A stretch of 64,000 nt of DNA. Origin: an uncultured Dokdonia sp. Lineage in GTDB: Bacteria > Bacteroidota > Bacteroidia > Flavobacteriales > Flavobacteriaceae. The translations under genes and the position numbers were made by a program. The notes under the pieces are model-generated. The model was given only the letters and a program-made list of their open reading frames with translations, was not told the origin of the DNA and made no database searches. The stretch is taken from the NCBI RefSeq assembly GCF_947496725.1, contig NZ_CANMDS010000003.1, positions 310,001 to 374,000 on the forward strand, read 5' to 3'. This document shows, piece by piece, positions 1 to 64,000 of this stretch (positions are counted from its first letter, which is position 1; each line of letters begins with the position of its first letter).

Positions 1-215
1 TGATTACAGTCATCTACGCCCACTTCCTTGTCGCCTATATATGCAAGACCACCATCTTTTTTTAGAAAACCTAAAAAGATATTGATAGTCGTTGTTTTAC
101 CGGCTCCATTTTGACCCAGTAAACAAAAAATTTCGCCTTGAGCTACTTTAAAAGTAACATCCTTAAGCGCCTCTTTTCCATTGTAGGACTTTGTAATATT
201 CAATGCTCTTAGCAT
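1..215 (-). CDS. ABC transporter ATP-binding protein, N-terminal part (runs off the left edge)
   Basis: Only the first 71 codons are inside the window, read right to left from the ATG at 215-213. They encode an ABC ATPase N-terminus with a clear Walker A motif (GQNGAGKTTT, about residues 38-47) after the usual beta-strand run of an ABC-2 type exporter ATPase. The protein would energise a membrane permease whose gene should lie to the left. It follows the small secreted protein gene at 469-771 on the same strand, but a gap of about 250 bases leaves a shared transcript uncertain. The substrate cannot be read from this fragment. Confidence 0.9.
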   Translation of the reverse strand, partial: MLRALNITKSYNGKEALKDVTFKVAQGEIFCLLGQNGAGKTTTINIFLGFLKKDGGLAYIGDKEVGVDDCN

Positions 216-468
216 AAAATCAAAAATTTAAAAATGTGATATAAACTGTATAAACACTACTAGGTACAGCCAGATGCTGCCTATAAAAGCGTTATATAAT
301 CAAGGGAGTAACCCGTACGAAGTTTTATAATGGACACCATACAAGAGCATAAAATGCTCTATATGTGTAGATTGTAGATAATCATATATGATGATTAGCC
401 ACAGTAGACCTGTAACAAAAAGTATCTCCTCTATGTAGAGAGATAATTGTATAGTTGTACAAAATAAA

Positions 469-771
469 TTAAGATAGGGCAGGGGGAGGCCTCGTACGAG
501 ATGTATCTAAGAAATACTTATTCTCAAAACTAATGGTACCAGTTGCGCTTGTAAGCGAAGTAGCTATGTAAACAGCTTCTGGAACCGGCACTTGAGCTAT
601 TTCTGTCTCAAGTAGTGGGGTGAAGTTAGTTATTGAGGTAATCTCACAAACTTCACAATGGTCTATGCCGCCATCATCTGTATGATGTGTAAACGCGTGC
701 AAACCCGCCACCTTGAAAACCATAATCAAGGCAATATAGAAAAGTGCTATATAGTGTTTTTGCTGCTGCAT
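469..771 (-). CDS. small exported His/Cys protein
   Basis: A 100-residue protein with a hydrophobic N-terminal segment (residues about 7-25), a His-His pair, a CEVC motif near residue 40 and a C-terminus ending in an Arg-Pro-Pro-Pro run. Small Bacteroidota proteins of this build (signal, His/Cys cluster, Pro-rich tail) are commonly found beside metal or TonB-linked transport genes. Two analogues occur in this window at 32297 and 48525, each just before a metal RND pump. A TAnnTTTA-like -7 box lies at 783-790 on the reverse strand. It may feed the ABC transporter downstream. No enzymatic motif is visible and metal binding is inferred from composition only. Confidence 0.6.
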   Translation of the reverse strand: MQQQKHYIALFYIALIMVFKVAGLHAFTHHTDDGGIDHCEVCEITSITNFTPLLETEIAQVPVPEAVYIATSLTSATGTISFENKYFLDTSRTRPPPALS

Positions 772-1176
772 TTATTGACGGGTAAATGTATAGATACAAT
801 TACATAGCAAACAAGAAATTTTAAAATTAATTTTAATACACTGCAAAATAGTTACTTACAAAAAAAAGGACTAAAGCTCCTATAGTCTTCTTACATAGTG
901 CATTTACTTATTTAAAATATTTACGTGTCATTGTCACCCTTCAACAGTGTGATTTTTGAAAAATGACAACATAACAAATTTTAGATTAAATGAGAACTAG
1001 TGGAGATGAGAAGCTCATTTTATTTATAAAAACAGTGTGCTCAACTTATTATGTAAGCACTTGAATTTAAAGAAGTAAGAAAAGTAATATCGTATGTATT
1101 TAGTCGTAAAAATGATTTTTTATTTAGTTTTTAGACTATTCTTGTCTATCTTTTAACACCCCAAAAAATAATTCTC
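772..1176. other. intergenic region between divergent genes
   Basis: About 400 bases of A+T-rich DNA between the leftward small protein gene and the rightward histidine kinase gene. Apart from the -7-like box at 783-790 I see no RNA gene, long repeat or ORF. Confidence 0.5.
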
Positions 1177-3315
1177 TTGAAAAACAAGCTCCTCATTATC
1201 ATAATAGTATGTTGTTACGGTGGGCTCGTGTATTGCCAGACTGGTAATAATAAAGTAGTAGATAGTGTAACTGTTCTTCTGTCTTTATCTAAAGATGAAA
1301 ACATAAGCGGTAACTACAAAGAGGGGCTACAATATGCCACCTCTGCTGTGCAATATGCAAATCAGTATAAGGATAAATCACTACAGGCAAAGGCCTACGT
1401 AAGTCTAGCCAATACCTATCAAGCTATAAAAGATTATGCTGATGCAAAAAAATACTACAACCTCGCATTAGATAAAAATACAGACGATTACTTTGTAAAC
1501 GTAGCGTCACTTAATGGTCTCGGTAATATATATTCTATGGATATTGCCACTGCAGACAAGGCTGCAGCTTTCTTTGAAAGATCAATAGATTATACATTAG
1601 AAGCAGGTAACACTGAGCATTCTTTTTACACCTACTATAATATAGCTGGTATGTATCTTAATTTTAAAGATCCAGATAAGGCTTATCCCTACATTTTAGA
1701 AGCTAATAAGTTATTACCTACAATTCAAGAAGAAGATCCTATCTATGAACTCTTACAACAGTTAAACTTTGCTATCTATTACAACCAAAAGGAAAACCAT
1801 ACACTTGCGCTAACATATATTGATAAAGCGCTAGAAATAGGAGAGGAGCATACCCTTACTAGAGAGCTTATAGATGTTTATGATTTTAAAAGTGAGATAC
1901 ATCAAGAGCGAGGGGAATATGATTTAGCATTAGAAAGTCTAAAAAAACATTTTTATTATAAAGATTTAGATTTTAATGAGGTAAAAACTCTTCAAATAGA
2001 GCAGGTTGAAGCAGATTTTAAAGTAAAAGAGTTTCAACAAAAAGCAGAAGCATCTCAATTAAAATCTAATTTTATCGCCATATTAGGAGTTGGTATACTA
2101 TTATTCTTAAGTACTTGCTTTCTTGTATTTTATAATTATAAGAGACGGTTATCTTTTACACAACTTGAGAAAAAAAATGATGCCTTATTGCAAGCAAAAA
2201 ATGAAGCTGAACACGCAAATCAAATCAAATCAGAGCTACTGGTAAATATTAGTCACGATTTAAGAACACCACTTTATGGAGTTGTAGGCATAACTGAGAT
2301 GCTTATGGAGAATCCTTCAATTATTAAGACGAAAAAAGGACTTCTAAACTCTTTAAAATTCTCTGGAGATCATTTAAAATCTGTTGTAAATAATATTCTA
2401 AAAATTAACGAGGTAGAGTCTAATAAAATCAAAGTCAATCAATCTAAGGTCAATATAAAAACCCTTCTAGAGAACGTTGTAAACTCATTAAAATATCTCG
2501 CAGATCAACAAGAAACTCAACTGATATTAGATATTAAAGAAGAGGTTTACGCGTATTATATGCTGGATGAAGTAAATCTCTCTGATGTACTATTAAAGCT
2601 TATTGATAATGCGATAAAAAACACTCAAAAAGGTACCGTAACTCTAAGTGTAAGCTTATCAAAAAGAGAAAAAAGCAAAGATCTTATAACATTTAAAGTC
2701 TCAGATACAGGAACAGGAATTTCTAAAGAAAATCTAGCAGTTATTTTTGATAGTTTTAAACAAGGTAACTCAGAAGAAAACACCGCGTACGGCATTGGTT
2801 TAGGACTGCCTATTGTTAAGTCATTGATAGAGGTTATGGGTAGTAAATTAACTGTAGTTAGTGATATAGGTTTAGGGTCACAATTCTCATTTACACTAGA
2901 ATGTGAAATTACAAATGAAGACAATCAGTTAGACGATATTTCTATACATAAGAGTTTACATATCCTAGTAGTTGAAGACAACAAAATCAACCAGTTAGTA
3001 ACCCAAAAACTAATAAGCTCATTGGGTCACAGCTGTACCATTACTGTAAATGGAGAAGAGGCTATAAAAGAATGCAACAACACCCATTTTGACTTAATAC
3101 TTATGGATCTCAATATGCCTGTGATGAATGGATTTGAAGCCTCAGAAGTAATCTCCACAGAAAATAAAAATATCCCTATCATTGCATTAACAGCACTAGA
3201 AATTAGCGAGGTTAAAGAACGATGTCACAATGTGGGAATATGTGCTATCATAAATAAACCTGTAGATAAAGAAGCTCTAGAGGATATTATAAGAAAGAAT
3301 CTCTCTCTCTCGTAA
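1177..3315 (+). CDS. TPR-containing hybrid sensor histidine kinase / response regulator
   Basis: 712 residues, starting at TTG (1177) directly before a good signal peptide ending near residue 20. Domains in order: tetratricopeptide-like helices (about 25-285) forming the periplasmic sensor, a transmembrane helix (about 297-320), a HisKA domain with phospho-acceptor H360 in an SHDLRTPL motif, a HATPase domain with N-box around N478 and G-boxes near 510 and 539, and a C-terminal receiver with phospho-acceptor D644 (MDLNMP). Periplasmic TPR plus hybrid kinase is a common Bacteroidota arrangement. No partner regulator lies next to it, so signal and target are unknown. The two receiver-end landmarks (D644 and the Lys in NKPVD) are intact, so it should be functional. 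Confidence 0.9.
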   Translation: MKNKLLIIIIVCCYGGLVYCQTGNNKVVDSVTVLLSLSKDENISGNYKEGLQYATSAVQYANQYKDKSLQAKAYVSLANTYQAIKDYADAKKYYNLALDKNTDDYFVNVASLNGLGNIYSMDIATADKAAAFFERSIDYTLEAGNTEHSFYTYYNIAGMYLNFKDPDKAYPYILEANKLLPTIQEEDPIYELLQQLNFAIYYNQKENHTLALTYIDKALEIGEEHTLTRELIDVYDFKSEIHQERGEYDLALESLKKHFYYKDLDFNEVKTLQIEQVEADFKVKEFQQKAEASQLKSNFIAILGVGILLFLSTCFLVFYNYKRRLSFTQLEKKNDALLQAKNEAEHANQIKSELLVNISHDLRTPLYGVVGITEMLMENPSIIKTKKGLLNSLKFSGDHLKSVVNNILKINEVESNKIKVNQSKVNIKTLLENVVNSLKYLADQQETQLILDIKEEVYAYYMLDEVNLSDVLLKLIDNAIKNTQKGTVTLSVSLSKREKSKDLITFKVSDTGTGISKENLAVIFDSFKQGNSEENTAYGIGLGLPIVKSLIEVMGSKLTVVSDIGLGSQFSFTLECEITNEDNQLDDISIHKSLHILVVEDNKINQLVTQKLISSLGHSCTITVNGEEAIKECNNTHFDLILMDLNMPVMNGFEASEVISTENKNIPIIALTALEISEVKERCHNVGICAIINKPVDKEALEDIIRKNLSLS

Positions 3316-3453
3316 AAAGTACCTAGCTTCTTAAAGTGTATAACTTCTACAGCGTAGCATTTTATTGCTTTCTATTCCCAAAGCTCACACCTTGAGTAGT
3401 ATCAATCACTTTAACTGTCAAAAATAGAGTTAAGGAGAATCAACTAAGGCTCT

Positions 3454-4938
3454 TTACAACAGCTCTTGCATATACTTTTTGATATCAACGTCATTGTAAA
3501 AACGATTGACCATCTCCGTGTATAGATCTGTAAATCTTTTGTTATCAATAAGGTTTCCAAAAATAGATTCCAGCTTTATAAAGCTTAAAGCATCTTCTGT
3601 AGTCTTCTTTGCTGCTTGATACAACTCCTCCTTCATTTCATCTTGAATGACTAGTTTTTGCCCATTTTGATTTTCTTGCTTGTCACTATAATAACACCAA
3701 GCAACTAAAACAAGTGTTGCATATTTGATACTTCCACCAGCAGCTAAATTCTCTTGAATAGTTGCAATTAAAAACTTTGGAAGCTTTGCCGAGCTCTCTG
3801 AACAGATACGATCTACACTATCCTTAATATTTGGATTCCCAAATCGCTCCAGTAAGCTATCTTTATAATCTGCTAGATTAATGCCTTTAATCTCACCTAA
3901 AACGGGTGTTGCTTCTTTGTCAAAAAAGGCACGTAAATACTGTGCAAATAGCTCATCTTGTACACATACATCTATAGTAGGGTGGCCGTGCAGCACTCCT
4001 AAAAGTCCTAACACAGAATGTCCAGCGTTAAGCAGGCGTAATTTCATTTTCTCATATGGTACTACATCGGGTACAAACTTGACGCCAACTTTTTCAAAAG
4101 CGGGTCTTCCATTAGAAAAATTATCTTCTACCACCCATTGTATAAAAGGTTCGCAGGTAACGGGCCATTCATCTTCCACACCATAAGTTTCTGCTAGTAA
4201 TTTGATGTCTTCTTCCGTGGTTACTGGCGTGATACGATCTACCATACTGTTGGGAAAACTCACCTCTTTTTCAATCCACTGTGCTAGTGTTGGGTCTTGC
4301 GCTTTCGCGAAAGCGAGCAACATTTTCTGTATCATATTGCCGTTATGCTCAATATTGTCACAAGAGAGCACCGTAAAGGCAGGTAGTCCTTCATCACGAC
4401 GTCTCTTTAAGGATGCTGTAAGAAAACCATATACTGTTTTTGGGTCGTCAGGATGTGCGAGTTCGTGCTGAATCTGCTGATTTTCAAAATTGAATTCACC
4501 TGTATTAGGATTAAAATTATATCCACCCTCAGTAATAGTCAATGAAACAATCTTAGTTTCAGGCGCTGCCATACGGGTGATTACAGCTTCAGGGCTATCT
4601 GTACCCATTTTAAAATCTACAATGGAGCCAATGACTTCTGCCTCCTTTTTTCCGTCTGGATGCTGAACCATCAAGGTGTAGAGATGGTCTTGTTTCTTGA
4701 AAATATCGTGAAGTTTTTGATCATTTTGGCGCAAGCCTATCCCGCAAATTTCCCATTCTGATGCTTCGCCCAGCTGTCTGAGTTGATGCACATAGTATGC
4801 AAGATGCGCGCGATGAAAACCACCTACGCCTATGTGTACAATGCCCGCCTTATCTGGCGAACGATCATAGGTAGGTACTGATATTTGTTTGCCTATTTTC
4901 GATAGATTTTCTTGATTAAGTGGTGTCAATTCTCCCAT
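3454..4938 (-). CDS. mannitol 2-dehydrogenase family oxidoreductase
   Basis: 494 residues from the ATG at 4938-4936. An upstream in-frame Met exists but would lie inside the preceding gene, and 494 aa is the usual length of long-chain polyol dehydrogenases. The N-terminal nucleotide-binding loop (GVGGFHRAH) and the family signature K299-x4-N304-x2-H307 (KLRLLNAGH) are intact. The family oxidises D-mannitol to D-fructose, or reduces fructuronate/tagaturonate, with NAD. The start codon overlaps the stop of the transporter gene upstream (TAATG), indicating translational coupling. The gene contains one in-frame copy of the 14-bp palindrome encoding AFAKA (4301-4314). Mannitol is the best substrate guess; fructuronate reductase is the alternative. 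Confidence 0.85.
   Translation of the reverse strand: MGELTPLNQENLSKIGKQISVPTYDRSPDKAGIVHIGVGGFHRAHLAYYVHQLRQLGEASEWEICGIGLRQNDQKLHDIFKKQDHLYTLMVQHPDGKKEAEVIGSIVDFKMGTDSPEAVITRMAAPETKIVSLTITEGGYNFNPNTGEFNFENQQIQHELAHPDDPKTVYGFLTASLKRRRDEGLPAFTVLSCDNIEHNGNMIQKMLLAFAKAQDPTLAQWIEKEVSFPNSMVDRITPVTTEEDIKLLAETYGVEDEWPVTCEPFIQWVVEDNFSNGRPAFEKVGVKFVPDVVPYEKMKLRLLNAGHSVLGLLGVLHGHPTIDVCVQDELFAQYLRAFFDKEATPVLGEIKGINLADYKDSLLERFGNPNIKDSVDRICSESSAKLPKFLIATIQENLAAGGSIKYATLVLVAWCYYSDKQENQNGQKLVIQDEMKEELYQAAKKTTEDALSFIKLESIFGNLIDNKRFTDLYTEMVNRFYNDVDIKKYMQELL
4301..4314. repeat. GCTTTCGCGAAAGC palindrome, copy 1
   Basis: Inside the mannitol dehydrogenase gene, read as AFAKA in the gene frame. Confidence 0.9.
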
Positions 4939-6662
4939 TAGATAGTTGCGTTTTTTATTTTTCCTCTTCGTAATGCCCAATATGCTAATACAAAATAAAG
5001 GATAGTACATATAAAAGTGTACGTATAAAATAGTTGTCTATTGTCAATATATTCTGTCTCTGAAGCACTGCCAAACATCACATTGCAAGCCAGGGCTAGA
5101 CTAGCTACAAGTGCTGAAATTGCTAGGAATTTTAATGTCTTTGAAAACATAGAAGTATCCTTAACCTGCACATCTTCTTGTGCGGCTTGTTGCTCTTGAA
5201 AACGTTTTATAGTTTCCTCTCTAAGTGCTTCTTCTTTTACCTCTTCTGTATAACTATCTTTTGCCCCATATCTAGATGCAAGGAAGGTGTACATAGCGAT
5301 GGTAAAGAACCAAGTAGGGATAAAGAGGTAGTAAAAGGATATTACATCTAGCGCTTGCAGTCCGAAGCCAAAAACCAAGCCTAATCCCCAAGAGGCAACA
5401 GCCGGCATACTAAATTTAAGCTTGCGGTATGATGACCAGTATCTTGTAAAACCTATTCTAGGGAAGATTTGGTGCTCTGTAAATACAATCGCACCTACTG
5501 GTACTACAAGCAATCCTGCATAGGTGAGGAGTGGTAAAATCTGTGAGAATACAAAAGGAAAACAAGCGATGGTCACGGTAACTAAACCTACGACGATGGT
5601 TGTTTTCTTTCTAGAATGATTTGAAAAAATGGCTTGCGCTGCGAGACCTGCCCTATATAAATTTGTTATTGCTGTAGTCCATCCTGCAACAATCACAATG
5701 ACAAACCCAGACCAACCTAAAGCGTAATAAGCAACATCACCTGGATCAAGTTCTACAATAGATTTGCCTAAAATTACGGCAGCACCAGCTCCCATAATTC
5801 CTGCAGCAATCCACGCAACGTAGTGACCAAACATCATACCCGTACTAGAAGCATAGGCATAGTTTTTCTTTTTGGCAAAACGTAACAATGCCATATCTAC
5901 CAGTCCAAAATGGGTAATTGTATTTGCCGCCCATCCAAAACCGATAACTTCTACAAGTCCAATTCCAGTTTCTCCATCGCTATTAATACCTGTCCAGATG
6001 GACTGATTACCCAGCGTCATAAAATCTGCCCAATTTGACGGTATGGTTTTATCTAATACATCTAGAGACAATGCAGGCAGCAGTACCATTGCACCTCCTG
6101 TAAACATTACAAATAGCCAGGGCGCACAAAGCCCAGAGAACTCAGAAACAGCATTAAAACCATAAAGAGCGATGGAAACCACAACAATACCCACTGCCAA
6201 TACAATCAATACAAACCAAGCATTTGTGGGATACCAATTAAGTTGTGCTGGGATATCAAATGCAAAACGTACCGCCGTAGACGATACCGTAATCATCGCC
6301 GCCGAAATAACAGAAAAGATAATCACATTTGCCCAATTATATAACTTGGTCATCGAGTCACCCGCAATCTTATTAAGATAGGTGTAGAGGCTTAAACGCG
6401 TTTCTACAGCGATAGGGGAGGTGATGAATCTCCAACTTAATACAGCTAGAATATTACCAATTAACAAGCCTAGAATAATATCTGAAGTTTTGGCACCCAG
6501 TGCAACAAAAGTTGCCCCAATAACAAACTCTGTTGCTGCTACGTGCTCTGCAGCGTAGAGACCAGCAAAATGCGTCCAATCTTTTAATTTGTTTTTTCCT
6601 ACGGGTAGCTGTTCTTCATCTACCGATTTTAAGTGGTCGAACTCTTTGGTTTGTTTACTCAT
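4938..6662 (-). CDS. NCS1-type (purine/cytosine permease-like) transporter
   Basis: 574 residues, about 12 transmembrane helices plus a charged loop (residues about 475-505) and two extra C-terminal helices. The fold signature of nucleobase:cation symporter-1 proteins is recognisable in the first helices (HVAATEFVIGATFVALGA) and the unwound-helix segment further in. The family normally carries purines, cytosine, hydantoins or thiamine. Here its stop codon overlaps the start of a polyol dehydrogenase gene, so the cargo may instead be a polyol or related compound fed to that enzyme. This is an inference from coupling, not from binding-site residues. Start chosen at the ATG at 6662, the first Met of the frame. 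Confidence 0.82.
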   Translation of the reverse strand: MSKQTKEFDHLKSVDEEQLPVGKNKLKDWTHFAGLYAAEHVAATEFVIGATFVALGAKTSDIILGLLIGNILAVLSWRFITSPIAVETRLSLYTYLNKIAGDSMTKLYNWANVIIFSVISAAMITVSSTAVRFAFDIPAQLNWYPTNAWFVLIVLAVGIVVVSIALYGFNAVSEFSGLCAPWLFVMFTGGAMVLLPALSLDVLDKTIPSNWADFMTLGNQSIWTGINSDGETGIGLVEVIGFGWAANTITHFGLVDMALLRFAKKKNYAYASSTGMMFGHYVAWIAAGIMGAGAAVILGKSIVELDPGDVAYYALGWSGFVIVIVAGWTTAITNLYRAGLAAQAIFSNHSRKKTTIVVGLVTVTIACFPFVFSQILPLLTYAGLLVVPVGAIVFTEHQIFPRIGFTRYWSSYRKLKFSMPAVASWGLGLVFGFGLQALDVISFYYLFIPTWFFTIAMYTFLASRYGAKDSYTEEVKEEALREETIKRFQEQQAAQEDVQVKDTSMFSKTLKFLAISALVASLALACNVMFGSASETEYIDNRQLFYTYTFICTILYFVLAYWALRRGKIKNATI

Positions 6663-7303
6663 ATGTTGCGATCATTTTTCTGGAACTTCTAAGGTAAATA
6701 AAAACTGTAAGTGAGCAGTAATATGCCTTGGACTTTTATAGATATAGTTAATCGCTTTTGTGGTGGGGACATTACAGAAATGAATTGGACGATTATTGTT
6801 TACAAGAATTTTTTGCAACCTTAATTTATTTTCTACGCAAAAATACAATTCGCGAAAATCGCTCAAACAAAATCATCCCATACATTTTCCCATATAAGCG
6901 AATTATAAGCAAAAGAAAAAACAAAGCATTTTACAGCTGTAAGTGACGATATAGACCTGAAGGCGCTATATCTGCATCTATGTAAAATAGAACCGAAAAA
7001 GTTCTATTCGCCGTTTTACTCATATATCCTATTTGTATTATAATGTTCTGCGTTATGTAACTTTGCTTTGGTAAAAAGCTTTTACCAGTACTAATCTTCT
7101 TTATTTTTTTCTTTCTAAAACGTTCTTTAAAAATGTAATGGAATACGCTTTGCCCGAAGCGACGATAGGAGCGAAGTGGGAATGTGTATGGAATGGGATT
7201 ATTCTCTCTAATTTTCAATCAATTACGGAATTCCATAAATAACTTCTTGTTAATTTTTTATATTTGTTTTATAGTCAATAACTTAAATGATGATATAAAT
7301 TTA
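6663..7303. other. gene-free region holding repeat copy A
   Basis: No convincing gene. The first 150 bases should carry the promoter of the leftward NCS1 gene; the remainder is the structured repeat at 6811-7069 and A+T-rich DNA leading into the accessory islet. Short ORFs here are not supported by composition or spacing. Confidence 0.5.
6811..7069. repeat. structured direct repeat, copy A (left edge of islet)
   Basis: Matches copy B at 11790-12004 in the same orientation. Two blocks are identical (6854-6878 with 11833-11857; 6885-6922 with 11864-11901), followed by weaker similarity through TATATCTGnAnCTATGTnAAATAG and ending in ATTTGTATTATAAT. Copy A has a hairpin ATAGAAC-CGAAAAA-GTTCTAT where copy B has a differently sequenced hairpin in the same place. 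Copy A also carries roughly 30 extra bases before the hairpin. Confidence 0.8.
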
Positions 7304-7921
7304 ATGCACTTCAAATTAACAAAGGAAATAATAAAACTTAGTGAGTCAGATTACTGGCATAGTGCAAAAAATGAGTGGAATTTTGAATATGCATATTATA
7401 GTGATGAATTACAGAGGTGTCTTTGTGGACACTATCCAATTAAAAATGTTTGTGTTATTAAAAACACCATAAATAAGAAACAAACTGAAGTTGGAAATTG
7501 TTGCGTGAATAAATTTTTAGGAATTGACGAAGGGAATAAAATTTTCACATCAATTAAACGATTAAAAGAAGACCCAACTAAAAGTATGAGTCCAGAAGTA
7601 TTAGAATATTTATTTGATAAAAAAGTATTATCTGACTTTGAATATAAATTTTATTTGGACACATTGAGAAAGCGTAAATTTTCTTACAAACAACTAGAGA
7701 TACGTAAAAAAATAAACCAAAAGCTTATTGATTTTACTAGTTATGAATCTAATTCAAACTTTTCAAGAATAAATTTAGTTCTGGAATGGGCTAAAAACAA
7801 TACTTGGTTTGATACAAATTTTGTTCATTCTTTCAAACAGAATTGTGAAAGAAAAGGAAAGTTGACTGAAAACCAATCTAAAGCTCTTGAAAACATAATA
7901 AAAAAACTAAAAATTGAATAA
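7304..7921 (+). CDS. hypothetical protein with Cys-rich zinc-knuckle-like segment
   Basis: 205 residues from the Met at 7304. The frame is open further upstream, but those codons lie in the repeat-flank DNA and read as non-protein-like. Residues about 40-75 carry C-x-C-G ... C ... G-N-C-C, a treble-clef or knuckle-like pattern (RCLCGHYPIKNVCVIKN) with the sense I...VGNCCVNKF, found in assorted accessory and phage-associated proteins. The rest is Lys-rich and helical, with a repeat-like KxxFSYKQLEIR segment. It converges on the 309-aa gene across a bidirectional terminator. I cannot assign a function; nucleic-acid binding is a guess. Confidence 0.6.
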   Translation: MHFKLTKEIIKLSESDYWHSAKNEWNFEYAYYSDELQRCLCGHYPIKNVCVIKNTINKKQTEVGNCCVNKFLGIDEGNKIFTSIKRLKEDPTKSMSPEVLEYLFDKKVLSDFEYKFYLDTLRKRKFSYKQLEIRKKINQKLIDFTSYESNSNFSRINLVLEWAKNNTWFDTNFVHSFKQNCERKGKLTENQSKALENIIKKLKIE

Positions 7922-7950
7922 TTCTTTCTGTTATTTAAATTGGAAAAGAC

Positions 7951-7981
7951 AAGAAGTCCTTTCCCAAGGAAAGAACTTCTT
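7951..7981. terminator. bidirectional terminator between convergent genes
   Basis: Stem AAGAAGTCCTTTCC paired with GGAAAGAACTTCTT around a 3-base loop, with one internal mismatch. It sits between the convergent genes ending at 7921 and 7980. Confidence 0.7.
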
Positions 7982-8909
7982 ATGATGCTTTACCGTAAAG
8001 CTGTATTAATTTATCTATATCTATTGATGAATAATGGGATTTTACATAGTCTTGAAAATCAATCAAAGAACCATTATAGTTTTTCACATATTCGATTAGT
8101 TTGTGCTTAGGTTTTCTGTAATGATTATTAATGTTTTTTATTATAGCTTTTTTAGTGCCATCTTTTAACTCATTAATAAAATTATCGTTTCCATCCGTAT
8201 TAATGGTTCCATCTAAAATGTCTTTAGATAAATAGTTACTAGAAATAAACCAATTATAATGATTCGTATAAATTCTTTGACCACTTGTCAAAAACTGAGG
8301 AACTAGAATGATACATTTTCCTTTATAATGAGGTAACATTACTTTTTTGCTAACCCATTTTTTTGAAGAATGCTCGTAATATTCAATTCTAGTTTCTTCA
8401 ACATCAATATTATACTTTAAACATTGCTGAAATGTAAATTCAGCTAGAATATCTCTACAAACGTTTGCTAAAGTATCCGACATATTATCTTGTCCAATAC
8501 CTTTTACCAATAATAACACATTGTGAGCTTCATTGGTTACTGTAATTCCTGCTTTAACCAACTTATTTGCTCTTAATGAATCAAAAATTATTTCTGCTTT
8601 TGTATGCCCAATTCCTTTCCCTTTATTATTATGAGAATAGCCTAAATGATATTCATTAGCTTCTCCTAAATGTGATAAAAATTTTAATCCGTTATTTCTG
8701 TCATTAGAGATTATAAATGTTCTATTTAAAGTTTCTAAAAAAGATTTACTTCTTATATACATTTTTTTTGCAATCATATTATCTAAATTATTTGCAATAT
8801 GATATGGGTCAATAAATGCTTCTAAATCATTTTCCATTAAAATGTTTAGGTGTTCTGTGGCATTACTTTTAATACCAAAATGTTCGTTAAATGTTTCTAA
8901 TTTTATCAT
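7980..8909 (-). CDS. unknown 309-residue accessory protein
   Basis: 309 residues, ATG at 8909, no signal peptide or membrane segment. Notable conserved-looking stretches are an FLSHLGEANEYHLGYS segment, a GKGIGHTKAEIIFDSL segment and a NEAHNVLLLVKGIGQDNMSD segment (about residues 76-150), a pattern of charged residues on predicted strand ends that could be an active site. I do not recognise the family. It lies inside the repeat-bounded islet next to an ImmA/IrrE operon, a setting typical of defence or regulatory cargo, and base composition is as A+T-rich as its islet neighbours. It faces away from the 9.2-11.5 kb operon, so it is transcribed separately. Confidence 0.65.
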   Translation of the reverse strand: MIKLETFNEHFGIKSNATEHLNILMENDLEAFIDPYHIANNLDNMIAKKMYIRSKSFLETLNRTFIISNDRNNGLKFLSHLGEANEYHLGYSHNNKGKGIGHTKAEIIFDSLRANKLVKAGITVTNEAHNVLLLVKGIGQDNMSDTLANVCRDILAEFTFQQCLKYNIDVEETRIEYYEHSSKKWVSKKVMLPHYKGKCIILVPQFLTSGQRIYTNHYNWFISSNYLSKDILDGTINTDGNDNFINELKDGTKKAIIKNINNHYRKPKHKLIEYVKNYNGSLIDFQDYVKSHYSSIDIDKLIQLYGKAS

Positions 8910-8997
8910 TGTTTATATATTTTATGATTTTTATTTTAAACCTGTCTACAAAAATTAATCAATAGACAGATTTTAATTTTTAATATTAAGGTTACTG

Positions 8998-9123
8998 TTA
9001 TTTACCTTTACTATCACTTCTGTTACTTCTTACGTGAGGTTTAACCTTTATTGTTTTTCCTCCAACTTTTTTTGTATAACCAGGAATTCTATTGAATTTT
9101 CTTCCTTCTGCATCTTTAGCCAT
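8998..9123 (-). CDS. 41-residue basic small protein
   Basis: ATG at 9123-9121, TAA at 9000-8998. The peptide is MAKDAEGRK..., rich in Lys, Arg and Gly, with GYTKKVGGK and KPHVRSNRS segments. An AGGAGGT Shine-Dalgarno lies 8 bases before the ATG, the strongest translation signal seen in this window. The gene lies directly upstream of, and on the same strand as, the 309-aa gene, about 90 bases away, so the two may share a transcript. Composition suggests nucleic-acid or ribosome binding; no family assigned. Confidence 0.72.
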   Translation of the reverse strand: MAKDAEGRKFNRIPGYTKKVGGKTIKVKPHVRSNRSDSKGK

Positions 9124-9130
9124 ATTTTAC

Positions 9131-9137
9131 ACCTCCT
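9131..9137 (-). promoter_or_regulatory. perfect Shine-Dalgarno (AGGAGGT) for the 41-aa gene
   Basis: Full anti-16S complement 8 bases before the ATG. Bacteroidota genes normally lack such sites, and other genes in the window do. Confidence 0.8.
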
Positions 9138-9233
9138 TTCTTATATTGTATATTATTTTTTATGTAGATTACTAACTGGTAACTATCTACATAATACTAT
9201 TAACCGTAGAAAATAAAAGTTCCCCAAAATGGG

Positions 9234-9914
9234 GTGAAAAGTAAATTTGCAATTAATATGACTATAGAAGGTGCTGGCACTTTTTTTGAAAGTAATTCAA
9301 TAAAACTAAATACGGTTAGTAATGTTGAGTGGGAAATTGCTTTAAGAAAAGCTGAAAAGCATTTGAATTACAGATTATGGAATAGAACTAGTTTTGGAGC
9401 TCATACATCTGAAAATCTAGGAGTACCAGCAAAAGAATATTACTTGAATTTTGCTTATATGAGTGTAATTTATGGCAATTGGGAATGGAAAGATGATTTT
9501 GATTTGCCACAGCAATTAATTAGAATAATAAATAGCAGAATATCCACTGTTGTAGAATCTTATAAAAAAGCTAAAGATAAAAATGAAGAAAGATTAAAAG
9601 ATGGTAAGCATCAATTAACTACTACCGAAGTACCTCAAGATATTGAAAGTACATTTTACGACCTTGAAGGAGATGAAGAAATAAATGAAGAAGATTTATT
9701 AAAAATAGAAGAGCTACATAAAGAAATAGAAGAATTCATTTTAGAATCTAATGATGATGATTTAATTATGTTTTGGGAATGTATTAAAGAAGGTTATACA
9801 AGGAAGGATATTGCAGAATTAATTGGAATAACACCCAAACAGTTAGATAAAATAAAAGAAAAATTATTAAGACAAATAAAAAAAGAAGTAATAAAAGATA
9901 ATGGAAACCGATAA
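9234..9914 (+). CDS. sigma-factor-like regulator with C-terminal HTH
   Basis: 226 residues using a GTG start at 9234; an ATG at 9258 would give 218. The C-terminus (about 175-220) reads like sigma region 4: a Trp-Glu-Cys-Ile helix, then GYTRKDIAELIGITPKQLDK, a clean helix-turn-helix, then a Lys-rich helix. The N-terminal half resembles a diverged sigma region 2-type helical bundle, with an acidic linker (about 135-170) between. First gene of a tightly overlapping operon: its last 14 bases overlap the next gene. Pairing with an ImmA/IrrE peptidase two genes on suggests the peptidase may cleave a regulator of this operon. Sigma activity itself is inferred from the HTH only. Confidence 0.65.
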   Translation: MKSKFAINMTIEGAGTFFESNSIKLNTVSNVEWEIALRKAEKHLNYRLWNRTSFGAHTSENLGVPAKEYYLNFAYMSVIYGNWEWKDDFDLPQQLIRIINSRISTVVESYKKAKDKNEERLKDGKHQLTTTEVPQDIESTFYDLEGDEEINEEDLLKIEELHKEIEEFILESNDDDLIMFWECIKEGYTRKDIAELIGITPKQLDKIKEKLLRQIKKEVIKDNGNR

Positions 9915-10308
9915 CGCATTAAAAACATTAAGAAATCTTTATGGCTTATTTATGGAAATTAACTACCATAAGGAGCCTGCTGATTTTGTTAGTGAACTCA
10001 ATGACGAAAATCCTTTTATCTCTGTACATTTAAAAAATGTAATGCTTCATAGAACTAAAGCAAAGGCAATACTGAAGAAGAGAAAATTTGAAGAACTTAA
10101 AGAACAGTTTATTTCGTTGAAAAAGGTTGGTTTGGAAAAACTACAAGAATTATTTGCTCCTGCAGAAAGAGTTGAAATGGTTAAGCTGTTTAGTAAGTTT
10201 GAAGAACTAACCGAAAAAGATATTGAAGCTATTAATGAAGACCAAGACTTCTTAACATTTATTTCTTCTATAAAAGATAAATTGGAAGACGAAGATGGTA
10301 TTAAATAA
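9901..10308 (+). CDS. unknown helical protein of the ImmA operon
   Basis: 135 residues, almost all predicted helix with Lys/Glu-rich heptad-like stretches (about 45-105), no Cys and no membrane segment. It overlaps its neighbours by exactly 14 bases on both sides, a spacing consistent with coupled translation and a fixed protein ratio. I do not recognise the family. Position between a sigma-like protein and a peptidase makes an anti-sigma, adaptor or peptidase-substrate role plausible, but nothing in the sequence shows it. Confidence 0.6.
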   Translation: METDNALKTLRNLYGLFMEINYHKEPADFVSELNDENPFISVHLKNVMLHRTKAKAILKKRKFEELKEQFISLKKVGLEKLQELFAPAERVEMVKLFSKFEELTEKDIEAINEDQDFLTFISSIKDKLEDEDGIK

Positions 10309-11068
10309 GGCTCAAATAGCAGCAAATAAGCTACTAAACTCTCTAGGATGGTCAAAACCAGGAGATTTGAGTTTAAATGAAATTGCATTTGCATCTAATG
10401 CATATGTAAAAGAATCTAATTTAGAAGGTTCGGATGGAAGGATCTTGATGAATGGTAATAACGCAATTATAACAATTGATTCTAAAGTAGGCTTTGAGTC
10501 TAGGAAAAAATTTATACTCGCTCACGAAATTGGGCATTTGACTTTACATAAAGGGCTTTCAAAATTATTTTCAGATACTGATAAGACACTCAATGAATGG
10601 TATGCAAATGGCAAACACGAAATAGAAGCTAATCAATTTGCTTCTGAATTATTGATGCCAAGCGATTTATACAAATTGAGAGTTAAAGGTAATGGAATGA
10701 GTTTAGATTTAGTTAGAGATACGGCTGAATATTTTGGAACATCACAAACTGCAACATTATTAAAATATAAAGATTTGGGGGACTTTTCGATTTCTATTAT
10801 ATATATGGAAAATGGAATAGTAAAATGGAAGACTGAATCCGCAGGTTTCCCCCTTAAGTTTTTATCCTATGGAAGTAAAGCTCCTGTGGGTTCAGTTGCA
10901 GGGGATTTTTTTAACGGACAAGGTTTGGAAGAAAAACCTGTGCTAGTTGAAGCTTTAGATTGGTTTCCTGAAGATTTTGGAATAGAAGAACATTTAGAAA
11001 CTGAATTATATGAACATAATTTCCGAATTGGTACAGATGGATTATTATGTTGTCTTTGGATGCAATAA
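10295..11068 (+). CDS. ImmA/IrrE family metallo-endopeptidase
   Basis: 257 residues. The zinc motif H77-E78-I-G-H81 (AHEIGHLTLH) is followed about 35 residues later by the typical ExxAxxFAxxLLMP segment that carries the third ligand. The family (COG2856) includes ImmA, which cleaves phage-type repressors, and IrrE. The C-terminal half (about 160-257) is a separate domain of unknown role with Trp-rich end. No Xre HTH domain is fused, so DNA binding must come from a partner, perhaps the sigma-like protein at the head of this operon. A broken ORF follows 28 bases later. Confidence 0.85.
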   Translation: MVLNKAQIAANKLLNSLGWSKPGDLSLNEIAFASNAYVKESNLEGSDGRILMNGNNAIITIDSKVGFESRKKFILAHEIGHLTLHKGLSKLFSDTDKTLNEWYANGKHEIEANQFASELLMPSDLYKLRVKGNGMSLDLVRDTAEYFGTSQTATLLKYKDLGDFSISIIYMENGIVKWKTESAGFPLKFLSYGSKAPVGSVAGDFFNGQGLEEKPVLVEALDWFPEDFGIEEHLETELYEHNFRIGTDGLLCCLWMQ

Positions 11069-11096
11069 TTTCAATAACTACTATTAATTTGGTATT

Positions 11097-11501
11097 ATGT
11101 TAGAATTTATAAAATCAATACTAAAAAACTAAGATTTAGAATTAAAACCCAAACAAAATGGGGGGGAAGGAGTTGATTTTTTAATTGGAGATAATCAAAT
11201 ACACCTACAATCTATTGATTTAGACACCGTACAACGCAGTATTAAATTATCTAAACAAGATTTAGGAGAATTAAGAAATAAACTGTTTATTGCTCTAGTA
11301 TTAATAGTAGATAAAGAACCAAAGGTTGTTTATTTAATTCCATCAGAAGATTTATCACAATCAAACAGCAATATATTAATAAATAATGAAGTAAGTTTAA
11401 TGCCTAGTTTATCTAATTGGGAGATTAAAGTATCCAGTAGCACAATTCCAGAATTAGCAAAGTATTCGTTAGAAAATATGATTGACAAACTAAAATCTTA
11501 G
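11097..11501 (+). pseudogene. fourth ImmA-operon gene, interrupted by an in-frame TAA
   Basis: ATG at 11097 opens a frame of 134 codons ending in TAG at 11499-11501. Codon 12 (11130-11132) is TAA. Without that stop the frame is continuous and protein-like: a start MLEFIKSILKN, then DLELKPKQNGGEG, then a beta-rich core with KLSKQDLGELRNK and VVYLIPSEDL segments. No ATG, GTG or TTG follows soon after the stop in frame, so the product is probably lost; the first later Met is near codon 102. A sequencing error would give the same picture. It trails the ImmA/IrrE gene by 28 bases. Confidence 0.65.
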
Positions 11502-12017
11502 TTTTCAAATATTATGTAAAATAGAATCGACACTTTTACCCAGAGATGGAGCGTTGGCTAAACGGCCTCAGAAAACTTTGATCAAAACAATAGGGGAATG
11601 AGCGTGCATATTTTAGAGGTCTAGCAATACATATTCTTAACAATAACAAGGTTTAATACTAGTTCAAAACAGTCTTAAGAGTTAGAATGTTTTCTAAAAT
11701 ATAGCGATTGAGCGCCAACGCCACAGGCTCGCTACTCACTAAAAATGTCTCTAGACATTTTCTTAACGCTCGTCCGTGTTTCCAAAGTTTTATGCAGCCT
11801 TGATTTATTTTCAAGACAAAAACACAATTCCTGAAAATCGCTCAAACAAAATCATCCTGCACGTTTTCCCATATAAGCGAATTATAAGCAAAAGAAAAAA
11901 CGAAGGGTTATATCTGTAACTATGTCAAATAGCGCTGAAAAGCGCGCTATCCACTCTTTTTTAGATATATCAATTTGTATTATAATTTATATTATGTCAA
12001 ATAGAATATTTAAAAAC
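11502..12017. other. decayed islet edge with repeat copy B
   Basis: About 500 bases without a gene. At 11512-11530 there is a short echo of the repeat (TATGTAAAATAGAA, also at 6980-6993), then DNA of no recognised origin, then repeat copy B at 11790-12004 just downstream of the DUF6090 gene. Confidence 0.5.
11790..12004. repeat. structured direct repeat, copy B (right edge of islet)
   Basis: Partner of 6811-7069 in the same orientation. In the shared hairpin position it reads ATAGCGC ... GCGCTAT where copy A reads ATAGAAC ... GTTCTAT, so several stem bases differ but pairing is kept. It ends near TTGTATTATAAT and abuts the 3' end of the leftward DUF6090 gene. Confidence 0.8.
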
Positions 12018-12737
12018 CTATAACAAGGCCTCAAGTACCTCACGCTCCTTTTTAATCTGTTTTCCTAAAATATAAAGCTCTGCATAGTATGCTATAACAA
12101 TAGTAAACTCAAAGTATGCCACACGGTTTCTATAATCGGGACTATTTTGAAAATAGTCTAAACAATCTCCTTCGCAGCTACCTCTAGATAAGTATCCGGC
12201 AAACCAGTCATAATTATTTTTCCAATGATTAATATTTTCTGTGAGTTGATCATACACTACTTGATCATAAAGCTCCTGTTGCTGTAAAGCATCATTATAA
12301 AGAAGTTCTATCTTATGTAACTGTTTTTCAATATTTCCCTTAACTAAGGGATTCTGTCTTATAAGATTAGGAACACGCACAGATGTATTGGGCACTGGCG
12401 ATCCTAATAAAACTTGAAAACAACTCTCACAGTTTGCATCTATAGACTTATTTTGTGGCGTTTTATATAAAACCGTATCAATCATTTTTTCAAGTAAATC
12501 CAGTTCTTTTAAAGTCTTCTCTATGTTTTTCTCATCATCTTTCATTTGAGATTGTACTAACTCTGCAATGCGATACATTTCCTTGCGCTTATCACCTTCC
12601 TCAGACGCCTGATTAATACCCAGTGCTATAAGTATCCCAAAAACGACCAATATGATCTCTCCTACAGCATATAAAAGGTACTTTTTGAGACCGCTGCCTG
12701 CTATTACATTCTTTCTAAAACGATTAAATAATTTCAT
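12018..12737 (-). CDS. DUF6090 family membrane-anchored protein
   Basis: 239 residues from the Met at 12737. Ten upstream in-frame codons are excluded because the family begins with a short basic N-terminus. One transmembrane helix (about 19-40) carries the diagnostic YAVGEIILVVFGILIALGIN run, followed by a long helical extracytoplasmic part containing CESC and CEGDC pairs that may form disulphides. Common in Flavobacteriia, function unknown. It marks the resumption of backbone genes after the islet. Confidence 0.85.
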   Translation of the reverse strand: MKLFNRFRKNVIAGSGLKKYLLYAVGEIILVVFGILIALGINQASEEGDKRKEMYRIAELVQSQMKDDEKNIEKTLKELDLLEKMIDTVLYKTPQNKSIDANCESCFQVLLGSPVPNTSVRVPNLIRQNPLVKGNIEKQLHKIELLYNDALQQQELYDQVVYDQLTENINHWKNNYDWFAGYLSRGSCEGDCLDYFQNSPDYRNRVAYFEFTIVIAYYAELYILGKQIKKEREVLEALL

Positions 12738-13036
12738 AAACACCTCATTAGCTAGCTGAAAATACAAATAAATTACATTTTAGAGACTAGTTTATAGCGA
12801 GTTAGCACCCTTTTCGGTATTATAAATATCTGTCTAGCGTGGTATCTATAAGTTTATTTTTTGGAGTGTCTCCCCTATGCTTTTATTGGGTTTTGAGTAC
12901 GCTTTCGCGAAAGCGTAACCTCACTCATAACAAATACTCCACACAGTGCTAAAAGCTCGTTAAACCTTTATAAACTGGCGTTAAAGACCTAGCGATTGCC
13001 TCATACGAGCGCTAACTTTATGAAAAAAGAAACATT
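12738..13036. other. intergenic region with one 20-bp palindrome
   Basis: About 300 bases between divergent genes. It contains TACGCTTTCGCGAAAGCGTA at 12898-12917, the longest perfect form of the window's repeated palindrome. Nothing else recognisable. Confidence 0.6.
12901..12914. repeat. GCTTTCGCGAAAGC palindrome, copy 2
   Basis: Intergenic, extended to a perfect 20-bp palindrome at 12898-12917, upstream of the FMN-binding stress protein gene. Confidence 0.9.
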
Positions 13037-13537
13037 ATGAGCACAAAGAATCTATCTAATCAAGAAGCATACGATAAACTGAAAGAACTAGCCGAAAGCA
13101 TAGACTATGCGATGTTTGAGACTAATCTGGGCGCAAGACCTACTCACGTGATCCCTATGAGTACAAAAAAGTGTGATCAAGAAGGAAGTCTCTGGTTTTT
13201 AAGTAATAAAGACAGTGATCACAATAGCTTTATCCATAAAGACAAAGACGTACAACTACTCTACTCAAAGCCTACAGCGATGGAGTATATGAGCATCTAC
13301 GGTCAAGCCTTTATTTACAACGATCTGGAGACCATAAAAAAGCTGTACACAACCAGCGATGATGCCTGGTTTAACGGGCCTACAGACCCAAACATTACAG
13401 CTATCAAGGTCGTACCGCAAGAAGCACATTACTGGGACACAAAAGATGGTATGATTACTACTTTATTTAAAATGGGACTGGGAGCCTTAACTGGTAACAA
13501 GCAAGATCTAGGACAGTCTGGAGATCTAGATTTATAG
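13037..13537 (+). CDS. pyridoxamine 5'-phosphate oxidase-like general stress protein
   Basis: 166 residues of the split-barrel flavin-binding fold related to general stress protein 26. The segments HVIPMSTKK, GSLWFLSNKDSDHN, DVQLLYSKP and YMSIYGQAFI follow the family's strand order for FMN contacts. The C-terminal Gly-rich tail is typical of this subgroup. Such proteins bind FMN, FAD or F420 and have poorly known redox roles under stress. Single gene followed by a good terminator. Confidence 0.85.
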   Translation: MSTKNLSNQEAYDKLKELAESIDYAMFETNLGARPTHVIPMSTKKCDQEGSLWFLSNKDSDHNSFIHKDKDVQLLYSKPTAMEYMSIYGQAFIYNDLETIKKLYTTSDDAWFNGPTDPNITAIKVVPQEAHYWDTKDGMITTLFKMGLGALTGNKQDLGQSGDLDL

Positions 13538-13563
13538 AGCTACTACCCTAGTGAGATTTACAA

Positions 13564-13586
13564 AGCCAGCTGTTGCTGGCTTTTTT
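13564..13586 (+). terminator. Rho-independent terminator
   Basis: AGCCAGC-TGTT-GCTGGCT stem followed by six T, just after the stress protein gene. Confidence 0.85.
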
Positions 13587-13655
13587 ATGCGTTAAGGTCA
13601 CACATTTTTAATATTCCTTTAAGGAAATAGCAACGGCTAGCTTATAAATACGGCG

Positions 13656-13663
13656 TACTTTTG
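13656..13663 (+). promoter_or_regulatory. Bacteroidota -7 box (TACTTTTG)
   Basis: TAnnTTTG ends five bases before the ATG of the exporter gene at 13668, so the transcript would have little or no leader. Confidence 0.6.
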
Positions 13664-13667
13664 CCGG

Positions 13668-14888
13668 ATGCAAAAATCCCGTAGTTCGCAAATAGAATTT
13701 ATCGCCCTTATGGCAGCACTTATGTCTGTCACGGCGCTCGCTATAGATGCATTGCTTCCTGCTCTTGATATCATAGGAGAAGCCATACAAACTAAGACAC
13801 CGGCAGATAACCAACTGCTCATCACAATGATCTTTTTAGGGCTAGGTATTGGTCCGCTTATTTTTGGGCCACTGGCAGATGCTCGCGGGCGTAAATCGTC
13901 GGTTTATATAGGTTTTTTTATTTTTATAATCGCTTCATTTATATGTGTTTACACGCGTAGTTTTGAAGTGATGATTTTGGGTAGAATATTACAAGGAGTT
14001 GGACTTTCTGCACCGCGTACTATTTGTGTTGCTATTATAAGAGACCTGTATGAAGGAGATTATATGGCACGCATAATGTCTTTTGTAACGGTAGTTTTTT
14101 TACTCATACCCATCGTTGCTCCAGCAATGGGAAAAGTAGTTTTAGACACCTGGAACTGGCAAGGTATTTTTATAGTACAGGTTATTATAAGTGTGCTTGT
14201 TATGTTCTGGTTTTGGAAACGCCAGCACGAGACACTCACCCCAGACAAGCGCATACCTTACTCAGTAAAACGAATTTTAAGTGGCTTTTATGAAACCATA
14301 AAGTACAAGCGCACCATCGCATTTACTATTATACAGGGATTCATCGTTGGCTCTTTTCTAGTATACCTAAGTGCCAGCCAGCAAATTTTTGAAAATCAAT
14401 ATGGCCTCGAAGATGAGTTTCCATACATATTTGCAGGTCTAGCAGCCTCTATAGGTGCCGCCATACTTCTTAATGCCACGCTGGTAGTGCGTCTAGGGAT
14501 GGAAAAACTAGTTACCTATGCCCTTGCAGGCTTTTTTTGTGTGTCATTACTATATGTAATACTATTTTATGATGTGTTACACCCTTCTATTTATATACTT
14601 GTCGCTTTCTTTGCGCTACAGTTCTTTTGTATAGGTTTTATGTTTGGAAACTTACGTGCGCTTGCAATGGAGCCAGTAGGTCATATTGCTGGTATAGGAG
14701 CGGCTATCACTGGGCTCATCTCCACACTTATGGCTGTACCTATAAGTACCTTTATAGGCCGCTTTGTAGAGAACACTACCCTACCGCTTTTTATAGGTTT
14801 TTCTAGTTGTGCAGCAATATCGTTAGGTATTTTATTCTGGATAAAGAAAAAGGCCCCAAGGAAAATTTCCTTGAAGCCCTCATCATAA
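13668..14888 (+). CDS. Bcr/CflA-type multidrug MFS exporter
   Basis: 406 residues with 12 predicted transmembrane helices. The first helix carries the Bcr/CflA signature (TALAIDALLPALDIIGEA), the loop 2-3 motif is GPLADARGRKS, and helix 5 region has APAMGK. These proton-driven exporters remove drugs such as bicyclomycin or chloramphenicol, or sulfonamides. Leaderless-looking promoter upstream. The last codons contain a short inverted repeat (CAAGGAAA-TTTCCTTG) that may also help terminate transcription before the convergent dehydrogenase gene. Confidence 0.88.
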   Translation: MQKSRSSQIEFIALMAALMSVTALAIDALLPALDIIGEAIQTKTPADNQLLITMIFLGLGIGPLIFGPLADARGRKSSVYIGFFIFIIASFICVYTRSFEVMILGRILQGVGLSAPRTICVAIIRDLYEGDYMARIMSFVTVVFLLIPIVAPAMGKVVLDTWNWQGIFIVQVIISVLVMFWFWKRQHETLTPDKRIPYSVKRILSGFYETIKYKRTIAFTIIQGFIVGSFLVYLSASQQIFENQYGLEDEFPYIFAGLAASIGAAILLNATLVVRLGMEKLVTYALAGFFCVSLLYVILFYDVLHPSIYILVAFFALQFFCIGFMFGNLRALAMEPVGHIAGIGAAITGLISTLMAVPISTFIGRFVENTTLPLFIGFSSCAAISLGILFWIKKKAPRKISLKPSS

Positions 14889-14904
14889 TATGGATTTTTA
14901 GTTC

Positions 14905-14918
14905 GCTTTCGCGAAAGC
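14905..14918. repeat. GCTTTCGCGAAAGC palindrome, copy 3
   Basis: Between the convergent 3' ends of the exporter and the aldehyde dehydrogenase genes. Confidence 0.9.
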
Positions 14919-14925
14919 GTATTTC

Positions 14926-16323
14926 TTACGACTCCTCTACGAGCATTACAGATTTTGCATTTACAAACTCTTTAAGTCCAAAACCTCCGTGCTCTCTACC
15001 ATACCCAGAGTCTTTTACGCCTCCAAAAGGCATCATAGGCTGAGCAAGTCCGTATGAGTTTACAAATACCATCCCGGTATCAAAGTGCTTTTGTGCAAGT
15101 TGTATAGCAGCTTTTTCGTCTTTTGAGAAGATTCCTCCTCCTAGTCCAAAACGGCTATCATTTGCAATGCGCATCGCATCTTCATTATCTTTTGCACGTA
15201 TAAGTGATGCTACTGGGCCAAAAAGCTCATCATCATAAGCGGGTTGCCCTGGCTCTACATTACTTAATACGGTAGATGGGTAATAATACCCCGTGTTATC
15301 TGGCACCTCTCCTCCTACTTCTATCACGGCACCTTTTTCTACACTTTCTTTTACCTGTTCTGCAAGTAAATCTCTTAAATCTTCACGTGCAATAGGTCCG
15401 AGCTGTGTATCTTCATTGTTAGGATCTCCCATTACGGCATCTTTCATACCCTGTACAAATCCTTCCTTAAAAGCATCATACACTTTATCTACCACCACAA
15501 AACGTTTGGCAGCGATACAGGTTTCTCCATTATTAATAAGGCGTCCTTGCACACAAGCCTTTACAGCCATTTCAATATCTGCATCATCTAGAACTAGATA
15601 TGCATCATTACTACCTAGCTCAAGAACTGTTTTCTTGATGGCAGCACCAGCTTTTTCGGCTACCTTGCGTCCACCGGCAGAGCTTCCTGTAAAGGTTACA
15701 CCACGTACTTTATCATTCTTAATGACATCATTAGACTGGCTGTGATCTATTACTAGTACTTTAAAAAGTCCTTCTGGCACACCTGCTTTACGTAGTACTT
15801 CTTCTACGAGCAATGCACTTCCAGTCACATTTTGTGCGTGCTTAAGAAGTACTCCATTACCAGCCATTAAGTTTGCTATCACAACACGTAGTGGTTGGTA
15901 TGTTGGAAAATTCCACGGTTGTATACTATATATTACACCTTCTGGTGAGTAGGTAATGATTCCTTTACCTCCATTTGGTAAATCACGCTCTATAGGTTCT
16001 AATTCTTTTCCTGCATTTGCTGCAGTATATTCTGTTATGCCTATACACAAATCTATTTCAGATCCTCCTTGTGTCACCACTTTCCCCATCTCGTCTGTTA
16101 TTAATTGTACGAGTTGTTCTTTATGATTTTTAAGCTCCTTGCCTATGTTTTTTATAATAGTGGCACGCTCCTCTAGTGACTTATCTTTCCACTCTAGAAA
16201 AGCTTCGTGACAATTGTCTATTGCATCATTTACTTCACTTTCTGTAAAGTATGTATAGGTTGCAATCTCTTTTTCGGTATGCGGATTAATGGTTCTAAAA
16301 TCTCCTTTTATCTCTCTTTCCAT
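14926..16323 (-). CDS. NAD(P)-dependent succinate-semialdehyde dehydrogenase family protein
   Basis: 465 residues from the Met at 16323; 42 upstream in-frame codons are rejected because they cross the palindrome and a gene-free gap, and family members start near MxREI. Aldehyde dehydrogenase landmarks are intact: IQPWNFPTYQPLR, FTGSSAGGRKVAE, the general-base Glu in LELGSND and the nucleophile Cys in NNGETCIAAKR. It resembles the Sad/YneI subgroup that oxidises succinate semialdehyde to succinate. Single gene, possible -7 box at 16347-16354 on the reverse strand. Other short semialdehydes are possible substrates. Confidence 0.85.
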   Translation of the reverse strand: MEREIKGDFRTINPHTEKEIATYTYFTESEVNDAIDNCHEAFLEWKDKSLEERATIIKNIGKELKNHKEQLVQLITDEMGKVVTQGGSEIDLCIGITEYTAANAGKELEPIERDLPNGGKGIITYSPEGVIYSIQPWNFPTYQPLRVVIANLMAGNGVLLKHAQNVTGSALLVEEVLRKAGVPEGLFKVLVIDHSQSNDVIKNDKVRGVTFTGSSAGGRKVAEKAGAAIKKTVLELGSNDAYLVLDDADIEMAVKACVQGRLINNGETCIAAKRFVVVDKVYDAFKEGFVQGMKDAVMGDPNNEDTQLGPIAREDLRDLLAEQVKESVEKGAVIEVGGEVPDNTGYYYPSTVLSNVEPGQPAYDDELFGPVASLIRAKDNEDAMRIANDSRFGLGGGIFSKDEKAAIQLAQKHFDTGMVFVNSYGLAQPMMPFGGVKDSGYGREHGGFGLKEFVNAKSVMLVEES

Positions 16324-16433
16324 AATATCTTGTTTGGTTTTTTTTATAAAATTACAAGGATTGTGTGCTGAGCAAAGTGGCTTTAATAGTTTTTGTGAAG
16401 TGTATTGAGAGAAGTTTAACAATGGGGTTTTAC

Positions 16434-16447
16434 GCTTTCGCGAAAGC
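16434..16447. repeat. GCTTTCGCGAAAGC palindrome, copy 4
   Basis: Intergenic, between the dehydrogenase gene and the small-gene terminator. Confidence 0.9.
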
Positions 16448-16455
16448 AAAAAAAA

Positions 16456-16490
16456 AGAAGCCTCTCTATCATATTGATAAAAAGGCTTCT
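16456..16490 (-). terminator. Rho-independent terminator for the 46-aa gene
   Basis: AGAAGCCT stem pairs with AGGCTTCT; on the reverse strand it is followed by a run of nine or so T. It lies about 30 bases past the small ORF stop. Confidence 0.75.
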
Positions 16491-16521
16491 CTTATTGTGT
16501 AAATAGATTTTAGGCTCGTGC

Positions 16522-16662
16522 CTAGTTCTCTTCTGTATCTAAAGTCACGTTGCCATCACCCTCTACGGCAAAAGTTTCCTTTGGGATAATGCGTCTAAAA
16601 TTTGACGAACGACGATAGGGATCTTGAAAATCTGCGTGTTTTTTTGTGGTTGACTTATGCAT
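16522..16662 (-). CDS. 46-residue small protein
   Basis: ATG at 16662-16660, TAG at 16524-16522. The peptide MHKSTTKKHADF... has a basic N-terminal half with PYRRSSNFRR and an acidic tail (VEGDGNVTLDTEEN). There is no signal peptide. A strong leftward terminator lies just after it, which argues that the region is transcribed as its own unit. Family not recognised; reality rests on codon content plus the terminator. Confidence 0.55.
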   Translation of the reverse strand: MHKSTTKKHADFQDPYRRSSNFRRIIPKETFAVEGDGNVTLDTEEN

Positions 16663-16993
16663 AGCTTTTTTATTGTAAAGGTATTTTAAAATCTAAATGC
16701 TGTCTTTTTAAATAACAGATAATTAACAATTTACCCATTACTCAAAATTATTTTTATAAGAATATGGGATATTTCAAATACCATAATTTATCATAGATAC
16801 ATATAGAATTATCAAAACAAATTAGATTGCAAATAAATGTATTTCAGACAGTTAAATATGATTAACACTTGTTGCGCTTTCGCGAAAGCGTATATACACA
16901 CCCTCTTAACACGATAACGTTTTCGGACTTTGGCACGCTACTTGTATTTAGGTAATCGTGAACATCAATCCACATTGATAAAAAACGAATATT
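16663..16993. other. intergenic region between divergent genes
   Basis: About 330 A+T-rich bases carrying palindrome copy 5 (16876-16889) and presumably the promoter of the basic secreted protein gene. No gene or RNA seen. Confidence 0.5.
16876..16889. repeat. GCTTTCGCGAAAGC palindrome, copy 5
   Basis: Intergenic, about 105 bases upstream of the basic secreted protein start. Confidence 0.9.
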
Positions 16994-18244
16994 ATGAAAC
17001 AGATAGCATTATTATTTATAGGTCTACTCACCTTTGCAGGAAGTACCTATGCAGCAGAAGAAGATACATCAATAAGACGAGGAACAGTTTACGACGGAAG
17101 TAAATACATCTTTGTAGAAAACGGGATAGAGTTTTCTGTCTTTCCAGATGGCGAATTTGATTTTTACATTCCAGAATATGTAGAGGGCGTAAGTCTATCT
17201 GTAAACGCTGGACCTGTAGGGATAAGTTTTAACACAGGTTTTGATTATGACCCTTACGTACAGTATGATGAGTATGGAGCTGTGATACAGATAGAAAATA
17301 CACCTCTATATTATGACAACTATGGTCGTATCTCACAAGCAGGTGATGTAAATATCTTTTACAGAAACAACAGAATCTCTCGTGTAGGTGGCTTACAGGT
17401 ATTCTATAATAACTTTGGCGCTTTTTCACACTACACAGGTTTTATAAATGTGTATAACAGAAACTATGTATTTCACCCATATCACAACTATTACTATAGA
17501 CCACTCTTTAATAGATGTCTAGTGTATACAACGCCTTACAGAAGATTTTACACTCCTATACGTTATAACTACGCGTTTCATAGAAACAACTATTACAGAG
17601 GTTATAATAATGGATATAGAAATGCTCGTAGAGACTTTAGACGTCCAGATAGAGGTCGTGTAGCACATAATAATGGTCGTCGTGATAATGTAGATCGTAA
17701 CAATGCTCGCTTTACTCGTGCAAATACTGGTAGAGTAGCAAGTCGAGGAAACTCACAAAGAACCATAAGCCGTGCAAACCGTACTACTTCAAGAGGTAAT
17801 ACAGCTGCAAGAACTACAAATGCAAAAAGAAATACTGCAGTAGCTCGTGATGGTGCTCAACGTGGGAGACCTACTACAACAGCAAGAGGAAATTCAAGCA
17901 GAAGTACAAAGGCGATAACGTCAAGATCTGGTAATACAGCTCGCAAGGCTTCTACTAGAACTACGAGACCAGCAACAAGACCTACTACTAGAACAGCGAC
18001 AAAACGCTCTAGCAATAAGTCTGTAGCAAGTAACAGAACATCACGCCCACAGGCGAGAACAACGCAACGCTCTTCTCAAAAGAGAGCAACTACATCAAGA
18101 AGTACTAATGCAAGAAAAGCAACTTCACAACGTAGTACACAGCGTAAAGCAACATCACAGCGCAGCACAAGAAGTACAAGCGCTAGATCTTCATCAAATA
18201 AAAAATCAAGTAGAGCAACCACTACGAGATCAAGAAGAGGATAG
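16994..18244 (+). CDS. secreted protein with very basic Arg/Ser/Thr-rich C-terminus
   Basis: 416 residues. Signal peptide of about 20 residues (ending STYA), then a Tyr/Asn/Phe-rich beta domain (about 25-185) with repeated YYDNYGRI-like strands, then about 200 residues of Arg, Ser, Thr, Asn and Ala with almost no acidic residues. The tail has local repeats such as KATSQRST. It would leave the cytoplasm strongly positively charged, so it may bind DNA, lipopolysaccharide or extracellular polymers. I do not recognise a named family for the whole chain. A terminator follows. The gene stands alone. Confidence 0.75.
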   Translation: MKQIALLFIGLLTFAGSTYAAEEDTSIRRGTVYDGSKYIFVENGIEFSVFPDGEFDFYIPEYVEGVSLSVNAGPVGISFNTGFDYDPYVQYDEYGAVIQIENTPLYYDNYGRISQAGDVNIFYRNNRISRVGGLQVFYNNFGAFSHYTGFINVYNRNYVFHPYHNYYYRPLFNRCLVYTTPYRRFYTPIRYNYAFHRNNYYRGYNNGYRNARRDFRRPDRGRVAHNNGRRDNVDRNNARFTRANTGRVASRGNSQRTISRANRTTSRGNTAARTTNAKRNTAVARDGAQRGRPTTTARGNSSRSTKAITSRSGNTARKASTRTTRPATRPTTRTATKRSSNKSVASNRTSRPQARTTQRSSQKRATTSRSTNARKATSQRSTQRKATSQRSTRSTSARSSSNKKSSRATTTRSRRG

Positions 18245-18276
18245 GAGATAATAACTTTGGTTGGTTAGTTTGGAAG

Positions 18277-18311
18277 ACCCTAGTTGCTATATGCGCTAGG
18301 GTTTTCTTTTT
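18277..18311 (+). terminator. Rho-independent terminator
   Basis: ACCCTAG paired with CTAGGGT followed by a T-rich run, 30 bases past the basic protein gene. Confidence 0.75.
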
Positions 18312-18391
18312 GTTATATAGTGCCATATCTTTTAGACAATAAAGCAGACATTTTTAGTACCTTAGGATGCTTAATCCAAACATCCTAACCA

Positions 18392-19699
18392 ATGAATAAA
18401 CTATTTTATGTTGTTGCTTGTGTGCTACTCTTACAATCTTGTCAAGAGAAAGAAGTAAAAACTCCAGAAAAAATGACAGAAAGCCAACTTATAGCAAAGG
18501 CTACGGCCATCCATAAAAATGTTATGACGCTAGACACGCACTGTGATATAAACGTCAAGAACTTTACAGACTCTATAAATTATACACAAAAGCTTACCTC
18601 TCAAGTAAACTTACCAAAAATGCAAGAAGGCGGTCTAGATGTGCCTTGGTTTATCGTTTACACAGGTCAAGGTGAACTTAATGAAGAAGGCTATAAAGCC
18701 GCCTATGAAAATGCTATGTCAAAATTTGACGCAATCCATAAACTTTGTGAAGAGATAGCTCCAGAGCAAATCCAGCTAGCCACAAGTGCAAAAGAAGCTA
18801 GAGAGATCTGGAAATCTGGTAAAAAAGTAGCAATGATAGGGATAGAGAACGGATATCCTGTAGGTACAGACATTACAAACGTTGAGAAGTTTTACGACCT
18901 AGGTGCGCGCTATATGTCTCTTGCTCATAATGGCCACAGCCAGCTAAGTGATAGTAATACCGGTGAGGCAGATGATGTATGGCTTCACAATGGTCTAAGT
19001 GATCTAGGTAAAGAGGTTATTGCAGAGATGAACCGCGTAGGTATGATGATAGATGTATCACACCCTAGTAAAGAAGCTATGCGACAAATGATAGAACTAA
19101 GTGAGACACCTATAATCGCTTCACACTCCTCTGCGAGAGCATTATGTAACCACAGCCGTAATCTCGATGATGAGCAATTACAGTGGATGGTAGAAAACGG
19201 TGGCGTTGTACAGACAGTGGCTTTTAAAAGCTACCTAAACACAGAAAAGCACGATGCCTATGAAGCCGAAGCACAGCAAATACTAAAAGAAATTGCAGAC
19301 TCTATAGGTCTTAAATGGATGGAGCGCAAAGAGGTAATGGCTTTACCACAAGAGCAACGAGCAGAATACTATGAGAAGTATACAACCGTAATGCTACCGG
19401 TACAAAAAAAGAAACTCGCACAACGCACAGACCTCCCTCCTGCTGTAGATGTGACAGACTTTGTAGATCATATAGATTACCTAGTTGAGAAGATGGGAAT
19501 AGATCACGTAGGCATCTCATCAGATTTTGATGGTGGTGGCGGTATAGAAGGGTGGAGCGATGCTTCAGAAACGATGAATGTTACTGTAGAACTTGTAAGG
19601 AGAGGGTATACAGAAGCACAAATAGAACAACTATGGAGTGGTAATTTACTACGCGTACTTGACGAGGTACAAGCCTATGCCACTGAGATGAAATCTTAG
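18392..19699 (+). CDS. membrane dipeptidase (peptidase M19), lipoprotein
   Basis: 435 residues. A lipoprotein signal ends in LLQSC (Cys about 17), so the enzyme is probably anchored at the periplasmic face or on the outer membrane. M19 metal ligands are visible in order: DTHCD near residue 50, the bridging Glu in GIENGYP, His in DVSHPSKEAM and in ASHSSAR, and Asp in GISSDFDGGG near 375. The family hydrolyses dipeptides, including D-amino-acid-containing ones, through a binuclear zinc site. Single gene ending at a strong bidirectional terminator. Confidence 0.92.
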   Translation: MNKLFYVVACVLLLQSCQEKEVKTPEKMTESQLIAKATAIHKNVMTLDTHCDINVKNFTDSINYTQKLTSQVNLPKMQEGGLDVPWFIVYTGQGELNEEGYKAAYENAMSKFDAIHKLCEEIAPEQIQLATSAKEAREIWKSGKKVAMIGIENGYPVGTDITNVEKFYDLGARYMSLAHNGHSQLSDSNTGEADDVWLHNGLSDLGKEVIAEMNRVGMMIDVSHPSKEAMRQMIELSETPIIASHSSARALCNHSRNLDDEQLQWMVENGGVVQTVAFKSYLNTEKHDAYEAEAQQILKEIADSIGLKWMERKEVMALPQEQRAEYYEKYTTVMLPVQKKKLAQRTDLPPAVDVTDFVDHIDYLVEKMGIDHVGISSDFDGGGGIEGWSDASETMNVTVELVRRGYTEAQIEQLWSGNLLRVLDEVQAYATEMKS

Positions 19700-19721
19700 T
19701 GAGCTGTAAATGATTAAAATG

Positions 19722-19758
19722 AAAGAGCCCAAACAATCTCGTATTGTTTGGGCTCTTT
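19722..19758. terminator. bidirectional terminator, 16-bp perfect stem
   Basis: AAAGAGCCCAAACAAT pairs with ATTGTTTGGGCTCTTT around CTCGT, between the convergent dipeptidase and helicase genes. Confidence 0.9.
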
Positions 19759-19780
19759 TATATTTTATTATTTAGAGATA

Positions 19781-21304
19781 TTACATATCTCGCTCACGAC
19801 ATATCTGATTAATCCTACGCTTTAACTTACGCTCGTAATCTTCTTGTAGCCAGTCTCTATAGTTTTGAGTATTATTCATAATACTATAAGAATACTGGCG
19901 TACTCTATAAGCAATATCATCTCGTAATTTACGAGCCAGCACACGAGCATCAAAAACGTCTTCACTGTTTTCTACCACCATCTGTGCGTGTTGCTCGATG
20001 GCATTTTCTAGTGCGGTCTTTGCTTTCTTACCTTCTTTAATTACCTTTTTATATTCCTTCTTTATATCAAAGTGTATCTTTTCTGTATTTGCAAACTCTT
20101 TACGAAGGTCTGGAGGCATTACATATGTGAAGTTGCGCTCTATCTCCTCATCTGCAATTAGATTTTCAAGGTAAAAATCTGGGTATGCAAATATCTCTTT
20201 CCAGTCTATAGGTGCTTCCCAAAGACCAAAACGTGCAGCATTGTTACCTAAATCTAATACTTTAAAGGTAGTCTTACCAGGCGCTATACGTGACCCACGA
20301 CCTATCATCTGGAAGTAAAGTGTAAGCGACTTTGTTGCTCTGTTGAGTATAATGGTATCTACCGTAGGTTCATCAAAACCTGTTGTAAGGATACTTACAG
20401 AGGTAAGTATCGCGTCTGGTGTGTTTTTAAACCAGTCTAATATCTCTGCACGTTCCTTAGCACTATTTGTGTTATCTAAGTGGCGTATGTCGTATCCCGC
20501 TTGTCTAAAAGTCTCGTGTACGTATCTAGACGTATTAATACCATTATTAAAAATAAGGGTCTTCTTACCTTTAGATTGATCTTCATAGGCGCTAAGCAGC
20601 TTTTGCTGCATAGAGGCATCTGTATATAAGATATCAGAAGATTTTACAGTATAATCTCCATTAATACCCAGCTTTAGGGTACTTAGTCCTACATTATAAC
20701 TTATGGTTTCTGCCTTAGACAAGAACCCTCTTTTTATAAGTGCAGGTATGCTCTCTCCTATCATAAGTTCTTGATAGTTGTCCTTCATAGGCAACTTTAT
20801 GTTAGAACTTAGCGGTGTTGCTGTCACACCTAGTATAAAAGCATTTTTAAAGTAGCTAAAGAGTTTTCTAAACGAGTTATAGTGTGCTTCATCTATAATT
20901 ACGAGCCCCACATCTTCCATTGTGATTTGCTCTTCTTGTAGTCTGTTTGTGAGTGTCTCAACCATTGCTACGTAGCACATATAATCATCTGCTTCGTCTA
21001 GGGTTTTTACATCACTACTTATAATCATATTAGGCACCTTAAACTCCGTAAGCATACGCGAGGTCTGGTTAGAGAGCTCAATACGGTGTGTAAGGATAAC
21101 TACCTTCTTATTTGCACGTTTTATATAGTTACGTACAATCTCAGAAAATATTACCGTTTTACCACCGCCGGTAGGCAGCTGATACAACAGGTTATAATCT
21201 GGAGTGGTTCTATCCATCACGCTAAAAACGGCGTCTAGATCCTTCAGCTGGTAGTCGTATAATTTCTTTTCTGGAGTGTCTTTTTCTTTAATGAGGTCGC
21301 TCAA
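19781..21304 (-). CDS. DEAD/DEAH-box superfamily 2 helicase
   Basis: 507 residues. Motif I PTGGGKT near residue 45, motif II DEAH near 137, motif III TATPL near 162, and helicase C-terminal motifs including the QMIGRGSR box near 325. It resembles the SSL2/RadD-like group of DNA-dependent ATPases used in repair or recombination. The C-terminal 120 residues are helical and charged, family-specific. It is followed on the same strand by nothing close; the DUF6155 gene upstream may be co-transcribed across a gap of about 100 bases that holds palindrome copy 6. Confidence 0.88.
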   Translation of the reverse strand: MSDLIKEKDTPEKKLYDYQLKDLDAVFSVMDRTTPDYNLLYQLPTGGGKTVIFSEIVRNYIKRANKKVVILTHRIELSNQTSRMLTEFKVPNMIISSDVKTLDEADDYMCYVAMVETLTNRLQEEQITMEDVGLVIIDEAHYNSFRKLFSYFKNAFILGVTATPLSSNIKLPMKDNYQELMIGESIPALIKRGFLSKAETISYNVGLSTLKLGINGDYTVKSSDILYTDASMQQKLLSAYEDQSKGKKTLIFNNGINTSRYVHETFRQAGYDIRHLDNTNSAKERAEILDWFKNTPDAILTSVSILTTGFDEPTVDTIILNRATKSLTLYFQMIGRGSRIAPGKTTFKVLDLGNNAARFGLWEAPIDWKEIFAYPDFYLENLIADEEIERNFTYVMPPDLRKEFANTEKIHFDIKKEYKKVIKEGKKAKTALENAIEQHAQMVVENSEDVFDARVLARKLRDDIAYRVRQYSYSIMNNTQNYRDWLQEDYERKLKRRINQICRERDM

Positions 21305-21358
21305 AAGTGTAGGTTTCTTCGGTTAAAAGTGAATCTTGCAAAACTAAGGGATTTTTCT

Positions 21359-21372
21359 GCTTTCGCGAAAGC
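21359..21372. repeat. GCTTTCGCGAAAGC palindrome, copy 6
   Basis: Intergenic, between the DUF6155 gene and the helicase gene on the leftward strand. Confidence 0.9.
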
Positions 21373-21408
21373 GTACCGCAAAAAAAATAGTACTAATCTT
21401 ACAAAATC

Positions 21409-21918
21409 TTACTCTGGGTCTGCTGCTTCGTCAAAAAGTGCTGCATTAGGCCAGCGCTCATCTTCGGTAAGACTTACAATGCGCTCTATGCGATCTCCTA
21501 CCTCTTCTAGTAAATGATGATAGGTCACATACTGCACAAGTTCTTTAAAAGAGTTGAGCATACTTTTATAAAAAGCATCTGGTTGTGGTGTGGTACCCTG
21601 GGCGTAGGTTTGTGCTATCTCAATATTAAAAAGCATTACGTCTACAAGTAGTAAGGGGTTTATCCCTAGTGTTTTAAAGTGCTTGATGTATTTTTGAGCA
21701 ACAGACCTCCTTTTTCTTGCTCGTTTACGGCGGGTAGGAAAATATTCATTACTTATTTTAACCTTTGCTTCGTCTACCAGCTTGTCTTCTTTAGGGTTAA
21801 AAACAAAATCATAATAGGTCTTAACCGCTGGTATACGGTCATATAACTCGATAATTTGCTCTTGTAAGGCAGCGTTATCTAAGGTGGTAAGATGTTTTTT
21901 AAGTGCTCGTTTACTCAT
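21409..21918 (-). CDS. DUF6155 family protein
   Basis: 169 residues, cytosolic. The N-terminus (MSKRALKKHL ... YDFVFNPKEDKL) is typical of the family, then a basic RRKRARKRR patch (about 73-81) and helices. Function unknown; the basic patch suggests nucleic-acid contact. It lies just upstream of the SF2 helicase gene on the same strand. Confidence 0.82.
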   Translation of the reverse strand: MSKRALKKHLTTLDNAALQEQIIELYDRIPAVKTYYDFVFNPKEDKLVDEAKVKISNEYFPTRRKRARKRRSVAQKYIKHFKTLGINPLLLVDVMLFNIEIAQTYAQGTTPQPDAFYKSMLNSFKELVQYVTYHHLLEEVGDRIERIVSLTEDERWPNAALFDEAADPE

Positions 21919-21982
21919 TAAGAAGTGATTACCTGTAGCGAATTTAAAATAAAAAATAGTGGCAAGAAGCGATTCAAAAACC

Positions 21983-21990
21983 TATTTTTG
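21983..21990 (+). promoter_or_regulatory. -7 box (TATTTTTG) for the 127-aa gene
   Basis: TAnnTTTG match 38 bases before the Met at 22028; leaves a short leader. Confidence 0.55.
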
Positions 21991-22027
21991 TAACAATACC
22001 AATACAGTTACTAAACCACCACCTGCA

Positions 22028-22411
22028 ATGAATACATTACAAGATAGTAAAGCCGTAAACTTGATCAAAAAATTGATCGCTGATGTTGCTCAAAACGGAA
22101 TCATTACAAATACCGTAGTTGAAGACCTTAAAGCTTTACGCCCACATACTATTACAGAACAACTACCATTACTTGCAAAGGCTACACGCCTCTCTGCAGA
22201 GCATATAGAAGAGTATGGAACTTTTGCCATCCCTATCCCACAAGATGAGGATATCGCAGATGAGAATGATGAAATCATCTCTGAAGTAGAAGTTGCCGAA
22301 AGTACTCCAGAAGAGAGTTTTCACTACTTTATGTCTCTTATAAAAAATATAGACAAAAAGACAAATGAAGACGAACTACGTGTGTATGTACAGGCGCTTA
22401 GAGATTACTAA
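22028..22411 (+). CDS. hypothetical cytosolic protein, 127 aa
   Basis: Start set at the Met at 22028, downstream of a -7 box, rather than at an in-frame codon 69 bases earlier that precedes the promoter. Mostly helical and acidic, with an IPQDEDIADENDE low-complexity stretch and a C-terminus ending ALRDY. No catalytic motif, signal or membrane helix. Flanked by a strong terminator. Family not recognised. Confidence 0.65.
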   Translation: MNTLQDSKAVNLIKKLIADVAQNGIITNTVVEDLKALRPHTITEQLPLLAKATRLSAEHIEEYGTFAIPIPQDEDIADENDEIISEVEVAESTPEESFHYFMSLIKNIDKKTNEDELRVYVQALRDY

Positions 22412-22429
22412 GCCTATAAGTCACAAATA

Positions 22430-22464
22430 AAAAAAAGCCTCAAATATCAATTTGAGGCTTTTTT
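22430..22464. terminator. bidirectional terminator
   Basis: AAAAAGCCTCAAAT-ATCA-ATTTGAGGCTTTTT with A and T runs on both sides, between convergent genes. Confidence 0.9.
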
Positions 22465-22471
22465 TATGCAC

Positions 22472-23188
22472 TTATTTTGTGGGTGGTTTTGCTGGTCTCA
22501 CCTCTACTTTGCTAGGTAGCGTTCTAGGGTGCATCTTAAGCAAGTCTACAGTGAGTTGCCCTAGATCTTCTGGTTGTATGCGCCAGTCTGTACCCTCATC
22601 TGGCGTTCTCCCACCAAAATGGCTACTCACAGACCCAGGCATAATAGTCGTTACCTTAACATCATCCTGACGTACATCCATCATTAAGGCTTGTGAAAAC
22701 CCTGTAAGGCCAAATTTACTCGCATTATAAGCCGTGCCCTTCTCAAAGAAGTTAGTACCCGCAAGGCTAGAGATGGTAATCATATACCCTTTTGACTCTT
22801 TTATAGCCTCTAGCGACGCTTTTACAGAGTAAAATACGCCCGTGAGGTTTGTATCTATAGTCTCGTTCCATTGCTGGGGTGTCATATCTGTAATATTTTC
22901 AAAATGTCCCAAGCCCGCGTTTGCAATGAGTACATCTATCTTCCCAAACTTGTCAAGCGTTGCCTTTACAGCAGCCTGCTGGCTATTGTAATCTCTTACA
23001 TCTGCAGCGACGCCTAGTATGTAATTATCGTTTTCGGTGAGCTCTGTGGCAGCTTCTTTAGTGCTTTTTTCATCCCTTCCGGTGATGGCTACTTTCATTC
23101 CTTGATGTAGTAATGCTTCGGCTATGCCTCTCCCTATTCCTTTGGTACCGCCCGTGATGAGGGCAACTTTATCTTTTAAATCTTCCAT
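22472..23188 (-). CDS. short-chain dehydrogenase/reductase
   Basis: 238 residues from the Met at 23188. Cofactor loop TGGTKGIG near residue 12, NAG motif near 88, catalytic Ser, Tyr and Lys in ISSLAGTNFF and YNASK. Basic residues after strand 2 (TGRDEKS) suggest NADPH preference. Substrate unknown; the family reduces carbonyls such as 3-oxoacyl or sepiapterin-like compounds. A reverse -7 box (TACCTTTA) lies at 23206-23213, and palindrome copy 7 covers the position expected for its -33 element. Confidence 0.85.
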   Translation of the reverse strand: MEDLKDKVALITGGTKGIGRGIAEALLHQGMKVAITGRDEKSTKEAATELTENDNYILGVAADVRDYNSQQAAVKATLDKFGKIDVLIANAGLGHFENITDMTPQQWNETIDTNLTGVFYSVKASLEAIKESKGYMITISSLAGTNFFEKGTAYNASKFGLTGFSQALMMDVRQDDVKVTTIMPGSVSSHFGGRTPDEGTDWRIQPEDLGQLTVDLLKMHPRTLPSKVEVRPAKPPTK

Positions 23189-23205
23189 TGTGATTGAGTT
23201 TTGTA

Positions 23206-23213
23206 TAAAGGTA
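23206..23213 (-). promoter_or_regulatory. -7 box (TACCTTTA) of the SDR gene
   Basis: TAnnTTTA 18 bases before the ATG, with the palindrome at 23219-23232 immediately upstream. Confidence 0.5.
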
Positions 23214-23218
23214 ATCAC

Positions 23219-23232
23219 GCTTTCGCGAAAGC
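23219..23232. repeat. GCTTTCGCGAAAGC palindrome, copy 7
   Basis: Upstream of the SDR gene, overlapping its probable -33 promoter region. Confidence 0.9.
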
Positions 23233-23345
23233 GGAAACATACTATTTTAAAGTATTGTGAAAATTTACCACGCCCTTAATCTAGAATGATAACGTTATAT
23301 TATCATAAAATGACAGACCTTTGTAACCTAAAATGATATGCACCT

Positions 23346-24446
23346 ATGCAGCTACGTAGCCTACTCCCGCTTCTTTGTTTATTACTCATAACTTCTTGCA
23401 ACTCCTTACCAAAAGGCGTAAAAAGCACCGCTAAGGCCGAAATTACAGCGCTCACTTTTATAGATGAGACTATTATACCTGCAGCTACCACTTATAACGG
23501 GACTAAGGTGGGCGGTCTCTCTTCTATAGATTATGCAAACGGACAGTGGTTTATGATTTGTGATGACAGAGCACACCCTAGATTTTATACAGCGCGCATA
23601 GCAACTAGCGCTGCCGGTATATCACAACCTGTGTTTACAGCAGTTACCTATTTTAAGGATAAGGACAGCGTCTTTACACCTGGCATTGCAGATCCCGAGG
23701 CGCTGCGCGTTACAAATGATAATCACATTATATGGAGCAGTGAGGGCAATGTGGCAAAAGGGATACAGCCCTTTGTACGTATGGCATCACAAGACGGAGC
23801 TTATGTAAAAGATATGACGGTTGCACCTAAGTTTTTGATCTCTCAAAAGGATAAAGGACCTCGTAATAATGGCGTTTTTGAAGCACTCACAAGAGACTAT
23901 AGCGATAATAGCTACTGGCTTACCACAGAGTTACCGCTTAAACAAGACGGTAATGAACCTACGTATAAAGAAGCACAGTCACCGGTGCGTATGGCACATA
24001 TAGAGGCAGATGGCACCTTTGCAGCAGAGTATGTGTATCTACTAGATAAGGTGGCAAGACCTGGCAAGCTAGAGGTAAATGGTGTGACAGAGATCCTCTC
24101 TTATGATAAAGATTTTTTTCTGGTACTAGAGCGCTCTTATGCCTCTGGCCATAGTGATGGCGGTAATGATGTCAAGATTTATAAGGTAAATACCGCTGGT
24201 GCTACAGATGTACGTGATATAGCAAGCTTGCAGGAAGCCTCATATACTCCTGTTACTAAAACGCTTTTACTAGATATGGAGACCTTGCGACCACAACTTA
24301 CAGATGGTATGATAGATAATATAGAGGGAATGACCTTTGGACCCGTACTAGAGAGTGGGAAACGGTCACTTATAATTATTTCTGATAATAATTTTAACTC
24401 TTTTGGGAACCAGCTTAACCAGCTTATCCTCTTTGCGGTAGAATAA
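23346..24446 (+). CDS. phytase-like esterase family lipoprotein
   Basis: 366 residues. Lipobox LITSC near residue 18. The body matches the esterase-like activity of phytase family: GGLSSIDYANGQWFMICDDR near residue 58, DPEALRV near 117, FEALTRDY near 178 and NIEGMTFGP near 325. Proteins of this family form a beta-propeller thought to act on phosphate or ester substrates outside the cytoplasm. The true substrate is not evident. Single gene. Confidence 0.85.
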   Translation: MQLRSLLPLLCLLLITSCNSLPKGVKSTAKAEITALTFIDETIIPAATTYNGTKVGGLSSIDYANGQWFMICDDRAHPRFYTARIATSAAGISQPVFTAVTYFKDKDSVFTPGIADPEALRVTNDNHIIWSSEGNVAKGIQPFVRMASQDGAYVKDMTVAPKFLISQKDKGPRNNGVFEALTRDYSDNSYWLTTELPLKQDGNEPTYKEAQSPVRMAHIEADGTFAAEYVYLLDKVARPGKLEVNGVTEILSYDKDFFLVLERSYASGHSDGGNDVKIYKVNTAGATDVRDIASLQEASYTPVTKTLLLDMETLRPQLTDGMIDNIEGMTFGPVLESGKRSLIIISDNNFNSFGNQLNQLILFAVE

Positions 24447-24505
24447 GTGCGGCTTATTGTTGGCTCATTTTACGTTGCGTATTATTTTTGTCAAAAAAAT
24501 AAACA

Positions 24506-24787
24506 ATGCTCAAAAGCTTTAGAATACTTAGTTTACTAGAAGGAGTTTCATTTCTTGTGATTCTCTTTATCACGATGCCGTTAAAATATGCTTTTGACAA
24601 TGGTGCGCCAAACAAAGTAATCGGGATGGCACACGGTTTTTTATTTCTTGCCTATGTCGTGATGGCTATTATGATGAAGCCCGTATTAAAATGGAACAAT
24701 AAAACACTTGCCATTGTACTGCTGTGTTCTATCATTCCATTTGGTACTTTCTGGATGGATAAAAAATATCTCCGCCCGCTAGCTTAA
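24506..24787 (+). CDS. DUF3817 membrane protein
   Basis: 93 residues with three transmembrane helices and the family pattern EGVSFLVILFITMPLKY then a conserved GMAHGFLFLAYV helix. Function unknown. Its 3' end overlaps the convergent DUF4870 gene by 9 bases. Confidence 0.85.
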   Translation: MLKSFRILSLLEGVSFLVILFITMPLKYAFDNGAPNKVIGMAHGFLFLAYVVMAIMMKPVLKWNNKTLAIVLLCSIIPFGTFWMDKKYLRPLA

Positions 24788-25144
24788 AAACTTGATGCTT
24801 ATATAATAATTAGGCTTCTCTCCCCTATTTACTCTTACGGCATTTACAATAGGTAGTACAAACCCTAAGATAGCGACTCCTAGTAATGTGATGAGCCCCA
24901 GGCCTAGTAGAAGGATAGCCGGTATGCTCAATAGTGCATATACAATAAGGCTTATCTGGAAGTTAAGTATCTGCTTTCCATTTTCATCTAGTTCTTGCAC
25001 GCGCTCCTTATTTGCCGCCCAGATAATGAGCGGTACGATAAGACCGCCAAAACCTACTACATAATGTAACAGCTGTGATAAATGTGTGAGTACTAGAAGC
25101 GTTTTGTCTTCCCTTACGTGTGGTGTTTGTTGTATAATTTCCAT
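24779..25144 (-). CDS. DUF4870 membrane protein
   Basis: 121 residues from the Met at 25144 (nine earlier codons rejected). Pattern typical of DUF4870/Tic20-like proteins: a HLSQLLHY helix, GGLIVPLIIW helix, the cytosolic segment KQILNFQIS, and two further helices. Function unknown. Divergent from mnmE with about 78 bases between starts; a degenerate form of the 14-bp palindrome (CGCTTACGCGAAA) lies in that gap near 25179. Confidence 0.85.
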   Translation of the reverse strand: MEIIQQTPHVREDKTLLVLTHLSQLLHYVVGFGGLIVPLIIWAANKERVQELDENGKQILNFQISLIVYALLSIPAILLLGLGLITLLGVAILGFVLPIVNAVRVNRGEKPNYYISIKFLS

Positions 25145-25209
25145 AATAACAGATTTTTGATTGATTAACATATACGTCTACGCTTACGCGAAAATGTTAC
25201 ACGTTTGTT

Positions 25210-25217
25210 TAATTTTG
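25210..25217 (+). promoter_or_regulatory. -7 box (TAATTTTG) of mnmE
   Basis: TAnnTTTG ending five bases before the ATG at 25223, pointing to a leaderless or near-leaderless mRNA and arguing against the in-frame codon at 25205 as start. Confidence 0.65.
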
Positions 25218-25222
25218 CAGTG

Positions 25223-26611
25223 ATGAATATACAAGACACCATAGTTGCCCTCGCCAGTCCTGCAGGAGCTGGAGCCATTGCCGTGATACGCGTTTCTGGT
25301 CCAGAAGCACTTGCCATATGCTCACCCATTTTTAAATCTGTAAGCGGCAAAGTACTTGCAAATCAAAAAACCCACACCATACACCTAGGGCATATTATGG
25401 ACGGGCAGCGCACCATAGACGAGGTACTTGTATCCCTCTTTAAGGGCACAAACTCTTATACTGGAGAACCCACAGTAGAGATCTCTTGTCACGGCTCAAG
25501 CTATATACAGCAAGAGATTATACAGCTCTTACTGCGCTCTGGCTGTAGAGCAGCAAAGGCTGGAGAGTTTACCCTGCGCTCCTTTATAAACGGTAAGATG
25601 GACTTGAGCCAGGCAGAAGCCGTGGCAGATCTTATTGCAAGTGATAATGAGGCAGCACACCAGATAGCAATGCAGCAAATGCGTGGTGGCTTCTCTAACG
25701 AGATTGCACAACTGCGACAAGAGCTACTCAACTTTGCCTCACTTATAGAACTAGAACTAGACTTCTCTGAAGAAGATGTAGAGTTTGCAGATCGTACCCA
25801 GTTTAAAGACCTCATAGCCCGTATTACAAAAGTACTCAAGCGCCTTATAGACTCCTTTGCCACCGGTAACGTTATAAAAAACGGTATACCTGTAGCCATT
25901 GTAGGAGAACCTAATGTGGGCAAGTCTACCCTGCTCAATGCCTTGCTTAATGAGGAGCGTGCCATCGTGTCTGACATAGCGGGTACCACCAGAGACACTA
26001 TAGAAGACGAGCTATCTATAGGCGGGATAGGCTTTAGATTTATAGATACAGCAGGGATACGTGAGACCCAAGACGTGATAGAAGGTCTTGGGATTAAAAA
26101 GACTTTTGAAAAGATAAAACAAGCACAAGTAGTTGTATTACTACACACCGCTAGCGAAGTCATACACCAGACAGCCAGCGTAAAACTTGAGATAGAAAAA
26201 ATTAAAAATCAATTCCCACTCAAGCCACTACTTGTTGTGGCCAATAAAATAGATGCCCTATCTCCTACAGAACTCAATGAGATAGCGACAAAAATAGACA
26301 ACCTACACCTACTCTCTGCCAAAGAAAACGAAGGTGTAGACGCTCTTAAAAACAAACTCTTAGACTTTGTAAACACAGGCGCCCTGCGCAATGACGAGAC
26401 CATAGTTACAAACTCACGTCACTATGATGCCCTCCTCAAAGCCCTAGAAGAAATAGAAAAAGTACAGTATGGTCTTGACACCGGCCTCTCTGGCGACCTT
26501 ATGGCGATAGATATACGTGAGGCGCTCTACCACTTTGGGGAGATTACTGGCCAGGTGACTAACGATGAGCTACTGGGCAACATCTTTGCAAACTTTTGTA
26601 TTGGGAAATAG
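25223..26611 (+). CDS. mnmE: tRNA modification GTPase MnmE (TrmE)
   Basis: 462 residues, the usual length. N-terminal folate-binding domain opens MNIQDTIVALASPAGAGA; the G domain has G1 at GEPNVGKST (228-236), G2/G3 around GTTRDTIED and DTAG, and NKID; the C-terminus ends FCIGK, the catalytic CxGK. With MnmG it installs the cmnm5 group on wobble uridine of several tRNAs. Backbone gene. The mobile island begins within about 170 bases of its stop, leaving the gene intact. Confidence 0.97.
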   Translation: MNIQDTIVALASPAGAGAIAVIRVSGPEALAICSPIFKSVSGKVLANQKTHTIHLGHIMDGQRTIDEVLVSLFKGTNSYTGEPTVEISCHGSSYIQQEIIQLLLRSGCRAAKAGEFTLRSFINGKMDLSQAEAVADLIASDNEAAHQIAMQQMRGGFSNEIAQLRQELLNFASLIELELDFSEEDVEFADRTQFKDLIARITKVLKRLIDSFATGNVIKNGIPVAIVGEPNVGKSTLLNALLNEERAIVSDIAGTTRDTIEDELSIGGIGFRFIDTAGIRETQDVIEGLGIKKTFEKIKQAQVVVLLHTASEVIHQTASVKLEIEKIKNQFPLKPLLVVANKIDALSPTELNEIATKIDNLHLLSAKENEGVDALKNKLLDFVNTGALRNDETIVTNSRHYDALLKALEEIEKVQYGLDTGLSGDLMAIDIREALYHFGEITGQVTNDELLGNIFANFCIGK

Positions 26612-26731
26612 TTGCTAATATTATTTGATTTCAATTGGGTTTAATTGCCTGTAAATCAAATGACTGTTAATAACTCTCGAAGTTTTACTTTCTCTTGGTT
26701 ATCCGATTTTCATACTTTTATTACATCTAAT

Positions 26732-26779
26732 TTACACCTCGAAATTATTTTTTACACCTGAGGTGTAAAAATTACACCT
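26732..26779. promoter_or_regulatory. TTACACCT repeats at exact 20-bp spacing before the integrase
   Basis: TTACACCT begins at 26732, 26752 and 26772; the second copy forms a 17-bp palindrome with AGGTGTAA at 26761-26768. A variant TTACATCT lies at 26721. The last copy ends four bases before the integrase ATG. Two-turn spacing on one DNA face suggests cooperative binding by integrase, excisionase or a repressor. Confidence 0.7.
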
Positions 26780-26782
26780 GTT

Positions 26783-27946
26783 ATGAAAATCCATCTAAGA
26801 AAGAAGAAATTAAAAAGTGGAAAAACGAGCCTCTATATCGAATACTATAAAGGTCATAAAACTACTACCGAGGGAAAGATAAAGCATATCCGAGAATTTG
26901 AGTACTTAGAGCTTTATCTTATTACTATTCCTAATACAGCTTCTGAAAGAAAGAAAAACAAAGAACAGCTTGAGTTGGCACAACAAATATTAGCTATCCG
27001 TAAAGCCGAAGTCTATCAGGGTAAATATAAAATTCAGAATAATTCAAGAGGAAGGACAAGTTTTATAGAGTTCTACAATCTTAAAAAGGAAGAACGTTAT
27101 CAAACAAAGGGTAACTACGATAATTGGGATGCAGCACAGAAACACATCGAAAGATATTGCCCTTACACCACTACCTTTAATGATATTAATATTGATTTTA
27201 TAAAAGGGTTTAAAAAACACCTTGATACTGTTGCCGTAACTAAGAGCGAGAAAAACTTATCTCAAAATACGAAGCATACCTATTTCAATAAATTTAAGGC
27301 TTGTATGCGAGCTGCATTTGAAGAAGGCTATTTGAAAGAAAATATTATTGTTAAAGTTAAAGGGTTTGCAATGGGTGAATCCAAAAGAGAATATCTAACT
27401 TCAGATGAATTAAAAAGCCTTGCAAAAACACCTTGCAAGATTAAAGTTTTCAAACAAGCCTTTCTATTTTCTGCATTAACAGGCATAAGATGGTCGGATA
27501 TTCATAAGCTAACGTGGTCTGAAGTTAGGGACGAAGGAATTGACAATTCTGGTAATGAAATTTTCCGTATAGTCTTTAAACAGAAAAAGACCGAGGGTAT
27601 GGAATATCTATATATCTCTAAACAAGCCAGAGAATTGTTAGGCGAACGTTCTGACCCAAAAGATAGGGTTTTCACTAACTTGCGTTATAGTGCGCATATG
27701 AATCTTCAACTACTGCGATGGTGTATGTTTGCTGGTATAACCAAGCATATTACTTTTCATTCTGCTCGCCACACTAACGCAGTATTATTACTCGAAAATG
27801 GGGCGGACATCTATACAGTCTCAAAACGCTTAGGGCATAAGGAAATAAGGACTACTGAAATCTATGCCAAAATAATTGACAAGAAAATGAAAGAAGCGGC
27901 AAATTTAGTCCCGACGTTGGAATTAAACATTTTAGAAACTGCTTAA
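26783..27946 (+). CDS. tyrosine-type site-specific integrase
   Basis: 387 residues. N-terminal arm-binding-like domain (1-85), SAM-like core-binding domain (about 100-205), catalytic domain from about 210. Active-site residues are present: R236 in TGIRWSDI, H326-x-x-R329 in FHSARH, H352 in GHKEI and nucleophile Y361 in EIYAKI. It resembles integrases of Bacteroidota genomic islands and conjugative elements. It would catalyse integration and, with the HTH protein at 28209, excision. The promoter region overlaps the TTACACCT repeats. Confidence 0.92.
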   Translation: MKIHLRKKKLKSGKTSLYIEYYKGHKTTTEGKIKHIREFEYLELYLITIPNTASERKKNKEQLELAQQILAIRKAEVYQGKYKIQNNSRGRTSFIEFYNLKKEERYQTKGNYDNWDAAQKHIERYCPYTTTFNDINIDFIKGFKKHLDTVAVTKSEKNLSQNTKHTYFNKFKACMRAAFEEGYLKENIIVKVKGFAMGESKREYLTSDELKSLAKTPCKIKVFKQAFLFSALTGIRWSDIHKLTWSEVRDEGIDNSGNEIFRIVFKQKKTEGMEYLYISKQARELLGERSDPKDRVFTNLRYSAHMNLQLLRWCMFAGITKHITFHSARHTNAVLLLENGADIYTVSKRLGHKEIRTTEIYAKIIDKKMKEAANLVPTLELNILETA

Positions 27947-28208
27947 TTGTTAATAACTCAGAATCTTGGGTTTCCAGCTCAAATATATATAATGTCAAGT
28001 TGAACTATTTATGATTCAATTTTATAATGGCAATAAAATTTAAACTCATTTAATCGTAAATGAAGTTAAGTATCTGTACTTGTGATTATTGTGAATAAGT
28101 AACAATACTTTCAATCTTATTTTAGACTCGTTATTTATACCTTTAATTCAAGAATTATACTGAGAAAAATATATACTCTATAGAGTTTTCCACAGCGAAA
28201 AAATTAGG

Positions 28209-28490
28209 ATGGAAAGTATCACAATTCAAGAAAAACTCGATAGAATCGAGAGCTTACTATTAGGTAGAAAACAGGTACTTACTTTGGAAGAGGCTTGTAA
28301 TTACACGGGTATTTCTCGAAGTTATTTGTACAAGTTAACCTCGGCTGGAATCGTTCCTCACAGCAAACCAAATGGTAAATTGATATTTTTTGATATCAAT
28401 CGTCTAAATGAATGGCTGCTTCAAAATAATCGTAAATCGAAGGCTGAAATCAAAGACGAGGCTTTGGATTACGTATTAAAAAAAGGATAG
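28209..28490 (+). CDS. excisionase-like helix-turn-helix protein
   Basis: 93 residues: a short N-terminal coiled helix (about 5-20), then a MerR/Xis-type winged HTH (VLTLEEACNYTGISRSYLYKLTSAG ... wing ... FDINRLNEWLLQN). In Bacteroidota islands this type sits beside the integrase and either directs excision or controls cargo genes. About 260 A+T-rich bases without a gene separate it from the integrase; TATACC-CTTTA-like promoter sequence is present around 28135-28145. Confidence 0.82.
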   Translation: MESITIQEKLDRIESLLLGRKQVLTLEEACNYTGISRSYLYKLTSAGIVPHSKPNGKLIFFDINRLNEWLLQNNRKSKAEIKDEALDYVLKKG

Positions 28491-28673
28491 GTCCTTCCAG
28501 AAAAACAGCTATCGATTAAGTCCATAAATTACTTCCATATAAACGAATTTCATCCATAAAGATGCTGATGATGCATTGGATAGCGTGGTCAATTTTTAGA
28601 TAAAAGTTGACCCGCTGTGAACATCTTCCTTAATAATTTTAACATTTTAGATTTTCATTCTTATACCTTTACG

Positions 28674-28689
28674 ACCTAATATTTTAGGT
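28674..28689. promoter_or_regulatory. 16-bp palindrome just before the cassette's first ATG
   Basis: ACCTAA-TATT-TTAGGT, perfect, two bases before the ATG at 28692, and next to a TACCTTTA -7-like box. Good position for an operator that silences the four-gene cassette. Confidence 0.55.
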
Positions 28690-28691
28690 GT

Positions 28692-29594
28692 ATGGTTTTA
28701 AAGGTCGAATGGATAGATTTCCAAAATAAAATCGAAGAATACGAGGTTGAAGGTGAAGCTTTGATTGATAAATATAAATCTTCAAGAACTGAAGAAGATT
28801 TAGAAAGCCTAAAGGAAGAAAAGCAACATTGGGAAAGCGAAGTAATTGACTACGTAAAAACTTCCTTTGAACCTGAACACACAAACTTTAGATATGAATT
28901 CAAAGCCCAGCGAGGTTATAATACTGGTTTCAAATTAGGTGTTGACCAAAGGATTAAAAACATAATTCAAGCCCTTAAGGATGAAATTAATGGTCTTGAC
29001 TATTATCTAAAAATGCTATTCATTTCTGATGCTATTGTCCGACCAGATGAAATTAATTTAAACGAACGTCAAAATCTGGACACCGAAGGTGTGCTCGACC
29101 TTATTCTTTCAAAACTTTACGACCTCTATAAAGATGGAAAATACCATTCCATCAAATGGATTCTTGAAGGTAATGGTGTAAAATTGAATCACGGCGAAGA
29201 TTGGGACTATGGAAGGATGCTTGAAAATCAAGGTTTAATTGATTCAATGAATGGTCGGGAAGTGAACGCTAAGCTGAAGCTGGAAGGCAAGTATACCATA
29301 GAGCAGGCAAGAAAAGCGCGAGTAACAGACTACACGAAAATTAGTAGTTCTGATGAAGAGTTGAAAGAACTTATAAAAGGTGTCCTAACAGAAGTCGAAA
29401 AATTGGGAATTGGTCAGCAAATCATCTTTGATGAATTTGATGAGCTACGAGATGATATTCCCAAACTCAGTAAGAAATCTTTCGGGCAATTATTGAAGAC
29501 CAAGCTGTATGATTTAGTAACTGCCAAGGCTTTTGACAAAGCAATTGCCAGCGATATCTTTAAACAATTTACTGACCAAATATTACCATTTTAA
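28692..29594 (+). CDS. unknown protein, first gene of putative defence cassette
   Basis: 300 residues, no signal or membrane segment. A coiled N-terminus (about 10-60) rich in Glu and Lys, then a mixed region with GYNTGFKLGVDQRI and a likely winged-helix part around 120-215 (SIKWILEGNGVKL, YGRMLENQGLID). The C-terminus is helical. I do not recognise the family. It is three bases from the next gene and lies in a mobile element, so it is probably part of one functional unit with the nuclease-like proteins downstream. Confidence 0.62.
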   Translation: MVLKVEWIDFQNKIEEYEVEGEALIDKYKSSRTEEDLESLKEEKQHWESEVIDYVKTSFEPEHTNFRYEFKAQRGYNTGFKLGVDQRIKNIIQALKDEINGLDYYLKMLFISDAIVRPDEINLNERQNLDTEGVLDLILSKLYDLYKDGKYHSIKWILEGNGVKLNHGEDWDYGRMLENQGLIDSMNGREVNAKLKLEGKYTIEQARKARVTDYTKISSSDEELKELIKGVLTEVEKLGIGQQIIFDEFDELRDDIPKLSKKSFGQLLKTKLYDLVTAKAFDKAIASDIFKQFTDQILPF

Positions 29595-29597
29595 TTT

Positions 29598-30374
29598 ATG
29601 AAAATACTGGCGAGACTTAAAGAAACAATTAAGGCCTTCTTTCAAAAAGAACCACCACCAGAATACGAGGTTACACAGCTTGTTATTTCAAATAGACAAC
29701 CTATAACGGGTGCATCAAAAATTTCATTTTTTGTAAATAACCCCGAACCAGATGCAAGTGTGACCAGAACTTTTGAAAATGAAGACGATGTAATTAATTG
29801 GTTAATGAGCAATACCGATTTTAAACATATGCTATTCAAGAATCTATTTTCAACAACCTCTATCATCCATCATAGTGGCGTGAAAGAACCAATAACAGAA
29901 CCTAAAAAGAAACCTGGCGATATTGATATACTTCTTTACAAAGAAGGCGACGAAAACAATGCAGTTGGTATAGAGTGTAAAATAGTAAAATCAGAATCCT
30001 TAGAAAATCAATCGCCAAAAATCAATAAGATTACAAGCGTTCAGAAAAAGGGAACAAAGCAAGCAGATGGCTACGTTAAAATAGGGTTTAGCAGAGTCTT
30101 TCTTATGGTCATATTGCTGGACGATGGCAGACACTTTAAAAATCCAAATTTCGTCTTTAGAACAACACCAACCGAAGAATTGAAAGAGCTGTATGACTTT
30201 GACTGGAACACAAAAATGAATAAGGAAGTTGGAATAATCTATACCTATGTCAATCAACTTACATCAAACCATATTAACCAGACGAAAGGCCTGGGTATAA
30301 GGGTTGAACGAGAAGCAAAAGAAAGAATTCAAGATATAGGGTTAACTGAAAAAATTAAAAATCTTAACTACTAA
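29598..30374 (+). CDS. putative PD-(D/E)xK-fold nuclease
   Basis: 258 residues. The centre carries PGDIDILLYKEG followed 12-15 residues later by GIECKIVKSES, the D...(x)...E-x-K pattern of the restriction-endonuclease fold, with a preceding helix that could supply an upstream Glu. It then has KQADGYVKIGFSRVFLMVILLDD, which fits strand four onward of that fold. The N-terminal 80 residues are separate. Such proteins cleave DNA in restriction and abortive-infection systems. Assignment rests on motif spacing only. It is tightly linked to the upstream unknown gene. Confidence 0.6.
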   Translation: MKILARLKETIKAFFQKEPPPEYEVTQLVISNRQPITGASKISFFVNNPEPDASVTRTFENEDDVINWLMSNTDFKHMLFKNLFSTTSIIHHSGVKEPITEPKKKPGDIDILLYKEGDENNAVGIECKIVKSESLENQSPKINKITSVQKKGTKQADGYVKIGFSRVFLMVILLDDGRHFKNPNFVFRTTPTEELKELYDFDWNTKMNKEVGIIYTYVNQLTSNHINQTKGLGIRVEREAKERIQDIGLTEKIKNLNY

Positions 30375-30381
30375 GTATTAG

Positions 30382-31092
30382 TTGAAGAAAGAAGGGATTT
30401 GCAGAATCTGCGGTAAGTATGGAAAATTGACGTTCGAGCACGTTCCGCCACAAAGTGCCTTCAATTCTAACCCTGTATTCTTTCAAAAGTCTGTCCATCT
30501 TCACGATAAAAAAAGTTATTTGTACGGTAAAAAAATACGTAGTAATCAAGGTGCCGGCGGTTATTACTTATGTAAATCTTGTAATAATCTTACGGGTAGT
30601 TACTATGGGGAAAGCTACAAGAAGTTCGCTTATATAGGAATGATGGCATTGACCAACAGAATTTGGGCATCAAAAATTATAACCTTTGAATATGCCATAC
30701 AGCCCTTAAATATTATTAAACAGATATTAGCAATGTTTATGGCCATAGATACAAGCGACCAACTTTTAAATTTAGAGGGTCTTGCGAATTTTATTTTAGA
30801 TAAAGATTCAAAGGACTTGCCAGTTGACTTAAGAGTTTTTGTGTACCACACCGTTACAAAACAAGTAAGAAATGGTTGGGGAATGGCAAGAACAGAAAAA
30901 GGATATCATCATCTTGGCGAAATCACTTTCCCGCCGTTTGGTGTTGTCTATGCTTTAAATTCTAAACCAACTCGAAACGATTTTTATGAAATAACAAATT
31001 TTAAAGATTTCAAATTTAACCAAACCGTACAGGCGAGATTGTCAGTTCCATTTCTCACACCGAAGACTTATATTCCTGGACTATACAATTAG
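30382..31092 (+). CDS. HNH-like zinc-binding protein
   Basis: 236 residues from a TTG at 30382 (eight bases after the previous stop). The N-terminus reads C-R-I-C-G ... FEHVPPQSA ... YYLCKSCNNLTG, i.e. two CxxC pairs bracketing an E-H-V-P-P motif, the layout of HNH-type nuclease domains. A second part (about 95-236) has a hydrophobic helix and strands of unknown role. It could be a DNA or RNA nuclease. No ATG is available near this start, so TTG is the reasonable choice. Confidence 0.6.
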   Translation: MKKEGICRICGKYGKLTFEHVPPQSAFNSNPVFFQKSVHLHDKKSYLYGKKIRSNQGAGGYYLCKSCNNLTGSYYGESYKKFAYIGMMALTNRIWASKIITFEYAIQPLNIIKQILAMFMAIDTSDQLLNLEGLANFILDKDSKDLPVDLRVFVYHTVTKQVRNGWGMARTEKGYHHLGEITFPPFGVVYALNSKPTRNDFYEITNFKDFKFNQTVQARLSVPFLTPKTYIPGLYN

Positions 31093-31103
31093 ATATTTAC
31101 AAT

Positions 31104-32216
31104 ATGGCAAAAAACGAACCCATCAAACAACACTACATACCACGTTCCTACTTGAAAAACTTTGGTATCGAAGCCAAAAAGGGAAACTATTTAGTAGATG
31201 CCTATAGACTGGAAGACGATTTACTTCTCGAAAAGATTAGCACAAAAAGTATCTGCTTCAAAAAAAATCTTTACACAATTCCGAATGCTGAAATTGATAG
31301 GAAATATGATTTAGAACACCATTACGCCGAACACGTAGATTCAGAATTCCCTAAAATATACAAATTACTTGTCGATGAGAGTGTGAAGGTATTGACCCCT
31401 GAGCAAAAGAGACAGGTATTATACGTCTGTCTTTCTCTTTATTTTAGAACACCAAGATTTCTTAATCATCAAAATGCCTTTACAGACCAAATTTTAGATA
31501 GAATGCTTTTGTACGCTGACGAGAATGGCGATGTGAAATTTACGTTTGAAGAAGAAAGGCACGAGTTCAATATAAAGGATATTGATAAAGTTAGACACGA
31601 ATTTAAAGAACGAAACAGGGTAAAATTCTTAGTGCAACATTTGGAAAAATGGAAAGAATTTGTGGACTTCAAATATGACTGTACAATAAACGTCCACCGA
31701 ATCAATGATAAAAATGCACCATTGATTACCTGTGATAATCCAGTTTCTATACGTGGCATAAAATCAACGCGATTTGAGGGCCTCTTTAATCCTGACTCTG
31801 TAATAACTTTACCCTTGGATACTCAATATTATTTGGAAATCTTCCCAAACAATATTGCTGATGGTCAAACCATAATTCATAGAATGGTTCACGATAGGGA
31901 TTACGTTTTTACTACCAATGCTATTATTCAAAATAATGCTGAAAAACTGATAATTGGAAAACCGGGAACAATAGAAAAACATTTCGAAATTCAATCAAGT
32001 TATGAGGAATCTGAAAATGGCGAACAATTTGTTGAGAAGGCAAAATTCAAGTTAGAAGAATTTCAAAAGTTTCATCAACTTTGTGAAAAGACAGGATTAA
32101 CTTCAAAAGAAACCATTGGTCAACTTAAGAAGATGCTGAACCATCAACATTTTAAAGATGAGGGTCATCTCATAAAAATGAAAAGACTTTTAATTGCAAC
32201 TGGACATTGGAAATAA
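31104..32216 (+). CDS. DUF4238 family protein
   Basis: 370 residues. The N-terminus KQHYIPRSYLKNF is the DUF4238 hallmark, followed by FKKNLYTIP near residue 55 and CDNPVSIRG near residue 210; a C-terminal helical extension follows. The family occurs sporadically in bacterial accessory DNA, with no demonstrated biochemical role that I can state. It ends the four-gene run that starts at 28692, 11 bases after the HNH-like gene. Confidence 0.75.
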   Translation: MAKNEPIKQHYIPRSYLKNFGIEAKKGNYLVDAYRLEDDLLLEKISTKSICFKKNLYTIPNAEIDRKYDLEHHYAEHVDSEFPKIYKLLVDESVKVLTPEQKRQVLYVCLSLYFRTPRFLNHQNAFTDQILDRMLLYADENGDVKFTFEEERHEFNIKDIDKVRHEFKERNRVKFLVQHLEKWKEFVDFKYDCTINVHRINDKNAPLITCDNPVSIRGIKSTRFEGLFNPDSVITLPLDTQYYLEIFPNNIADGQTIIHRMVHDRDYVFTTNAIIQNNAEKLIIGKPGTIEKHFEIQSSYEESENGEQFVEKAKFKLEEFQKFHQLCEKTGLTSKETIGQLKKMLNHQHFKDEGHLIKMKRLLIATGHWK

Positions 32217-32283
32217 ATGCTTCTGTGAACATTTTCAACAAATTAAATTTGTGTTAATCCCAATAAAAACTGTTAAAATTTTG

Positions 32284-32291
32284 TAATTTTG
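32284..32291 (+). promoter_or_regulatory. -7 box (TAATTTTG) opening the copper module
   Basis: TAnnTTTG five bases before the ATG at 32297. It is followed by TGCAAC-AAT-GAAGCA (32290-32304), which keeps one perfect half of the operator-like palindrome at 48486. Confidence 0.6.
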
Positions 32292-32296
32292 CAACA

Positions 32297-32716
32297 ATGA
32301 AGCAAGTGTTCCATAAAATATTATCCATTTCGATGGCTTTCGTAGTGATGTTCTCTACAATGTCATTTACTGTGGATATGCACTATTGTGGGGAAAACTT
32401 GGTCGATTTCAGTTTATTTTCAAAAGCTGAAGGTTGCGGAATGGAAAAAGCGCAACCCGTAAAAAGTTGTGAGAGTCCTAAAATGACTGAAAAGTCTTGT
32501 TGTACTGACGAGCAAATTGTCAAGGAAGGCAAGGAAGACCTCAAAATTTCATTTGACACCCTTTCATTCGAGCAGCAAACATTCATCGCTGCTTTTACCT
32601 ATTCTTATATTAACCTTTTTGAAGGAACCGAATCTGAAGAAGTTCCTTTTGAAGATTACCCACGACCCTTTGTCAAACGGGATGTGCAAGTGCTGCACCA
32701 GACTTTCTTAATTTGA
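32297..32716 (+). CDS. HYC_CC_PP-type small exported protein
   Basis: 139 residues. Signal peptide of about 26 residues, then MHYCGE (the HYC motif), a Cys-rich part with EKSCCTDE (the CC motif) and a tail with YPRPF. This family name follows these motifs; members occur near copper or TonB systems in Flavobacteriia, and metal capture in the periplasm is the common guess. It is the first gene of the copper module, about 110 bases before the CusA pump, parallel to the small protein at 48525 before the CzcA pump. Confidence 0.8.
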   Translation: MKQVFHKILSISMAFVVMFSTMSFTVDMHYCGENLVDFSLFSKAEGCGMEKAQPVKSCESPKMTEKSCCTDEQIVKEGKEDLKISFDTLSFEQQTFIAAFTYSYINLFEGTESEEVPFEDYPRPFVKRDVQVLHQTFLI

Positions 32717-32780
32717 TTTGTTAGATTTTTAGAATGAAGCCCAACAGCTATGCTGTCGTGGGCTAAAACTCGTGTTTGCC

Positions 32781-32801
32781 ATTTTTTGCAACACGCAATT
32801 C
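32781..32801. promoter_or_regulatory. TTGC-AACAC-GCAA inverted repeat before cusA
   Basis: Sits in the gap between the HYC_CC_PP-like gene and the CusA gene and shares ATTTTTTGCAA with the palindrome at 48905-48923 before the second pump. Confidence 0.45.
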
Positions 32802-32824
32802 CAATTATCTAATAATCAAATGCT

Positions 32825-35800
32825 ATGCTGAATAAGAGCATTAAATTTCTCATAGAAAACAAACTTGTTGCCGTTCTACTACTCGCCCTATTTGTGGGTT
32901 GGGGCGTGGTTAATGCGCCTTTTAATTGGGAAACTGGCTTTCTGCCCACAGACCCAGTTGCCGTAGATGCCATACCTGATATTGGCGAGAACCAGCAGAT
33001 TGTTTTTACCAAGTGGCAAGGGCGTTCGCCACAGGATATTGAAGACCAAATCACATATCCGCTTACCACTTCCCTTCTCGGTATTCCGGGCGTGAAAACC
33101 ATTCGTAGTTCTTCTATGTTTGGATTTTCCAGCATCTACATCATCTTTGAAGAAGACATTGAGTTCTATTGGTCACGCAGTCGCATACTGGAAAAACTGA
33201 ACTCACTTCCTGCAAACCTTTTGCCCGATGGTGTCAACCCATCTTTAGGTCCAGATGCCACAGGTTTGGGACAGATATTTTGGTACACGTTGGAAGGTCG
33301 TGATAAAGACGGAAACGTGACTGGCGGTTGGGATTTACAGGAATTGCGTAGCATACAGGATTATTATGTAAAGTACGGGCTATCCTCTGCAAGTGGTGTT
33401 TCTGAAGTGGCTTCCATAGGTGGTTATGTTCAGGAATATCAAGTCGATATCGACCCAGAAAAAATGCGCCAGTACAATGTAAGTATGGGCGATGTGGTCA
33501 AAGCCGTAAAGCAGAGCAATCAAGATATAGGCGCACAAACACTCGAAATCAATCAAGCCGAATATCTCGTGCGCGGATTAGGTTACGTAAAGTCTATCGC
33601 AGATATTGAAAGTGCTGTTGTAGATTCTGAAAATTTCACTTCCATCCGCATTAAAGACGTGGCAAACGTTCATTTGGGACCTGCTGCAAGACGTGGTATT
33701 CTCGATAAGGAAGGTGCAGAAGTCGTAGGTGGTGTTGTAGTCGCTCGCTATGGTGCAAATCCGCTGGAAGTTATCAATAATGTGAAGGCACAAATTGCCG
33801 AAATAAGTTCTGGACTTCCTACAAAAACCTTGGCAGATGGTCGCACTTCGCAAGTTACCATCGTACCATTTTACGACCGTACCGAACTCATTGAAGAAAC
33901 GTTGGACACGCTCAACGAAGCACTCACGCTGGAAATTCTCATAACCATTCTTGTCATTATCATAATGGTATTCAACCTGCGTGCATCTATCCTTATTTCA
34001 GGATTGTTGCCCGTGGCCGTTTTGATGGTTTTTATCACGATGAAACTCTTTAATGTAGATGCAAACATCGTTGCCCTTTCAGGTATCGCCATTGCCATCG
34101 GCACAATGGTGGACGTGGGCGTCATACTCGCCGAAAATATGATTCGGCATTTGGAAGATGAAAAATTACGCCTTAATGAAAACGGTAAGGAATACAGTAC
34201 AAACGAAATCATCTACAACGCAACTGCCGAAGTTTCTGGTGCTATCCTAACCGCAGTTTTAACAACAATAATCAGTTTCCTGCCCGTATTCACGATGATT
34301 GGTGCCGAAGGAAAACTATTCCGTCCGCTTGCCTTTACCAAAACAATGGCACTTACGGCATCGCTTATCATTGCGCTGTTTATCATTCCACCCATCGCGG
34401 CTTTCCTATTCCGCAAGACGAGTGTACGAGAACGCACCCAATATGCTATTAATGGTGCACTTGTTTTATTGGGGATTCTCGCTATCGTTTACGGCTATTG
34501 GCTGGGACTTATTCTTATTGCGTTCGCCATAACTTCCTTTTTAAAGATGCGTGGCACGCTTTCGCGAAAGCGTAAAAATCTACTTGATATCATCATTTCA
34601 TCGGTTGCCATCGTCTTCTTGCTCGCTACGTATTGGCGACCGTTGGGCTTTGACCGAAGCATCGTGATGAACCTGATATTTGTTTCCATTATCTGTTTTG
34701 GACTGCTCGGTGTATTCTCAATTTTCAGGATATACTACGAGCGTATTTTGCGATGGGCACTTCAAAACCGATATCTATTCTTAATCGTTCCCGCTACGGT
34801 GCTCACGCTCGGTATTCTCATAATGCGAAATACGGGCAAAGAGTTTATGCCAGCGCTCAATGAAGGCTCGTTCCTGCTGATGCCTACATCCTTGCCACAC
34901 GCAGGTGTTGAAGAAAACAAGCGTGTACTACAACAGCTCGATATGGCTGTGGCAAGTATTCCTGAAATTGAAACCGTAGTGGGAAAAGCTGGAAGAACAG
35001 AAAGTGCTCTTGACCCAGCACCACTCTCAATGTACGAAAACGTCATTCAGTATAAATCTGAATATATGCGGAATGCATCTGGCAAACGACAACGCTATAA
35101 GGTTAATGACGATGGATTGTTTGTGCTGAAGAACGACAAATTCATCATCAACCCAAATAATGAGATAGATGAAGATGTGAACTATGAAAAAGCTTCGCTC
35201 AAGACTACTGCCACACGCAATGATTTGATTGAAGATGAAGATGGCGAATACTACCGAAACTGGCGACCAGACATCGAAAGTCCAGATGATATTTGGAACG
35301 AGATTGTACGAGTAACAAAGTTGCCAGGCGTGACATCCGCACCCAAGTTACAACCCATCGAAACCCGATTGGTAATGCTACAAACGGGAATGAGGGCACC
35401 AATGGGCATCAAGGTAAAAGGTCCCGACTTAAAATCGATTGAAAACTTTGGACTGCAATTGGAAGACATTCTAAAAAAAGCCGAAGGCGTTAAAGAACAA
35501 GCCGTGTTTGCAGACCGAATCGTGGGCAAACCATACTTGCTCATCGATATCAAAAGAGACCAATTGGCACGCTATGGCATATCCATAATGGATGTGCAGG
35601 AAATTCTTCAAGTGGCTGTGGGTGGTATGCCACTCACGCAAACTGTGGAAGGTCGTGAGCGTTATGCCGTGCGTGTTCGTTATCCACGAGAGTTACGAGC
35701 AAACCCAGACGACCTTAAAAATATCTACGTTCCCGTAGAAAAAGGCAGTCCTGTACCGCTGGGCGAACTGGTAGAGATACGCTACGAACAAGGACCACAA

Positions 35801-36577
35801 GTCATTAAAAGCGAAGACACTTTTCTAATCGGCTATGTGCTGTTTGATAAACTCGATGGCTTTGCAGAAGTAGATGTGGTGGAAAATGCCCAAGCCTTAA
35901 TCCAAGATAACATAGACAACGGTACGCTGGTCGTGCCAAAAGGTGTGAGTTATCGTTTTACCGGAACTTATGAAAATCAGTTGCGAGCAGAAAAAACCTT
36001 ATCGTTTGTCGTACCACTTTGTTTGCTCGTTATTTTCTTGATTTTGTATTTCCAATTCAGGTCGGTTTCTACATCGCTTATGGTGTTTACCGCCATTGCC
36101 GTAGCCTTTGCAGGTGGCTTCATAATGATTTGGTTGTACGGGCAAGATTGGTTTTTCAATTTTAGCTTTTTTGGCGAGAACCTACGGGATTTGTTCAATA
36201 TGAAAACCATCAATTTAAGTGTGGCCGTTTGGGTAGGATTTATTGCCCTTTTCGGTATTGCAACGGATGATGGTGTGGTAATGGCCACCTATTTAGACCA
36301 ATCCTTCAAAAGCAATAACCCAGACACTCAAAAAGGTATAAGGCTCGCCACTTTGGAAGCGGCTGGAAAACGCATTCGTCCGTGTTTGATGACAACCGTA
36401 ACCACAGTTTTGGCACTACTACCAGTACTCACATCCACAGGAAAGGGAAGTGATATAATGATACCGATGGCGATACCCATTTTTGGCGGAATGATAATCG
36501 ACGTAACGTCCTATTTCCTACTGCCAGTCCTATACAGCTGGAAAAAGGAATACCAACTTAAAAAAGCAAACAGATGA
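32825..36577 (+). CDS. cusA: CusA-type heavy-metal RND efflux pump
   Basis: 1250 residues, longer than the about 1040 of enterobacterial CusA because of an extra membrane-rich insert (about 540-625) and a charged periplasmic insert (about 745-815), both usual in Bacteroidota members. N-terminal IPDIGENQQIVF and the helix-4 motif IAIAIGTMVDVGVILAEN are pump hallmarks; helix-10/11 region is present near 1080-1150. Proton-driven export of Cu(I)/Ag(I) through a TolC partner. Its last four bases overlap the outer membrane gene (ATGA). The matching adaptor is distant, at 46750. It contains a palindrome copy at 34558, read as LSRKR. Confidence 0.93.
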   Translation: MLNKSIKFLIENKLVAVLLLALFVGWGVVNAPFNWETGFLPTDPVAVDAIPDIGENQQIVFTKWQGRSPQDIEDQITYPLTTSLLGIPGVKTIRSSSMFGFSSIYIIFEEDIEFYWSRSRILEKLNSLPANLLPDGVNPSLGPDATGLGQIFWYTLEGRDKDGNVTGGWDLQELRSIQDYYVKYGLSSASGVSEVASIGGYVQEYQVDIDPEKMRQYNVSMGDVVKAVKQSNQDIGAQTLEINQAEYLVRGLGYVKSIADIESAVVDSENFTSIRIKDVANVHLGPAARRGILDKEGAEVVGGVVVARYGANPLEVINNVKAQIAEISSGLPTKTLADGRTSQVTIVPFYDRTELIEETLDTLNEALTLEILITILVIIIMVFNLRASILISGLLPVAVLMVFITMKLFNVDANIVALSGIAIAIGTMVDVGVILAENMIRHLEDEKLRLNENGKEYSTNEIIYNATAEVSGAILTAVLTTIISFLPVFTMIGAEGKLFRPLAFTKTMALTASLIIALFIIPPIAAFLFRKTSVRERTQYAINGALVLLGILAIVYGYWLGLILIAFAITSFLKMRGTLSRKRKNLLDIIISSVAIVFLLATYWRPLGFDRSIVMNLIFVSIICFGLLGVFSIFRIYYERILRWALQNRYLFLIVPATVLTLGILIMRNTGKEFMPALNEGSFLLMPTSLPHAGVEENKRVLQQLDMAVASIPEIETVVGKAGRTESALDPAPLSMYENVIQYKSEYMRNASGKRQRYKVNDDGLFVLKNDKFIINPNNEIDEDVNYEKASLKTTATRNDLIEDEDGEYYRNWRPDIESPDDIWNEIVRVTKLPGVTSAPKLQPIETRLVMLQTGMRAPMGIKVKGPDLKSIENFGLQLEDILKKAEGVKEQAVFADRIVGKPYLLIDIKRDQLARYGISIMDVQEILQVAVGGMPLTQTVEGRERYAVRVRYPRELRANPDDLKNIYVPVEKGSPVPLGELVEIRYEQGPQVIKSEDTFLIGYVLFDKLDGFAEVDVVENAQALIQDNIDNGTLVVPKGVSYRFTGTYENQLRAEKTLSFVVPLCLLVIFLILYFQFRSVSTSLMVFTAIAVAFAGGFIMIWLYGQDWFFNFSFFGENLRDLFNMKTINLSVAVWVGFIALFGIATDDGVVMATYLDQSFKSNNPDTQKGIRLATLEAAGKRIRPCLMTTVTTVLALLPVLTSTGKGSDIMIPMAIPIFGGMIIDVTSYFLLPVLYSWKKEYQLKKANR
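34558..34571. repeat. GCTTTCGCGAAAGC palindrome, copy 8
   Basis: Within the CusA extra insert, read in a non-AFAKA frame (TLSRKR). Confidence 0.9.
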
Positions 36578-37791
36578 AGAAATTAAAATATATACTGGTG
36601 TTTTTGTTTGTTTCCGCTTTCGCGAAAGCGCAACAATTACAATCCTACATTCAGGAAGCCGAAGCCAACAATCCAGAAATTCAAGCCTTTGAATTGCGAT
36701 ACAACATCGCCGAAGAAAAGGTAAACGAAGCCAACTGGATTCCCAATACCGAAGTAAGTGCCGGCTATTTTGTGAGCGAGCCAGAAACCAGAGTCGGTGC
36801 GCAACGAGCACGAATCGGCGTAAAACAAATGTTGCCGTGGTTCGGCACTATCACGGCTCGTGAAAATTACGCAACCGCAATGGCAGATGCCGAATATGTG
36901 GAAATCACAATAGCAAAACGCAAACTCGCACTTTCGGTCGCACAATCCTATTATCGTTTGTATTCCATACGTGCCAAGCAAGCCGTACTGGATGAAAACA
37001 TACAACTACTGGAAACCTATGAGCGACTTGCGCTTACATCCGTAGAAGTGGGCAAAGCGAGCGCCGTTGACGTATTGCGACTTCAGATAAGACAGAACGA
37101 GTTACAGCAACAAAAAGAAGTGCTGGAAGAAGAATTTACAGCAGAACAAACGGCTTTCAACAATTTGCTCAACCGCGAATCAATGATGACTGTTGACGTA
37201 GTTCCAGAAATGGAAATTCCGAAAGAAGACCCATTTTATGATAATGAGGCGCTGGCGCTCAATCCCGAACTGCTCAAATACGACAAGCTCTATGAATCGG
37301 TAGCACAATCTGAACTGCTTAACCAGCGTGAGAGCTTGCCTATGATTGGTTTTGGTGTAGACTACTTGCCTGTAACTGAACGTAGCGACGTCAACTTCAG
37401 CGATAATGGGAAAGACGTTCTGATGCCTATGGTATCGGTTTCCATCCCCATTTTCAACAACCGTTACAAATCTATTTCAAGGCAAAATGAGTTGAGACAG
37501 CAAGAAATAGAAACACAACGGGAACAACGATTAAATGTGTTGGAATCCGCTTTCGCGAAAGCGCAATCACAACGCAACCAAGCACGCATCGCTTACAATA
37601 CACAATCCCGAAACCTAAAGCAAGCGCAAGATGCCGAAGAAATTCTGGTCAAAAATTACGAGACAGGCACAATTGATTTTAACGATGTGCTGGACATTCA
37701 GGAATTGCAGTTGAAGTTTCAAATGAATCAAATCGAGTCGGTAAAAGGGTACTATGTGCAATCGGCCATTATTAACTATTTAATCAACTAA
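36574..37791 (+). CDS. cusC: TolC-family outer membrane efflux protein (CusC-like)
   Basis: 405 residues. Signal peptide whose cleavage region AFAKAQ is encoded by a copy of the 14-bp palindrome. Two homologous halves of coiled helices follow (EANNPEIQAF near 22, and the second near 235), as in TolC proteins. It forms the outer membrane channel for the CusA pump, with which it overlaps by four bases. A second palindrome copy (37549) is also read as AFAKA. Confidence 0.9.
   Translation: MKKLKYILVFLFVSAFAKAQQLQSYIQEAEANNPEIQAFELRYNIAEEKVNEANWIPNTEVSAGYFVSEPETRVGAQRARIGVKQMLPWFGTITARENYATAMADAEYVEITIAKRKLALSVAQSYYRLYSIRAKQAVLDENIQLLETYERLALTSVEVGKASAVDVLRLQIRQNELQQQKEVLEEEFTAEQTAFNNLLNRESMMTVDVVPEMEIPKEDPFYDNEALALNPELLKYDKLYESVAQSELLNQRESLPMIGFGVDYLPVTERSDVNFSDNGKDVLMPMVSVSIPIFNNRYKSISRQNELRQQEIETQREQRLNVLESAFAKAQSQRNQARIAYNTQSRNLKQAQDAEEILVKNYETGTIDFNDVLDIQELQLKFQMNQIESVKGYYVQSAIINYLIN
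36616..36629. repeat. GCTTTCGCGAAAGC palindrome, copy 9
   Basis: Encodes AFAKA at the signal peptidase site of the CusC-like protein. Confidence 0.9.
37549..37562. repeat. GCTTTCGCGAAAGC palindrome, copy 10
   Basis: Encodes AFAKA in a coiled helix of the same CusC-like protein. Confidence 0.9.
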
Positions 37792-37793
37792 TT

Positions 37794-38360
37794 ATGGTCA
37801 AGGATTTTTACATAAAAAATATGGTTTGTGATAGATGTATCAAGGTCTTAAAGGATGGACTGGATAATCAAAATATCGAACTTTTACAAATCGAATTGGG
37901 CCGTATGCGACTCGATATCGAGAGCGACGATGAAATCGAAAAATTAAAAAAACTGCTTGAGAGTAATGGTTTTTCCCTTATTGGCAGTACCGAAGAAAAA
38001 CTCACAGAGCAAGTCAAGGTAGAACTAATAAAGGCATTGCAAGAATTGCCTTTAGAACTCAATGAGAAATTATCCGTGCATTTAGCAGATACATTGGGCC
38101 AAGAATATTCAAAAATCAGTAAGGTATTCTCTTTTACCGAAGGCATTACCATTGAAAAGTATTTCATCAAATTGAAAATTGAAAAGGTTAAAGAATTAAT
38201 TCAAGGCAAGGAACTCAATTTTACTGAAATGGGACAACTTCTGGGTTACAGCCATATCAATCATTTGAGCGGTCAGTTTAAAAATCAGACGGGAATGAGC
38301 CTGACGGCTTATAAATCCCAACAGAAAAATTTTAGGAATTCCTTGGACAAAATTATGTAG
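37794..38360 (+). CDS. HMA-domain / AraC-type HTH fusion regulator
   Basis: 188 residues. Residues 1-65 look like a heavy-metal-associated fold with IKNMVCDRC (C12, C15), the metal-binding CxxC of Atx1-like chaperones. Residues about 85-180 are an AraC/XylS-type DNA-binding domain (LQELPLELNEKL..., IEKVKELIQGKELNFTEMGQLLGYSHINHLSGQFKN). It is two bases after the CusC-like gene. The natural reading is a one-component sensor that binds Cu(I) through the chaperone-like domain and controls this module. No effector domain of other type is present. Confidence 0.85.
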   Translation: MVKDFYIKNMVCDRCIKVLKDGLDNQNIELLQIELGRMRLDIESDDEIEKLKKLLESNGFSLIGSTEEKLTEQVKVELIKALQELPLELNEKLSVHLADTLGQEYSKISKVFSFTEGITIEKYFIKLKIEKVKELIQGKELNFTEMGQLLGYSHINHLSGQFKNQTGMSLTAYKSQQKNFRNSLDKIM

Positions 38361-38430
38361 ATAACAACCATAATTATGACACAAGCTGTTGATTTACAGC
38401 GGTAATTTTATCAAAATAAAATTAAATACT

Positions 38431-40860
38431 ATGAAATATAAAATCACATTACTTCTAACGATGCTCATCGCTTTTGGTGCAAAAGCTCAATTGGTAGCGA
38501 ACGAGACTGAAGAAAATGTTGACAACTGGCCAGAACGTGTTTATGACCTAACCATAGATTATAAAACCGTAAACTTTACGGGTAAGGATGTTAAGGCGAT
38601 GACCATTAATGGCGGCATACCTGGACCCAATCTTGAGTTCAATGAAGGCGAGTTTGCCATTATAAATGTGACTAATAATATGGATGTGGAAACATCAGTC
38701 CATTGGCACGGTTTAATTCTACCAAATTTCTATGATGGTGTTCCATACCTAACGACGCCACCTATTAATCCCGGCGAAACCCAACAGTATAAATTTGCAT
38801 TAAAACAATCTGGAACGTATTGGTATCACTCGCATACTGGTCTGCAAGAGCAACGTGGTGTATATGGTTCCATCCAAATCAACCCAAAAGAAACTGATTT
38901 AGAATATGATAAGGATTTAGTGTTTGTACTATCAGATTGGATAGATGAAAGCCCTAAATCCCAACTTAAAAATCTAAAACGTGGTAACGAATGGTACTTG
39001 ATTAAAAAAGGACAGGTTCAAAGTCTTGATAAATTAATTGCACAAGGTGCGGTAGGTGCCAAGTTAAAGATGGCTTGGCAGCGTATGCCGGATATGGCAA
39101 TTTCAGATAATTATTTTGACAAATTTTTTATCAATGGTAGTGCTTCACAGGATTATCCAGATTTTCAGCCTGGCGAACGTGTGAGACTTCGTTTTGTAAA
39201 CGCAGCCGCAGCGTCTTATTTCTGGCTCACATTTGGTGGCGAAGATCCGATGCTCGTATCTGCCGATGGGCTAGATGTCGTTCCTGTAACGCATAACAAA
39301 ACCTTGATAGGTGTTGCCGAAACCTATGATTTTATAGTGACGATTCCAGAAAACGGAAAGCTTCAAGTGCGCGCTACCGCACAGGATGGTTCTGGCGAAG
39401 CTTCAGCATTTATAGGTACTGGAAATGTATTGGAAGCACCTGTAGTTCCAGAGCCCAATCTTATCAAGAATATGAAGCAAATGATGTCTATGGGAATGAA
39501 AATGGGCGCACCTGCTTCAAAATTCAACCCATCAAAAAACGATTCCATTCAAGTAATGGAAAAGTATAAGATGGATATGGGCGGTATGCAAATGAATGGT
39601 ATGTCTATGAAAGATGAAAAGATGGAAATGAACGGAATGGCGATGGATTCTACCAAAATGGCTCACACTAAAATGGACCATTCTAAAATGGATATGAAAG
39701 ACGACAAAATGAAGATGTCCAAGACCGAAATGAAGATGAAAAAAGGTAAAGCAAATATGGAAATGAATGGCGATATGGAAATGGACGGAATGAAGATGGG
39801 CTATATGGTACCAAAGGATAAAGTAGTAGGCGATAATATGAAAACGGGCGGTAATCCCGAGTTCAATTACAATTATTTACGGTCGCCTGAAAAGACCGTA
39901 TTTGAAAACGATAAGCCTGTAAAGGAAATGCTGTTCAACCTTACTGGAAATATGAACCGTTACGTCTGGTCTATCAACGGTGTTCCTCTTTCAGAAACCG
40001 ATAAAATTAAAATTAAACAAGGCGAAGTCGTGCGTGTTACGCTCAATAATCTCACGATGATGCACCACCCTATGCACTTACACGGCCATTTCTTTAGAGT
40101 ATTGAATGAGAACGGCGAATATTCGCCACTAAAGCATACAGTAAACGTGGCACCAATGCAGAAAGTTGTATTTGAGTTTGCTGCTGACGAAACCGGTGAT
40201 TGGTTTTTCCATTGTCACATCCTTTATCATATGATGAGCGGTATGGCAAGAGTTTTTAGTTATGATACACCTCGTGACCAGCGTCTAAATGATTATCCAC
40301 TTACCAACCTTACTAATGAAGCAGACCACATATTTACTTGGGGCGAAATCACGGCTGCAAGTCATATGACCGAGCTATACGCTACCGCAACAAATATTAG
40401 AAATCAATTTGCCTTAAGGGGCGAATATGGCTGGAACAAAAATCTGGAAGCAGAGTTCACATACGAGCGCTATCTCAATGATTACTTCCGTGTATTTGGT
40501 GGTGTAAATGTAGAGAATGAAGGCGAAGATAGCCTTGAAGAAATAAACACGACCGCCATCGCTGGTGTACGATGGTTAATGCCATTGCTCATTAATTCAG
40601 ATTTCAGAATAGATAGCAAACTGCGTCCGCAGGTAAGTTTTAGTACAGGCTTTATGATTTTCCCACGATTGGGGATTTATGGCGAGTATGAATACCAGAT
40701 GGATTTTGGCTGGGACGGCAAGTTGCCCGAAGGTCAGGACTTTGAAGAAGAAACCACGTGGCAAGTTGGACTGGAATATGTGCTAAGTAGAAACTTCTCA
40801 TTAATGGGAAGTTATGACAACCGCTTTGGGCCTGGTGGCGGACTGTCATTAAGATTTTAA
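38431..40860 (+). CDS. copA: multicopper oxidase fused to a CopB-like outer membrane barrel
   Basis: 809 residues from the Met at 38431 (14 earlier codons rejected); signal peptide ends AKAQ. The first 620 residues are a CopA-type multicopper oxidase: H91-W-H93, H133-S-H135, H546-P-M-H549-L-H551, and H594-C595-H596 with H600 and a Met axial position (M605 in MSGM). A Met/Asp/Lys-rich segment (about 380-465) is the usual copper-binding insert. Residues about 632-809 resemble CopB: amphipathic strands ending in RF, as outer membrane barrels do. It would oxidise Cu(I) and possibly tether the enzyme to the outer membrane. Confidence 0.85.
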   Translation: MKYKITLLLTMLIAFGAKAQLVANETEENVDNWPERVYDLTIDYKTVNFTGKDVKAMTINGGIPGPNLEFNEGEFAIINVTNNMDVETSVHWHGLILPNFYDGVPYLTTPPINPGETQQYKFALKQSGTYWYHSHTGLQEQRGVYGSIQINPKETDLEYDKDLVFVLSDWIDESPKSQLKNLKRGNEWYLIKKGQVQSLDKLIAQGAVGAKLKMAWQRMPDMAISDNYFDKFFINGSASQDYPDFQPGERVRLRFVNAAAASYFWLTFGGEDPMLVSADGLDVVPVTHNKTLIGVAETYDFIVTIPENGKLQVRATAQDGSGEASAFIGTGNVLEAPVVPEPNLIKNMKQMMSMGMKMGAPASKFNPSKNDSIQVMEKYKMDMGGMQMNGMSMKDEKMEMNGMAMDSTKMAHTKMDHSKMDMKDDKMKMSKTEMKMKKGKANMEMNGDMEMDGMKMGYMVPKDKVVGDNMKTGGNPEFNYNYLRSPEKTVFENDKPVKEMLFNLTGNMNRYVWSINGVPLSETDKIKIKQGEVVRVTLNNLTMMHHPMHLHGHFFRVLNENGEYSPLKHTVNVAPMQKVVFEFAADETGDWFFHCHILYHMMSGMARVFSYDTPRDQRLNDYPLTNLTNEADHIFTWGEITAASHMTELYATATNIRNQFALRGEYGWNKNLEAEFTYERYLNDYFRVFGGVNVENEGEDSLEEINTTAIAGVRWLMPLLINSDFRIDSKLRPQVSFSTGFMIFPRLGIYGEYEYQMDFGWDGKLPEGQDFEEETTWQVGLEYVLSRNFSLMGSYDNRFGPGGGLSLRF

Positions 40861-40895
40861 AAATTAAAACTGAATATTAATAAAAACTATAAACT

Positions 40896-41216
40896 ATGAA
40901 AAATTCAAAATTGATTGAAGCTTTAAACAACTGTATCACACATTGTAATTACTGCTCAGATGCTTGTCTAAATGAAGACAACATCAAGATGATGGTTGAC
41001 TGCATTCGCACGGATAGAGCCTGTGCCGAAGTATGTAGCACGACGGTAAAATTGCTGGCTATGGATTCCGCTTTCGCGAAAGCGATGGTAGAAAAATGCC
41101 ACGAAATATGTAAGCAATGTGCCGATGAATGTGGCAATCACGACCACCAGCATTGTAAAGATTGTGCAGAAGCCTGTAAAAAATGTGCTGATGCGTGTGA
41201 AGCCTATTTGGCATAA
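40896..41216 (+). CDS. four-helix bundle copper storage protein (Csp-like)
   Basis: 106 residues with 19 or so Cys spaced as CxxxC and CxxC on amphipathic helices (ITHCNYCSDAC, TDRACAEVC, KCHEICKQCADEC, CKDCAEACKKCADAC). This is the pattern of Csp proteins, which pack many Cu(I) ions inside a helical bundle. It has no signal peptide, so it probably stores copper in the cytosol. A palindrome copy (41070) encodes SAFAKA between helices 2 and 3. Confidence 0.88.
   Translation: MKNSKLIEALNNCITHCNYCSDACLNEDNIKMMVDCIRTDRACAEVCSTTVKLLAMDSAFAKAMVEKCHEICKQCADECGNHDHQHCKDCAEACKKCADACEAYLA
41070..41083. repeat. GCTTTCGCGAAAGC palindrome, copy 11
   Basis: In the Csp-like gene, read as AFAKA. Confidence 0.9.
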
Positions 41217-41226
41217 TCAAAACAAC

Positions 41227-41256
41227 AGATTCCCATTTTTAACGAAATGGGAATCT
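41227..41256. terminator. 12-bp perfect hairpin after the Csp-like gene
   Basis: AGATTCCCATTT-TTAACG-AAATGGGAATCT. The following sequence is only partly T-rich, so it may be a weak terminator or an mRNA stability element between two module genes. Confidence 0.6.
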
Positions 41257-41291
41257 ATTATTCTAAAAAATAACCCTTAAAACCAAAATAT

Positions 41292-41882
41292 ATGAAAACA
41301 GTAACAAGAACGATAGGAACAATGGCACTTGCTGTGACAATGGTACTAACGGTTTCCTGCAAAGATGGAAACAAGAACGAACCGGCTGCACCTATGAGTA
41401 ACGAGATGCACCAAGAGTCTATGGATGACAAAGACGATATGGCGATGAGTGACAACCAAGATGCAAAAGCAGAAGCAATCCTAAATGACTATTTAAACTT
41501 AAAAGATGCGCTTGTAGGCGATGATAATGGCAAGGCGAAAGAATTGGGAAATGCATTGGCTCAATCTCTTAAATCCTTTGATGCTTCAAACTATTCTGAT
41601 AATGAAAAATCAGAATTAAATGACATTATCGAAGATGCCACAGAACACGCAGAGCATATTTCAGAAAGTGATATTAAGCACCAGCGTGAGCATTTTAAGA
41701 TATTAAGTAAGGATGTAACCGATATGGTTGCCATCACAGGTACACAAGCGAAACTATACGAGCAATTTTGCCCTATGTATGATGGTGGAACTGCGTGGTT
41801 GAGCAAAGAAGAAAACGTGTTGAATCCTTATTACGGAAGCCAAATGTTGAGATGCGGAAAGGTTCAACGAGAAATCAACTAA
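41292..41882 (+). CDS. DUF3347 lipoprotein
   Basis: 196 residues. Lipobox LTVSC near residue 24, a Met/Asp linker, then a DUF3347 domain: helices from about 55 and the conserved end [15 protein letters not shown] ... [12 protein letters not shown]. The same domain is fused to the C-terminus of the adaptor at 46750. Cys and Met in the CPM segment suggest copper binding; role in the envelope unproven. Its stop is directly followed by the TTG start of the haem-binding gene. Confidence 0.85.
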
Positions 41883-42332
41883 TTGAAGTTTCTTAAAATC
41901 ATAGCGTGGATTGCCCTTGTGGCATTGGTAGTGATTCAGTTCTTTCCAGTAACCCTGAACGAGAGCGATACCATACCACAAAGTGATTTTATGTTAGTGA
42001 ATAAAGTACCTGCAACGATTAAAAATCAGTTGCAGGTTTCCTGCTATGATTGCCATAGCAACAATACAGATTATCCGTCGTACAGCAAGATACAGCCTGC
42101 CGCTTGGTTTCTGGAAGACCACATCAAGGAAGGAAAGGATGAACTAAACTTTAATGAATGGGACACCTATTCCAGTCGTAGGAAGAACAGCAAGCTGCGT
42201 TCCATTATAAAGCAGATAGAAAGTGGCGAAATGCCTCTGGACAGTTACACACTCATCCACGGTGGTGCACGATTAGATAGTACCGCTGTAAAAGAAATTA
42301 TAGGCTATATGGAAAGCCTACAAAAAGATTAA
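41883..42332 (+). CDS. haem-binding domain (cytochrome-like) protein
   Basis: 149 residues from a TTG at 41883 immediately after the previous TAA. One N-terminal membrane anchor (about 4-22), then SCYDCHSNNTDYPSYSKIQP: a CxxCH c-type haem attachment motif, and a C-terminal helix with GYMESLQ. It resembles the small haem-binding domain proteins of Bacteroidota. Possible role: electron transfer with the copper oxidase or redox sensing in the periplasm. Confidence 0.8.
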   Translation: MKFLKIIAWIALVALVVIQFFPVTLNESDTIPQSDFMLVNKVPATIKNQLQVSCYDCHSNNTDYPSYSKIQPAAWFLEDHIKEGKDELNFNEWDTYSSRRKNSKLRSIIKQIESGEMPLDSYTLIHGGARLDSTAVKEIIGYMESLQKD

Positions 42333-42334
42333 GT

Positions 42335-42396
42335 CCTGATACGGGAAAGTGATTTTTCATTGATGGTTGGTTAGTTAGAACCTTTCTCGTATCAGG
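42335..42396 (+). promoter_or_regulatory. 15-bp stem-loop in the leader of copA ATPase
   Basis: CCTGATACGGGAAAG (42335-42349) pairs with CTTTCTCGTATCAGG (42382-42396), one G-U pair, loop of 32 bases, filling most of the gap before the ATPase gene. It has no T run after it, so it is more likely a leader structure than a terminator. Confidence 0.55.
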
Positions 42397-42414
42397 CATA
42401 TTATTGAATAAAAA

Positions 42415-44916
42415 ATGAAACATACATATCACATACAAGGGATGACCTGTAACGGTTGCCGAAATCACGTAGAGCAGACACTTTCTAAAGTCGAAGGTGT
42501 AACTAATGCGGTTGTCAATCTCGAAAAGGCCGAAGCGACCATAGAAATGGAATCTCATATTGCCATCGATAAATTTCAAGAAGCGCTGAAAGCTGATGGT
42601 GGACGGTATAGCATCCATAAAAATGGGGAACATCATCACATCAACGATAAGAAGAAAGTTGAGAAACCCAAAGAAAAAGGTACAGGAACATTCTATTGCC
42701 CGATGCATTGTGAAGGCGACAAGACTTACGATAAGCCTGGCGATTGTCCTGTTTGCGGAATGGATTTGGTTGAAGAAGTTAATCTTTCTGCAACCACATC
42801 AGAACAATGGACGTGTCCTATGCACCCAGAAGTCATAAAGGACGAGTCTGGTAGTTGCCCTATATGCGGTATGGATTTAGTACCGATGGAACCTGATTTG
42901 TCCGCAGAGGAAAAGAGCTATAAAAAACTACTGAAGAAATTTTGGATTGCCGTAGCCTTTACATTGCCCATTTTTATAATTGCAATGAGCGAGATGATTC
43001 CTAAAAATCCTTTGTACGATGTTTTAGAGCTAAAATACTGGAACTGGATTCAGTTTGCACTTTCCATTCCTGTGGTTTTCTATGCCACTTGGATGTTCTT
43101 TGAACGTGCCTATCGCAGTATAATAACGTGGAACCTTAATATGTTTACGCTCATCGGCATTGGTGCAGGTGTAGCTTGGCTTTTTAGTGTATTCGGGATG
43201 CTCGTTCCCGACTTTTTTCCTGACCAATTTAAGACCGAAGCGGGAACGGTTCACGTTTATTTTGAAGCGGCAACAGTCATTCTAACTTTGGTACTACTTG
43301 GTCAAATGCTTGAAGCTCGTGCACATAGCAAGACTAATTCAGCGGTCAAGGAACTTTTAAAATTAGCACCTAATAAGGCTGTAAAGGTCGTAAATGGTGA
43401 AGAGCAGGAAGTAGCCATCGATAAAATTGAATTAAATGATATTTTGCGTGTAAAGCCTGGCGATAAAATTCCTGTGGATGGTGTAATAACCGAAGGTGAA
43501 ACTTCCATCGACGAATCGATGATTACGGGCGAACCTATTCCCGTAAACAAATCAGTAGATGATAAAGTAAGTAGCGGAACAATCAATGGTAACCAATCCT
43601 TTTTGATGAAAGCCGAAAAGGTAGGCTCTGATACGCTACTCTCACAGATTATACAGATGGTCAATGATGCCAGTCGTAGCCGTGCGCCAATACAGAAATT
43701 AGCAGATACGGTTTCGGGATATTTCGTGCCTGTCGTCGTTATAATCGCTGCCGTAACATTCGGTGTTTGGGCAATTTGGGGGCCAGAACCAGCCTATGTT
43801 TATGCCTTGGTCAATGCAATCGCCGTATTGATTATCGCCTGTCCGTGTGCTTTGGGACTTGCCACACCAATGTCTGTAATGGTGGGTGTCGGCAAAGGCG
43901 CACAAAATGGTGTGCTCATCAAAAATGCCGAAGCACTTGAAAAAATGGATAAGGTTGATACCTTAATCGTGGATAAAACTGGAACTATTACCGAAGGAAA
44001 ACCTACAGTTGAAAAAGTGGGTTCTTTTGATGAAAGCTTTCGCGAAAGCGAAGTGCTACAATACATTGTATCCCTTAATAGCCAAAGTGAACATCCTTTG
44101 GCGGAAGCAACGGTAAAATATGGAAAAGAACAAAGCGCAGAATTTTTAAAAGCTGATAGTTTTAGTGCGGTTACTGGAAAAGGTGTTGAAGGGAAAGTGA
44201 ACGGAAAAGAAGTGGCTTTAGGAAATGCCAAAATGATGGAACAGGCGAATGCCACGCTTACCGAAGTGATGGAAAACGAAGCGCAATCCTATCAAAAGCA
44301 AGGTAAGACAGTTTCCTATCTCGCCATTGATGGTAAAGTTTCTGGTTACGTGGTCATAGGCGATAAAATCAAGGAAACGAGCGCAAAAGCTATCAAGGAT
44401 TTGCAGGATAAGGGAATTGCAGTCATTATGCTTACGGGTGATAATCACGACACCGCAAAAGCTGTTGCAGATGAACTGAACCTTGCAGATTTTCAAGCAA
44501 GTATGCTACCCGAAGACAAGCTTAAGGAAGTCGAGAAATTACAAGAGCAAGGTAAAGTGGTTGCAATGGCAGGTGATGGTATCAATGACGCACCTGCATT
44601 GGCTAAAAGCGATGTAGGTATCGCAATGGGCACGGGAACGGATGTTGCTATCGAGAGTGCTGCCATTACCTTAGTTAAGGGGGATTTGCACGGTATTGTA
44701 AAGGCACGTAATCTTAGTCACGTAGTAATGCGCAATATTAAGCAAAATCTCTTTTTTGCACTTATTTATAACACATTAGGAATACCGATTGCGGCAGGAC
44801 TGCTGTACCCCTTTTTCGGAATACTCTTATCGCCAATGATTGCGGCTTTGGCGATGAGCTTCAGCTCAGTATCAGTAATCGGTAACTCATTACGTCTAAA
44901 AGGTAAAAAAATATAA
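42415..44916 (+). CDS. copA: Cu(I)/Ag(I)-exporting P1B-type ATPase
   Basis: 833 residues. N-terminal HMA domain with C12-NG-C15 (GMTCNGC), two heavy-metal-binding YHS-like zinc-ribbon modules (YCPMHCEGD ... CPVCGMDLV and WTCPMHPE ... CPICGMDLVPM), then the pump: membrane CPC at 476-478, phosphorylation Asp at D520 in DKTGT, HP motif SEHPLAE and GDGINDAPAL. CPC plus MxxS near the last helix marks a copper-type P1B-1 ATPase. It exports cytosolic Cu(I) to the periplasm. A palindrome copy (44036) is read as SFRESE. It is preceded by a stem-loop. Confidence 0.95.
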   Translation: MKHTYHIQGMTCNGCRNHVEQTLSKVEGVTNAVVNLEKAEATIEMESHIAIDKFQEALKADGGRYSIHKNGEHHHINDKKKVEKPKEKGTGTFYCPMHCEGDKTYDKPGDCPVCGMDLVEEVNLSATTSEQWTCPMHPEVIKDESGSCPICGMDLVPMEPDLSAEEKSYKKLLKKFWIAVAFTLPIFIIAMSEMIPKNPLYDVLELKYWNWIQFALSIPVVFYATWMFFERAYRSIITWNLNMFTLIGIGAGVAWLFSVFGMLVPDFFPDQFKTEAGTVHVYFEAATVILTLVLLGQMLEARAHSKTNSAVKELLKLAPNKAVKVVNGEEQEVAIDKIELNDILRVKPGDKIPVDGVITEGETSIDESMITGEPIPVNKSVDDKVSSGTINGNQSFLMKAEKVGSDTLLSQIIQMVNDASRSRAPIQKLADTVSGYFVPVVVIIAAVTFGVWAIWGPEPAYVYALVNAIAVLIIACPCALGLATPMSVMVGVGKGAQNGVLIKNAEALEKMDKVDTLIVDKTGTITEGKPTVEKVGSFDESFRESEVLQYIVSLNSQSEHPLAEATVKYGKEQSAEFLKADSFSAVTGKGVEGKVNGKEVALGNAKMMEQANATLTEVMENEAQSYQKQGKTVSYLAIDGKVSGYVVIGDKIKETSAKAIKDLQDKGIAVIMLTGDNHDTAKAVADELNLADFQASMLPEDKLKEVEKLQEQGKVVAMAGDGINDAPALAKSDVGIAMGTGTDVAIESAAITLVKGDLHGIVKARNLSHVVMRNIKQNLFFALIYNTLGIPIAAGLLYPFFGILLSPMIAALAMSFSSVSVIGNSLRLKGKKI
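44036..44049. repeat. GCTTTCGCGAAAGC palindrome, copy 12
   Basis: In the copper ATPase, read as SFRESE (not AFAKA). Confidence 0.9.
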
Positions 44917-44935
44917 TCTAACTAATTGAATACTT

Positions 44936-45520
44936 ATGAAATACAAAATTTTAATAATCCTATTGTTGGCTGCTGTCATCAGCTGTAAAAATGAAAATAA
45001 GAACAATTCCAAAATAGAGACAGAGCACAATCATACTAAAAGTGAACCTAAACCTGATAATAAAAAAACCCTAAGCCCACATACATCGGCAATGGCAATG
45101 ATAGGCGATGCCCATATTCATATAGATTATTCGTCGCCAGGCGTAAGAAATAGAATCATTTTTGGTGGGTTGCTGGCCTATGACCAAGTCTGGCAGGCTG
45201 GTGCTCATATGGCTACTTGGTTGGAAACAAATAAGGATTTAGAAATTGACGGTAAAGGATTGAAAGCTGGGAAATATGGGTTTTTTGTAATTCCGAATCA
45301 AGAAGAATGGACTGTCATTTTTAACAGGAATTGGAACCAACACGGTAAGGACGACTATACTGAAAACGATGATGTATTAAGATTTAAAGTGACACCTAAA
45401 ATTTCGGAAGAAATCAAGGAACACTTAGAGTATAAAGTAAAAAAAACAACTGAGACTTCAGGAACAATCTCAATGAGTTGGGAAAAATCTACGATTGAAT
45501 TTCCTTTTGAAATAAAGTAA
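44936..45520 (+). CDS. DUF2911 lipoprotein
   Basis: 194 residues. Lipobox AAVISC at about residue 17, a Lys/Asn-rich spacer, then DUF2911: IDYSSPGVRNRIIFGGL, the QVWQAGAHMATWLETNKD segment and KYGFFVIPNQEEWTVIFNRNW. Function unknown; it is part of the copper run, between the ATPase and the PepSY protein, and is probably on the outer or inner membrane face. Confidence 0.88.
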   Translation: MKYKILIILLLAAVISCKNENKNNSKIETEHNHTKSEPKPDNKKTLSPHTSAMAMIGDAHIHIDYSSPGVRNRIIFGGLLAYDQVWQAGAHMATWLETNKDLEIDGKGLKAGKYGFFVIPNQEEWTVIFNRNWNQHGKDDYTENDDVLRFKVTPKISEEIKEHLEYKVKKTTETSGTISMSWEKSTIEFPFEIK

Positions 45521-45521
45521 T

Positions 45522-46229
45522 ATGGTTAACCGAAAAACAGCGAAATGGATTAGAAAAGCGCACCGCTATTTGGGTATTTTTTTAGGTATTCAGTTTCTGA
45601 TGTGGACAATTAGCGGGATGTATTTCAGCTGGACGGACATCGACGAGATACACGGTGACCATTTTAAGAAAGTGGCACCTGTGCAGGCCTCTTTTAATGA
45701 TTTGCTCGGCACATCCCAACTTGCTGCAATAGAACCCGTTCAATCTTTGGAACTACTGGAAATAGCAAATGAACCTTACTACTGGATTAATGAAGCACAG
45801 CTTTATAATGCCAGAACAGGACAAAGGAAAAATGGGATTTCTAAAAAAGAAGCTCAACAAGTTGCAAATAGGTATATGTTGAACGATTTAGAAATAGCGA
45901 AAATTCAATTAGTCGATTCTGTAGGACCACATCACGAATATCGCGGTCGCCCACTTCCAGCCTATGAAATTTCTTATGAGATACCACAAAATTTAAAAGC
46001 CTATGTGGCAGTTGAAAATGGCGCTTTTCAAACGGTAAGACATAGAGACTGGCGCTGGTTTGATTTTCTTTGGATGACCCATACGATGGATTATCAGGGA
46101 AGGGATAATTTCAACACCTTACTATTAAGGGCATTTTCACTTTTGGGATTGATAACCGTCTTAAGCGGTTTCGTTTTGTGGTATATCAGTTCCCCATCAA
46201 TCAGAAAACTAAAAAAGAAAATTAAATAA
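45522..46229 (+). CDS. PepSY-associated membrane protein
   Basis: 235 residues. An N-terminal transmembrane helix with the conserved W-I-R-KAHRYLGIFLGIQFLMWTISG run, a PepSY-type periplasmic domain (about 60-180) and a second membrane helix (about 200-220) before a basic end. Members of this group accompany metal uptake or reduction systems in Bacteroidota. It may be a ferric/cupric reductase-type partner. One base separates it from the DUF2911 gene. Confidence 0.82.
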   Translation: MVNRKTAKWIRKAHRYLGIFLGIQFLMWTISGMYFSWTDIDEIHGDHFKKVAPVQASFNDLLGTSQLAAIEPVQSLELLEIANEPYYWINEAQLYNARTGQRKNGISKKEAQQVANRYMLNDLEIAKIQLVDSVGPHHEYRGRPLPAYEISYEIPQNLKAYVAVENGAFQTVRHRDWRWFDFLWMTHTMDYQGRDNFNTLLLRAFSLLGLITVLSGFVLWYISSPSIRKLKKKIK

Positions 46230-46253
46230 TTAGTAACAAAAAAACCAAAAATT

Positions 46254-46745
46254 ATGAATGCAAACGAACACACAAATTCAGGAAAATCAAAAAATCATTA
46301 TACACGTTTTGTAGCGATGCTTGCTTGCTCTTTTGTAGCAATGTACATTACTATGTATTTAAACACCTATGAATGGGACCACGTTTGGTTTAGCCTAACG
46401 AGATTTTATATGGTCTGCCTTGGTATCGCTGCAATGGCCATCATTATGTTTGTGGCAATGCGTGGTATGTACCAAAATAAAAAGAAGAATATCGCCATAG
46501 TCTTGGGAAGTATCGTTCTCTTTGTAGGTGCATTGGGACTTGTACGTGACCAAAAGTCAACCGTAGGCGATGTACTCTGGATGAAAGCAATGATACCACA
46601 CCACTCAATAGCAATATTAACAAGTGAACGTGCCAATATTAAAGACCCAGAAGTTAAGAAACTGGCAGAAGATATTATTAAGGCACAACGACGAGAAATT
46701 GCCGAAATGAAAGAAATGATTGAACGTTTAGAAAACGAAAAATAA
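46254..46745 (+). CDS. DUF305 membrane protein
   Basis: 163 residues. Three transmembrane helices (about 20-105), then a DUF305-type helical segment with MKAMIPHHSIAILTSERA and a long charged helix (KLAEDIIKAQRREIAEMKEMIERLE). The DUF305 His pair and Met residues are typical copper-associated ligands. Function not established; adjacent to the adaptor gene. Confidence 0.82.
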   Translation: MNANEHTNSGKSKNHYTRFVAMLACSFVAMYITMYLNTYEWDHVWFSLTRFYMVCLGIAAMAIIMFVAMRGMYQNKKKNIAIVLGSIVLFVGALGLVRDQKSTVGDVLWMKAMIPHHSIAILTSERANIKDPEVKKLAEDIIKAQRREIAEMKEMIERLENEK

Positions 46746-46749
46746 GATT

Positions 46750-48477
46750 ATGAATAAGAACATTTTATATATAGCAATAGCCGTAATCGTAGGTTTGGGC
46801 GCAGGCTGGCTCATTTTTGGAAATGGGTCAAGTGATTCAAATAAGAATATGTCTGAAATGTCAGAACACGACCATTCTGGTAAAACCGAAGACCAAATGT
46901 GGACGTGTTCAATGCACCCACAGATAATGCAACCCGAAGCTGGCGATTGCCCTATATGTGGAATGGACTTGATTCCTGCCGAATCAAGTGCTGAAGGACT
47001 CGCATTGAACGAGATTAAAATGACCGAAAACGCAATGGCGTTGGCAAATATCCAGACCATTATCGTAGGTAATACACAATTCAGCGATGATGACGGTATG
47101 ATATCCCTTTCGGGAAAAATTGCGCAAAATGAAGAAAACAATACCGTGCAAGCCAGTTATTTTAAGGGAAGGATTGAGCGACTTAATGTTAATTATGACG
47201 GTCAGCAAGTAAACCGTGGTCAGTTACTGGCAACCATTTACGCACCAGACCTTGTAGCGGCACAGCAAGAATTAATTACCGCAGCATCGCTTAAAACATC
47301 GCAACCAGCGTTATACAAAGCTGTGCGCAATAAACTAATAAATTGGAAACTTTCGGACTCACAAATTAATTCTATTGAAGAAAGTGGAACGGTACGTGAG
47401 AACTTTCCGATTTATGCAACTGTTTCAGGAACGGTTTCAGAAGTAATGGCAGCACAAGGCGATTATGTTAATCAAGGACAGCCTATTGTCAAGTTGAGCA
47501 ATCTTAATTCGGTTTGGGCAGAATTTGATGCCTATGAAAATCAGATAGCACAATTCAAAGTTGGGCAAAAAATCAACATTACGACCAATGCCTATCCCAA
47601 TAAGGAATTTGAAGGAACTATCTCTTTCATCGACCCTATGCTTAACAATGCCACACGTACAGTAACGGTGCGTGCAACCTTACAAAATCGAAACGACCTA
47701 TTTAAGCCAGGAATGTTTGTGTCTGGAAAAGTGAAAGGCGCAACACAAACTATGGAAAACACCCTTTCTGTTCCAGCAAGTGCTGTACTATGGACTGGCG
47801 AGCGTTCATTGGTATACGTAAAAACCAATCCTAATGAACCTGTTTTTGAAATGCGTGAAGTTACCTTGGGCAATCGCTCTGGTGAGAATTACCAAGTATC
47901 AGCTGGACTGAATAATGGCGATGAAATAGTAACTAATGGAACGTTTACAGTAGATGCAGCTGCGCAATTGCAGGGTAAGAAATCGATGATGAATCAGCAG
48001 ATGATGCAGGACGAATCAGCTATGATGGGCGATATGGAAATGAGTTTCAGTAATGCGTTTAGTTCTGACTTTAGTGAAGCATTACCGTCGTATCTCAAAA
48101 TGAAAGACGCTTTAGTGGCAAGCGATGCTGGTCAGGTTTCCGTTTTTGCGAAAGCGACAACAGAAAAATTAAAAACAATATCGACAGAAGGTTTAGGCAA
48201 GATGGAAAAACAACACCTAACCAAAAGTATAGAGATGCTGGATGCCATCGCAAACAATGATATTTTGGAAAATCAGCGTTCTCACTTCGTCATCCTAAAC
48301 GAGAATATCGTGCCTATTGCTATGAGTATTCAAAATTTAAACAATTATTTCATCCAAAAATGCCCGATGGCAAACAACAATAAAGGTGCAGTTTGGTTAA
48401 GTACTGAAGAAGAAATAAAAAACCCCTACTATGGTGATGCAATGTTAACCTGTGGTAGTGTGATTGAGTCATTGTAA
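46750..48477 (+). CDS. cusB: CusB-type periplasmic adaptor with DUF3347 tail
   Basis: 575 residues. Membrane anchor (about 5-22), a heavy-metal-binding zinc-ribbon module (WTCSMHPQIM ... CPICGMDLIP, about 50-77), then adaptor domains: barrel-sandwich and hairpin (about 120-240) and beta-barrel (about 240-400), and a DUF3347 domain as C-terminus (about 440-575) ending NPYYGDAMLTCG. It should link the CusA pump to the TolC-like channel, yet lies nine genes from cusA-cusC. A degraded palindrome (TTTTTGCGAAAGC) lies near 48140. Confidence 0.9.
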   Translation: MNKNILYIAIAVIVGLGAGWLIFGNGSSDSNKNMSEMSEHDHSGKTEDQMWTCSMHPQIMQPEAGDCPICGMDLIPAESSAEGLALNEIKMTENAMALANIQTIIVGNTQFSDDDGMISLSGKIAQNEENNTVQASYFKGRIERLNVNYDGQQVNRGQLLATIYAPDLVAAQQELITAASLKTSQPALYKAVRNKLINWKLSDSQINSIEESGTVRENFPIYATVSGTVSEVMAAQGDYVNQGQPIVKLSNLNSVWAEFDAYENQIAQFKVGQKINITTNAYPNKEFEGTISFIDPMLNNATRTVTVRATLQNRNDLFKPGMFVSGKVKGATQTMENTLSVPASAVLWTGERSLVYVKTNPNEPVFEMREVTLGNRSGENYQVSAGLNNGDEIVTNGTFTVDAAAQLQGKKSMMNQQMMQDESAMMGDMEMSFSNAFSSDFSEALPSYLKMKDALVASDAGQVSVFAKATTEKLKTISTEGLGKMEKQHLTKSIEMLDAIANNDILENQRSHFVILNENIVPIAMSIQNLNNYFIQKCPMANNNKGAVWLSTEEEIKNPYYGDAMLTCGSVIESL

Positions 48478-48485
48478 TAATCATT

Positions 48486-48500
48486 TGCAACACAGTTGCA
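48486..48500. promoter_or_regulatory. TGCAAC-ACA-GTTGCA operator-like palindrome
   Basis: Perfect 6-3-6 palindrome overlapping the expected -33 region of the promoter at 48513-48520. Candidate site for the Fur-family regulator encoded at 54530 in the same module. Confidence 0.6.
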
Positions 48501-48512
48501 CCAAAATATTTT

Positions 48513-48520
48513 TATCTTTG
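48513..48520 (+). promoter_or_regulatory. -7 box (TATCTTTG) of the second metal module
   Basis: TAnnTTTG five bases before the GTG at 48525; a TTG at 48496-48498 is at the right distance for the -33 element. Confidence 0.65.
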
Positions 48521-48524
48521 TAAT

Positions 48525-48836
48525 GTGAAACTATTTACAATCATACTTTCCATTTATTTCTTGGCGCTCAACTTTGCGCCTTGTGCTGATACAGTAGTCG
48601 ATAGTGATGATACGCAAATTGAATATTCACTAACGGCAGATGCAGACCACGAACACAGCGATAACGACTTATGTTCGCCTTTTTGCCAATGTCATTGCTG
48701 CCACGTTCACACGATAAATTTTGGGTTGGTTGCGTTTCAACCGCTACAGCCTGCTATTCCTCACGAATTCTTTGCCCATTTCGATAATCTTGGCAAAGAC
48801 ATTCCACATTCCCTTTTACAACCCCCTCGGGTATAA
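48525..48836 (+). CDS. DUF6660-like small exported Cys/His protein
   Basis: 103 residues from a GTG at 48525. Signal peptide (about 1-20), acidic part, then LCSPFCQCHCCHVH, a dense Cys/His cluster near residue 50, and a Pro-rich tail. It resembles the Bacteroidota small-protein family seen before metal pumps, in parallel to 32297 here. Likely metal-binding in the periplasm; no direct evidence. The gene's promoter carries an operator-like palindrome. Confidence 0.72.
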   Translation: MKLFTIILSIYFLALNFAPCADTVVDSDDTQIEYSLTADADHEHSDNDLCSPFCQCHCCHVHTINFGLVAFQPLQPAIPHEFFAHFDNLGKDIPHSLLQPPRV

Positions 48837-48904
48837 TTCAGTTTTCATAGGATAACTATATCCTGTTCTGACGTTTCTATGTTTTTAGATTCGTCAAAAT
48901 CGTG

Positions 48905-48923
48905 CATTGCATTTTTTGCAATG
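48905..48923. promoter_or_regulatory. CATTGCA-TTTTT-TGCAATG palindrome before the CzcA-TolC gene
   Basis: Perfect 7-5-7 inverted repeat, 38 bases before the ATG at 48962; shares ATTTTTTGCAA with the site before cusA (32781-32791). Confidence 0.6.
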
Positions 48924-48961
48924 TACCTAAAGAGAATTTAAACTGAATTAATACCCTATTT

Positions 48962-51900
48962 ATGATTAATAAAATCATTGATTTTTCAATCAATAACAAA
49001 TTTATTATTGGGCTACTCACACTTGCATTAATAGGTGCTGGTATTTATAGTATGACCCAAGTTCCCATTGATGCCGTACCCGATATTACAAATAATCAAG
49101 TACAAGTTATTACGCAATCGCCCAATCTGGGGACAGAAGATATTGAGCAATTTGTAACCTATCCCGTCGAAGTGGCTATGAGCAATCTGCCCAACGTTAA
49201 AGAAATCCGTTCGATTTCTCGTTTTGGGCTTTCTGTTGTAACCATTGTATTTTATGATGATGTAGGAACGTATTTGCCCAGACAACTCGTTGCCGAAAAA
49301 CTGACAGAAGTACAGGAACAAATACCAATGGGCTTCGGCAAACCTTCTATGGGACCTATCTCAACAGGGTTGGGCGAAATTTATCAATACACCCTTGAAG
49401 TTGATAAAGAACACCAAGGCGAGTATTCATCCACGGAACTGCGAACGATTCAAGACTGGATTGTCCGTAGGCAGATGGCTATGGTAACTGGGGTGGTCGA
49501 AGTAAATGCCTTTGGTGGAAACAAAAAGCAGTACGAAGTATCTGTTGACCCTGATGAACTTCGCGCCATTGGTATCACGATTTCGGATGTGTTTTCCGCT
49601 TTGGAAAATAACAACCAGAATACTGGCGGTGCCTATATTGAACGTAACCATCAAGCCAATTTCATACGTGGCGAAGGTTTGGCGAGAACCGTTTCGGATA
49701 TCGAAAATATGGTTGTCAAAACTGTCAACGGCATTCCCATTAAAATAAAGGATGTAGGTAACGTTACTATGGGAAGTGCCGTGCGCTATGGTGCGCTGAC
49801 TAAAGATGGAAAGGGCGAAGCCGTGGGTGGAATGATTTTGATGCTGAAAGGGGCTAATAGCAACGAAGTAATTAAAAATGTTACCCAAAGGATGGAACAG
49901 ATTCAGCAATCCCTTCCAGATGGGGTAAGCATTAAACCCTTCCTTGACCGTAGCGAATTGATTGCGGAAACCACGGGAACAGTAACCGGAAATCTTTTGG
50001 AAGGTGGTCTCATTGTAATTTTTGTCTTGGTGTTACTTTTGGGTAATTGGCGTGGCGGTCTAATCGTTGCATCCACCATTCCCCTTTCCTTATTGTTCGC
50101 TTTTATTTTGATGTACGTTTTTGACGTATGGGCTAACTTAATGAGTTTAGGGGCTATCGATTTCGGTATCATCGTAGATGGTGCAGTCATCATTGTGGAA
50201 AGTACCGTTTTCTTAATGTACTCTTATGTAGTGAAAAAGAAAGCTGTAAGTTCTGAAACACGAGATGAAATCGCAGCGAAGTCATCAAAAAAGATGATGA
50301 ATGCCGCTTTTTTTGGTCAGCTCATCATTCTTATTGTCTTTCTTCCTATTCTGGCTCTCGAAGGTGTCGAGGGCAAGATGTTCCAGCCTATGGCGCTGAC
50401 CTTCATCTTTGCGATGATTGGGGCAATGCTACTTTGTCTGACTTACGTGCCAATGATTTCAGCTCTTTTCCTAAGACCACCAAAATCTGAAAAACAGTCT
50501 TATGGCGATAAGTTTGTGCATTGGGTTGAGCGAAAGTATGAGCCGCTACTGACTAAATCACTTGTCAGAGGGAAAGTGATTATCGGCATTGCCGTTGCAC
50601 TTTTTGTAGTTGCTATTTTTGCCTTTACCAGAATGGGCGGCGAATTCATACCACAATTGGACGAAGGCGATATTGCTTTCCACGCCATTTTAAAGCCTGG
50701 CAGTTCTCTTACTGAGACCATTGAGACCACGACAAAAATCGAGCGTATCGTAAAAGCGGAATTTCCAGAAGTAGAAACTATCATCAGCCGTATCGGTGTA
50801 GCAGATGTGCCTACCGACCCGATGCCGATGGATATTGCCGATGTATTCGTTATCCTTAAACCAAGCGATGAGTGGACATCCGCTGAGAGTAAGGATGAAC
50901 TGTTGGAAAAAATGAAGGATGCCATTAGCATAGTTCCCGGTGTTAATTTTGAGTTTACACAACCTATCGAGATGCGATTCAACGAATTGCTTACAGGCGT
51001 TCGTGAAGATGTCGCTATCAAGTTGTTCGGGGAAGATTTGGATATACTCGCAAGTAAGGCCGAGGAAATGGGCAAAATCATAGCGACCGTTCCCGGTGTT
51101 GCAGATATGAAAGTAGAGGCAACCGATGGCCTTCCGCAAATTACGGTTAACTATAATCGAAACAAGCTCGCGCAATACGGACTGGAAATTAACCAGCTCA
51201 ATAGTGTGTTACAAGCAGCGTTTGCAGGTGGAAAAGCAGGTGTTATTTTCGAGGGCGAAAAGCGGTTCGATTTGGTTGTTCGCCTACAAAAAGAAAATCG
51301 GGAAAGTATTGCCGATATCCAAAACCTGTTCATAAATCTTCCTAATGGTTCGCAAATCCCACTTCGGGAAATCGCGGACGTGAGCTACGAATCCGGTCCA
51401 ATGCAAATAAGCCGTGATAATACAAATCGCAGAACATACGTAGGTATCAACATTCGTGACCGTGATGTCAAATCTGTTGTCGAAGAAATTCAAGCAAAAT
51501 TGGATACCCAATTCGACCTTCCCCCAGGATATTATATTCGTTATGGTGGTGCATTCGAGAATCTCGAACGTGCCAGTAATCGGTTGCAAACTGTTGTCCC
51601 AATTGCTTTGATACTAATCTTTATCCTGATTTATTTCGCATTAAAATCTTTTCCGCAGACCTTAATGATTTATCTGGCCATACCAATGGCGACCATAGGC
51701 GGTGTGTTCGCCCTATGGCTTCGGGATATGCCTTTTAGCATTTCCGCAGGGGTAGGTTTCATTGTGCTATTCGGGGTAGCGGTACTTAACGGATTAGTAA
51801 TGATAAGTGGACTAAACGAGCTGAAAGAAGAAGGCGTTACCGACTTAAGACAGCGAATTATAGAAGGTACTAAACGTAGAATTCGTCCTATTATGCTAAC

Positions 51901-53305
51901 GGCCTTGACCGATATATTAGGGTTTCTTCCTATGGCCATTTCAGCATCGGCAGGGGCTGAAGTACAGCGACCATTAGCTACCGTTGTCATTGGTGGATTG
52001 CTAACTTCCACGCTCTTGACACTTTTTATTCTTCCTATTTTTTATCAATTGTTCGAGAAACGCTCGGAACGTAAGATGAAAGTCAATCCAAAATTCGTTA
52101 CTGCAACTGCGGTAGTCTGTTTACTTTTTACATCTACTTTCGTTAAGGCACAAGAAGCTTCTCAGAATAATTCCCTGCCAGTTATATCATTGGAAAAAGC
52201 GGTAGAAATTTCCAAGGAAAACTATCCGCTCTTGAAAACGAAACAGTTGGAAATTCAAAGACAAACTGTGCTAAAGGGTACAGCTTACGATTTTGGAAAT
52301 ACCCAAGTGTTTACGGGTGGCGAGGAAATTTCGGATAGTCAGGGTATTTACACTTTGGTTGGTTTAGGACAGCAGAATATCAACCTATTCGGTATCGGTG
52401 CTAAAAAGCGTTTGCAAAAACAGCGCATCGCTTTGGCGGAAACAGCTCTTGACCTTTCTGAACTTCAGGTAGAACGGGAAGTTAAAAAGGCTTGGTCTCA
52501 AGCCTATCAGCAACGACAGAAATTTGAACTGTACCGTGAACTGGATTCTATCTATTCACAATTTGAAAAGGCCATTCAACTCAACTTTGAGGTGGAAGCT
52601 ATTTCAAGACTGGAATATTCATCGGCCACAAATCAAGCCTTGCAAATCAGTAACAAATTGCAACAGGCAGAAAGCGATTATGCCATTGCCCTGCAAAAAT
52701 TGAATCTTTGGTTGGTATCGGACACGTATTATTCCGTTCCTGACACTTTAGACGGAAGTGAGGTTGCCGTATTGGGAATGGAAACCGATTTAGGCAACCA
52801 CCCTGAACTACAACTTTCGCAAAAGCGCATTACTGAAACAGAAGCTAACTATGATGCAGCGCGTTCCGATTTGATGCCCAATTTCAACTTACAGGGCGGA
52901 CTTCAAAGGGTAAACGGCAATAATGGGTTTTATAGCTATCAGGCAGGTATTTCTATTCCTCTTTTTTCTGGTACGGTACGTAGCCAAGCAAAGGCCGCTA
53001 AAATAGATAACGAAATCGCAAAAGCAAATGCAGATTTTACCCAATGGCAACTGCAATCTGAATATCAGCAGGCAATACAAGCTTATCAAAAATGGGAAGG
53101 CTCTTGGGCTTTTTATAGTGATAAAGCCTTACCACTTGCAGAAGAACAGCGCAAAGGTGCATTGCTCGCCTATAAAGAAGGGGCGGTGGACTATGCAGCG
53201 TTCACGCAAATTATACGGGATGCCATTCAGACGGAAATGGATGCGCTGGACGCTCTCGACAATTATTTAAAATCAGTTTTCGAACTACAATATTTCAAAC
53301 AATAA
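48962..53305 (+). CDS. czcA: CzcA-type RND pump fused to a TolC-like channel
   Basis: 1447 residues. Residues 1-1038 are a complete heavy-metal RND pump (MINKIIDFSINNKFI start, VPIDAVPDITNNQVQV, the helix-4 run LGAIDFGIIVDGAVIIVES with its acidic residues, and GVAVLNGLVMI). From M1039 a signal-peptide-like stretch (MKVNPKF... ending VKAQ at 1061-1064) leads into a TolC-family protein (about 1064-1447). The acidic helix-4 pattern favours divalent cations (Zn, Cd, Co), as in CzcA, over Cu. Bacteroidota pumps of this length are common, so the fusion is a family feature; how the channel reaches the outer membrane is not known to me. Confidence 0.88.
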   Translation: MINKIIDFSINNKFIIGLLTLALIGAGIYSMTQVPIDAVPDITNNQVQVITQSPNLGTEDIEQFVTYPVEVAMSNLPNVKEIRSISRFGLSVVTIVFYDDVGTYLPRQLVAEKLTEVQEQIPMGFGKPSMGPISTGLGEIYQYTLEVDKEHQGEYSSTELRTIQDWIVRRQMAMVTGVVEVNAFGGNKKQYEVSVDPDELRAIGITISDVFSALENNNQNTGGAYIERNHQANFIRGEGLARTVSDIENMVVKTVNGIPIKIKDVGNVTMGSAVRYGALTKDGKGEAVGGMILMLKGANSNEVIKNVTQRMEQIQQSLPDGVSIKPFLDRSELIAETTGTVTGNLLEGGLIVIFVLVLLLGNWRGGLIVASTIPLSLLFAFILMYVFDVWANLMSLGAIDFGIIVDGAVIIVESTVFLMYSYVVKKKAVSSETRDEIAAKSSKKMMNAAFFGQLIILIVFLPILALEGVEGKMFQPMALTFIFAMIGAMLLCLTYVPMISALFLRPPKSEKQSYGDKFVHWVERKYEPLLTKSLVRGKVIIGIAVALFVVAIFAFTRMGGEFIPQLDEGDIAFHAILKPGSSLTETIETTTKIERIVKAEFPEVETIISRIGVADVPTDPMPMDIADVFVILKPSDEWTSAESKDELLEKMKDAISIVPGVNFEFTQPIEMRFNELLTGVREDVAIKLFGEDLDILASKAEEMGKIIATVPGVADMKVEATDGLPQITVNYNRNKLAQYGLEINQLNSVLQAAFAGGKAGVIFEGEKRFDLVVRLQKENRESIADIQNLFINLPNGSQIPLREIADVSYESGPMQISRDNTNRRTYVGINIRDRDVKSVVEEIQAKLDTQFDLPPGYYIRYGGAFENLERASNRLQTVVPIALILIFILIYFALKSFPQTLMIYLAIPMATIGGVFALWLRDMPFSISAGVGFIVLFGVAVLNGLVMISGLNELKEEGVTDLRQRIIEGTKRRIRPIMLTALTDILGFLPMAISASAGAEVQRPLATVVIGGLLTSTLLTLFILPIFYQLFEKRSERKMKVNPKFVTATAVVCLLFTSTFVKAQEASQNNSLPVISLEKAVEISKENYPLLKTKQLEIQRQTVLKGTAYDFGNTQVFTGGEEISDSQGIYTLVGLGQQNINLFGIGAKKRLQKQRIALAETALDLSELQVEREVKKAWSQAYQQRQKFELYRELDSIYSQFEKAIQLNFEVEAISRLEYSSATNQALQISNKLQQAESDYAIALQKLNLWLVSDTYYSVPDTLDGSEVAVLGMETDLGNHPELQLSQKRITETEANYDAARSDLMPNFNLQGGLQRVNGNNGFYSYQAGISIPLFSGTVRSQAKAAKIDNEIAKANADFTQWQLQSEYQQAIQAYQKWEGSWAFYSDKALPLAEEQRKGALLAYKEGAVDYAAFTQIIRDAIQTEMDALDALDNYLKSVFELQYFKQ

Positions 53306-53308
53306 CAA

Positions 53309-54508
53309 ATGAAAAATCTATCTAAATATACAGTTATCGGATTATTTACGATGCTCTTAGGTCTAACAGCTTGCGGCGACTCTAAAACCGAGACTGCCGA
53401 AAACGATGAGGGAAATTCCGAAATGGAAGAAGCACACACAGAGGGCGAAGCTGAAGAAGTGATGCTTACGGCCAAACAGTTCGATGCATTACAAATGAAA
53501 ATCGACACCCTACATATGCGAAATATGAGCGGTTATGTGGAAGCAAATGGCCAACTGGAAGTTCCACCTCAGAATGAAGCGACTATCACTTCGGTCATAG
53601 GTGCAAATGTGGTTTCCATTGAGGTCATCGAGGGCGATAAGGTCAACAAAGGGCAAACGGTCGCTTATTTATCCCATCCCAATATCATTCAAAAACAGAC
53701 GGATTATCTGAATGCGTATAGCAATAGCCAATATCTTAAAAAGGAATTTGAAAGACAAAAGACTTTATATGACGCTGGTGTAGGCAGCGGTGCCAATTTT
53801 CAAAAAGCAGAAGCACAATATGAAGCATCCCGAAGTATGGCCAAAGGTCTGGAAGCGCAGCTGCAACAACTAAATGTTAGCGCTTCTGGCGTTAGAAAGG
53901 GAACTATTTATCAGCGTGTGGCCTTGCGCAGCCCCATAGAAGGATACGTTCAAAAAGTAGAAGTAAAAACAGGTCAGTACGTAGAACCGCAAACCGACCT
54001 TATGGAAGTGGTGGACACCCATCACGTTCACGCAGATTTGATGGTCTTTGAAAAGGATGTGTATAAAGTCAAAAAAGGGCAGATGGTTACTTTTAATGTA
54101 CAATCCAATCAGGGCCAAGAATTGACCGCAGAAATTTATTCCGTTGGAAAAACTTTTGAGCAAAACCCCAAAGCATTGCACGTACACGCAGAAATTGAGA
54201 ACAAGCAAGGCAATCTAATACCGGGAATGTACATACAAGGGCGCATCCAAACTGACAATAGAATGACCACGGCAATCCCTGAAAGTGCCATTGCAGCCGA
54301 TGGCGAAAAGTCATTTGTGTTTACAGCAAAAAAGGAAGGCGAGGATTGGAAGTTTATGCCCGTAGAAGTCACAAAAGGCACTCACGATGGCGAGTGGATT
54401 GCCATAGATTTTTTAATGGAACAAGAACCTGATACACAATATGCCTTTAATAATGCCTACTACATTATGGCAGAAATGAAAAAGGGCGAAGCAGAACACT
54501 CACACTAA
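53309..54508 (+). CDS. czcB: CzcB-type periplasmic adaptor lipoprotein
   Basis: 399 residues. Lipobox LGLTAC (Cys about 22), an acidic His-containing linker (about 30-50), then adaptor domains with the lipoyl-like part around NEATITSVIGANVVSIEVIEGDKVNKGQTVAYLSHP, coiled hairpin (about 130-180), and beta-barrel with VRKGTIYQRVALRSPIEGYV. It would bridge the fused CzcA-TolC pump parts, three bases after that gene. Confidence 0.9.
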   Translation: MKNLSKYTVIGLFTMLLGLTACGDSKTETAENDEGNSEMEEAHTEGEAEEVMLTAKQFDALQMKIDTLHMRNMSGYVEANGQLEVPPQNEATITSVIGANVVSIEVIEGDKVNKGQTVAYLSHPNIIQKQTDYLNAYSNSQYLKKEFERQKTLYDAGVGSGANFQKAEAQYEASRSMAKGLEAQLQQLNVSASGVRKGTIYQRVALRSPIEGYVQKVEVKTGQYVEPQTDLMEVVDTHHVHADLMVFEKDVYKVKKGQMVTFNVQSNQGQELTAEIYSVGKTFEQNPKALHVHAEIENKQGNLIPGMYIQGRIQTDNRMTTAIPESAIAADGEKSFVFTAKKEGEDWKFMPVEVTKGTHDGEWIAIDFLMEQEPDTQYAFNNAYYIMAEMKKGEAEHSH

Positions 54509-54529
54509 ATATATTAATACCATCATAAG

Positions 54530-54943
54530 ATGACAGAAATAGAAAAAACATTAGAAAGCAAAACTGTGCGTCCTACGGCTATGCGCATCTTGATTTATAA
54601 ATATATGGCCGATAAAGAAATCGCAGTCGCCCTAACCGATATTGAGAACGCTTTCGCGAAAGCGGACAGGACTACGTTATACCGGACGTTGAAAACCTTT
54701 GAGGAAAAGGGTATTGTGCACCAAATTGATGATGGCACTAATATTTCAAAATATGCTTTATGTGAACCTGGTTGCAATTGTGAACTTGAACAAGATTTGC
54801 ACCTGCATTTTCATTGCGGCAACTGTGAAGAAACCGTTTGTCTGACCGAACAAAAAATTCCGCATATCAACTTGCCCGATGGATATATAGCTGAGGATGC
54901 GAATTTGGTCATAAAAGGAATTTGCGAAAAATGTAGCGGATAA
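54530..54943 (+). CDS. Fur-family metal-responsive regulator
   Basis: 137 residues. Winged-helix N-terminal domain (about 1-80) with RPTAMRILIYKYM and TLYRTLKTFEEKGIV, and C-terminal metal part with HLHFHCGNC and ICEKCSG, giving two CxxC pairs for the structural zinc and His ligands for a sensory site. A palindrome copy at 54650 (AFAKA) lies in the recognition region. It should be the repressor of this module, sensing Zn or another divalent metal; members include Zur, Fur and PerR, not separable here. Confidence 0.88.
   Translation: MTEIEKTLESKTVRPTAMRILIYKYMADKEIAVALTDIENAFAKADRTTLYRTLKTFEEKGIVHQIDDGTNISKYALCEPGCNCELEQDLHLHFHCGNCEETVCLTEQKIPHINLPDGYIAEDANLVIKGICEKCSG
54650..54663. repeat. 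GCTTTCGCGAAAGC palindrome, copy 13
   Basis: In the Fur-family gene, read as AFAKA in the DNA-binding domain. Confidence 0.9.
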
Positions 54944-54947
54944 AAAA

Positions 54948-54962
54948 TGCACTTCCGTTGCA
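54948..54962. promoter_or_regulatory. TGCA-n7-TTGCA imperfect operator-like site
   Basis: Same 15-base frame as the palindrome at 48486 (TGCACTTCCGTTGCA), before the SpoIIAA-like gene; GTGCAA at 54982-54989 repeats a half-site. Confidence 0.4.
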
Positions 54963-55009
54963 CTAATATTTCCAGTATATTCTGTGCAATTTATAAAATG
55001 GAATAAACT

Positions 55010-55366
55010 ATGATACGGATATTAAATACAGAAAAAGATAATTTGATTTCTGCTAAAATCAGTGGAAAGATTTCAAAAAATGATGTTGAAAAAATCCATC
55101 CTCTCATTCATAATATAATTGAAAAAGGGAAAAAAGTAGATTTCTATTTTGAAATGGAAGACTTTGAGGGTTATACACTCAAGGGATTTTGGGAAGATAT
55201 TAAAGTGGACAGCGCACATATTTCAGACTATGGAAAAATAGCTTTTGTAGGCGAAAAGAAGTGGCAGGAATGGGCTGCAAAAGCAACTGACTTCTTCACA
55301 AGCTCGGAATTAAAGTATTTTAAAATAGAAAACAGAACTCAGGCTATGGTCTGGATTAAATCTTAA
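55010..55366 (+). CDS. SpoIIAA-like (STAS-related) protein
   Basis: 118 residues matching the SpoIIAA-like fold: KISGKISKNDVEKIHPLIHNIIEKGKKVDFYFE and a C-terminal helix-strand with KYFKIENRTQAMVWIK. Often found beside metal-resistance or membrane stress genes in Bacteroidota; role unknown. It opens a short run with DUF3703 and the ATPase. Confidence 0.8.
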   Translation: MIRILNTEKDNLISAKISGKISKNDVEKIHPLIHNIIEKGKKVDFYFEMEDFEGYTLKGFWEDIKVDSAHISDYGKIAFVGEKKWQEWAAKATDFFTSSELKYFKIENRTQAMVWIKS

Positions 55367-55374
55367 TTCCAGTA

Positions 55375-55746
55375 ATGAAATTCAACACCATAATCCCAAA
55401 AGGTTTAAAAGAGCATTATCAAAGCGAATTGTCGTTATATCGCCTATCGTTAAATCAAAAAGAGTACACCGTTGCGTGGAAGCACTTGGAACGTTCTCAC
55501 ATACTTGGTCAAGCTTATCCCTATGAGCATACTTATTCTCATTGGCTGATGCTCAAATTTGGCTTCAGACAAAAAAATACTAAAGAAGTATTAGGGCAAT
55601 TACTTCGATTAGCTGTCGGTGGGTGGAAATCCTTTATCGACCATATACCAACTGGAAATACAGGTGGTTCCAATGTTCCACCACTTAAAAAGATGGACCT
55701 TCCACAAGATTTAAGCATCATTTTAAACCAATACAAACCAACATAA
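55375..55746 (+). CDS. DUF3703 protein
   Basis: 123 residues with the family layout: EYTVAWKHLERSHILGQAYPYEHTYSHWLMLKFGFRQ, rich in His, Trp and Tyr, and a C-terminal RLAVGGWKSFIDHIPTGNTGGSNV. This domain recurs near heavy-metal resistance loci, with no known reaction. It overlaps the start of the ATPase gene by one base (TAATG), supporting a shared function. Confidence 0.85.
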   Translation: MKFNTIIPKGLKEHYQSELSLYRLSLNQKEYTVAWKHLERSHILGQAYPYEHTYSHWLMLKFGFRQKNTKEVLGQLLRLAVGGWKSFIDHIPTGNTGGSNVPPLKKMDLPQDLSIILNQYKPT

Positions 55747-57716
55747 TGAAAAAGAAAAAAATAAACTTACGTGACTTAGAACCAAAAGAACACCAAGGCG
55801 AGCACAGTCACGACGATGGCCATAACCATAGCAGTCCCGAAGATGTTTCCAATTTTAGGACTTACCTGCCCGCAATTTTCAGCTTTGTGATGCTTATTAT
55901 CGGGATTGCGGTTGATTACTTTGACACCTTTCCTTTTTTTGAAGGCTGGGTAAGAGTGGTCTGGTACACCGTTGCCTATATACCCGTTGGTTTTCCTGTT
56001 ATAAGGGAAGGTTGGAACAGTATTAAAAATGGCGATTTTTTCACAGAATTTTTCTTAATGTCGATTGCCACTTTAGGGGCATTTGCCATTGGCGAATATC
56101 CCGAAGGCGTGGCCGTAATGCTATTTTATGCTGTGGGCGAACTATTTCAAAATGCAGCCGTCAACCGTGCCAAAAGAAACATTAAAGCTTTACTGGATGT
56201 AAGACCAAATGAAGCTTTGGTTTATCGTAATAACGATTTTATTTCCGTAAATCCCGAGACCGTTGAGATTGGCGAAAAGATTCAGGTCCGTGTTGGCGAA
56301 AAAGTTCCGCTTGATGGCATTTTAATTTCTGAAAAGGGCTCTTTAAATACTGCTGCCTTGACAGGCGAAAGCAAACCTGATACTATTGCTAAAGGTGATA
56401 CTGTTTTTGCTGGAAGTATCAACCTTGATGGTGTAATTGAAATTCAGACTACTAAAGAATTTAAGGATAGTTCCATTGCACGAATTCTGGATATGGTACA
56501 GAATGCAACTGCCAGAAAATCAAAGACCGAATTGTTCATTAGAAAATTTGCGCGGATTTATACACCAATCGTTGTATTCTTGGCAATCGGCCTGACATTC
56601 TTGCCTTACTTTTTTGTAGATGATTATGTGTTTAGAGATTGGCTATATAGAGCATTGATATTCCTTGTGATTTCGTGTCCGTGTGCGCTGGTTATTTCTA
56701 TTCCTTTGGGCTATTTCGGCGGATTGGGTGCGGCATCCCGAAACGGTATTCTATTCAAAGGTGCATCTTTTCTCGATGCAATGACCAAAGTGAACACGGT
56801 CGTAATGGACAAAACCGGAACGGTTACCAAAGGGGTTTTCAAAATCAAGGAAATCAATTCCATCACATTTGAGGAAGCCGAGTTTATGAAATACCTGATG
56901 GCGATGGAAGAACAATCTACCCATCCTATTGCAAAAGCGATTCTCGAATACAAAGCAGACGGTTCGGATTATGAAGCGACTAATGTTTCAGAGGTTGCCG
57001 GAAAGGGATTGAAGGGAACAGTTAATGGGAAAACGGTGTTGGTAGGTAATAAAGCTTTGATGACTTTAAACAACATAGAAGTTCCTTCGGAAACGGATGG
57101 TATTGTAGAATCAATTGTTATGGTGTCCATTGATGAGAAATTTGCAGGTTACGTAACCATTGCAGATGAACTAAAGGATGATGCACACCAAGCTATAAAA
57201 CAAATTAGGGATGCAGGAATTTCTAAGATTATAATGCTATCAGGCGACAAGGACTCTATTACGCAACAAGTTGCAAAAGAGTTAAATATCGATTGGGCAA
57301 AAGGTGGTCTGTTACCTGAAGACAAGCTAAACGAAGTTGAAGAACTGAAGAAACAACCTGATACAAAAGTAGCATTTATTGGTGATGGCATCAATGATGC
57401 ACCAGTCTTGGCAGCAAGTGGTGTAGGTATTGCGATGGGTGGTTTAGGAAGCGATGTAGCTATCGAAACGGCTGATGTTATCATACAGACAGACCAACCG
57501 AGTAAGATTGCAAGAGCGATTCAAATTGGTCGTTCAACTCGAAGTATCGTATGGCAAAATATTGGTTTGGCCTTCGGTGTAAAAGTAATAGTTCTAATTC
57601 TTGGTGCAGGTGGATTAGCAACAATGTGGGAAGCTGTTTTTGCAGATGTAGGTGTTGCTTTACTCGCTATTCTTAATGCCATTAGATTGCAGAAAATGAA
57701 GTGGAAGGATTCTTAG
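55746..57716 (+). CDS. zntA: Zn/Cd/Co-type P1B ATPase
   Basis: 656 residues. His-rich N-terminus (HQGEHSHDDGHNHSS) instead of an HMA domain, membrane CPC at 311-313 in LVISCPCALVISIPLGYFGG, phosphorylation Asp D355 in DKTGT, STHPIAKA and GDGINDAPVLAAS. The helix after CPC (SIPLGYFGGLGAA) and the C-terminal Asp pattern (VFADVGVALLAILNAIRL) are of the zinc/cadmium (P1B-2) type. It exports divalent metal to the periplasm, feeding the CzcA pump. It is the last gene of the metal run. Confidence 0.92.
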   Translation: MKKKKINLRDLEPKEHQGEHSHDDGHNHSSPEDVSNFRTYLPAIFSFVMLIIGIAVDYFDTFPFFEGWVRVVWYTVAYIPVGFPVIREGWNSIKNGDFFTEFFLMSIATLGAFAIGEYPEGVAVMLFYAVGELFQNAAVNRAKRNIKALLDVRPNEALVYRNNDFISVNPETVEIGEKIQVRVGEKVPLDGILISEKGSLNTAALTGESKPDTIAKGDTVFAGSINLDGVIEIQTTKEFKDSSIARILDMVQNATARKSKTELFIRKFARIYTPIVVFLAIGLTFLPYFFVDDYVFRDWLYRALIFLVISCPCALVISIPLGYFGGLGAASRNGILFKGASFLDAMTKVNTVVMDKTGTVTKGVFKIKEINSITFEEAEFMKYLMAMEEQSTHPIAKAILEYKADGSDYEATNVSEVAGKGLKGTVNGKTVLVGNKALMTLNNIEVPSETDGIVESIVMVSIDEKFAGYVTIADELKDDAHQAIKQIRDAGISKIIMLSGDKDSITQQVAKELNIDWAKGGLLPEDKLNEVEELKKQPDTKVAFIGDGINDAPVLAASGVGIAMGGLGSDVAIETADVIIQTDQPSKIARAIQIGRSTRSIVWQNIGLAFGVKVIVLILGAGGLATMWEAVFADVGVALLAILNAIRLQKMKWKDS

Positions 57717-57795
57717 AGGCCTTACTCTGACTAAGCAAAAAAATACTCTCAAATAAATTAACGTTATCTTTATAAGTGATAAGAAGTCTAAATCT

Positions 57796-58284
57796 ATGAT
57801 TCACATTCTCACAACTGGTGGTACAATCGAAGGGTTGGACTATATTGATGATAGTGGCATTACTTCATCCAATGTAGGGATTGAAGATTTTTTGAATAAA
57901 GCAAATATCGATTTTGAATACACTATCGAAAATGTCTTTAAAAAAGACAGTCGTGCTATAACAGATGATGACAGAAAGCTATTGACGAGCAAGATAAAGG
58001 AAGTTAATGCGACTAAGATACTGATTACCCACGGTACTTTCACAATGGAAGATACCGCAAATTATATAGGAAAACTCAATTTGAATAAGACAATCGTTTT
58101 GGTTGGGTCTTTCATTTTAGGCTCATCTGCAGATACAGATGCGCCGTTTAATTTAGGGTATGCAATTAGCTCACTACAGCTTCTAAAACCGGATGTTTAT
58201 ATTGCTATGAACGGACAAATTTTTAATTGGAACAACGTTTTCAAGAATTTAGAAACCAACAAATTTGAGCACAATGAGAAGTAG
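57796..58284 (+). CDS. single-domain asparaginase-like protein
   Basis: 162 residues, about half a normal asparaginase. It keeps the N-terminal active-site Thr motif (ILTTGGTIEGLD), the second Thr motif (ITHGTFTMEDTA) and the Asp/Lys region further on, but lacks the C-terminal domain. Such short asparaginase-domain proteins exist in Bacteroidota; substrate may be Asn, Gln or other amide. Six bases separate it from the membrane regulator gene, so the two may work together. Not a metal gene. Confidence 0.75.
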   Translation: MIHILTTGGTIEGLDYIDDSGITSSNVGIEDFLNKANIDFEYTIENVFKKDSRAITDDDRKLLTSKIKEVNATKILITHGTFTMEDTANYIGKLNLNKTIVLVGSFILGSSADTDAPFNLGYAISSLQLLKPDVYIAMNGQIFNWNNVFKNLETNKFEHNEK

Positions 58285-58289
58285 AATAA

Positions 58290-59180
58290 ATGTTTGGTAC
58301 AGCGATACATTGGACAACCTTTTTCTATCTATTAATAGATACGTTCATAGTATTGCTCACTATTTACTTTTCCAGAAAGAAAACGCGCAGTAGTCTAAGA
58401 CGCTTTCTATACCTTGGAATTTTGTTTGTAGCCTATAACGCAACTGGCGGTTTCCTACCAATTGACAACTTCCCAGGCCCTTTCATTTTACAATATATTA
58501 TCACGTATGGTGTAGCCATAGCATTGTGTGTATATATCGTTTACTACCTCTATAAAGAATACGATATTGTTGTTTTGAAATTCAATTCGTCCATAAGAAA
58601 CCTTGCTATACTCGCAAGCGTGAGTTTTGTGGTACTGTTTCTCATTCCGTACTTTTTGACAGATTCGCTTAATTCCGCTCGCTTTCTGTTTACCATACCA
58701 ATATCCGTTATTGCATTTGTTTTTCTGTTTATTTTCTACCGTCGTATATCTAATCCCAGCAATCCAAATCGTTTCATATTGAGGCGAAACAAGCTTTCAA
58801 TGGTAAGCGTTGGCAGTATAGCTTTTTTGCCTATATGCACGGTCATTGGCGATTATCAGTGGATAACATTTACCGTAATGAACTTGGCTTTCTTTGCCAT
58901 AACTGCGATTGAAACAGATAGATACTTGTACTTCATAGAGAACAATAATAGAATGTATGAAGTGTTTGCATTAAAGGAAAAACAACGTGACGAATCTATT
59001 GAACGAAAAATCATCTATGAAGATTTAACTCGTAGAGAGATAGAAATTGCCTTGTCGATATTGGGTAATTCAAGCTACCGAAATATTGCAAAAGACCTAT
59101 TTATTGCAGAAAGTACAGTATCAAAACAGAGATGCTTGAATTATTCCATCATTAAAACGATTAAAAACAAAAGGGTCTAA
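58290..59180 (+). pseudogene. LuxR-type membrane regulator, 3'-truncated
   Basis: Seven predicted membrane helices (about 5-210), a short linker, then a LuxR-type HTH reading LTRREIEIALSILGNSSYRNIAKDLFIAESTVSKQ. In intact members the HTH continues with a further helix and a recognition tail of about 30 residues. Here the frame instead runs into RCLNYSIIKTIKNKRV and stops at 59180 after about residue 280 in foreign DNA. The loss begins near 59127 and coincides with the end of the opposite-strand gene. It is probably impaired in DNA binding, although the membrane part remains. Confidence 0.7.
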
Positions 59181-60797
59181 AACATTTTTCACAAAACTGG
59201 TTTGAAACAACCCATCTTTATTATTATTACGCATATTATTCAGAACGCAGGAAATAGTAAAATATACGTCAGATTGAGTTACATTTTGATAATACTTATT
59301 ATCGTTAAAAAAAGCTGAGTTTTTTCTTATTTCAAGTTCACTACCTCCTATACTTGAATAAAAGATTTTTTCGCTTCCACCTCGATTTGTAGAATCTGAA
59401 AATGCTCTCAAAACATCAATCCTATCATTAATAAATTTTGAAGGCACATCCAATTCTTCTTGAACTGATTGTAAATAATCGAGTTCTTGTTCCCAAGGTG
59501 TATTCGAACTTGAATTATCGCAGTTTATGGTCTCAATCTCTACCAAAGAACTATTATTGGGACCATAAAGACCATACTTGATATTAGTTCTGAGCTCAGC
59601 AAATTTATTTGGGTCGCTAACTCGGTTTATTCCAATAAAATAGATTAACCTAATGTTCTCATAGTTCCGAAAAAACCGACTTAGATAAAGCAGATTTTTG
59701 CCATTTGAAATACAAGAACCCACAATTAATATAGAGCCTGAAGAACTACTCGCAATAGTATCTTCCTTCAATTCTGATTGATTAATTATAGTGACTTCAT
59801 TTTTTGCGAAATCCTGAATTCTATTATTGATGTACTGTGACAAAAGCCCGGAACCTTTGTCATTAAGATGGACTACGTGGGTTATAGATGCTGGAACGTA
59901 TTGATTTATGTAAGCGTCTAATTTACTTTTATGACTTTTGAAACTTTCATTAGCAATATTTCTAATGATATTCTCGTAATCTATATAAAGATTGTAATTT
60001 TTTCTTGAAGTCGAATCCTCACTATATGAAACCTTAAGAGATGTTCCGGACTCATTATTTAGTTTAAAAACTTCTACAAAGTTTTTCAAGGATTTTGAAA
60101 TATACTTAGATGCACTTATATTTCTGGCATAAATTACCGGTTCATCTAAATTAAAAGAATCGCCTATAATACTGATAGGTGTAGAATGGTTTTCACAATA
60201 GGTGCATTTTTCATTCTTTTTTGATTGGTCATATAGCGGAATGCCATAGTTTAATTTTTCATTTCTCTCTAAATTACATAAAACTCTTTCTTGAATTATA
60301 GGTGAGTCCTTATCAATTGGCATATAATATAAAGTGCATATTTCATCAGAACCTATTTCAGGGTGATTCTTTTGAATATAATTTATAAGTCCACCAGATG
60401 TAGATGCTGAAATAAGAAATATAGATTTGTCATAAAAGATGGATTGGCTGTTGTACAAGCCGTCATAGGACTTAAAAGATTCAATATTAATTTCTTTATC
60501 CTGATTATATCTTTTTAAATATTTGGTCATTGAATATGCAATGACATTAATAGACAGAGTATCACAATATATGTTATCAAAATCTACTTTACTAAATAGG
60601 TGTATTGTGTTGAGTGCTATAAAGTCAATTTGACTTTTAAATACCAAAACATTGGCAGTTCTAAGAAATTTTGATGAATGCTTTCCAGAAGGAAAAACAA
60701 AATGGTGGGAAATTCCATTACTTTCAACCAAGCCACCATTATCTTCAAAAATTTTAACCAAACCTTGGTTCAATATTTCTTTCTTGTTTTTTGCCAA
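59121..60797 (-). CDS. phosphoribosyltransferase-like protein of unknown function
   Basis: 558 residues from a TTG at 60797 (no ATG in the open frame upstream). Residues about 28-50 (HHFVFPSGKHSSKFLRTANVLV) resemble the orotate-phosphoribosyltransferase start, and about 335-365 (ILIVGSCISNGKNLLYLSRFFR) sits where a PRPP-loop would be, with a G-S-C in place of the usual D-D. A C-x-x-C-x2-H cluster (CTYCENHSTPI) lies near 195. The catalytic acidic pair is not evident, so nucleotide binding is possible but not catalysis. Its last codons are antisense to the truncated LuxR gene (QASLF, TGA at 59121). Putative defence or nucleotide-signalling role; inference only. Confidence 0.55.
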   Translation of the reverse strand: MAKNKKEILNQGLVKIFEDNGGLVESNGISHHFVFPSGKHSSKFLRTANVLVFKSQIDFIALNTIHLFSKVDFDNIYCDTLSINVIAYSMTKYLKRYNQDKEINIESFKSYDGLYNSQSIFYDKSIFLISASTSGGLINYIQKNHPEIGSDEICTLYYMPIDKDSPIIQERVLCNLERNEKLNYGIPLYDQSKKNEKCTYCENHSTPISIIGDSFNLDEPVIYARNISASKYISKSLKNFVEVFKLNNESGTSLKVSYSEDSTSRKNYNLYIDYENIIRNIANESFKSHKSKLDAYINQYVPASITHVVHLNDKGSGLLSQYINNRIQDFAKNEVTIINQSELKEDTIASSSSGSILIVGSCISNGKNLLYLSRFFRNYENIRLIYFIGINRVSDPNKFAELRTNIKYGLYGPNNSSLVEIETINCDNSSSNTPWEQELDYLQSVQEELDVPSKFINDRIDVLRAFSDSTNRGGSEKIFYSSIGGSELEIRKNSAFFNDNKYYQNVTQSDVYFTISCVLNNMRNNNKDGLFQTSFVKNVLDPFVFNRFNDGIIQASLF

Positions 60798-60837
60798 ATA
60801 TTCTCTCTTTGGAAAACTGAATGTTTACGCTTTTAGA

Positions 60838-61002
60838 ATGGGAGATGTTTCGATTACTCTAGGATATTTACTTTGGGTTATAGCTAAAATTCAAAGAAAA
60901 GGTGCTCATCCTCTCGGACTTCTTCTAGAAATGAATGGAAAATGGGATTTGGCCAACAGAATGTTGGAAGCTTATTCCGAAATGTTAGAATCTGAAAAAT
61001 AA
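60838..61002 (+). CDS. 54-residue ORF, small gene or C-terminal remnant
   Basis: ATG at 60838, TAA at 61000. MGDVSITLGYLLWVIAKIQRKGAHPLGLLLEMNGKWDLANRMLEAY... is compact, has two amphipathic helices and a Trp-Asp-Leu-Ala-Asn motif, and looks protein-like. The frame stays open leftward but reads as antisense to the phosphoribosyltransferase-like gene, so only the part from 60838 is credible. It may be the end of a gene cut by insertion. It lies directly before the folded repeat at 61021. Confidence 0.45.
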   Translation: MGDVSITLGYLLWVIAKIQRKGAHPLGLLLEMNGKWDLANRMLEAYSEMLESEK

Positions 61003-61020
61003 AGAACTACTCACAACAAT

Positions 61021-61128
61021 GGCTATAAGTAATTGCTTGTTCTCGCCTACTTCTGAAAATCCTCGCGGATTTTCAGTTTGGTGTGTACTTGCAAAGTTAA
61101 GTGCTAACCCACGCAACTACTCATAGCC
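61021..61128. repeat. attC-like folded repeat at the island's right end
   Basis: GGCTATAAGTAATTGC (61021-61036) pairs imperfectly with GCAACTACTCATAGCC (61113-61128); inside is a 10-bp perfect hairpin CTGAAAATCC-TCGC-GGATTTTCAG (61053-61076). It follows a small ORF and precedes the mqo gene. Confidence 0.65.
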
Positions 61129-61215
61129 GAGACCGTGGCGGCTGATTGCCCAAGGGCTCGCAGTTCACGACAAAATAAGCAATACAAAAGGTAGTCGCAT
61201 ACTTAGTCATTAAAC

Positions 61216-62700
61216 TTATAAGTTAAGAATAGCCGTGGTGCGCTGTAATTCTTTATTAAAATGCTCTTTGGTGATTTCTTCCTTGTAGCTAGGTACAATT
61301 TCTTTAAGTTTTTTCTTTCCTTCTGGGGAGTTCATTATCTCTGGGAAGGCTTGCTCTAGTACGTCTAGCATTATTTTGGGCGCGGTAGATGCTCCTGGAG
61401 ATGCTCCAAGTAAACAAGTGATCTTACCGTCAGAACCACTTACAATCTGTGTTCCAAATTCTAGTTTACCACCTTTAAACTCATCTCGTTTTATGGTTTG
61501 TACACGCTGGCCGGCAACTTCTATACGCCAGTCTTCGTTTTTTGCATCTTTTATAAAATTACGTAGCTCGTTCATACGGTCATCAAAGGTCATCGTGACC
61601 TGGCCTATGAGATATTTAGTAAGATCAAGATTATGCCAGAAAGCGCCTAGCATAGAAGGGATGTTTTTAAAATTGACACTTTTTACGAGATCTAGATTAG
61701 ACCCCTGCTTTAAAAACTTGGGACTAAAACCAGCAAAAGGGCCAAACATAAGTTGCTTCTCACCATCTACATAGCGAGTGTCTAGGTGCGGCATACTCAT
61801 AGGTGGCGCGCCTTCTCCCGCTTTACTATATACTTTTGCATTGTGTTGCTCTATAAGCTCTTTGTTTTTACAAACCAGCCAGCCACCGCTCACAGGAAAA
61901 CCGCCAAAACCATCCTTCTCCTCTATCTCTACAGTCTCAAGTAGTAACAACGCACCGCCACCTGCACCTATAAAAATATGGTCTGCCTCTATAGATTGTT
62001 TCTTACCTGTTTTAAGATCTTTTGTAATTGCCGTCCAGTTACCATTGTCTAACGGGTCAAGATCTTCTACCTCTTTATGAAAGTGTACGGGTGTGTCAAA
62101 CGCTGTTGCTAGTATTTCATATAAACGCTTGGTAAGTACGCCAAAGTTAACCTCTGTGCCACGATCTATACGTGATCCAGCCATTACCTCATCTTCTGTG
62201 CGATCGTGCATTATAAGCGGGAACCAGTCCCTCATCTTACTTATTTGATCTGTATACTCTATGGTATCAAACATAAAGTGCTCTTTAAAGGCTTCAAAAC
62301 GCTTTTTAAGAAACGTGACGTTCTTTTCTCCTGTTACCCAACTATGATGTGGTATGGGTTTTAAAAAGCGCTGAGGATCCTCTATAAATCCTTTTTCTAC
62401 GAGATGTGCCCAAAACTGTTTTGTAATTTCAAATTGCTTACAGATTTCTATAGCCTTTTTTATGGAGACAGAACCATCTTCTTGCTCTGGGCAATAATTG
62501 AGTTCACAAAGTGCCGAGTGACCGGTACCTGCATTATTCCAAGCGGCCGAACTTTCTTGAGCAACATCACCTAGACGTTCTAAAATTAAAATGCTCAAAT
62601 CTGGCTTAAGCATCTTTGCCATAAGTGCAAGATTTGCACTCATAATTCCACCACCTACACAAATGAGGTCGTAATGATTTTTCGGAATTTCTCTGTTCAT
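61216..62700 (-). CDS. mqo: malate:quinone oxidoreductase
   Basis: 494 residues, standard length. FAD-binding loop CVGGGIMSANLALM near residue 14, then SSAAWNNAGTGHSALCELNY and the substrate-domain segments VSGGWLVC, LMFGPFAGFSPKFLKQG and ASPGASTAP. It oxidises malate to oxaloacetate and passes electrons to the quinone pool as a peripheral membrane enzyme of the citric acid cycle. Reverse -7 box at 62719-62726 with a TTG further upstream. Backbone gene; first after the island. Confidence 0.95.
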   Translation of the reverse strand: MNREIPKNHYDLICVGGGIMSANLALMAKMLKPDLSILILERLGDVAQESSAAWNNAGTGHSALCELNYCPEQEDGSVSIKKAIEICKQFEITKQFWAHLVEKGFIEDPQRFLKPIPHHSWVTGEKNVTFLKKRFEAFKEHFMFDTIEYTDQISKMRDWFPLIMHDRTEDEVMAGSRIDRGTEVNFGVLTKRLYEILATAFDTPVHFHKEVEDLDPLDNGNWTAITKDLKTGKKQSIEADHIFIGAGGGALLLLETVEIEEKDGFGGFPVSGGWLVCKNKELIEQHNAKVYSKAGEGAPPMSMPHLDTRYVDGEKQLMFGPFAGFSPKFLKQGSNLDLVKSVNFKNIPSMLGAFWHNLDLTKYLIGQVTMTFDDRMNELRNFIKDAKNEDWRIEVAGQRVQTIKRDEFKGGKLEFGTQIVSGSDGKITCLLGASPGASTAPKIMLDVLEQAFPEIMNSPEGKKKLKEIVPSYKEEITKEHFNKELQRTTAILNL

Positions 62701-62718
62701 AAAAAAGGGTTTATGGTA

Positions 62719-62726
62719 TAAAGGTA
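62719..62726 (-). promoter_or_regulatory. -7 box (TACCTTTA) of mqo
   Basis: TAnnTTTA on the reverse strand, 19 bases before the ATG, with TTG at 62742-62744 as possible -33. Confidence 0.55.
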
Positions 62727-62967
62727 TCGAAATCTAAACTTACAATTTGAACCCTCATTTATTAATAAAATATACAAGCTGCTATGTTACTCAATTGGTC
62801 TCAAAAACCCAGTATAGACATCTCTTATACGTTAAATTTTAACTTAAAATCACTATTTTGAGAGTAATAGGGTTTCTCTATAAAGCACATATTTAGTATT
62901 AAATAAAAACTTTATATAAATCCTATAAGTATTTGATTATAAGTGTTTAGAATAAATATGTTTAATC

Positions 62968-63007
62968 AAAAACCCCCACTATAAACAATGTCTATAGTGG
63001 GGGTTTT
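62968..63007. terminator. terminator after the oxidoreductase gene
   Basis: AAAACCCCCACTATA pairs with TATAGTGGGGGTTTT around a 9-base loop; on the reverse strand it closes the gene ending at 63022. Confidence 0.9.
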
Positions 63008-63021
63008 AGACAAATGATGTA

Positions 63022-64000
63022 CTACTGTAGCAATCCTTCTATTTTTTCTATAACAGCTTGAGCAGCTCTTTCTCCAGAGATCATTGCGGCGTTAAGAGAG
63101 CCGTTAAGAAGATGGTCTCCAGCAAGAAAAATTGTGTCTTTAAGTTGCGTTTCAGACGCTTCACAATCCATACGTAAATTGTCAAGTTTAGGTAAAGCTC
63201 GCGGAATCACATATGATTTTAAGAAAGTAACATCTGTGATATTACAGTAAGTTGCAAGTTCTGAAGTAACGGTTGCAACAAGTGCTTTTTCAGATAAATC
63301 TTGATCGTCTACTACGGTTACAGAGAGTAGATTTTTTGCTCCAGTAGTTGCAGTTTCTAGCGCATCTACATAGAAGAGATTGTTAATTCGCGTATTCTCA
63401 TCTGCTACAAGTTGGATCAAGGGTTGCTTCTTCCCTACTGCTTCTACCTCGTAATACAGGTTCACACAAGACTTCCAGGGAGTCTCTTGGCCTCTTAGGT
63501 TTGCTATAAACTGGCTAGCTTCTGTAGCTATAATGGTATAATCGCTCTCTAGGGCGGTTCCGTTTGTGAGGGTGATGGTGTTATCTTCTACACTTGCTAC
63601 ACTCGTATTAAACATAAAAGTGGTGTTTTTTAGCTGTGAAGAGAGTTGTTTAGGTATTGCTTCTATTCCAGCTTTTGGCACAGTGGCCATCCCTTCTCCA
63701 AACATTTTATACACAAACTCAAACATACGGCTTGAGGTGCTAAGCGCTGTCTCTAAGAAAATACCACTGAAAAACGGCTTAAAGAAATCTGTAATCATCG
63801 CTTGGCTAAAGCCTCTCTTGCGCAGGTAAACTAGCGTAGAGCTTTCTGGAGTATTAAAAATCTCTTCTATAGATTTGTTTTTTAAATCCTTATTAAGCTT
63901 AAGTACCTTAACCTTGTCACCTAGTTTACCTACAGATGAGGTCATTGTAGGTATAAGCATCTTGATACTGCGTGTAGGGTCGCCTATAGATTGAGATTTA
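63022..64000 (-). CDS. FAD/NAD(P)-dependent amine-oxidase-like oxidoreductase, C-terminal part
   Basis: The frame is open to the right edge; codons upstream of the Met at 63960 (GDPTRSIK) read naturally, so this is the C-terminal 326 residues of a longer flavoprotein. KPFFSGIFLETALSTSS, the FVYKMFGEGMATVPKAGIEAIPKQL segment and the C-terminal FLAGDHLLNGSLNAAMISGERAAQAV (FAD-contact) are typical of phytoene-desaturase/amine-oxidase relatives. Likely redox enzyme; substrate unknown. Confidence 0.85.
   Translation of the reverse strand, partial: KSQSIGDPTRSIKMLIPTMTSSVGKLGDKVKVLKLNKDLKNKSIEEIFNTPESSTLVYLRKRGFSQAMITDFFKPFFSGIFLETALSTSSRMFEFVYKMFGEGMATVPKAGIEAIPKQLSSQLKNTTFMFNTSVASVEDNTITLTNGTALESDYTIIATEASQFIANLRGQETPWKSCVNLYYEVEAVGKKQPLIQLVADENTRINNLFYVDALETATTGAKNLLSVTVVDDQDLSEKALVATVTSELATYCNITDVTFLKSYVIPRALPKLDNLRMDCEASETQLKDTIFLAGDHLLNGSLNAAMISGERAAQAVIEKIEGLLQ

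Follow-up and report, generated by a model that had tools for sequence, protein, structure and literature searches.

Why does one perfect 14-bp palindrome, GCTTTCGCGAAAGC, recur 13 times in a 64,000-nucleotide stretch (here referred to as the window) of the genome of an uncultured Dokdonia sp., within genes as well as between them? A sequence-only reading of the window had proposed a genome-wide selected or self-spreading short element. Exact matching recovered all 13 copies which that reading had listed, at the same positions, and none in 100 dinucleotide shuffles. Its other details were also borne out: 10 of the 13 copies extend to CGCTTTCGCGAAAGCG, the one at 12901 is the core of a 20-bp palindrome (TACGCTTTCGCGAAAGCGTA), seven lie in ORFs (4301, 34558, 36616, 37549, 41070, 44036 and 54650), five of these seven are read in the AFAKA frame, and, from ORFs and family matches, the metal-resistance region holds six. 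The degenerate forms that it noticed near 25179, 48140 and 52814 each differ by a single change from the one-armed form, TTTCGCGAAAGCG, and the last two are also 2-mismatch matches to the 14-mer. The features are as follows, with strand given where one was assigned.

4301..4314, motif copy in a mannitol-dehydrogenase-family gene (gene on the minus strand), AFAKA
12901..12914, motif copy, intergenic, core of the 20-bp palindrome
14905..14918, motif copy, intergenic, convergent genes on either side
16434..16447, motif copy where the longest ORF of an aldehyde dehydrogenase begins, before the predicted start; right outer G changed to A
16876..16889, motif copy, intergenic, 442 bp after the preceding copy, which is unusually close
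21359..21372, motif copy, intergenic, with T for the left outer C
23219..23232, motif copy, intergenic
34558..34571, motif copy within the gene of an RND efflux pump (32825-36577), read in an LSRK-type frame
36616..36629, motif copy close to the N-terminal end (probably in the signal-peptide region) of a TolC-like efflux protein, AFAKA
37549..37562, second motif copy in the TolC-like gene, 933 bp downstream of the 36616 copy, AFAKA
41070..41083, motif copy in the gene of a DUF326 protein (40896-41216), AFAKA frame
44036..44049, motif copy in a gene for a heavy-metal P-type ATPase, SFRES frame
54650..54663, motif copy in a regulator gene (54530-54943), in the part encoding its FUR-family domain, AFAKA frame
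25181..25193, one-armed copy, CGCTTACGCGAAA, one change from the exact form; lies in the gap at 23.2-34.6 kb
48142..48155, plus strand, one-armed copy one change from the exact form; lies in the gap at 44.0-54.7 kb
52813..52826, plus strand, one-armed copy one change from the exact form; lies in the gap at 44.0-54.7 kb

By family match, the product of 36574-37791 is an outer-membrane efflux protein of the TolC type (PF02321), and that of 40896-41216 is a DUF326 protein. The window is copy-poor for its own genome, with 13 copies per 64 kb where about 17.6 are expected from 905 copies per 3.29 Mb, and the coefficient of variation (CV) of spacing within it is 0.87; thus the evenness described below belongs to longer stretches and is invisible in the window alone.

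The source genome (3.29 Mb) contains 905 exact copies of the 14-mer and none of the reversed control, and of 200 randomly shuffled half-sites not one was present in 800 kb. A Markov expectation of order k-2 gave 120 copies against 120 seen, but it is uninformative since the inner words themselves derive from the motif; the controls relied on were base composition, the reversed pattern, shuffled halves and dinucleotide shuffles. The count is therefore far above expectation, rather than close to it as a chance origin would have it. Among 299 Flavobacteriaceae genomes only five are copy-rich, namely two Dokdonia, two Nonlabens and one of another genus (G190), each with 408-905 copies, while the remaining 294 have 0-19 each; no further copy-rich genome was found in a phylum-wide sample (n=395). 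In an HtpG tree the rich genera formed one group that also took in G144 and two poor genomes, G215 and G018 (support 92/95, with the fork drawn open), and a single origin of motif richness followed by losses is possible on this one gene. As for other genera, no comparable short palindrome so spread was found in their 20-kb pieces (20 taken, 16 long enough), each a small sample. Several repeated words were present there: in L346 (12 copies) and L298 (8 copies) they were in one orientation and inside longer repeats, in L349 and L356 they were mostly tandem or paralogous repeats, and L352 and L357 had four inverted repeats each. The 14-mer and the 16-mer were unmatched in the open-licence literature, and the inner 10-mer was matched, among the papers listed, in two on other subjects.

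The core consists of two arms around a CGCG centre. In Dokdonia the arms continue with GCGTAA and then with about 20 bp that are A/C-rich outward. On either strand, the flank 5′ of the site is rich in G and T for about 25 nt; intergenic sites show this, as do coding sites whichever strand is read. No pairing or covariation between the flanks was found. GCTTTCGCGAAAGC is best explained as the core of a DNA site of about 55-60 bp. Genes (predicted with a home-made script) hold about half of the copies in the source genome, intergenic DNA being enriched per base, and the intergenic copies lie between gene pairs of all four orientations. It is the DNA sequence of the motif that is kept, whichever the strand, the transcriptional context or the reading frame (all three occur), and it forces AFAKA, RFRES or LSRK-type peptides into proteins. 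Selection on the peptide, which could have accounted for the genic copies, does not do so: 58 of the 59 AFAKA in the predicted proteins of 800 kb of the source genome are motif-encoded, and AFAKA is thus a by-product of the motif.

Spacing and flanks were examined in 400-800 kb of four genomes. In 400 kb each, the spacing CV was 0.50 in the source genome, 0.65 in D. sinensis and 0.45 in Nonlabens, against simulated means of 1.01-1.06 and minima of 0.74-0.77, and spacings below 1 kb numbered 6, 2 and 0, respectively, where 34.7, 19.2 and 19.5 were expected. In three of the four genomes, copies are thus spaced much more evenly than chance would have them. The fourth, G190, was less even, with a CV inside the simulated range (0.72) and with 0 spacings below 1 kb against 7.8 expected. 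Over 800 kb the CV of the source genome was 0.64. Density is about one copy per 3.6 kb, and gaps of 10-20 kb are tolerated, among them a restriction island with no full copy. Sites repel each other over about 1 kb.

The one-armed copies follow the same pattern in Dokdonia. In 800 kb of the source genome, 36 of them lay at a median of 2010 bp from the nearest full copy, compared with 975 bp at random (0 of 5000 simulations as far), and in D. sinensis 0 of 27 lay within 1 kb of a full copy, where 11.6 were expected. Dokdonia one-armed copies thus sit in gaps, away from full copies. Adding them brought the CV down from 0.66 to 0.58 in D. sinensis and from 0.72 to 0.69 in G190, left it at 0.64 in the source genome and raised it in Nonlabens (0.45 to 0.48); some lie less than 500 bp from one another, and a few share similar flanks. 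Variants in A/T-tract length, suggested by the 2-mismatch class, proved rare, that class being the one-armed copies. Single-mismatch 14-mers are also rare (12 against 222 exact). Recounted on the one-armed 12-mer, however, the source genome had 38 single-mismatch forms against 36 exact non-palindromic copies, an ordinary strictness, which weakens the argument from strictness; per exact copy and position, single mismatches amount to 0.004-0.015 on the 14-mer and 0.012-0.047 on the one-armed 12-mer.

How copies arise was seen by aligning related genomes. Between the source genome and D. sinensis (69.7% identity), 22 sites were common, 16 were found in the source genome only and 14 in D. sinensis only, counted within alignable blocks, which favours shared sites; only 2.2% of random 14-mers were identical between the two. 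At coding sites that differ, across seven genome pairs which are not independent, 78 alignments were gap-free, 6 had a part gap and 3 were insertion-like, with 36 more differing sites lying outside protein alignments; in one ungapped case, a long insertion in the other genome interrupts it. In this coding-site comparison, shared sites were counted from both sides, the 24 entries of the pair of source genome and D. sinensis being 12 sites. Copies therefore did not appear as the clean insertions that had been suggested, but mostly as substitutions in place, which rules out an inserted repeat as the main mode. The proposal of a selected or self-spreading element survives in its first half, backed by the 905 copies, their even spacing, the conserved positions and the overwriting of codons in place, and fails in its second, as far as spreading by insertion is concerned.

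The copies in the metal island had been taken to indicate a donor carrying the same element. In agreement with this, the same copies were found in near-identical island genes of motif-poor genera and are also carried by Dokdonia and Nonlabens, and the 933-bp copy pair recurs with the TolC-like gene in other genera. These comparisons support a donor line that carried the element, the island copies having entered motif-poor genera as part of the metal island. Other codons already give AFAKA at one of the island sites in a homologue that lacks the motif (G102). A plasmid search with the efflux gene gave no match. Spaced motif copies were also present on some phage contigs, and the motif was absent from two Nonlabens phages.

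What kind of sequence could this be? The motif is a palindrome far above chance, as in the HIP1-like class; it is overrepresented, lineage-specific and both genic and intergenic, as uptake sequences are; and it is a perfect palindrome of 14-16 bp, as are ParB/Noc-type sites. A DNA uptake sequence, by which competent cells would favour motif-bearing DNA so that uptake bias and recombination raise its copy number, is unlikely here. In its favour, the copy number is of the same order as those of USS and DUS in Pasteurellaceae and Neisseriaceae (1471 and 1965, as given in PMC1939737), even spacing has been reported for these as well (Karlin et al. as cited in PMC1939737), and they too have high copy in genes and gaps, extended flanks and restriction to certain lineages. 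Non-palindromic one-armed copies acting like sites in Dokdonia, the on/off presence among genera and the competence reported in two Riemerella species of the same order (PMC7965970) also speak for it. On the other hand, the uptake sequences described in PMC1939737 are non-palindromic, the motif is present on phage contigs, and the type II/IV pilus ATPase (PF00437) was above cut-off in only one of the five rich genomes. Decay forms are also fewer by either count above than the 0.20 of the A. pleuropneumoniae 10-mer, the one uptake sequence compared (from a table in PMC1939737, with H. influenzae and Neisseria left out and motif lengths differing). A bidirectional Chi-like site for a helicase-nuclease of the AddAB/RecBCD type, which would spare self DNA and have RecA loaded on the G/T-rich strand 5′ of the site, appears more doubtful. 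RecA prefers G/T-rich DNA and its loading takes place beside Chi, which is where each strand here has its G/T-rich 5′ flank; the presence on phage contigs would suit this reading too. Chi sites, however, are 5-8 nt long and oriented, whereas the core here is a 14-nt palindrome, and one-armed copies showed no orientation bias (21 against 15, P=0.41, in 800 kb with uniformly negative GC skew), full copies being palindromic and unable to show one. Density is similar in both, E. coli having 1008 Chi in 4.64 Mb (PMC1939737).

HIP1 (GCGATCGC) of cyanobacteria is frequent in some lineages, low in others and linked to a methyltransferase (Elhai 2015, PMC4390886). An iterated palindrome of this kind, which a cognate methyltransferase together with mismatch repair would make or keep, would share the palindromic form, the GC-rich centre, the high copy and the lineage specificity (PMC4390886), and the single-mismatch share of the one-armed 12-mer resembles that of the HIP1 10-mer (0.030, computed from PMC1939737). 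Such an origin is nevertheless improbable. None of PF01555, PF00145 and PF02086 is common to all five rich genomes: the first two had no match in the source genome (G000) or in Nonlabens G242, and PF02086, present in both Dokdonia, is absent from Nonlabens and G190; the source genome has one type I enzyme (PF02384). A conserved 14-20 bp plus flanks also exceeds a methyltransferase site and the 8 bp of HIP1, and a mutational process does not predict repulsion between sites, a property which the HIP1 paper did not look at, as far as the word 'spacing' is missing from its text (PMC4390886). Finally, the motif can fold back on itself and is enriched in intergenic DNA per base, as an RNA hairpin, a terminator or an inserted REP/MITE-like repeat might be. 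We consider this scarcely credible, and as a general account it is refuted by the genic copies, the mostly gap-free coding differences and the rarity of T-runs, which in the source genome closely follow only one of the 119 intergenic copies on its 3′ side, against a 13% background; intergenic copies in all four gene orientations and the lack of flank covariation also stand against it.

Codons overwritten in place and some 900 evenly spaced copies point to a putative protein that needs regular landing sites, and our preferred reading, put forward tentatively, is that the motif may be the site of a putative, probably dimeric protein which organises or marks resident DNA. A homodimeric DNA-binding protein of these genera would require sites a few kilobases apart throughout resident DNA, integrated islands and the phages of these hosts included, and would work inside the cell, in chromosome organisation or self-recognition. 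The sites of MatP, Noc, SlmA and ParB are likewise palindromic, 12-16 bp long, dimer-bound and nucleoid-organising. However, matS, Noc-binding, SlmA-binding and parS sites number from a few to several dozen, whereas the motif has about 900 evenly spaced copies genome-wide, and no ParB paralogue was found, each of the five rich genomes having one ParB_N match, which we counted against such a protein. Canonical parS was found near parB at 0 of 6 loci, each of only about 3.3 kb. The flanks, moreover, have a G/T skew that sites bound as double strands do not usually show, a further point against this reading. In a more specific form, which is possible but to be held with greater reserve, the protein would be part of a chromosome-wide system of waypoints: a putative dimer on the 14-bp palindrome or on a single arm every 3-4 kb, with selection acting on coverage rather than on single sites, each site shaping a strand-asymmetric flank of about 25 bp on either side, and resident phages and islands adopting the code. 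We know of no signal of this kind elsewhere.

Few bacterial sequences repeat hundreds of times so precisely and evenly, and behind each known class (Chi, uptake sequences, HIP1, parS/matS) lies a basic process. The motif falls between these classes, being palindromic, spaced, written over protein sequence and present in some phages. Copy clusters in a motif-poor genome can tag DNA from Dokdonia or Nonlabens relatives, the metal island being an example. If the waypoint reading is true, these genera would have an evenly spaced, genome-wide nucleoid or self-recognition signal, and the bound protein, if found, would make the function of evenly spaced iterated oligonucleotides experimentally tractable.

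All 13 exact copies of the 14-bp palindrome (hereafter the motif) that the sequence-only reading had placed in the window were found there, and dinucleotide shuffles contained none. They are a sample of the 905 copies in the 3.29-Mb genome of the uncultured Dokdonia sp. (G000), in which the reversed pattern, used as a control, occurs 0 times; the expectation of a genome-wide count far above chance was thus borne out. In the first 400 kb of contig 1 (C1) of G000, 132 of 156 TCGCGA words lie inside TTTCGCGAAA and 120 of the 156 inside the full 14-mer. When the half-site was shuffled at random 200 times and turned into palindromes, 0 of the 200 were present in 800 kb.

Five of 299 genomes of the family were rich in exact copies, namely G000 (905), G206, taken as D. 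sinensis (857), the Nonlabens genomes G242 (664) and G010 (578), and G190 (408); the remaining 294 carry 0–19 copies each. Among 395 phylum-wide genomes, no rich one besides G000 was found, every other having at most 6 copies. Among the 80 stretches listed in a scan of named genomes, 50 are titled Dokdonia or Nonlabens, 4 come from strain BBFL7, and the other 26 are dispersed across many taxa.

Other repeats were also noticed. Arrays of one-orientation repeats, 0.5–4 kb apart, were seen in motif-poor G045 (12 copies of AACAACGTGTAT on the 18.8-kb stretch L346 of C1) and in G190 (8 copies of ACAACGGTCT, L298:10663–18704); these resemble, and may be, integron attC cassette arrays. The first 20 kb of C1 in G127 (L352, positions 1–20000) carries 4 copies, in one orientation, of the inverted repeat AAAGTCGGGAGACTTT, which may be a terminator hairpin, and the same interval of G287 (L357) carries 4 copies of the inverted repeat GAAARTCCGCGAGGAYTTTC.

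Immediately outside the 14-mer, the two Dokdonia genomes and Nonlabens have C in 0.89–0.92 of flanks, and G190 in 0.63; beyond this base the Dokdonia flank continues A, T, T. Further out (~20–25 bases), G and T are enriched and C and A depleted, G+T at intergenic sites of G000 being 0.76 at −10 to −5 vs 0.51 at −60 to −40. In the two Dokdonia and in Nonlabens this bias marks intergenic sites and, for coding sites, the sense strand as well as the antisense one; in G190 it is weak. Since the complementarity of paired flank positions is no higher than composition predicts, an RNA stem was ruled out. The Nonlabens flanks (stretches L278–L297) depart in detail from those of Dokdonia (T at −10, G at −15 to −17, C at −2), as if this were one site in another dialect.

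In 800 kb of G000, the 14-mer occurs 222 times exactly, 12 times with one mismatch and 35 times with two, and one outer GC is replaced in 27 of these 35; variants in A/T-tract length are rare. For the non-palindromic 12-mer of one-armed copies, in which one outer GC arm is replaced, G000 has 36 exact occurrences, 38 with one mismatch (20 of them at one tolerated position) and 73 with two. The degenerate forms reported at three spots in the window are indeed near-copies, each one change away from a one-armed copy. Over four genomes, single-mismatch 12-mers amount to 0.012–0.047 per exact copy and position, which is comparable to the HIP1 10-mer (0.030) and lower than the A. pleuropneumoniae uptake 10-mer (0.20), both values computed from a table in PMC1939737.

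Over 400 kb each, the coefficient of variation (CV) of spacing was 0.50 in G000, 0.65 in D. sinensis, 0.45 in Nonlabens and 0.72 in G190, whereas 2000 simulations with genic and intergenic copy numbers fixed gave means of 0.98–1.06. The first three values lie below every simulation; that of G190 does not (minimum 0.66). Spacings below 1 kb numbered 6 vs 34.7 expected in G000, 2 vs 19.2 in D. sinensis, 0 vs 19.5 in Nonlabens and 0 vs 7.8 in G190. Over 800 kb the CV of G000 rises to 0.64 because of long gaps. The region of the two longest (515.8–545.5 kb of C1, L323–L325, GC 0.33) lacks a full motif copy and carries, besides type I restriction-modification genes, a UvrD-like helicase and a serine recombinase.

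In 800 kb of G000, TTTCGCGAAAGC lacking the opposite GC was found 36 times; its median distance to the closest full copy is 2010 bp vs 975 bp for random placement (0 of 5000 simulations as far), and 3 copies are closer than 1 kb vs 18.5 expected; in D. sinensis, 0 of 27 were that close (11.6 expected). As one-armed copies keep clear of full ones, a single arm seems to substitute for the full site in Dokdonia. Nonlabens has only 5 one-armed copies (0 vs 2.2 within 1 kb, P=0.05; median P=0.19), and of the 22 in G190, 4 are closer than 1 kb (6.3 expected, P=0.19; median P=0.03). Adding one-armed copies lowers the CV in D. sinensis and G190; against substitution, it leaves that of G000 at 0.64 and raises that of Nonlabens from 0.45 to 0.48, and a few one-armed copies are less than 500 bp apart or have similar flanks. 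No orientation bias was detected among those of G000 (21 vs 15), in a stretch of constant-sign GC skew.

Predicted genes hold 59 of the 120 copies in 400 kb of G000 vs 105 expected from coding density, and intergenic copies were found for each of the four possible orientations of the flanking genes; gene avoidance is weak in G190 (45 vs 51 expected). All three frames are represented among the 59, reading AFAKA (35), RFRES or SFRES (13) and LSRK-type peptides (11). AFAKA is motif-encoded in 58 of 59 occurrences in the predicted proteins of G000 (800 kb); the figures are 33 of 40 for D. sinensis, 21 of 23 for Nonlabens and 23 of 23 for G190. The alignment of G000 with D. sinensis covers 174 kb at 69.7% identity; in it 22 copies occupy the same place in both, 16 are confined to G000 and 14 to D. 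sinensis, and 2.2% of random 14-mers are identical; G000 and G190 share 4 copies, with 13 and 10 unshared. A self-spreading element had been one suggestion, but of the coding differences over seven genome pairs 78 align without a gap, 6 have a part gap, 3 look like insertions and 36 fall beyond the alignment. The motif has thus mostly been written over existing codons, altering the protein.

A heavy-metal resistance region occupies 32825–54943 of the window, with two RND pumps, an efflux protein, a multicopper oxidase, a P-type ATPase and a FUR-family regulator. Its efflux gene was compared over 30 loci:

36574–37791: efflux gene with two motif copies, 933 bp apart

This gene is common to G101, G087, G073, G215, G160, G284 and G206 at 95–97% protein identity, and such sharing across several genera reflects recent, wide transfer. 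Both copies are present in the first five, all motif-poor, and only the second in G284; among rich genomes, G206 (97%) and Nonlabens G010 (82%) carry the pair. At 78–87% identity, poor G078, G076 and G287 have both copies, and G285, G144, G051, G201, G189 and G021 one. At 71–75%, one copy was found in G012, G054 and G074 and none in G018, G274 and G102, and at 67–68% (G053, G045, G213 and G030) there are none; rich G242 (73%) and G190 (66%) have one each. That the donor line of the island carried the element was supported by copies kept in near-identical genes of poor genera, and the island therefore travelled via a motif-bearing lineage. At the second efflux site, AFAKA is encoded in G102 by a sequence lacking the motif, an example of how a permissive peptide can come first.

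The Nonlabens phages P12024S and P12024L (35.7 kb each) contain neither the motif nor TCGCGA. IMG/VR contains 15 stretches with the 18-mer TACGCTTTCGCGAAAGCG and 41 with the 16-mer, both outward extensions of the motif and host-type sites. Ten contigs with such sites were listed and 20 proteins from eight of them scanned, and head genes were recognised on three. L169 has a head maturation protease and three motif copies at spacings of 3.6 and 3.1 kb (six of its proteins were scanned, of which three lack a PHROG match and two match only PHROGs of unknown function); L203 has a portal, a capsid and a prohead protease with a motif copy within its gene; L485 has the same capsid as L203. Less specific phage signs are a primase-like protein on L230 and a phage-type transposase on L161; L199 matched only a family of unknown function, and L152 and L487 gave no match. 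Judging from motif and GC, the hosts would be of Dokdonia/Nonlabens type. L203, L485 and L224, from different samples, have portal, protease and capsid ORFs of matching sizes, and in each a pair of motif copies is separated by exactly 4480 bp.

We infer that the motif, its perfect palindrome taken as a dimer-type site, would be occupied by a putative DNA-binding protein working inside the cell on resident DNA. This reading was rated above uptake and Chi-like accounts because of the perfect palindrome, the spacing and the phage-contig copies. HIP1 (PMC4390886) is the nearest concept found in print, and the letters of the 14-mer and 16-mer were not found in open-licence literature text. For the three families surveyed, a HIP1-type methyltransferase fits badly, as PF01555 and PF00145 are absent from G000 and Nonlabens G242, and only the Dokdonia members of the rich group have PF02086. 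Pilus-based uptake also fits badly, PF00437 being above the cut-off in 1 of the 5 rich genomes. According to a proposal that PMC1939737 cites and disputes, evenly spaced uptake sequences point to a function in replication, repair or compaction. PMC7965970 reports that Riemerella is competent and that F. johnsoniae, under the same conditions, is not. ParB is single-copy in the rich genomes.

With two mismatches allowed, poor G144 has 86 matches vs 20 of the control (9 exact) and poor G042 has 69 vs 8 (6 exact), and several further poor genomes show a smaller excess, e.g. G076 (41 vs 5) and G053 (38 vs 7). G144 is the sister of rich G190 in a one-gene tree (support 91/95) and could therefore be what is left of a lost system; G042, likewise with a near-match excess and few exact copies, is another possible remnant. 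If a system was lost, these near-match relics would be useful for tracing the lost protein.
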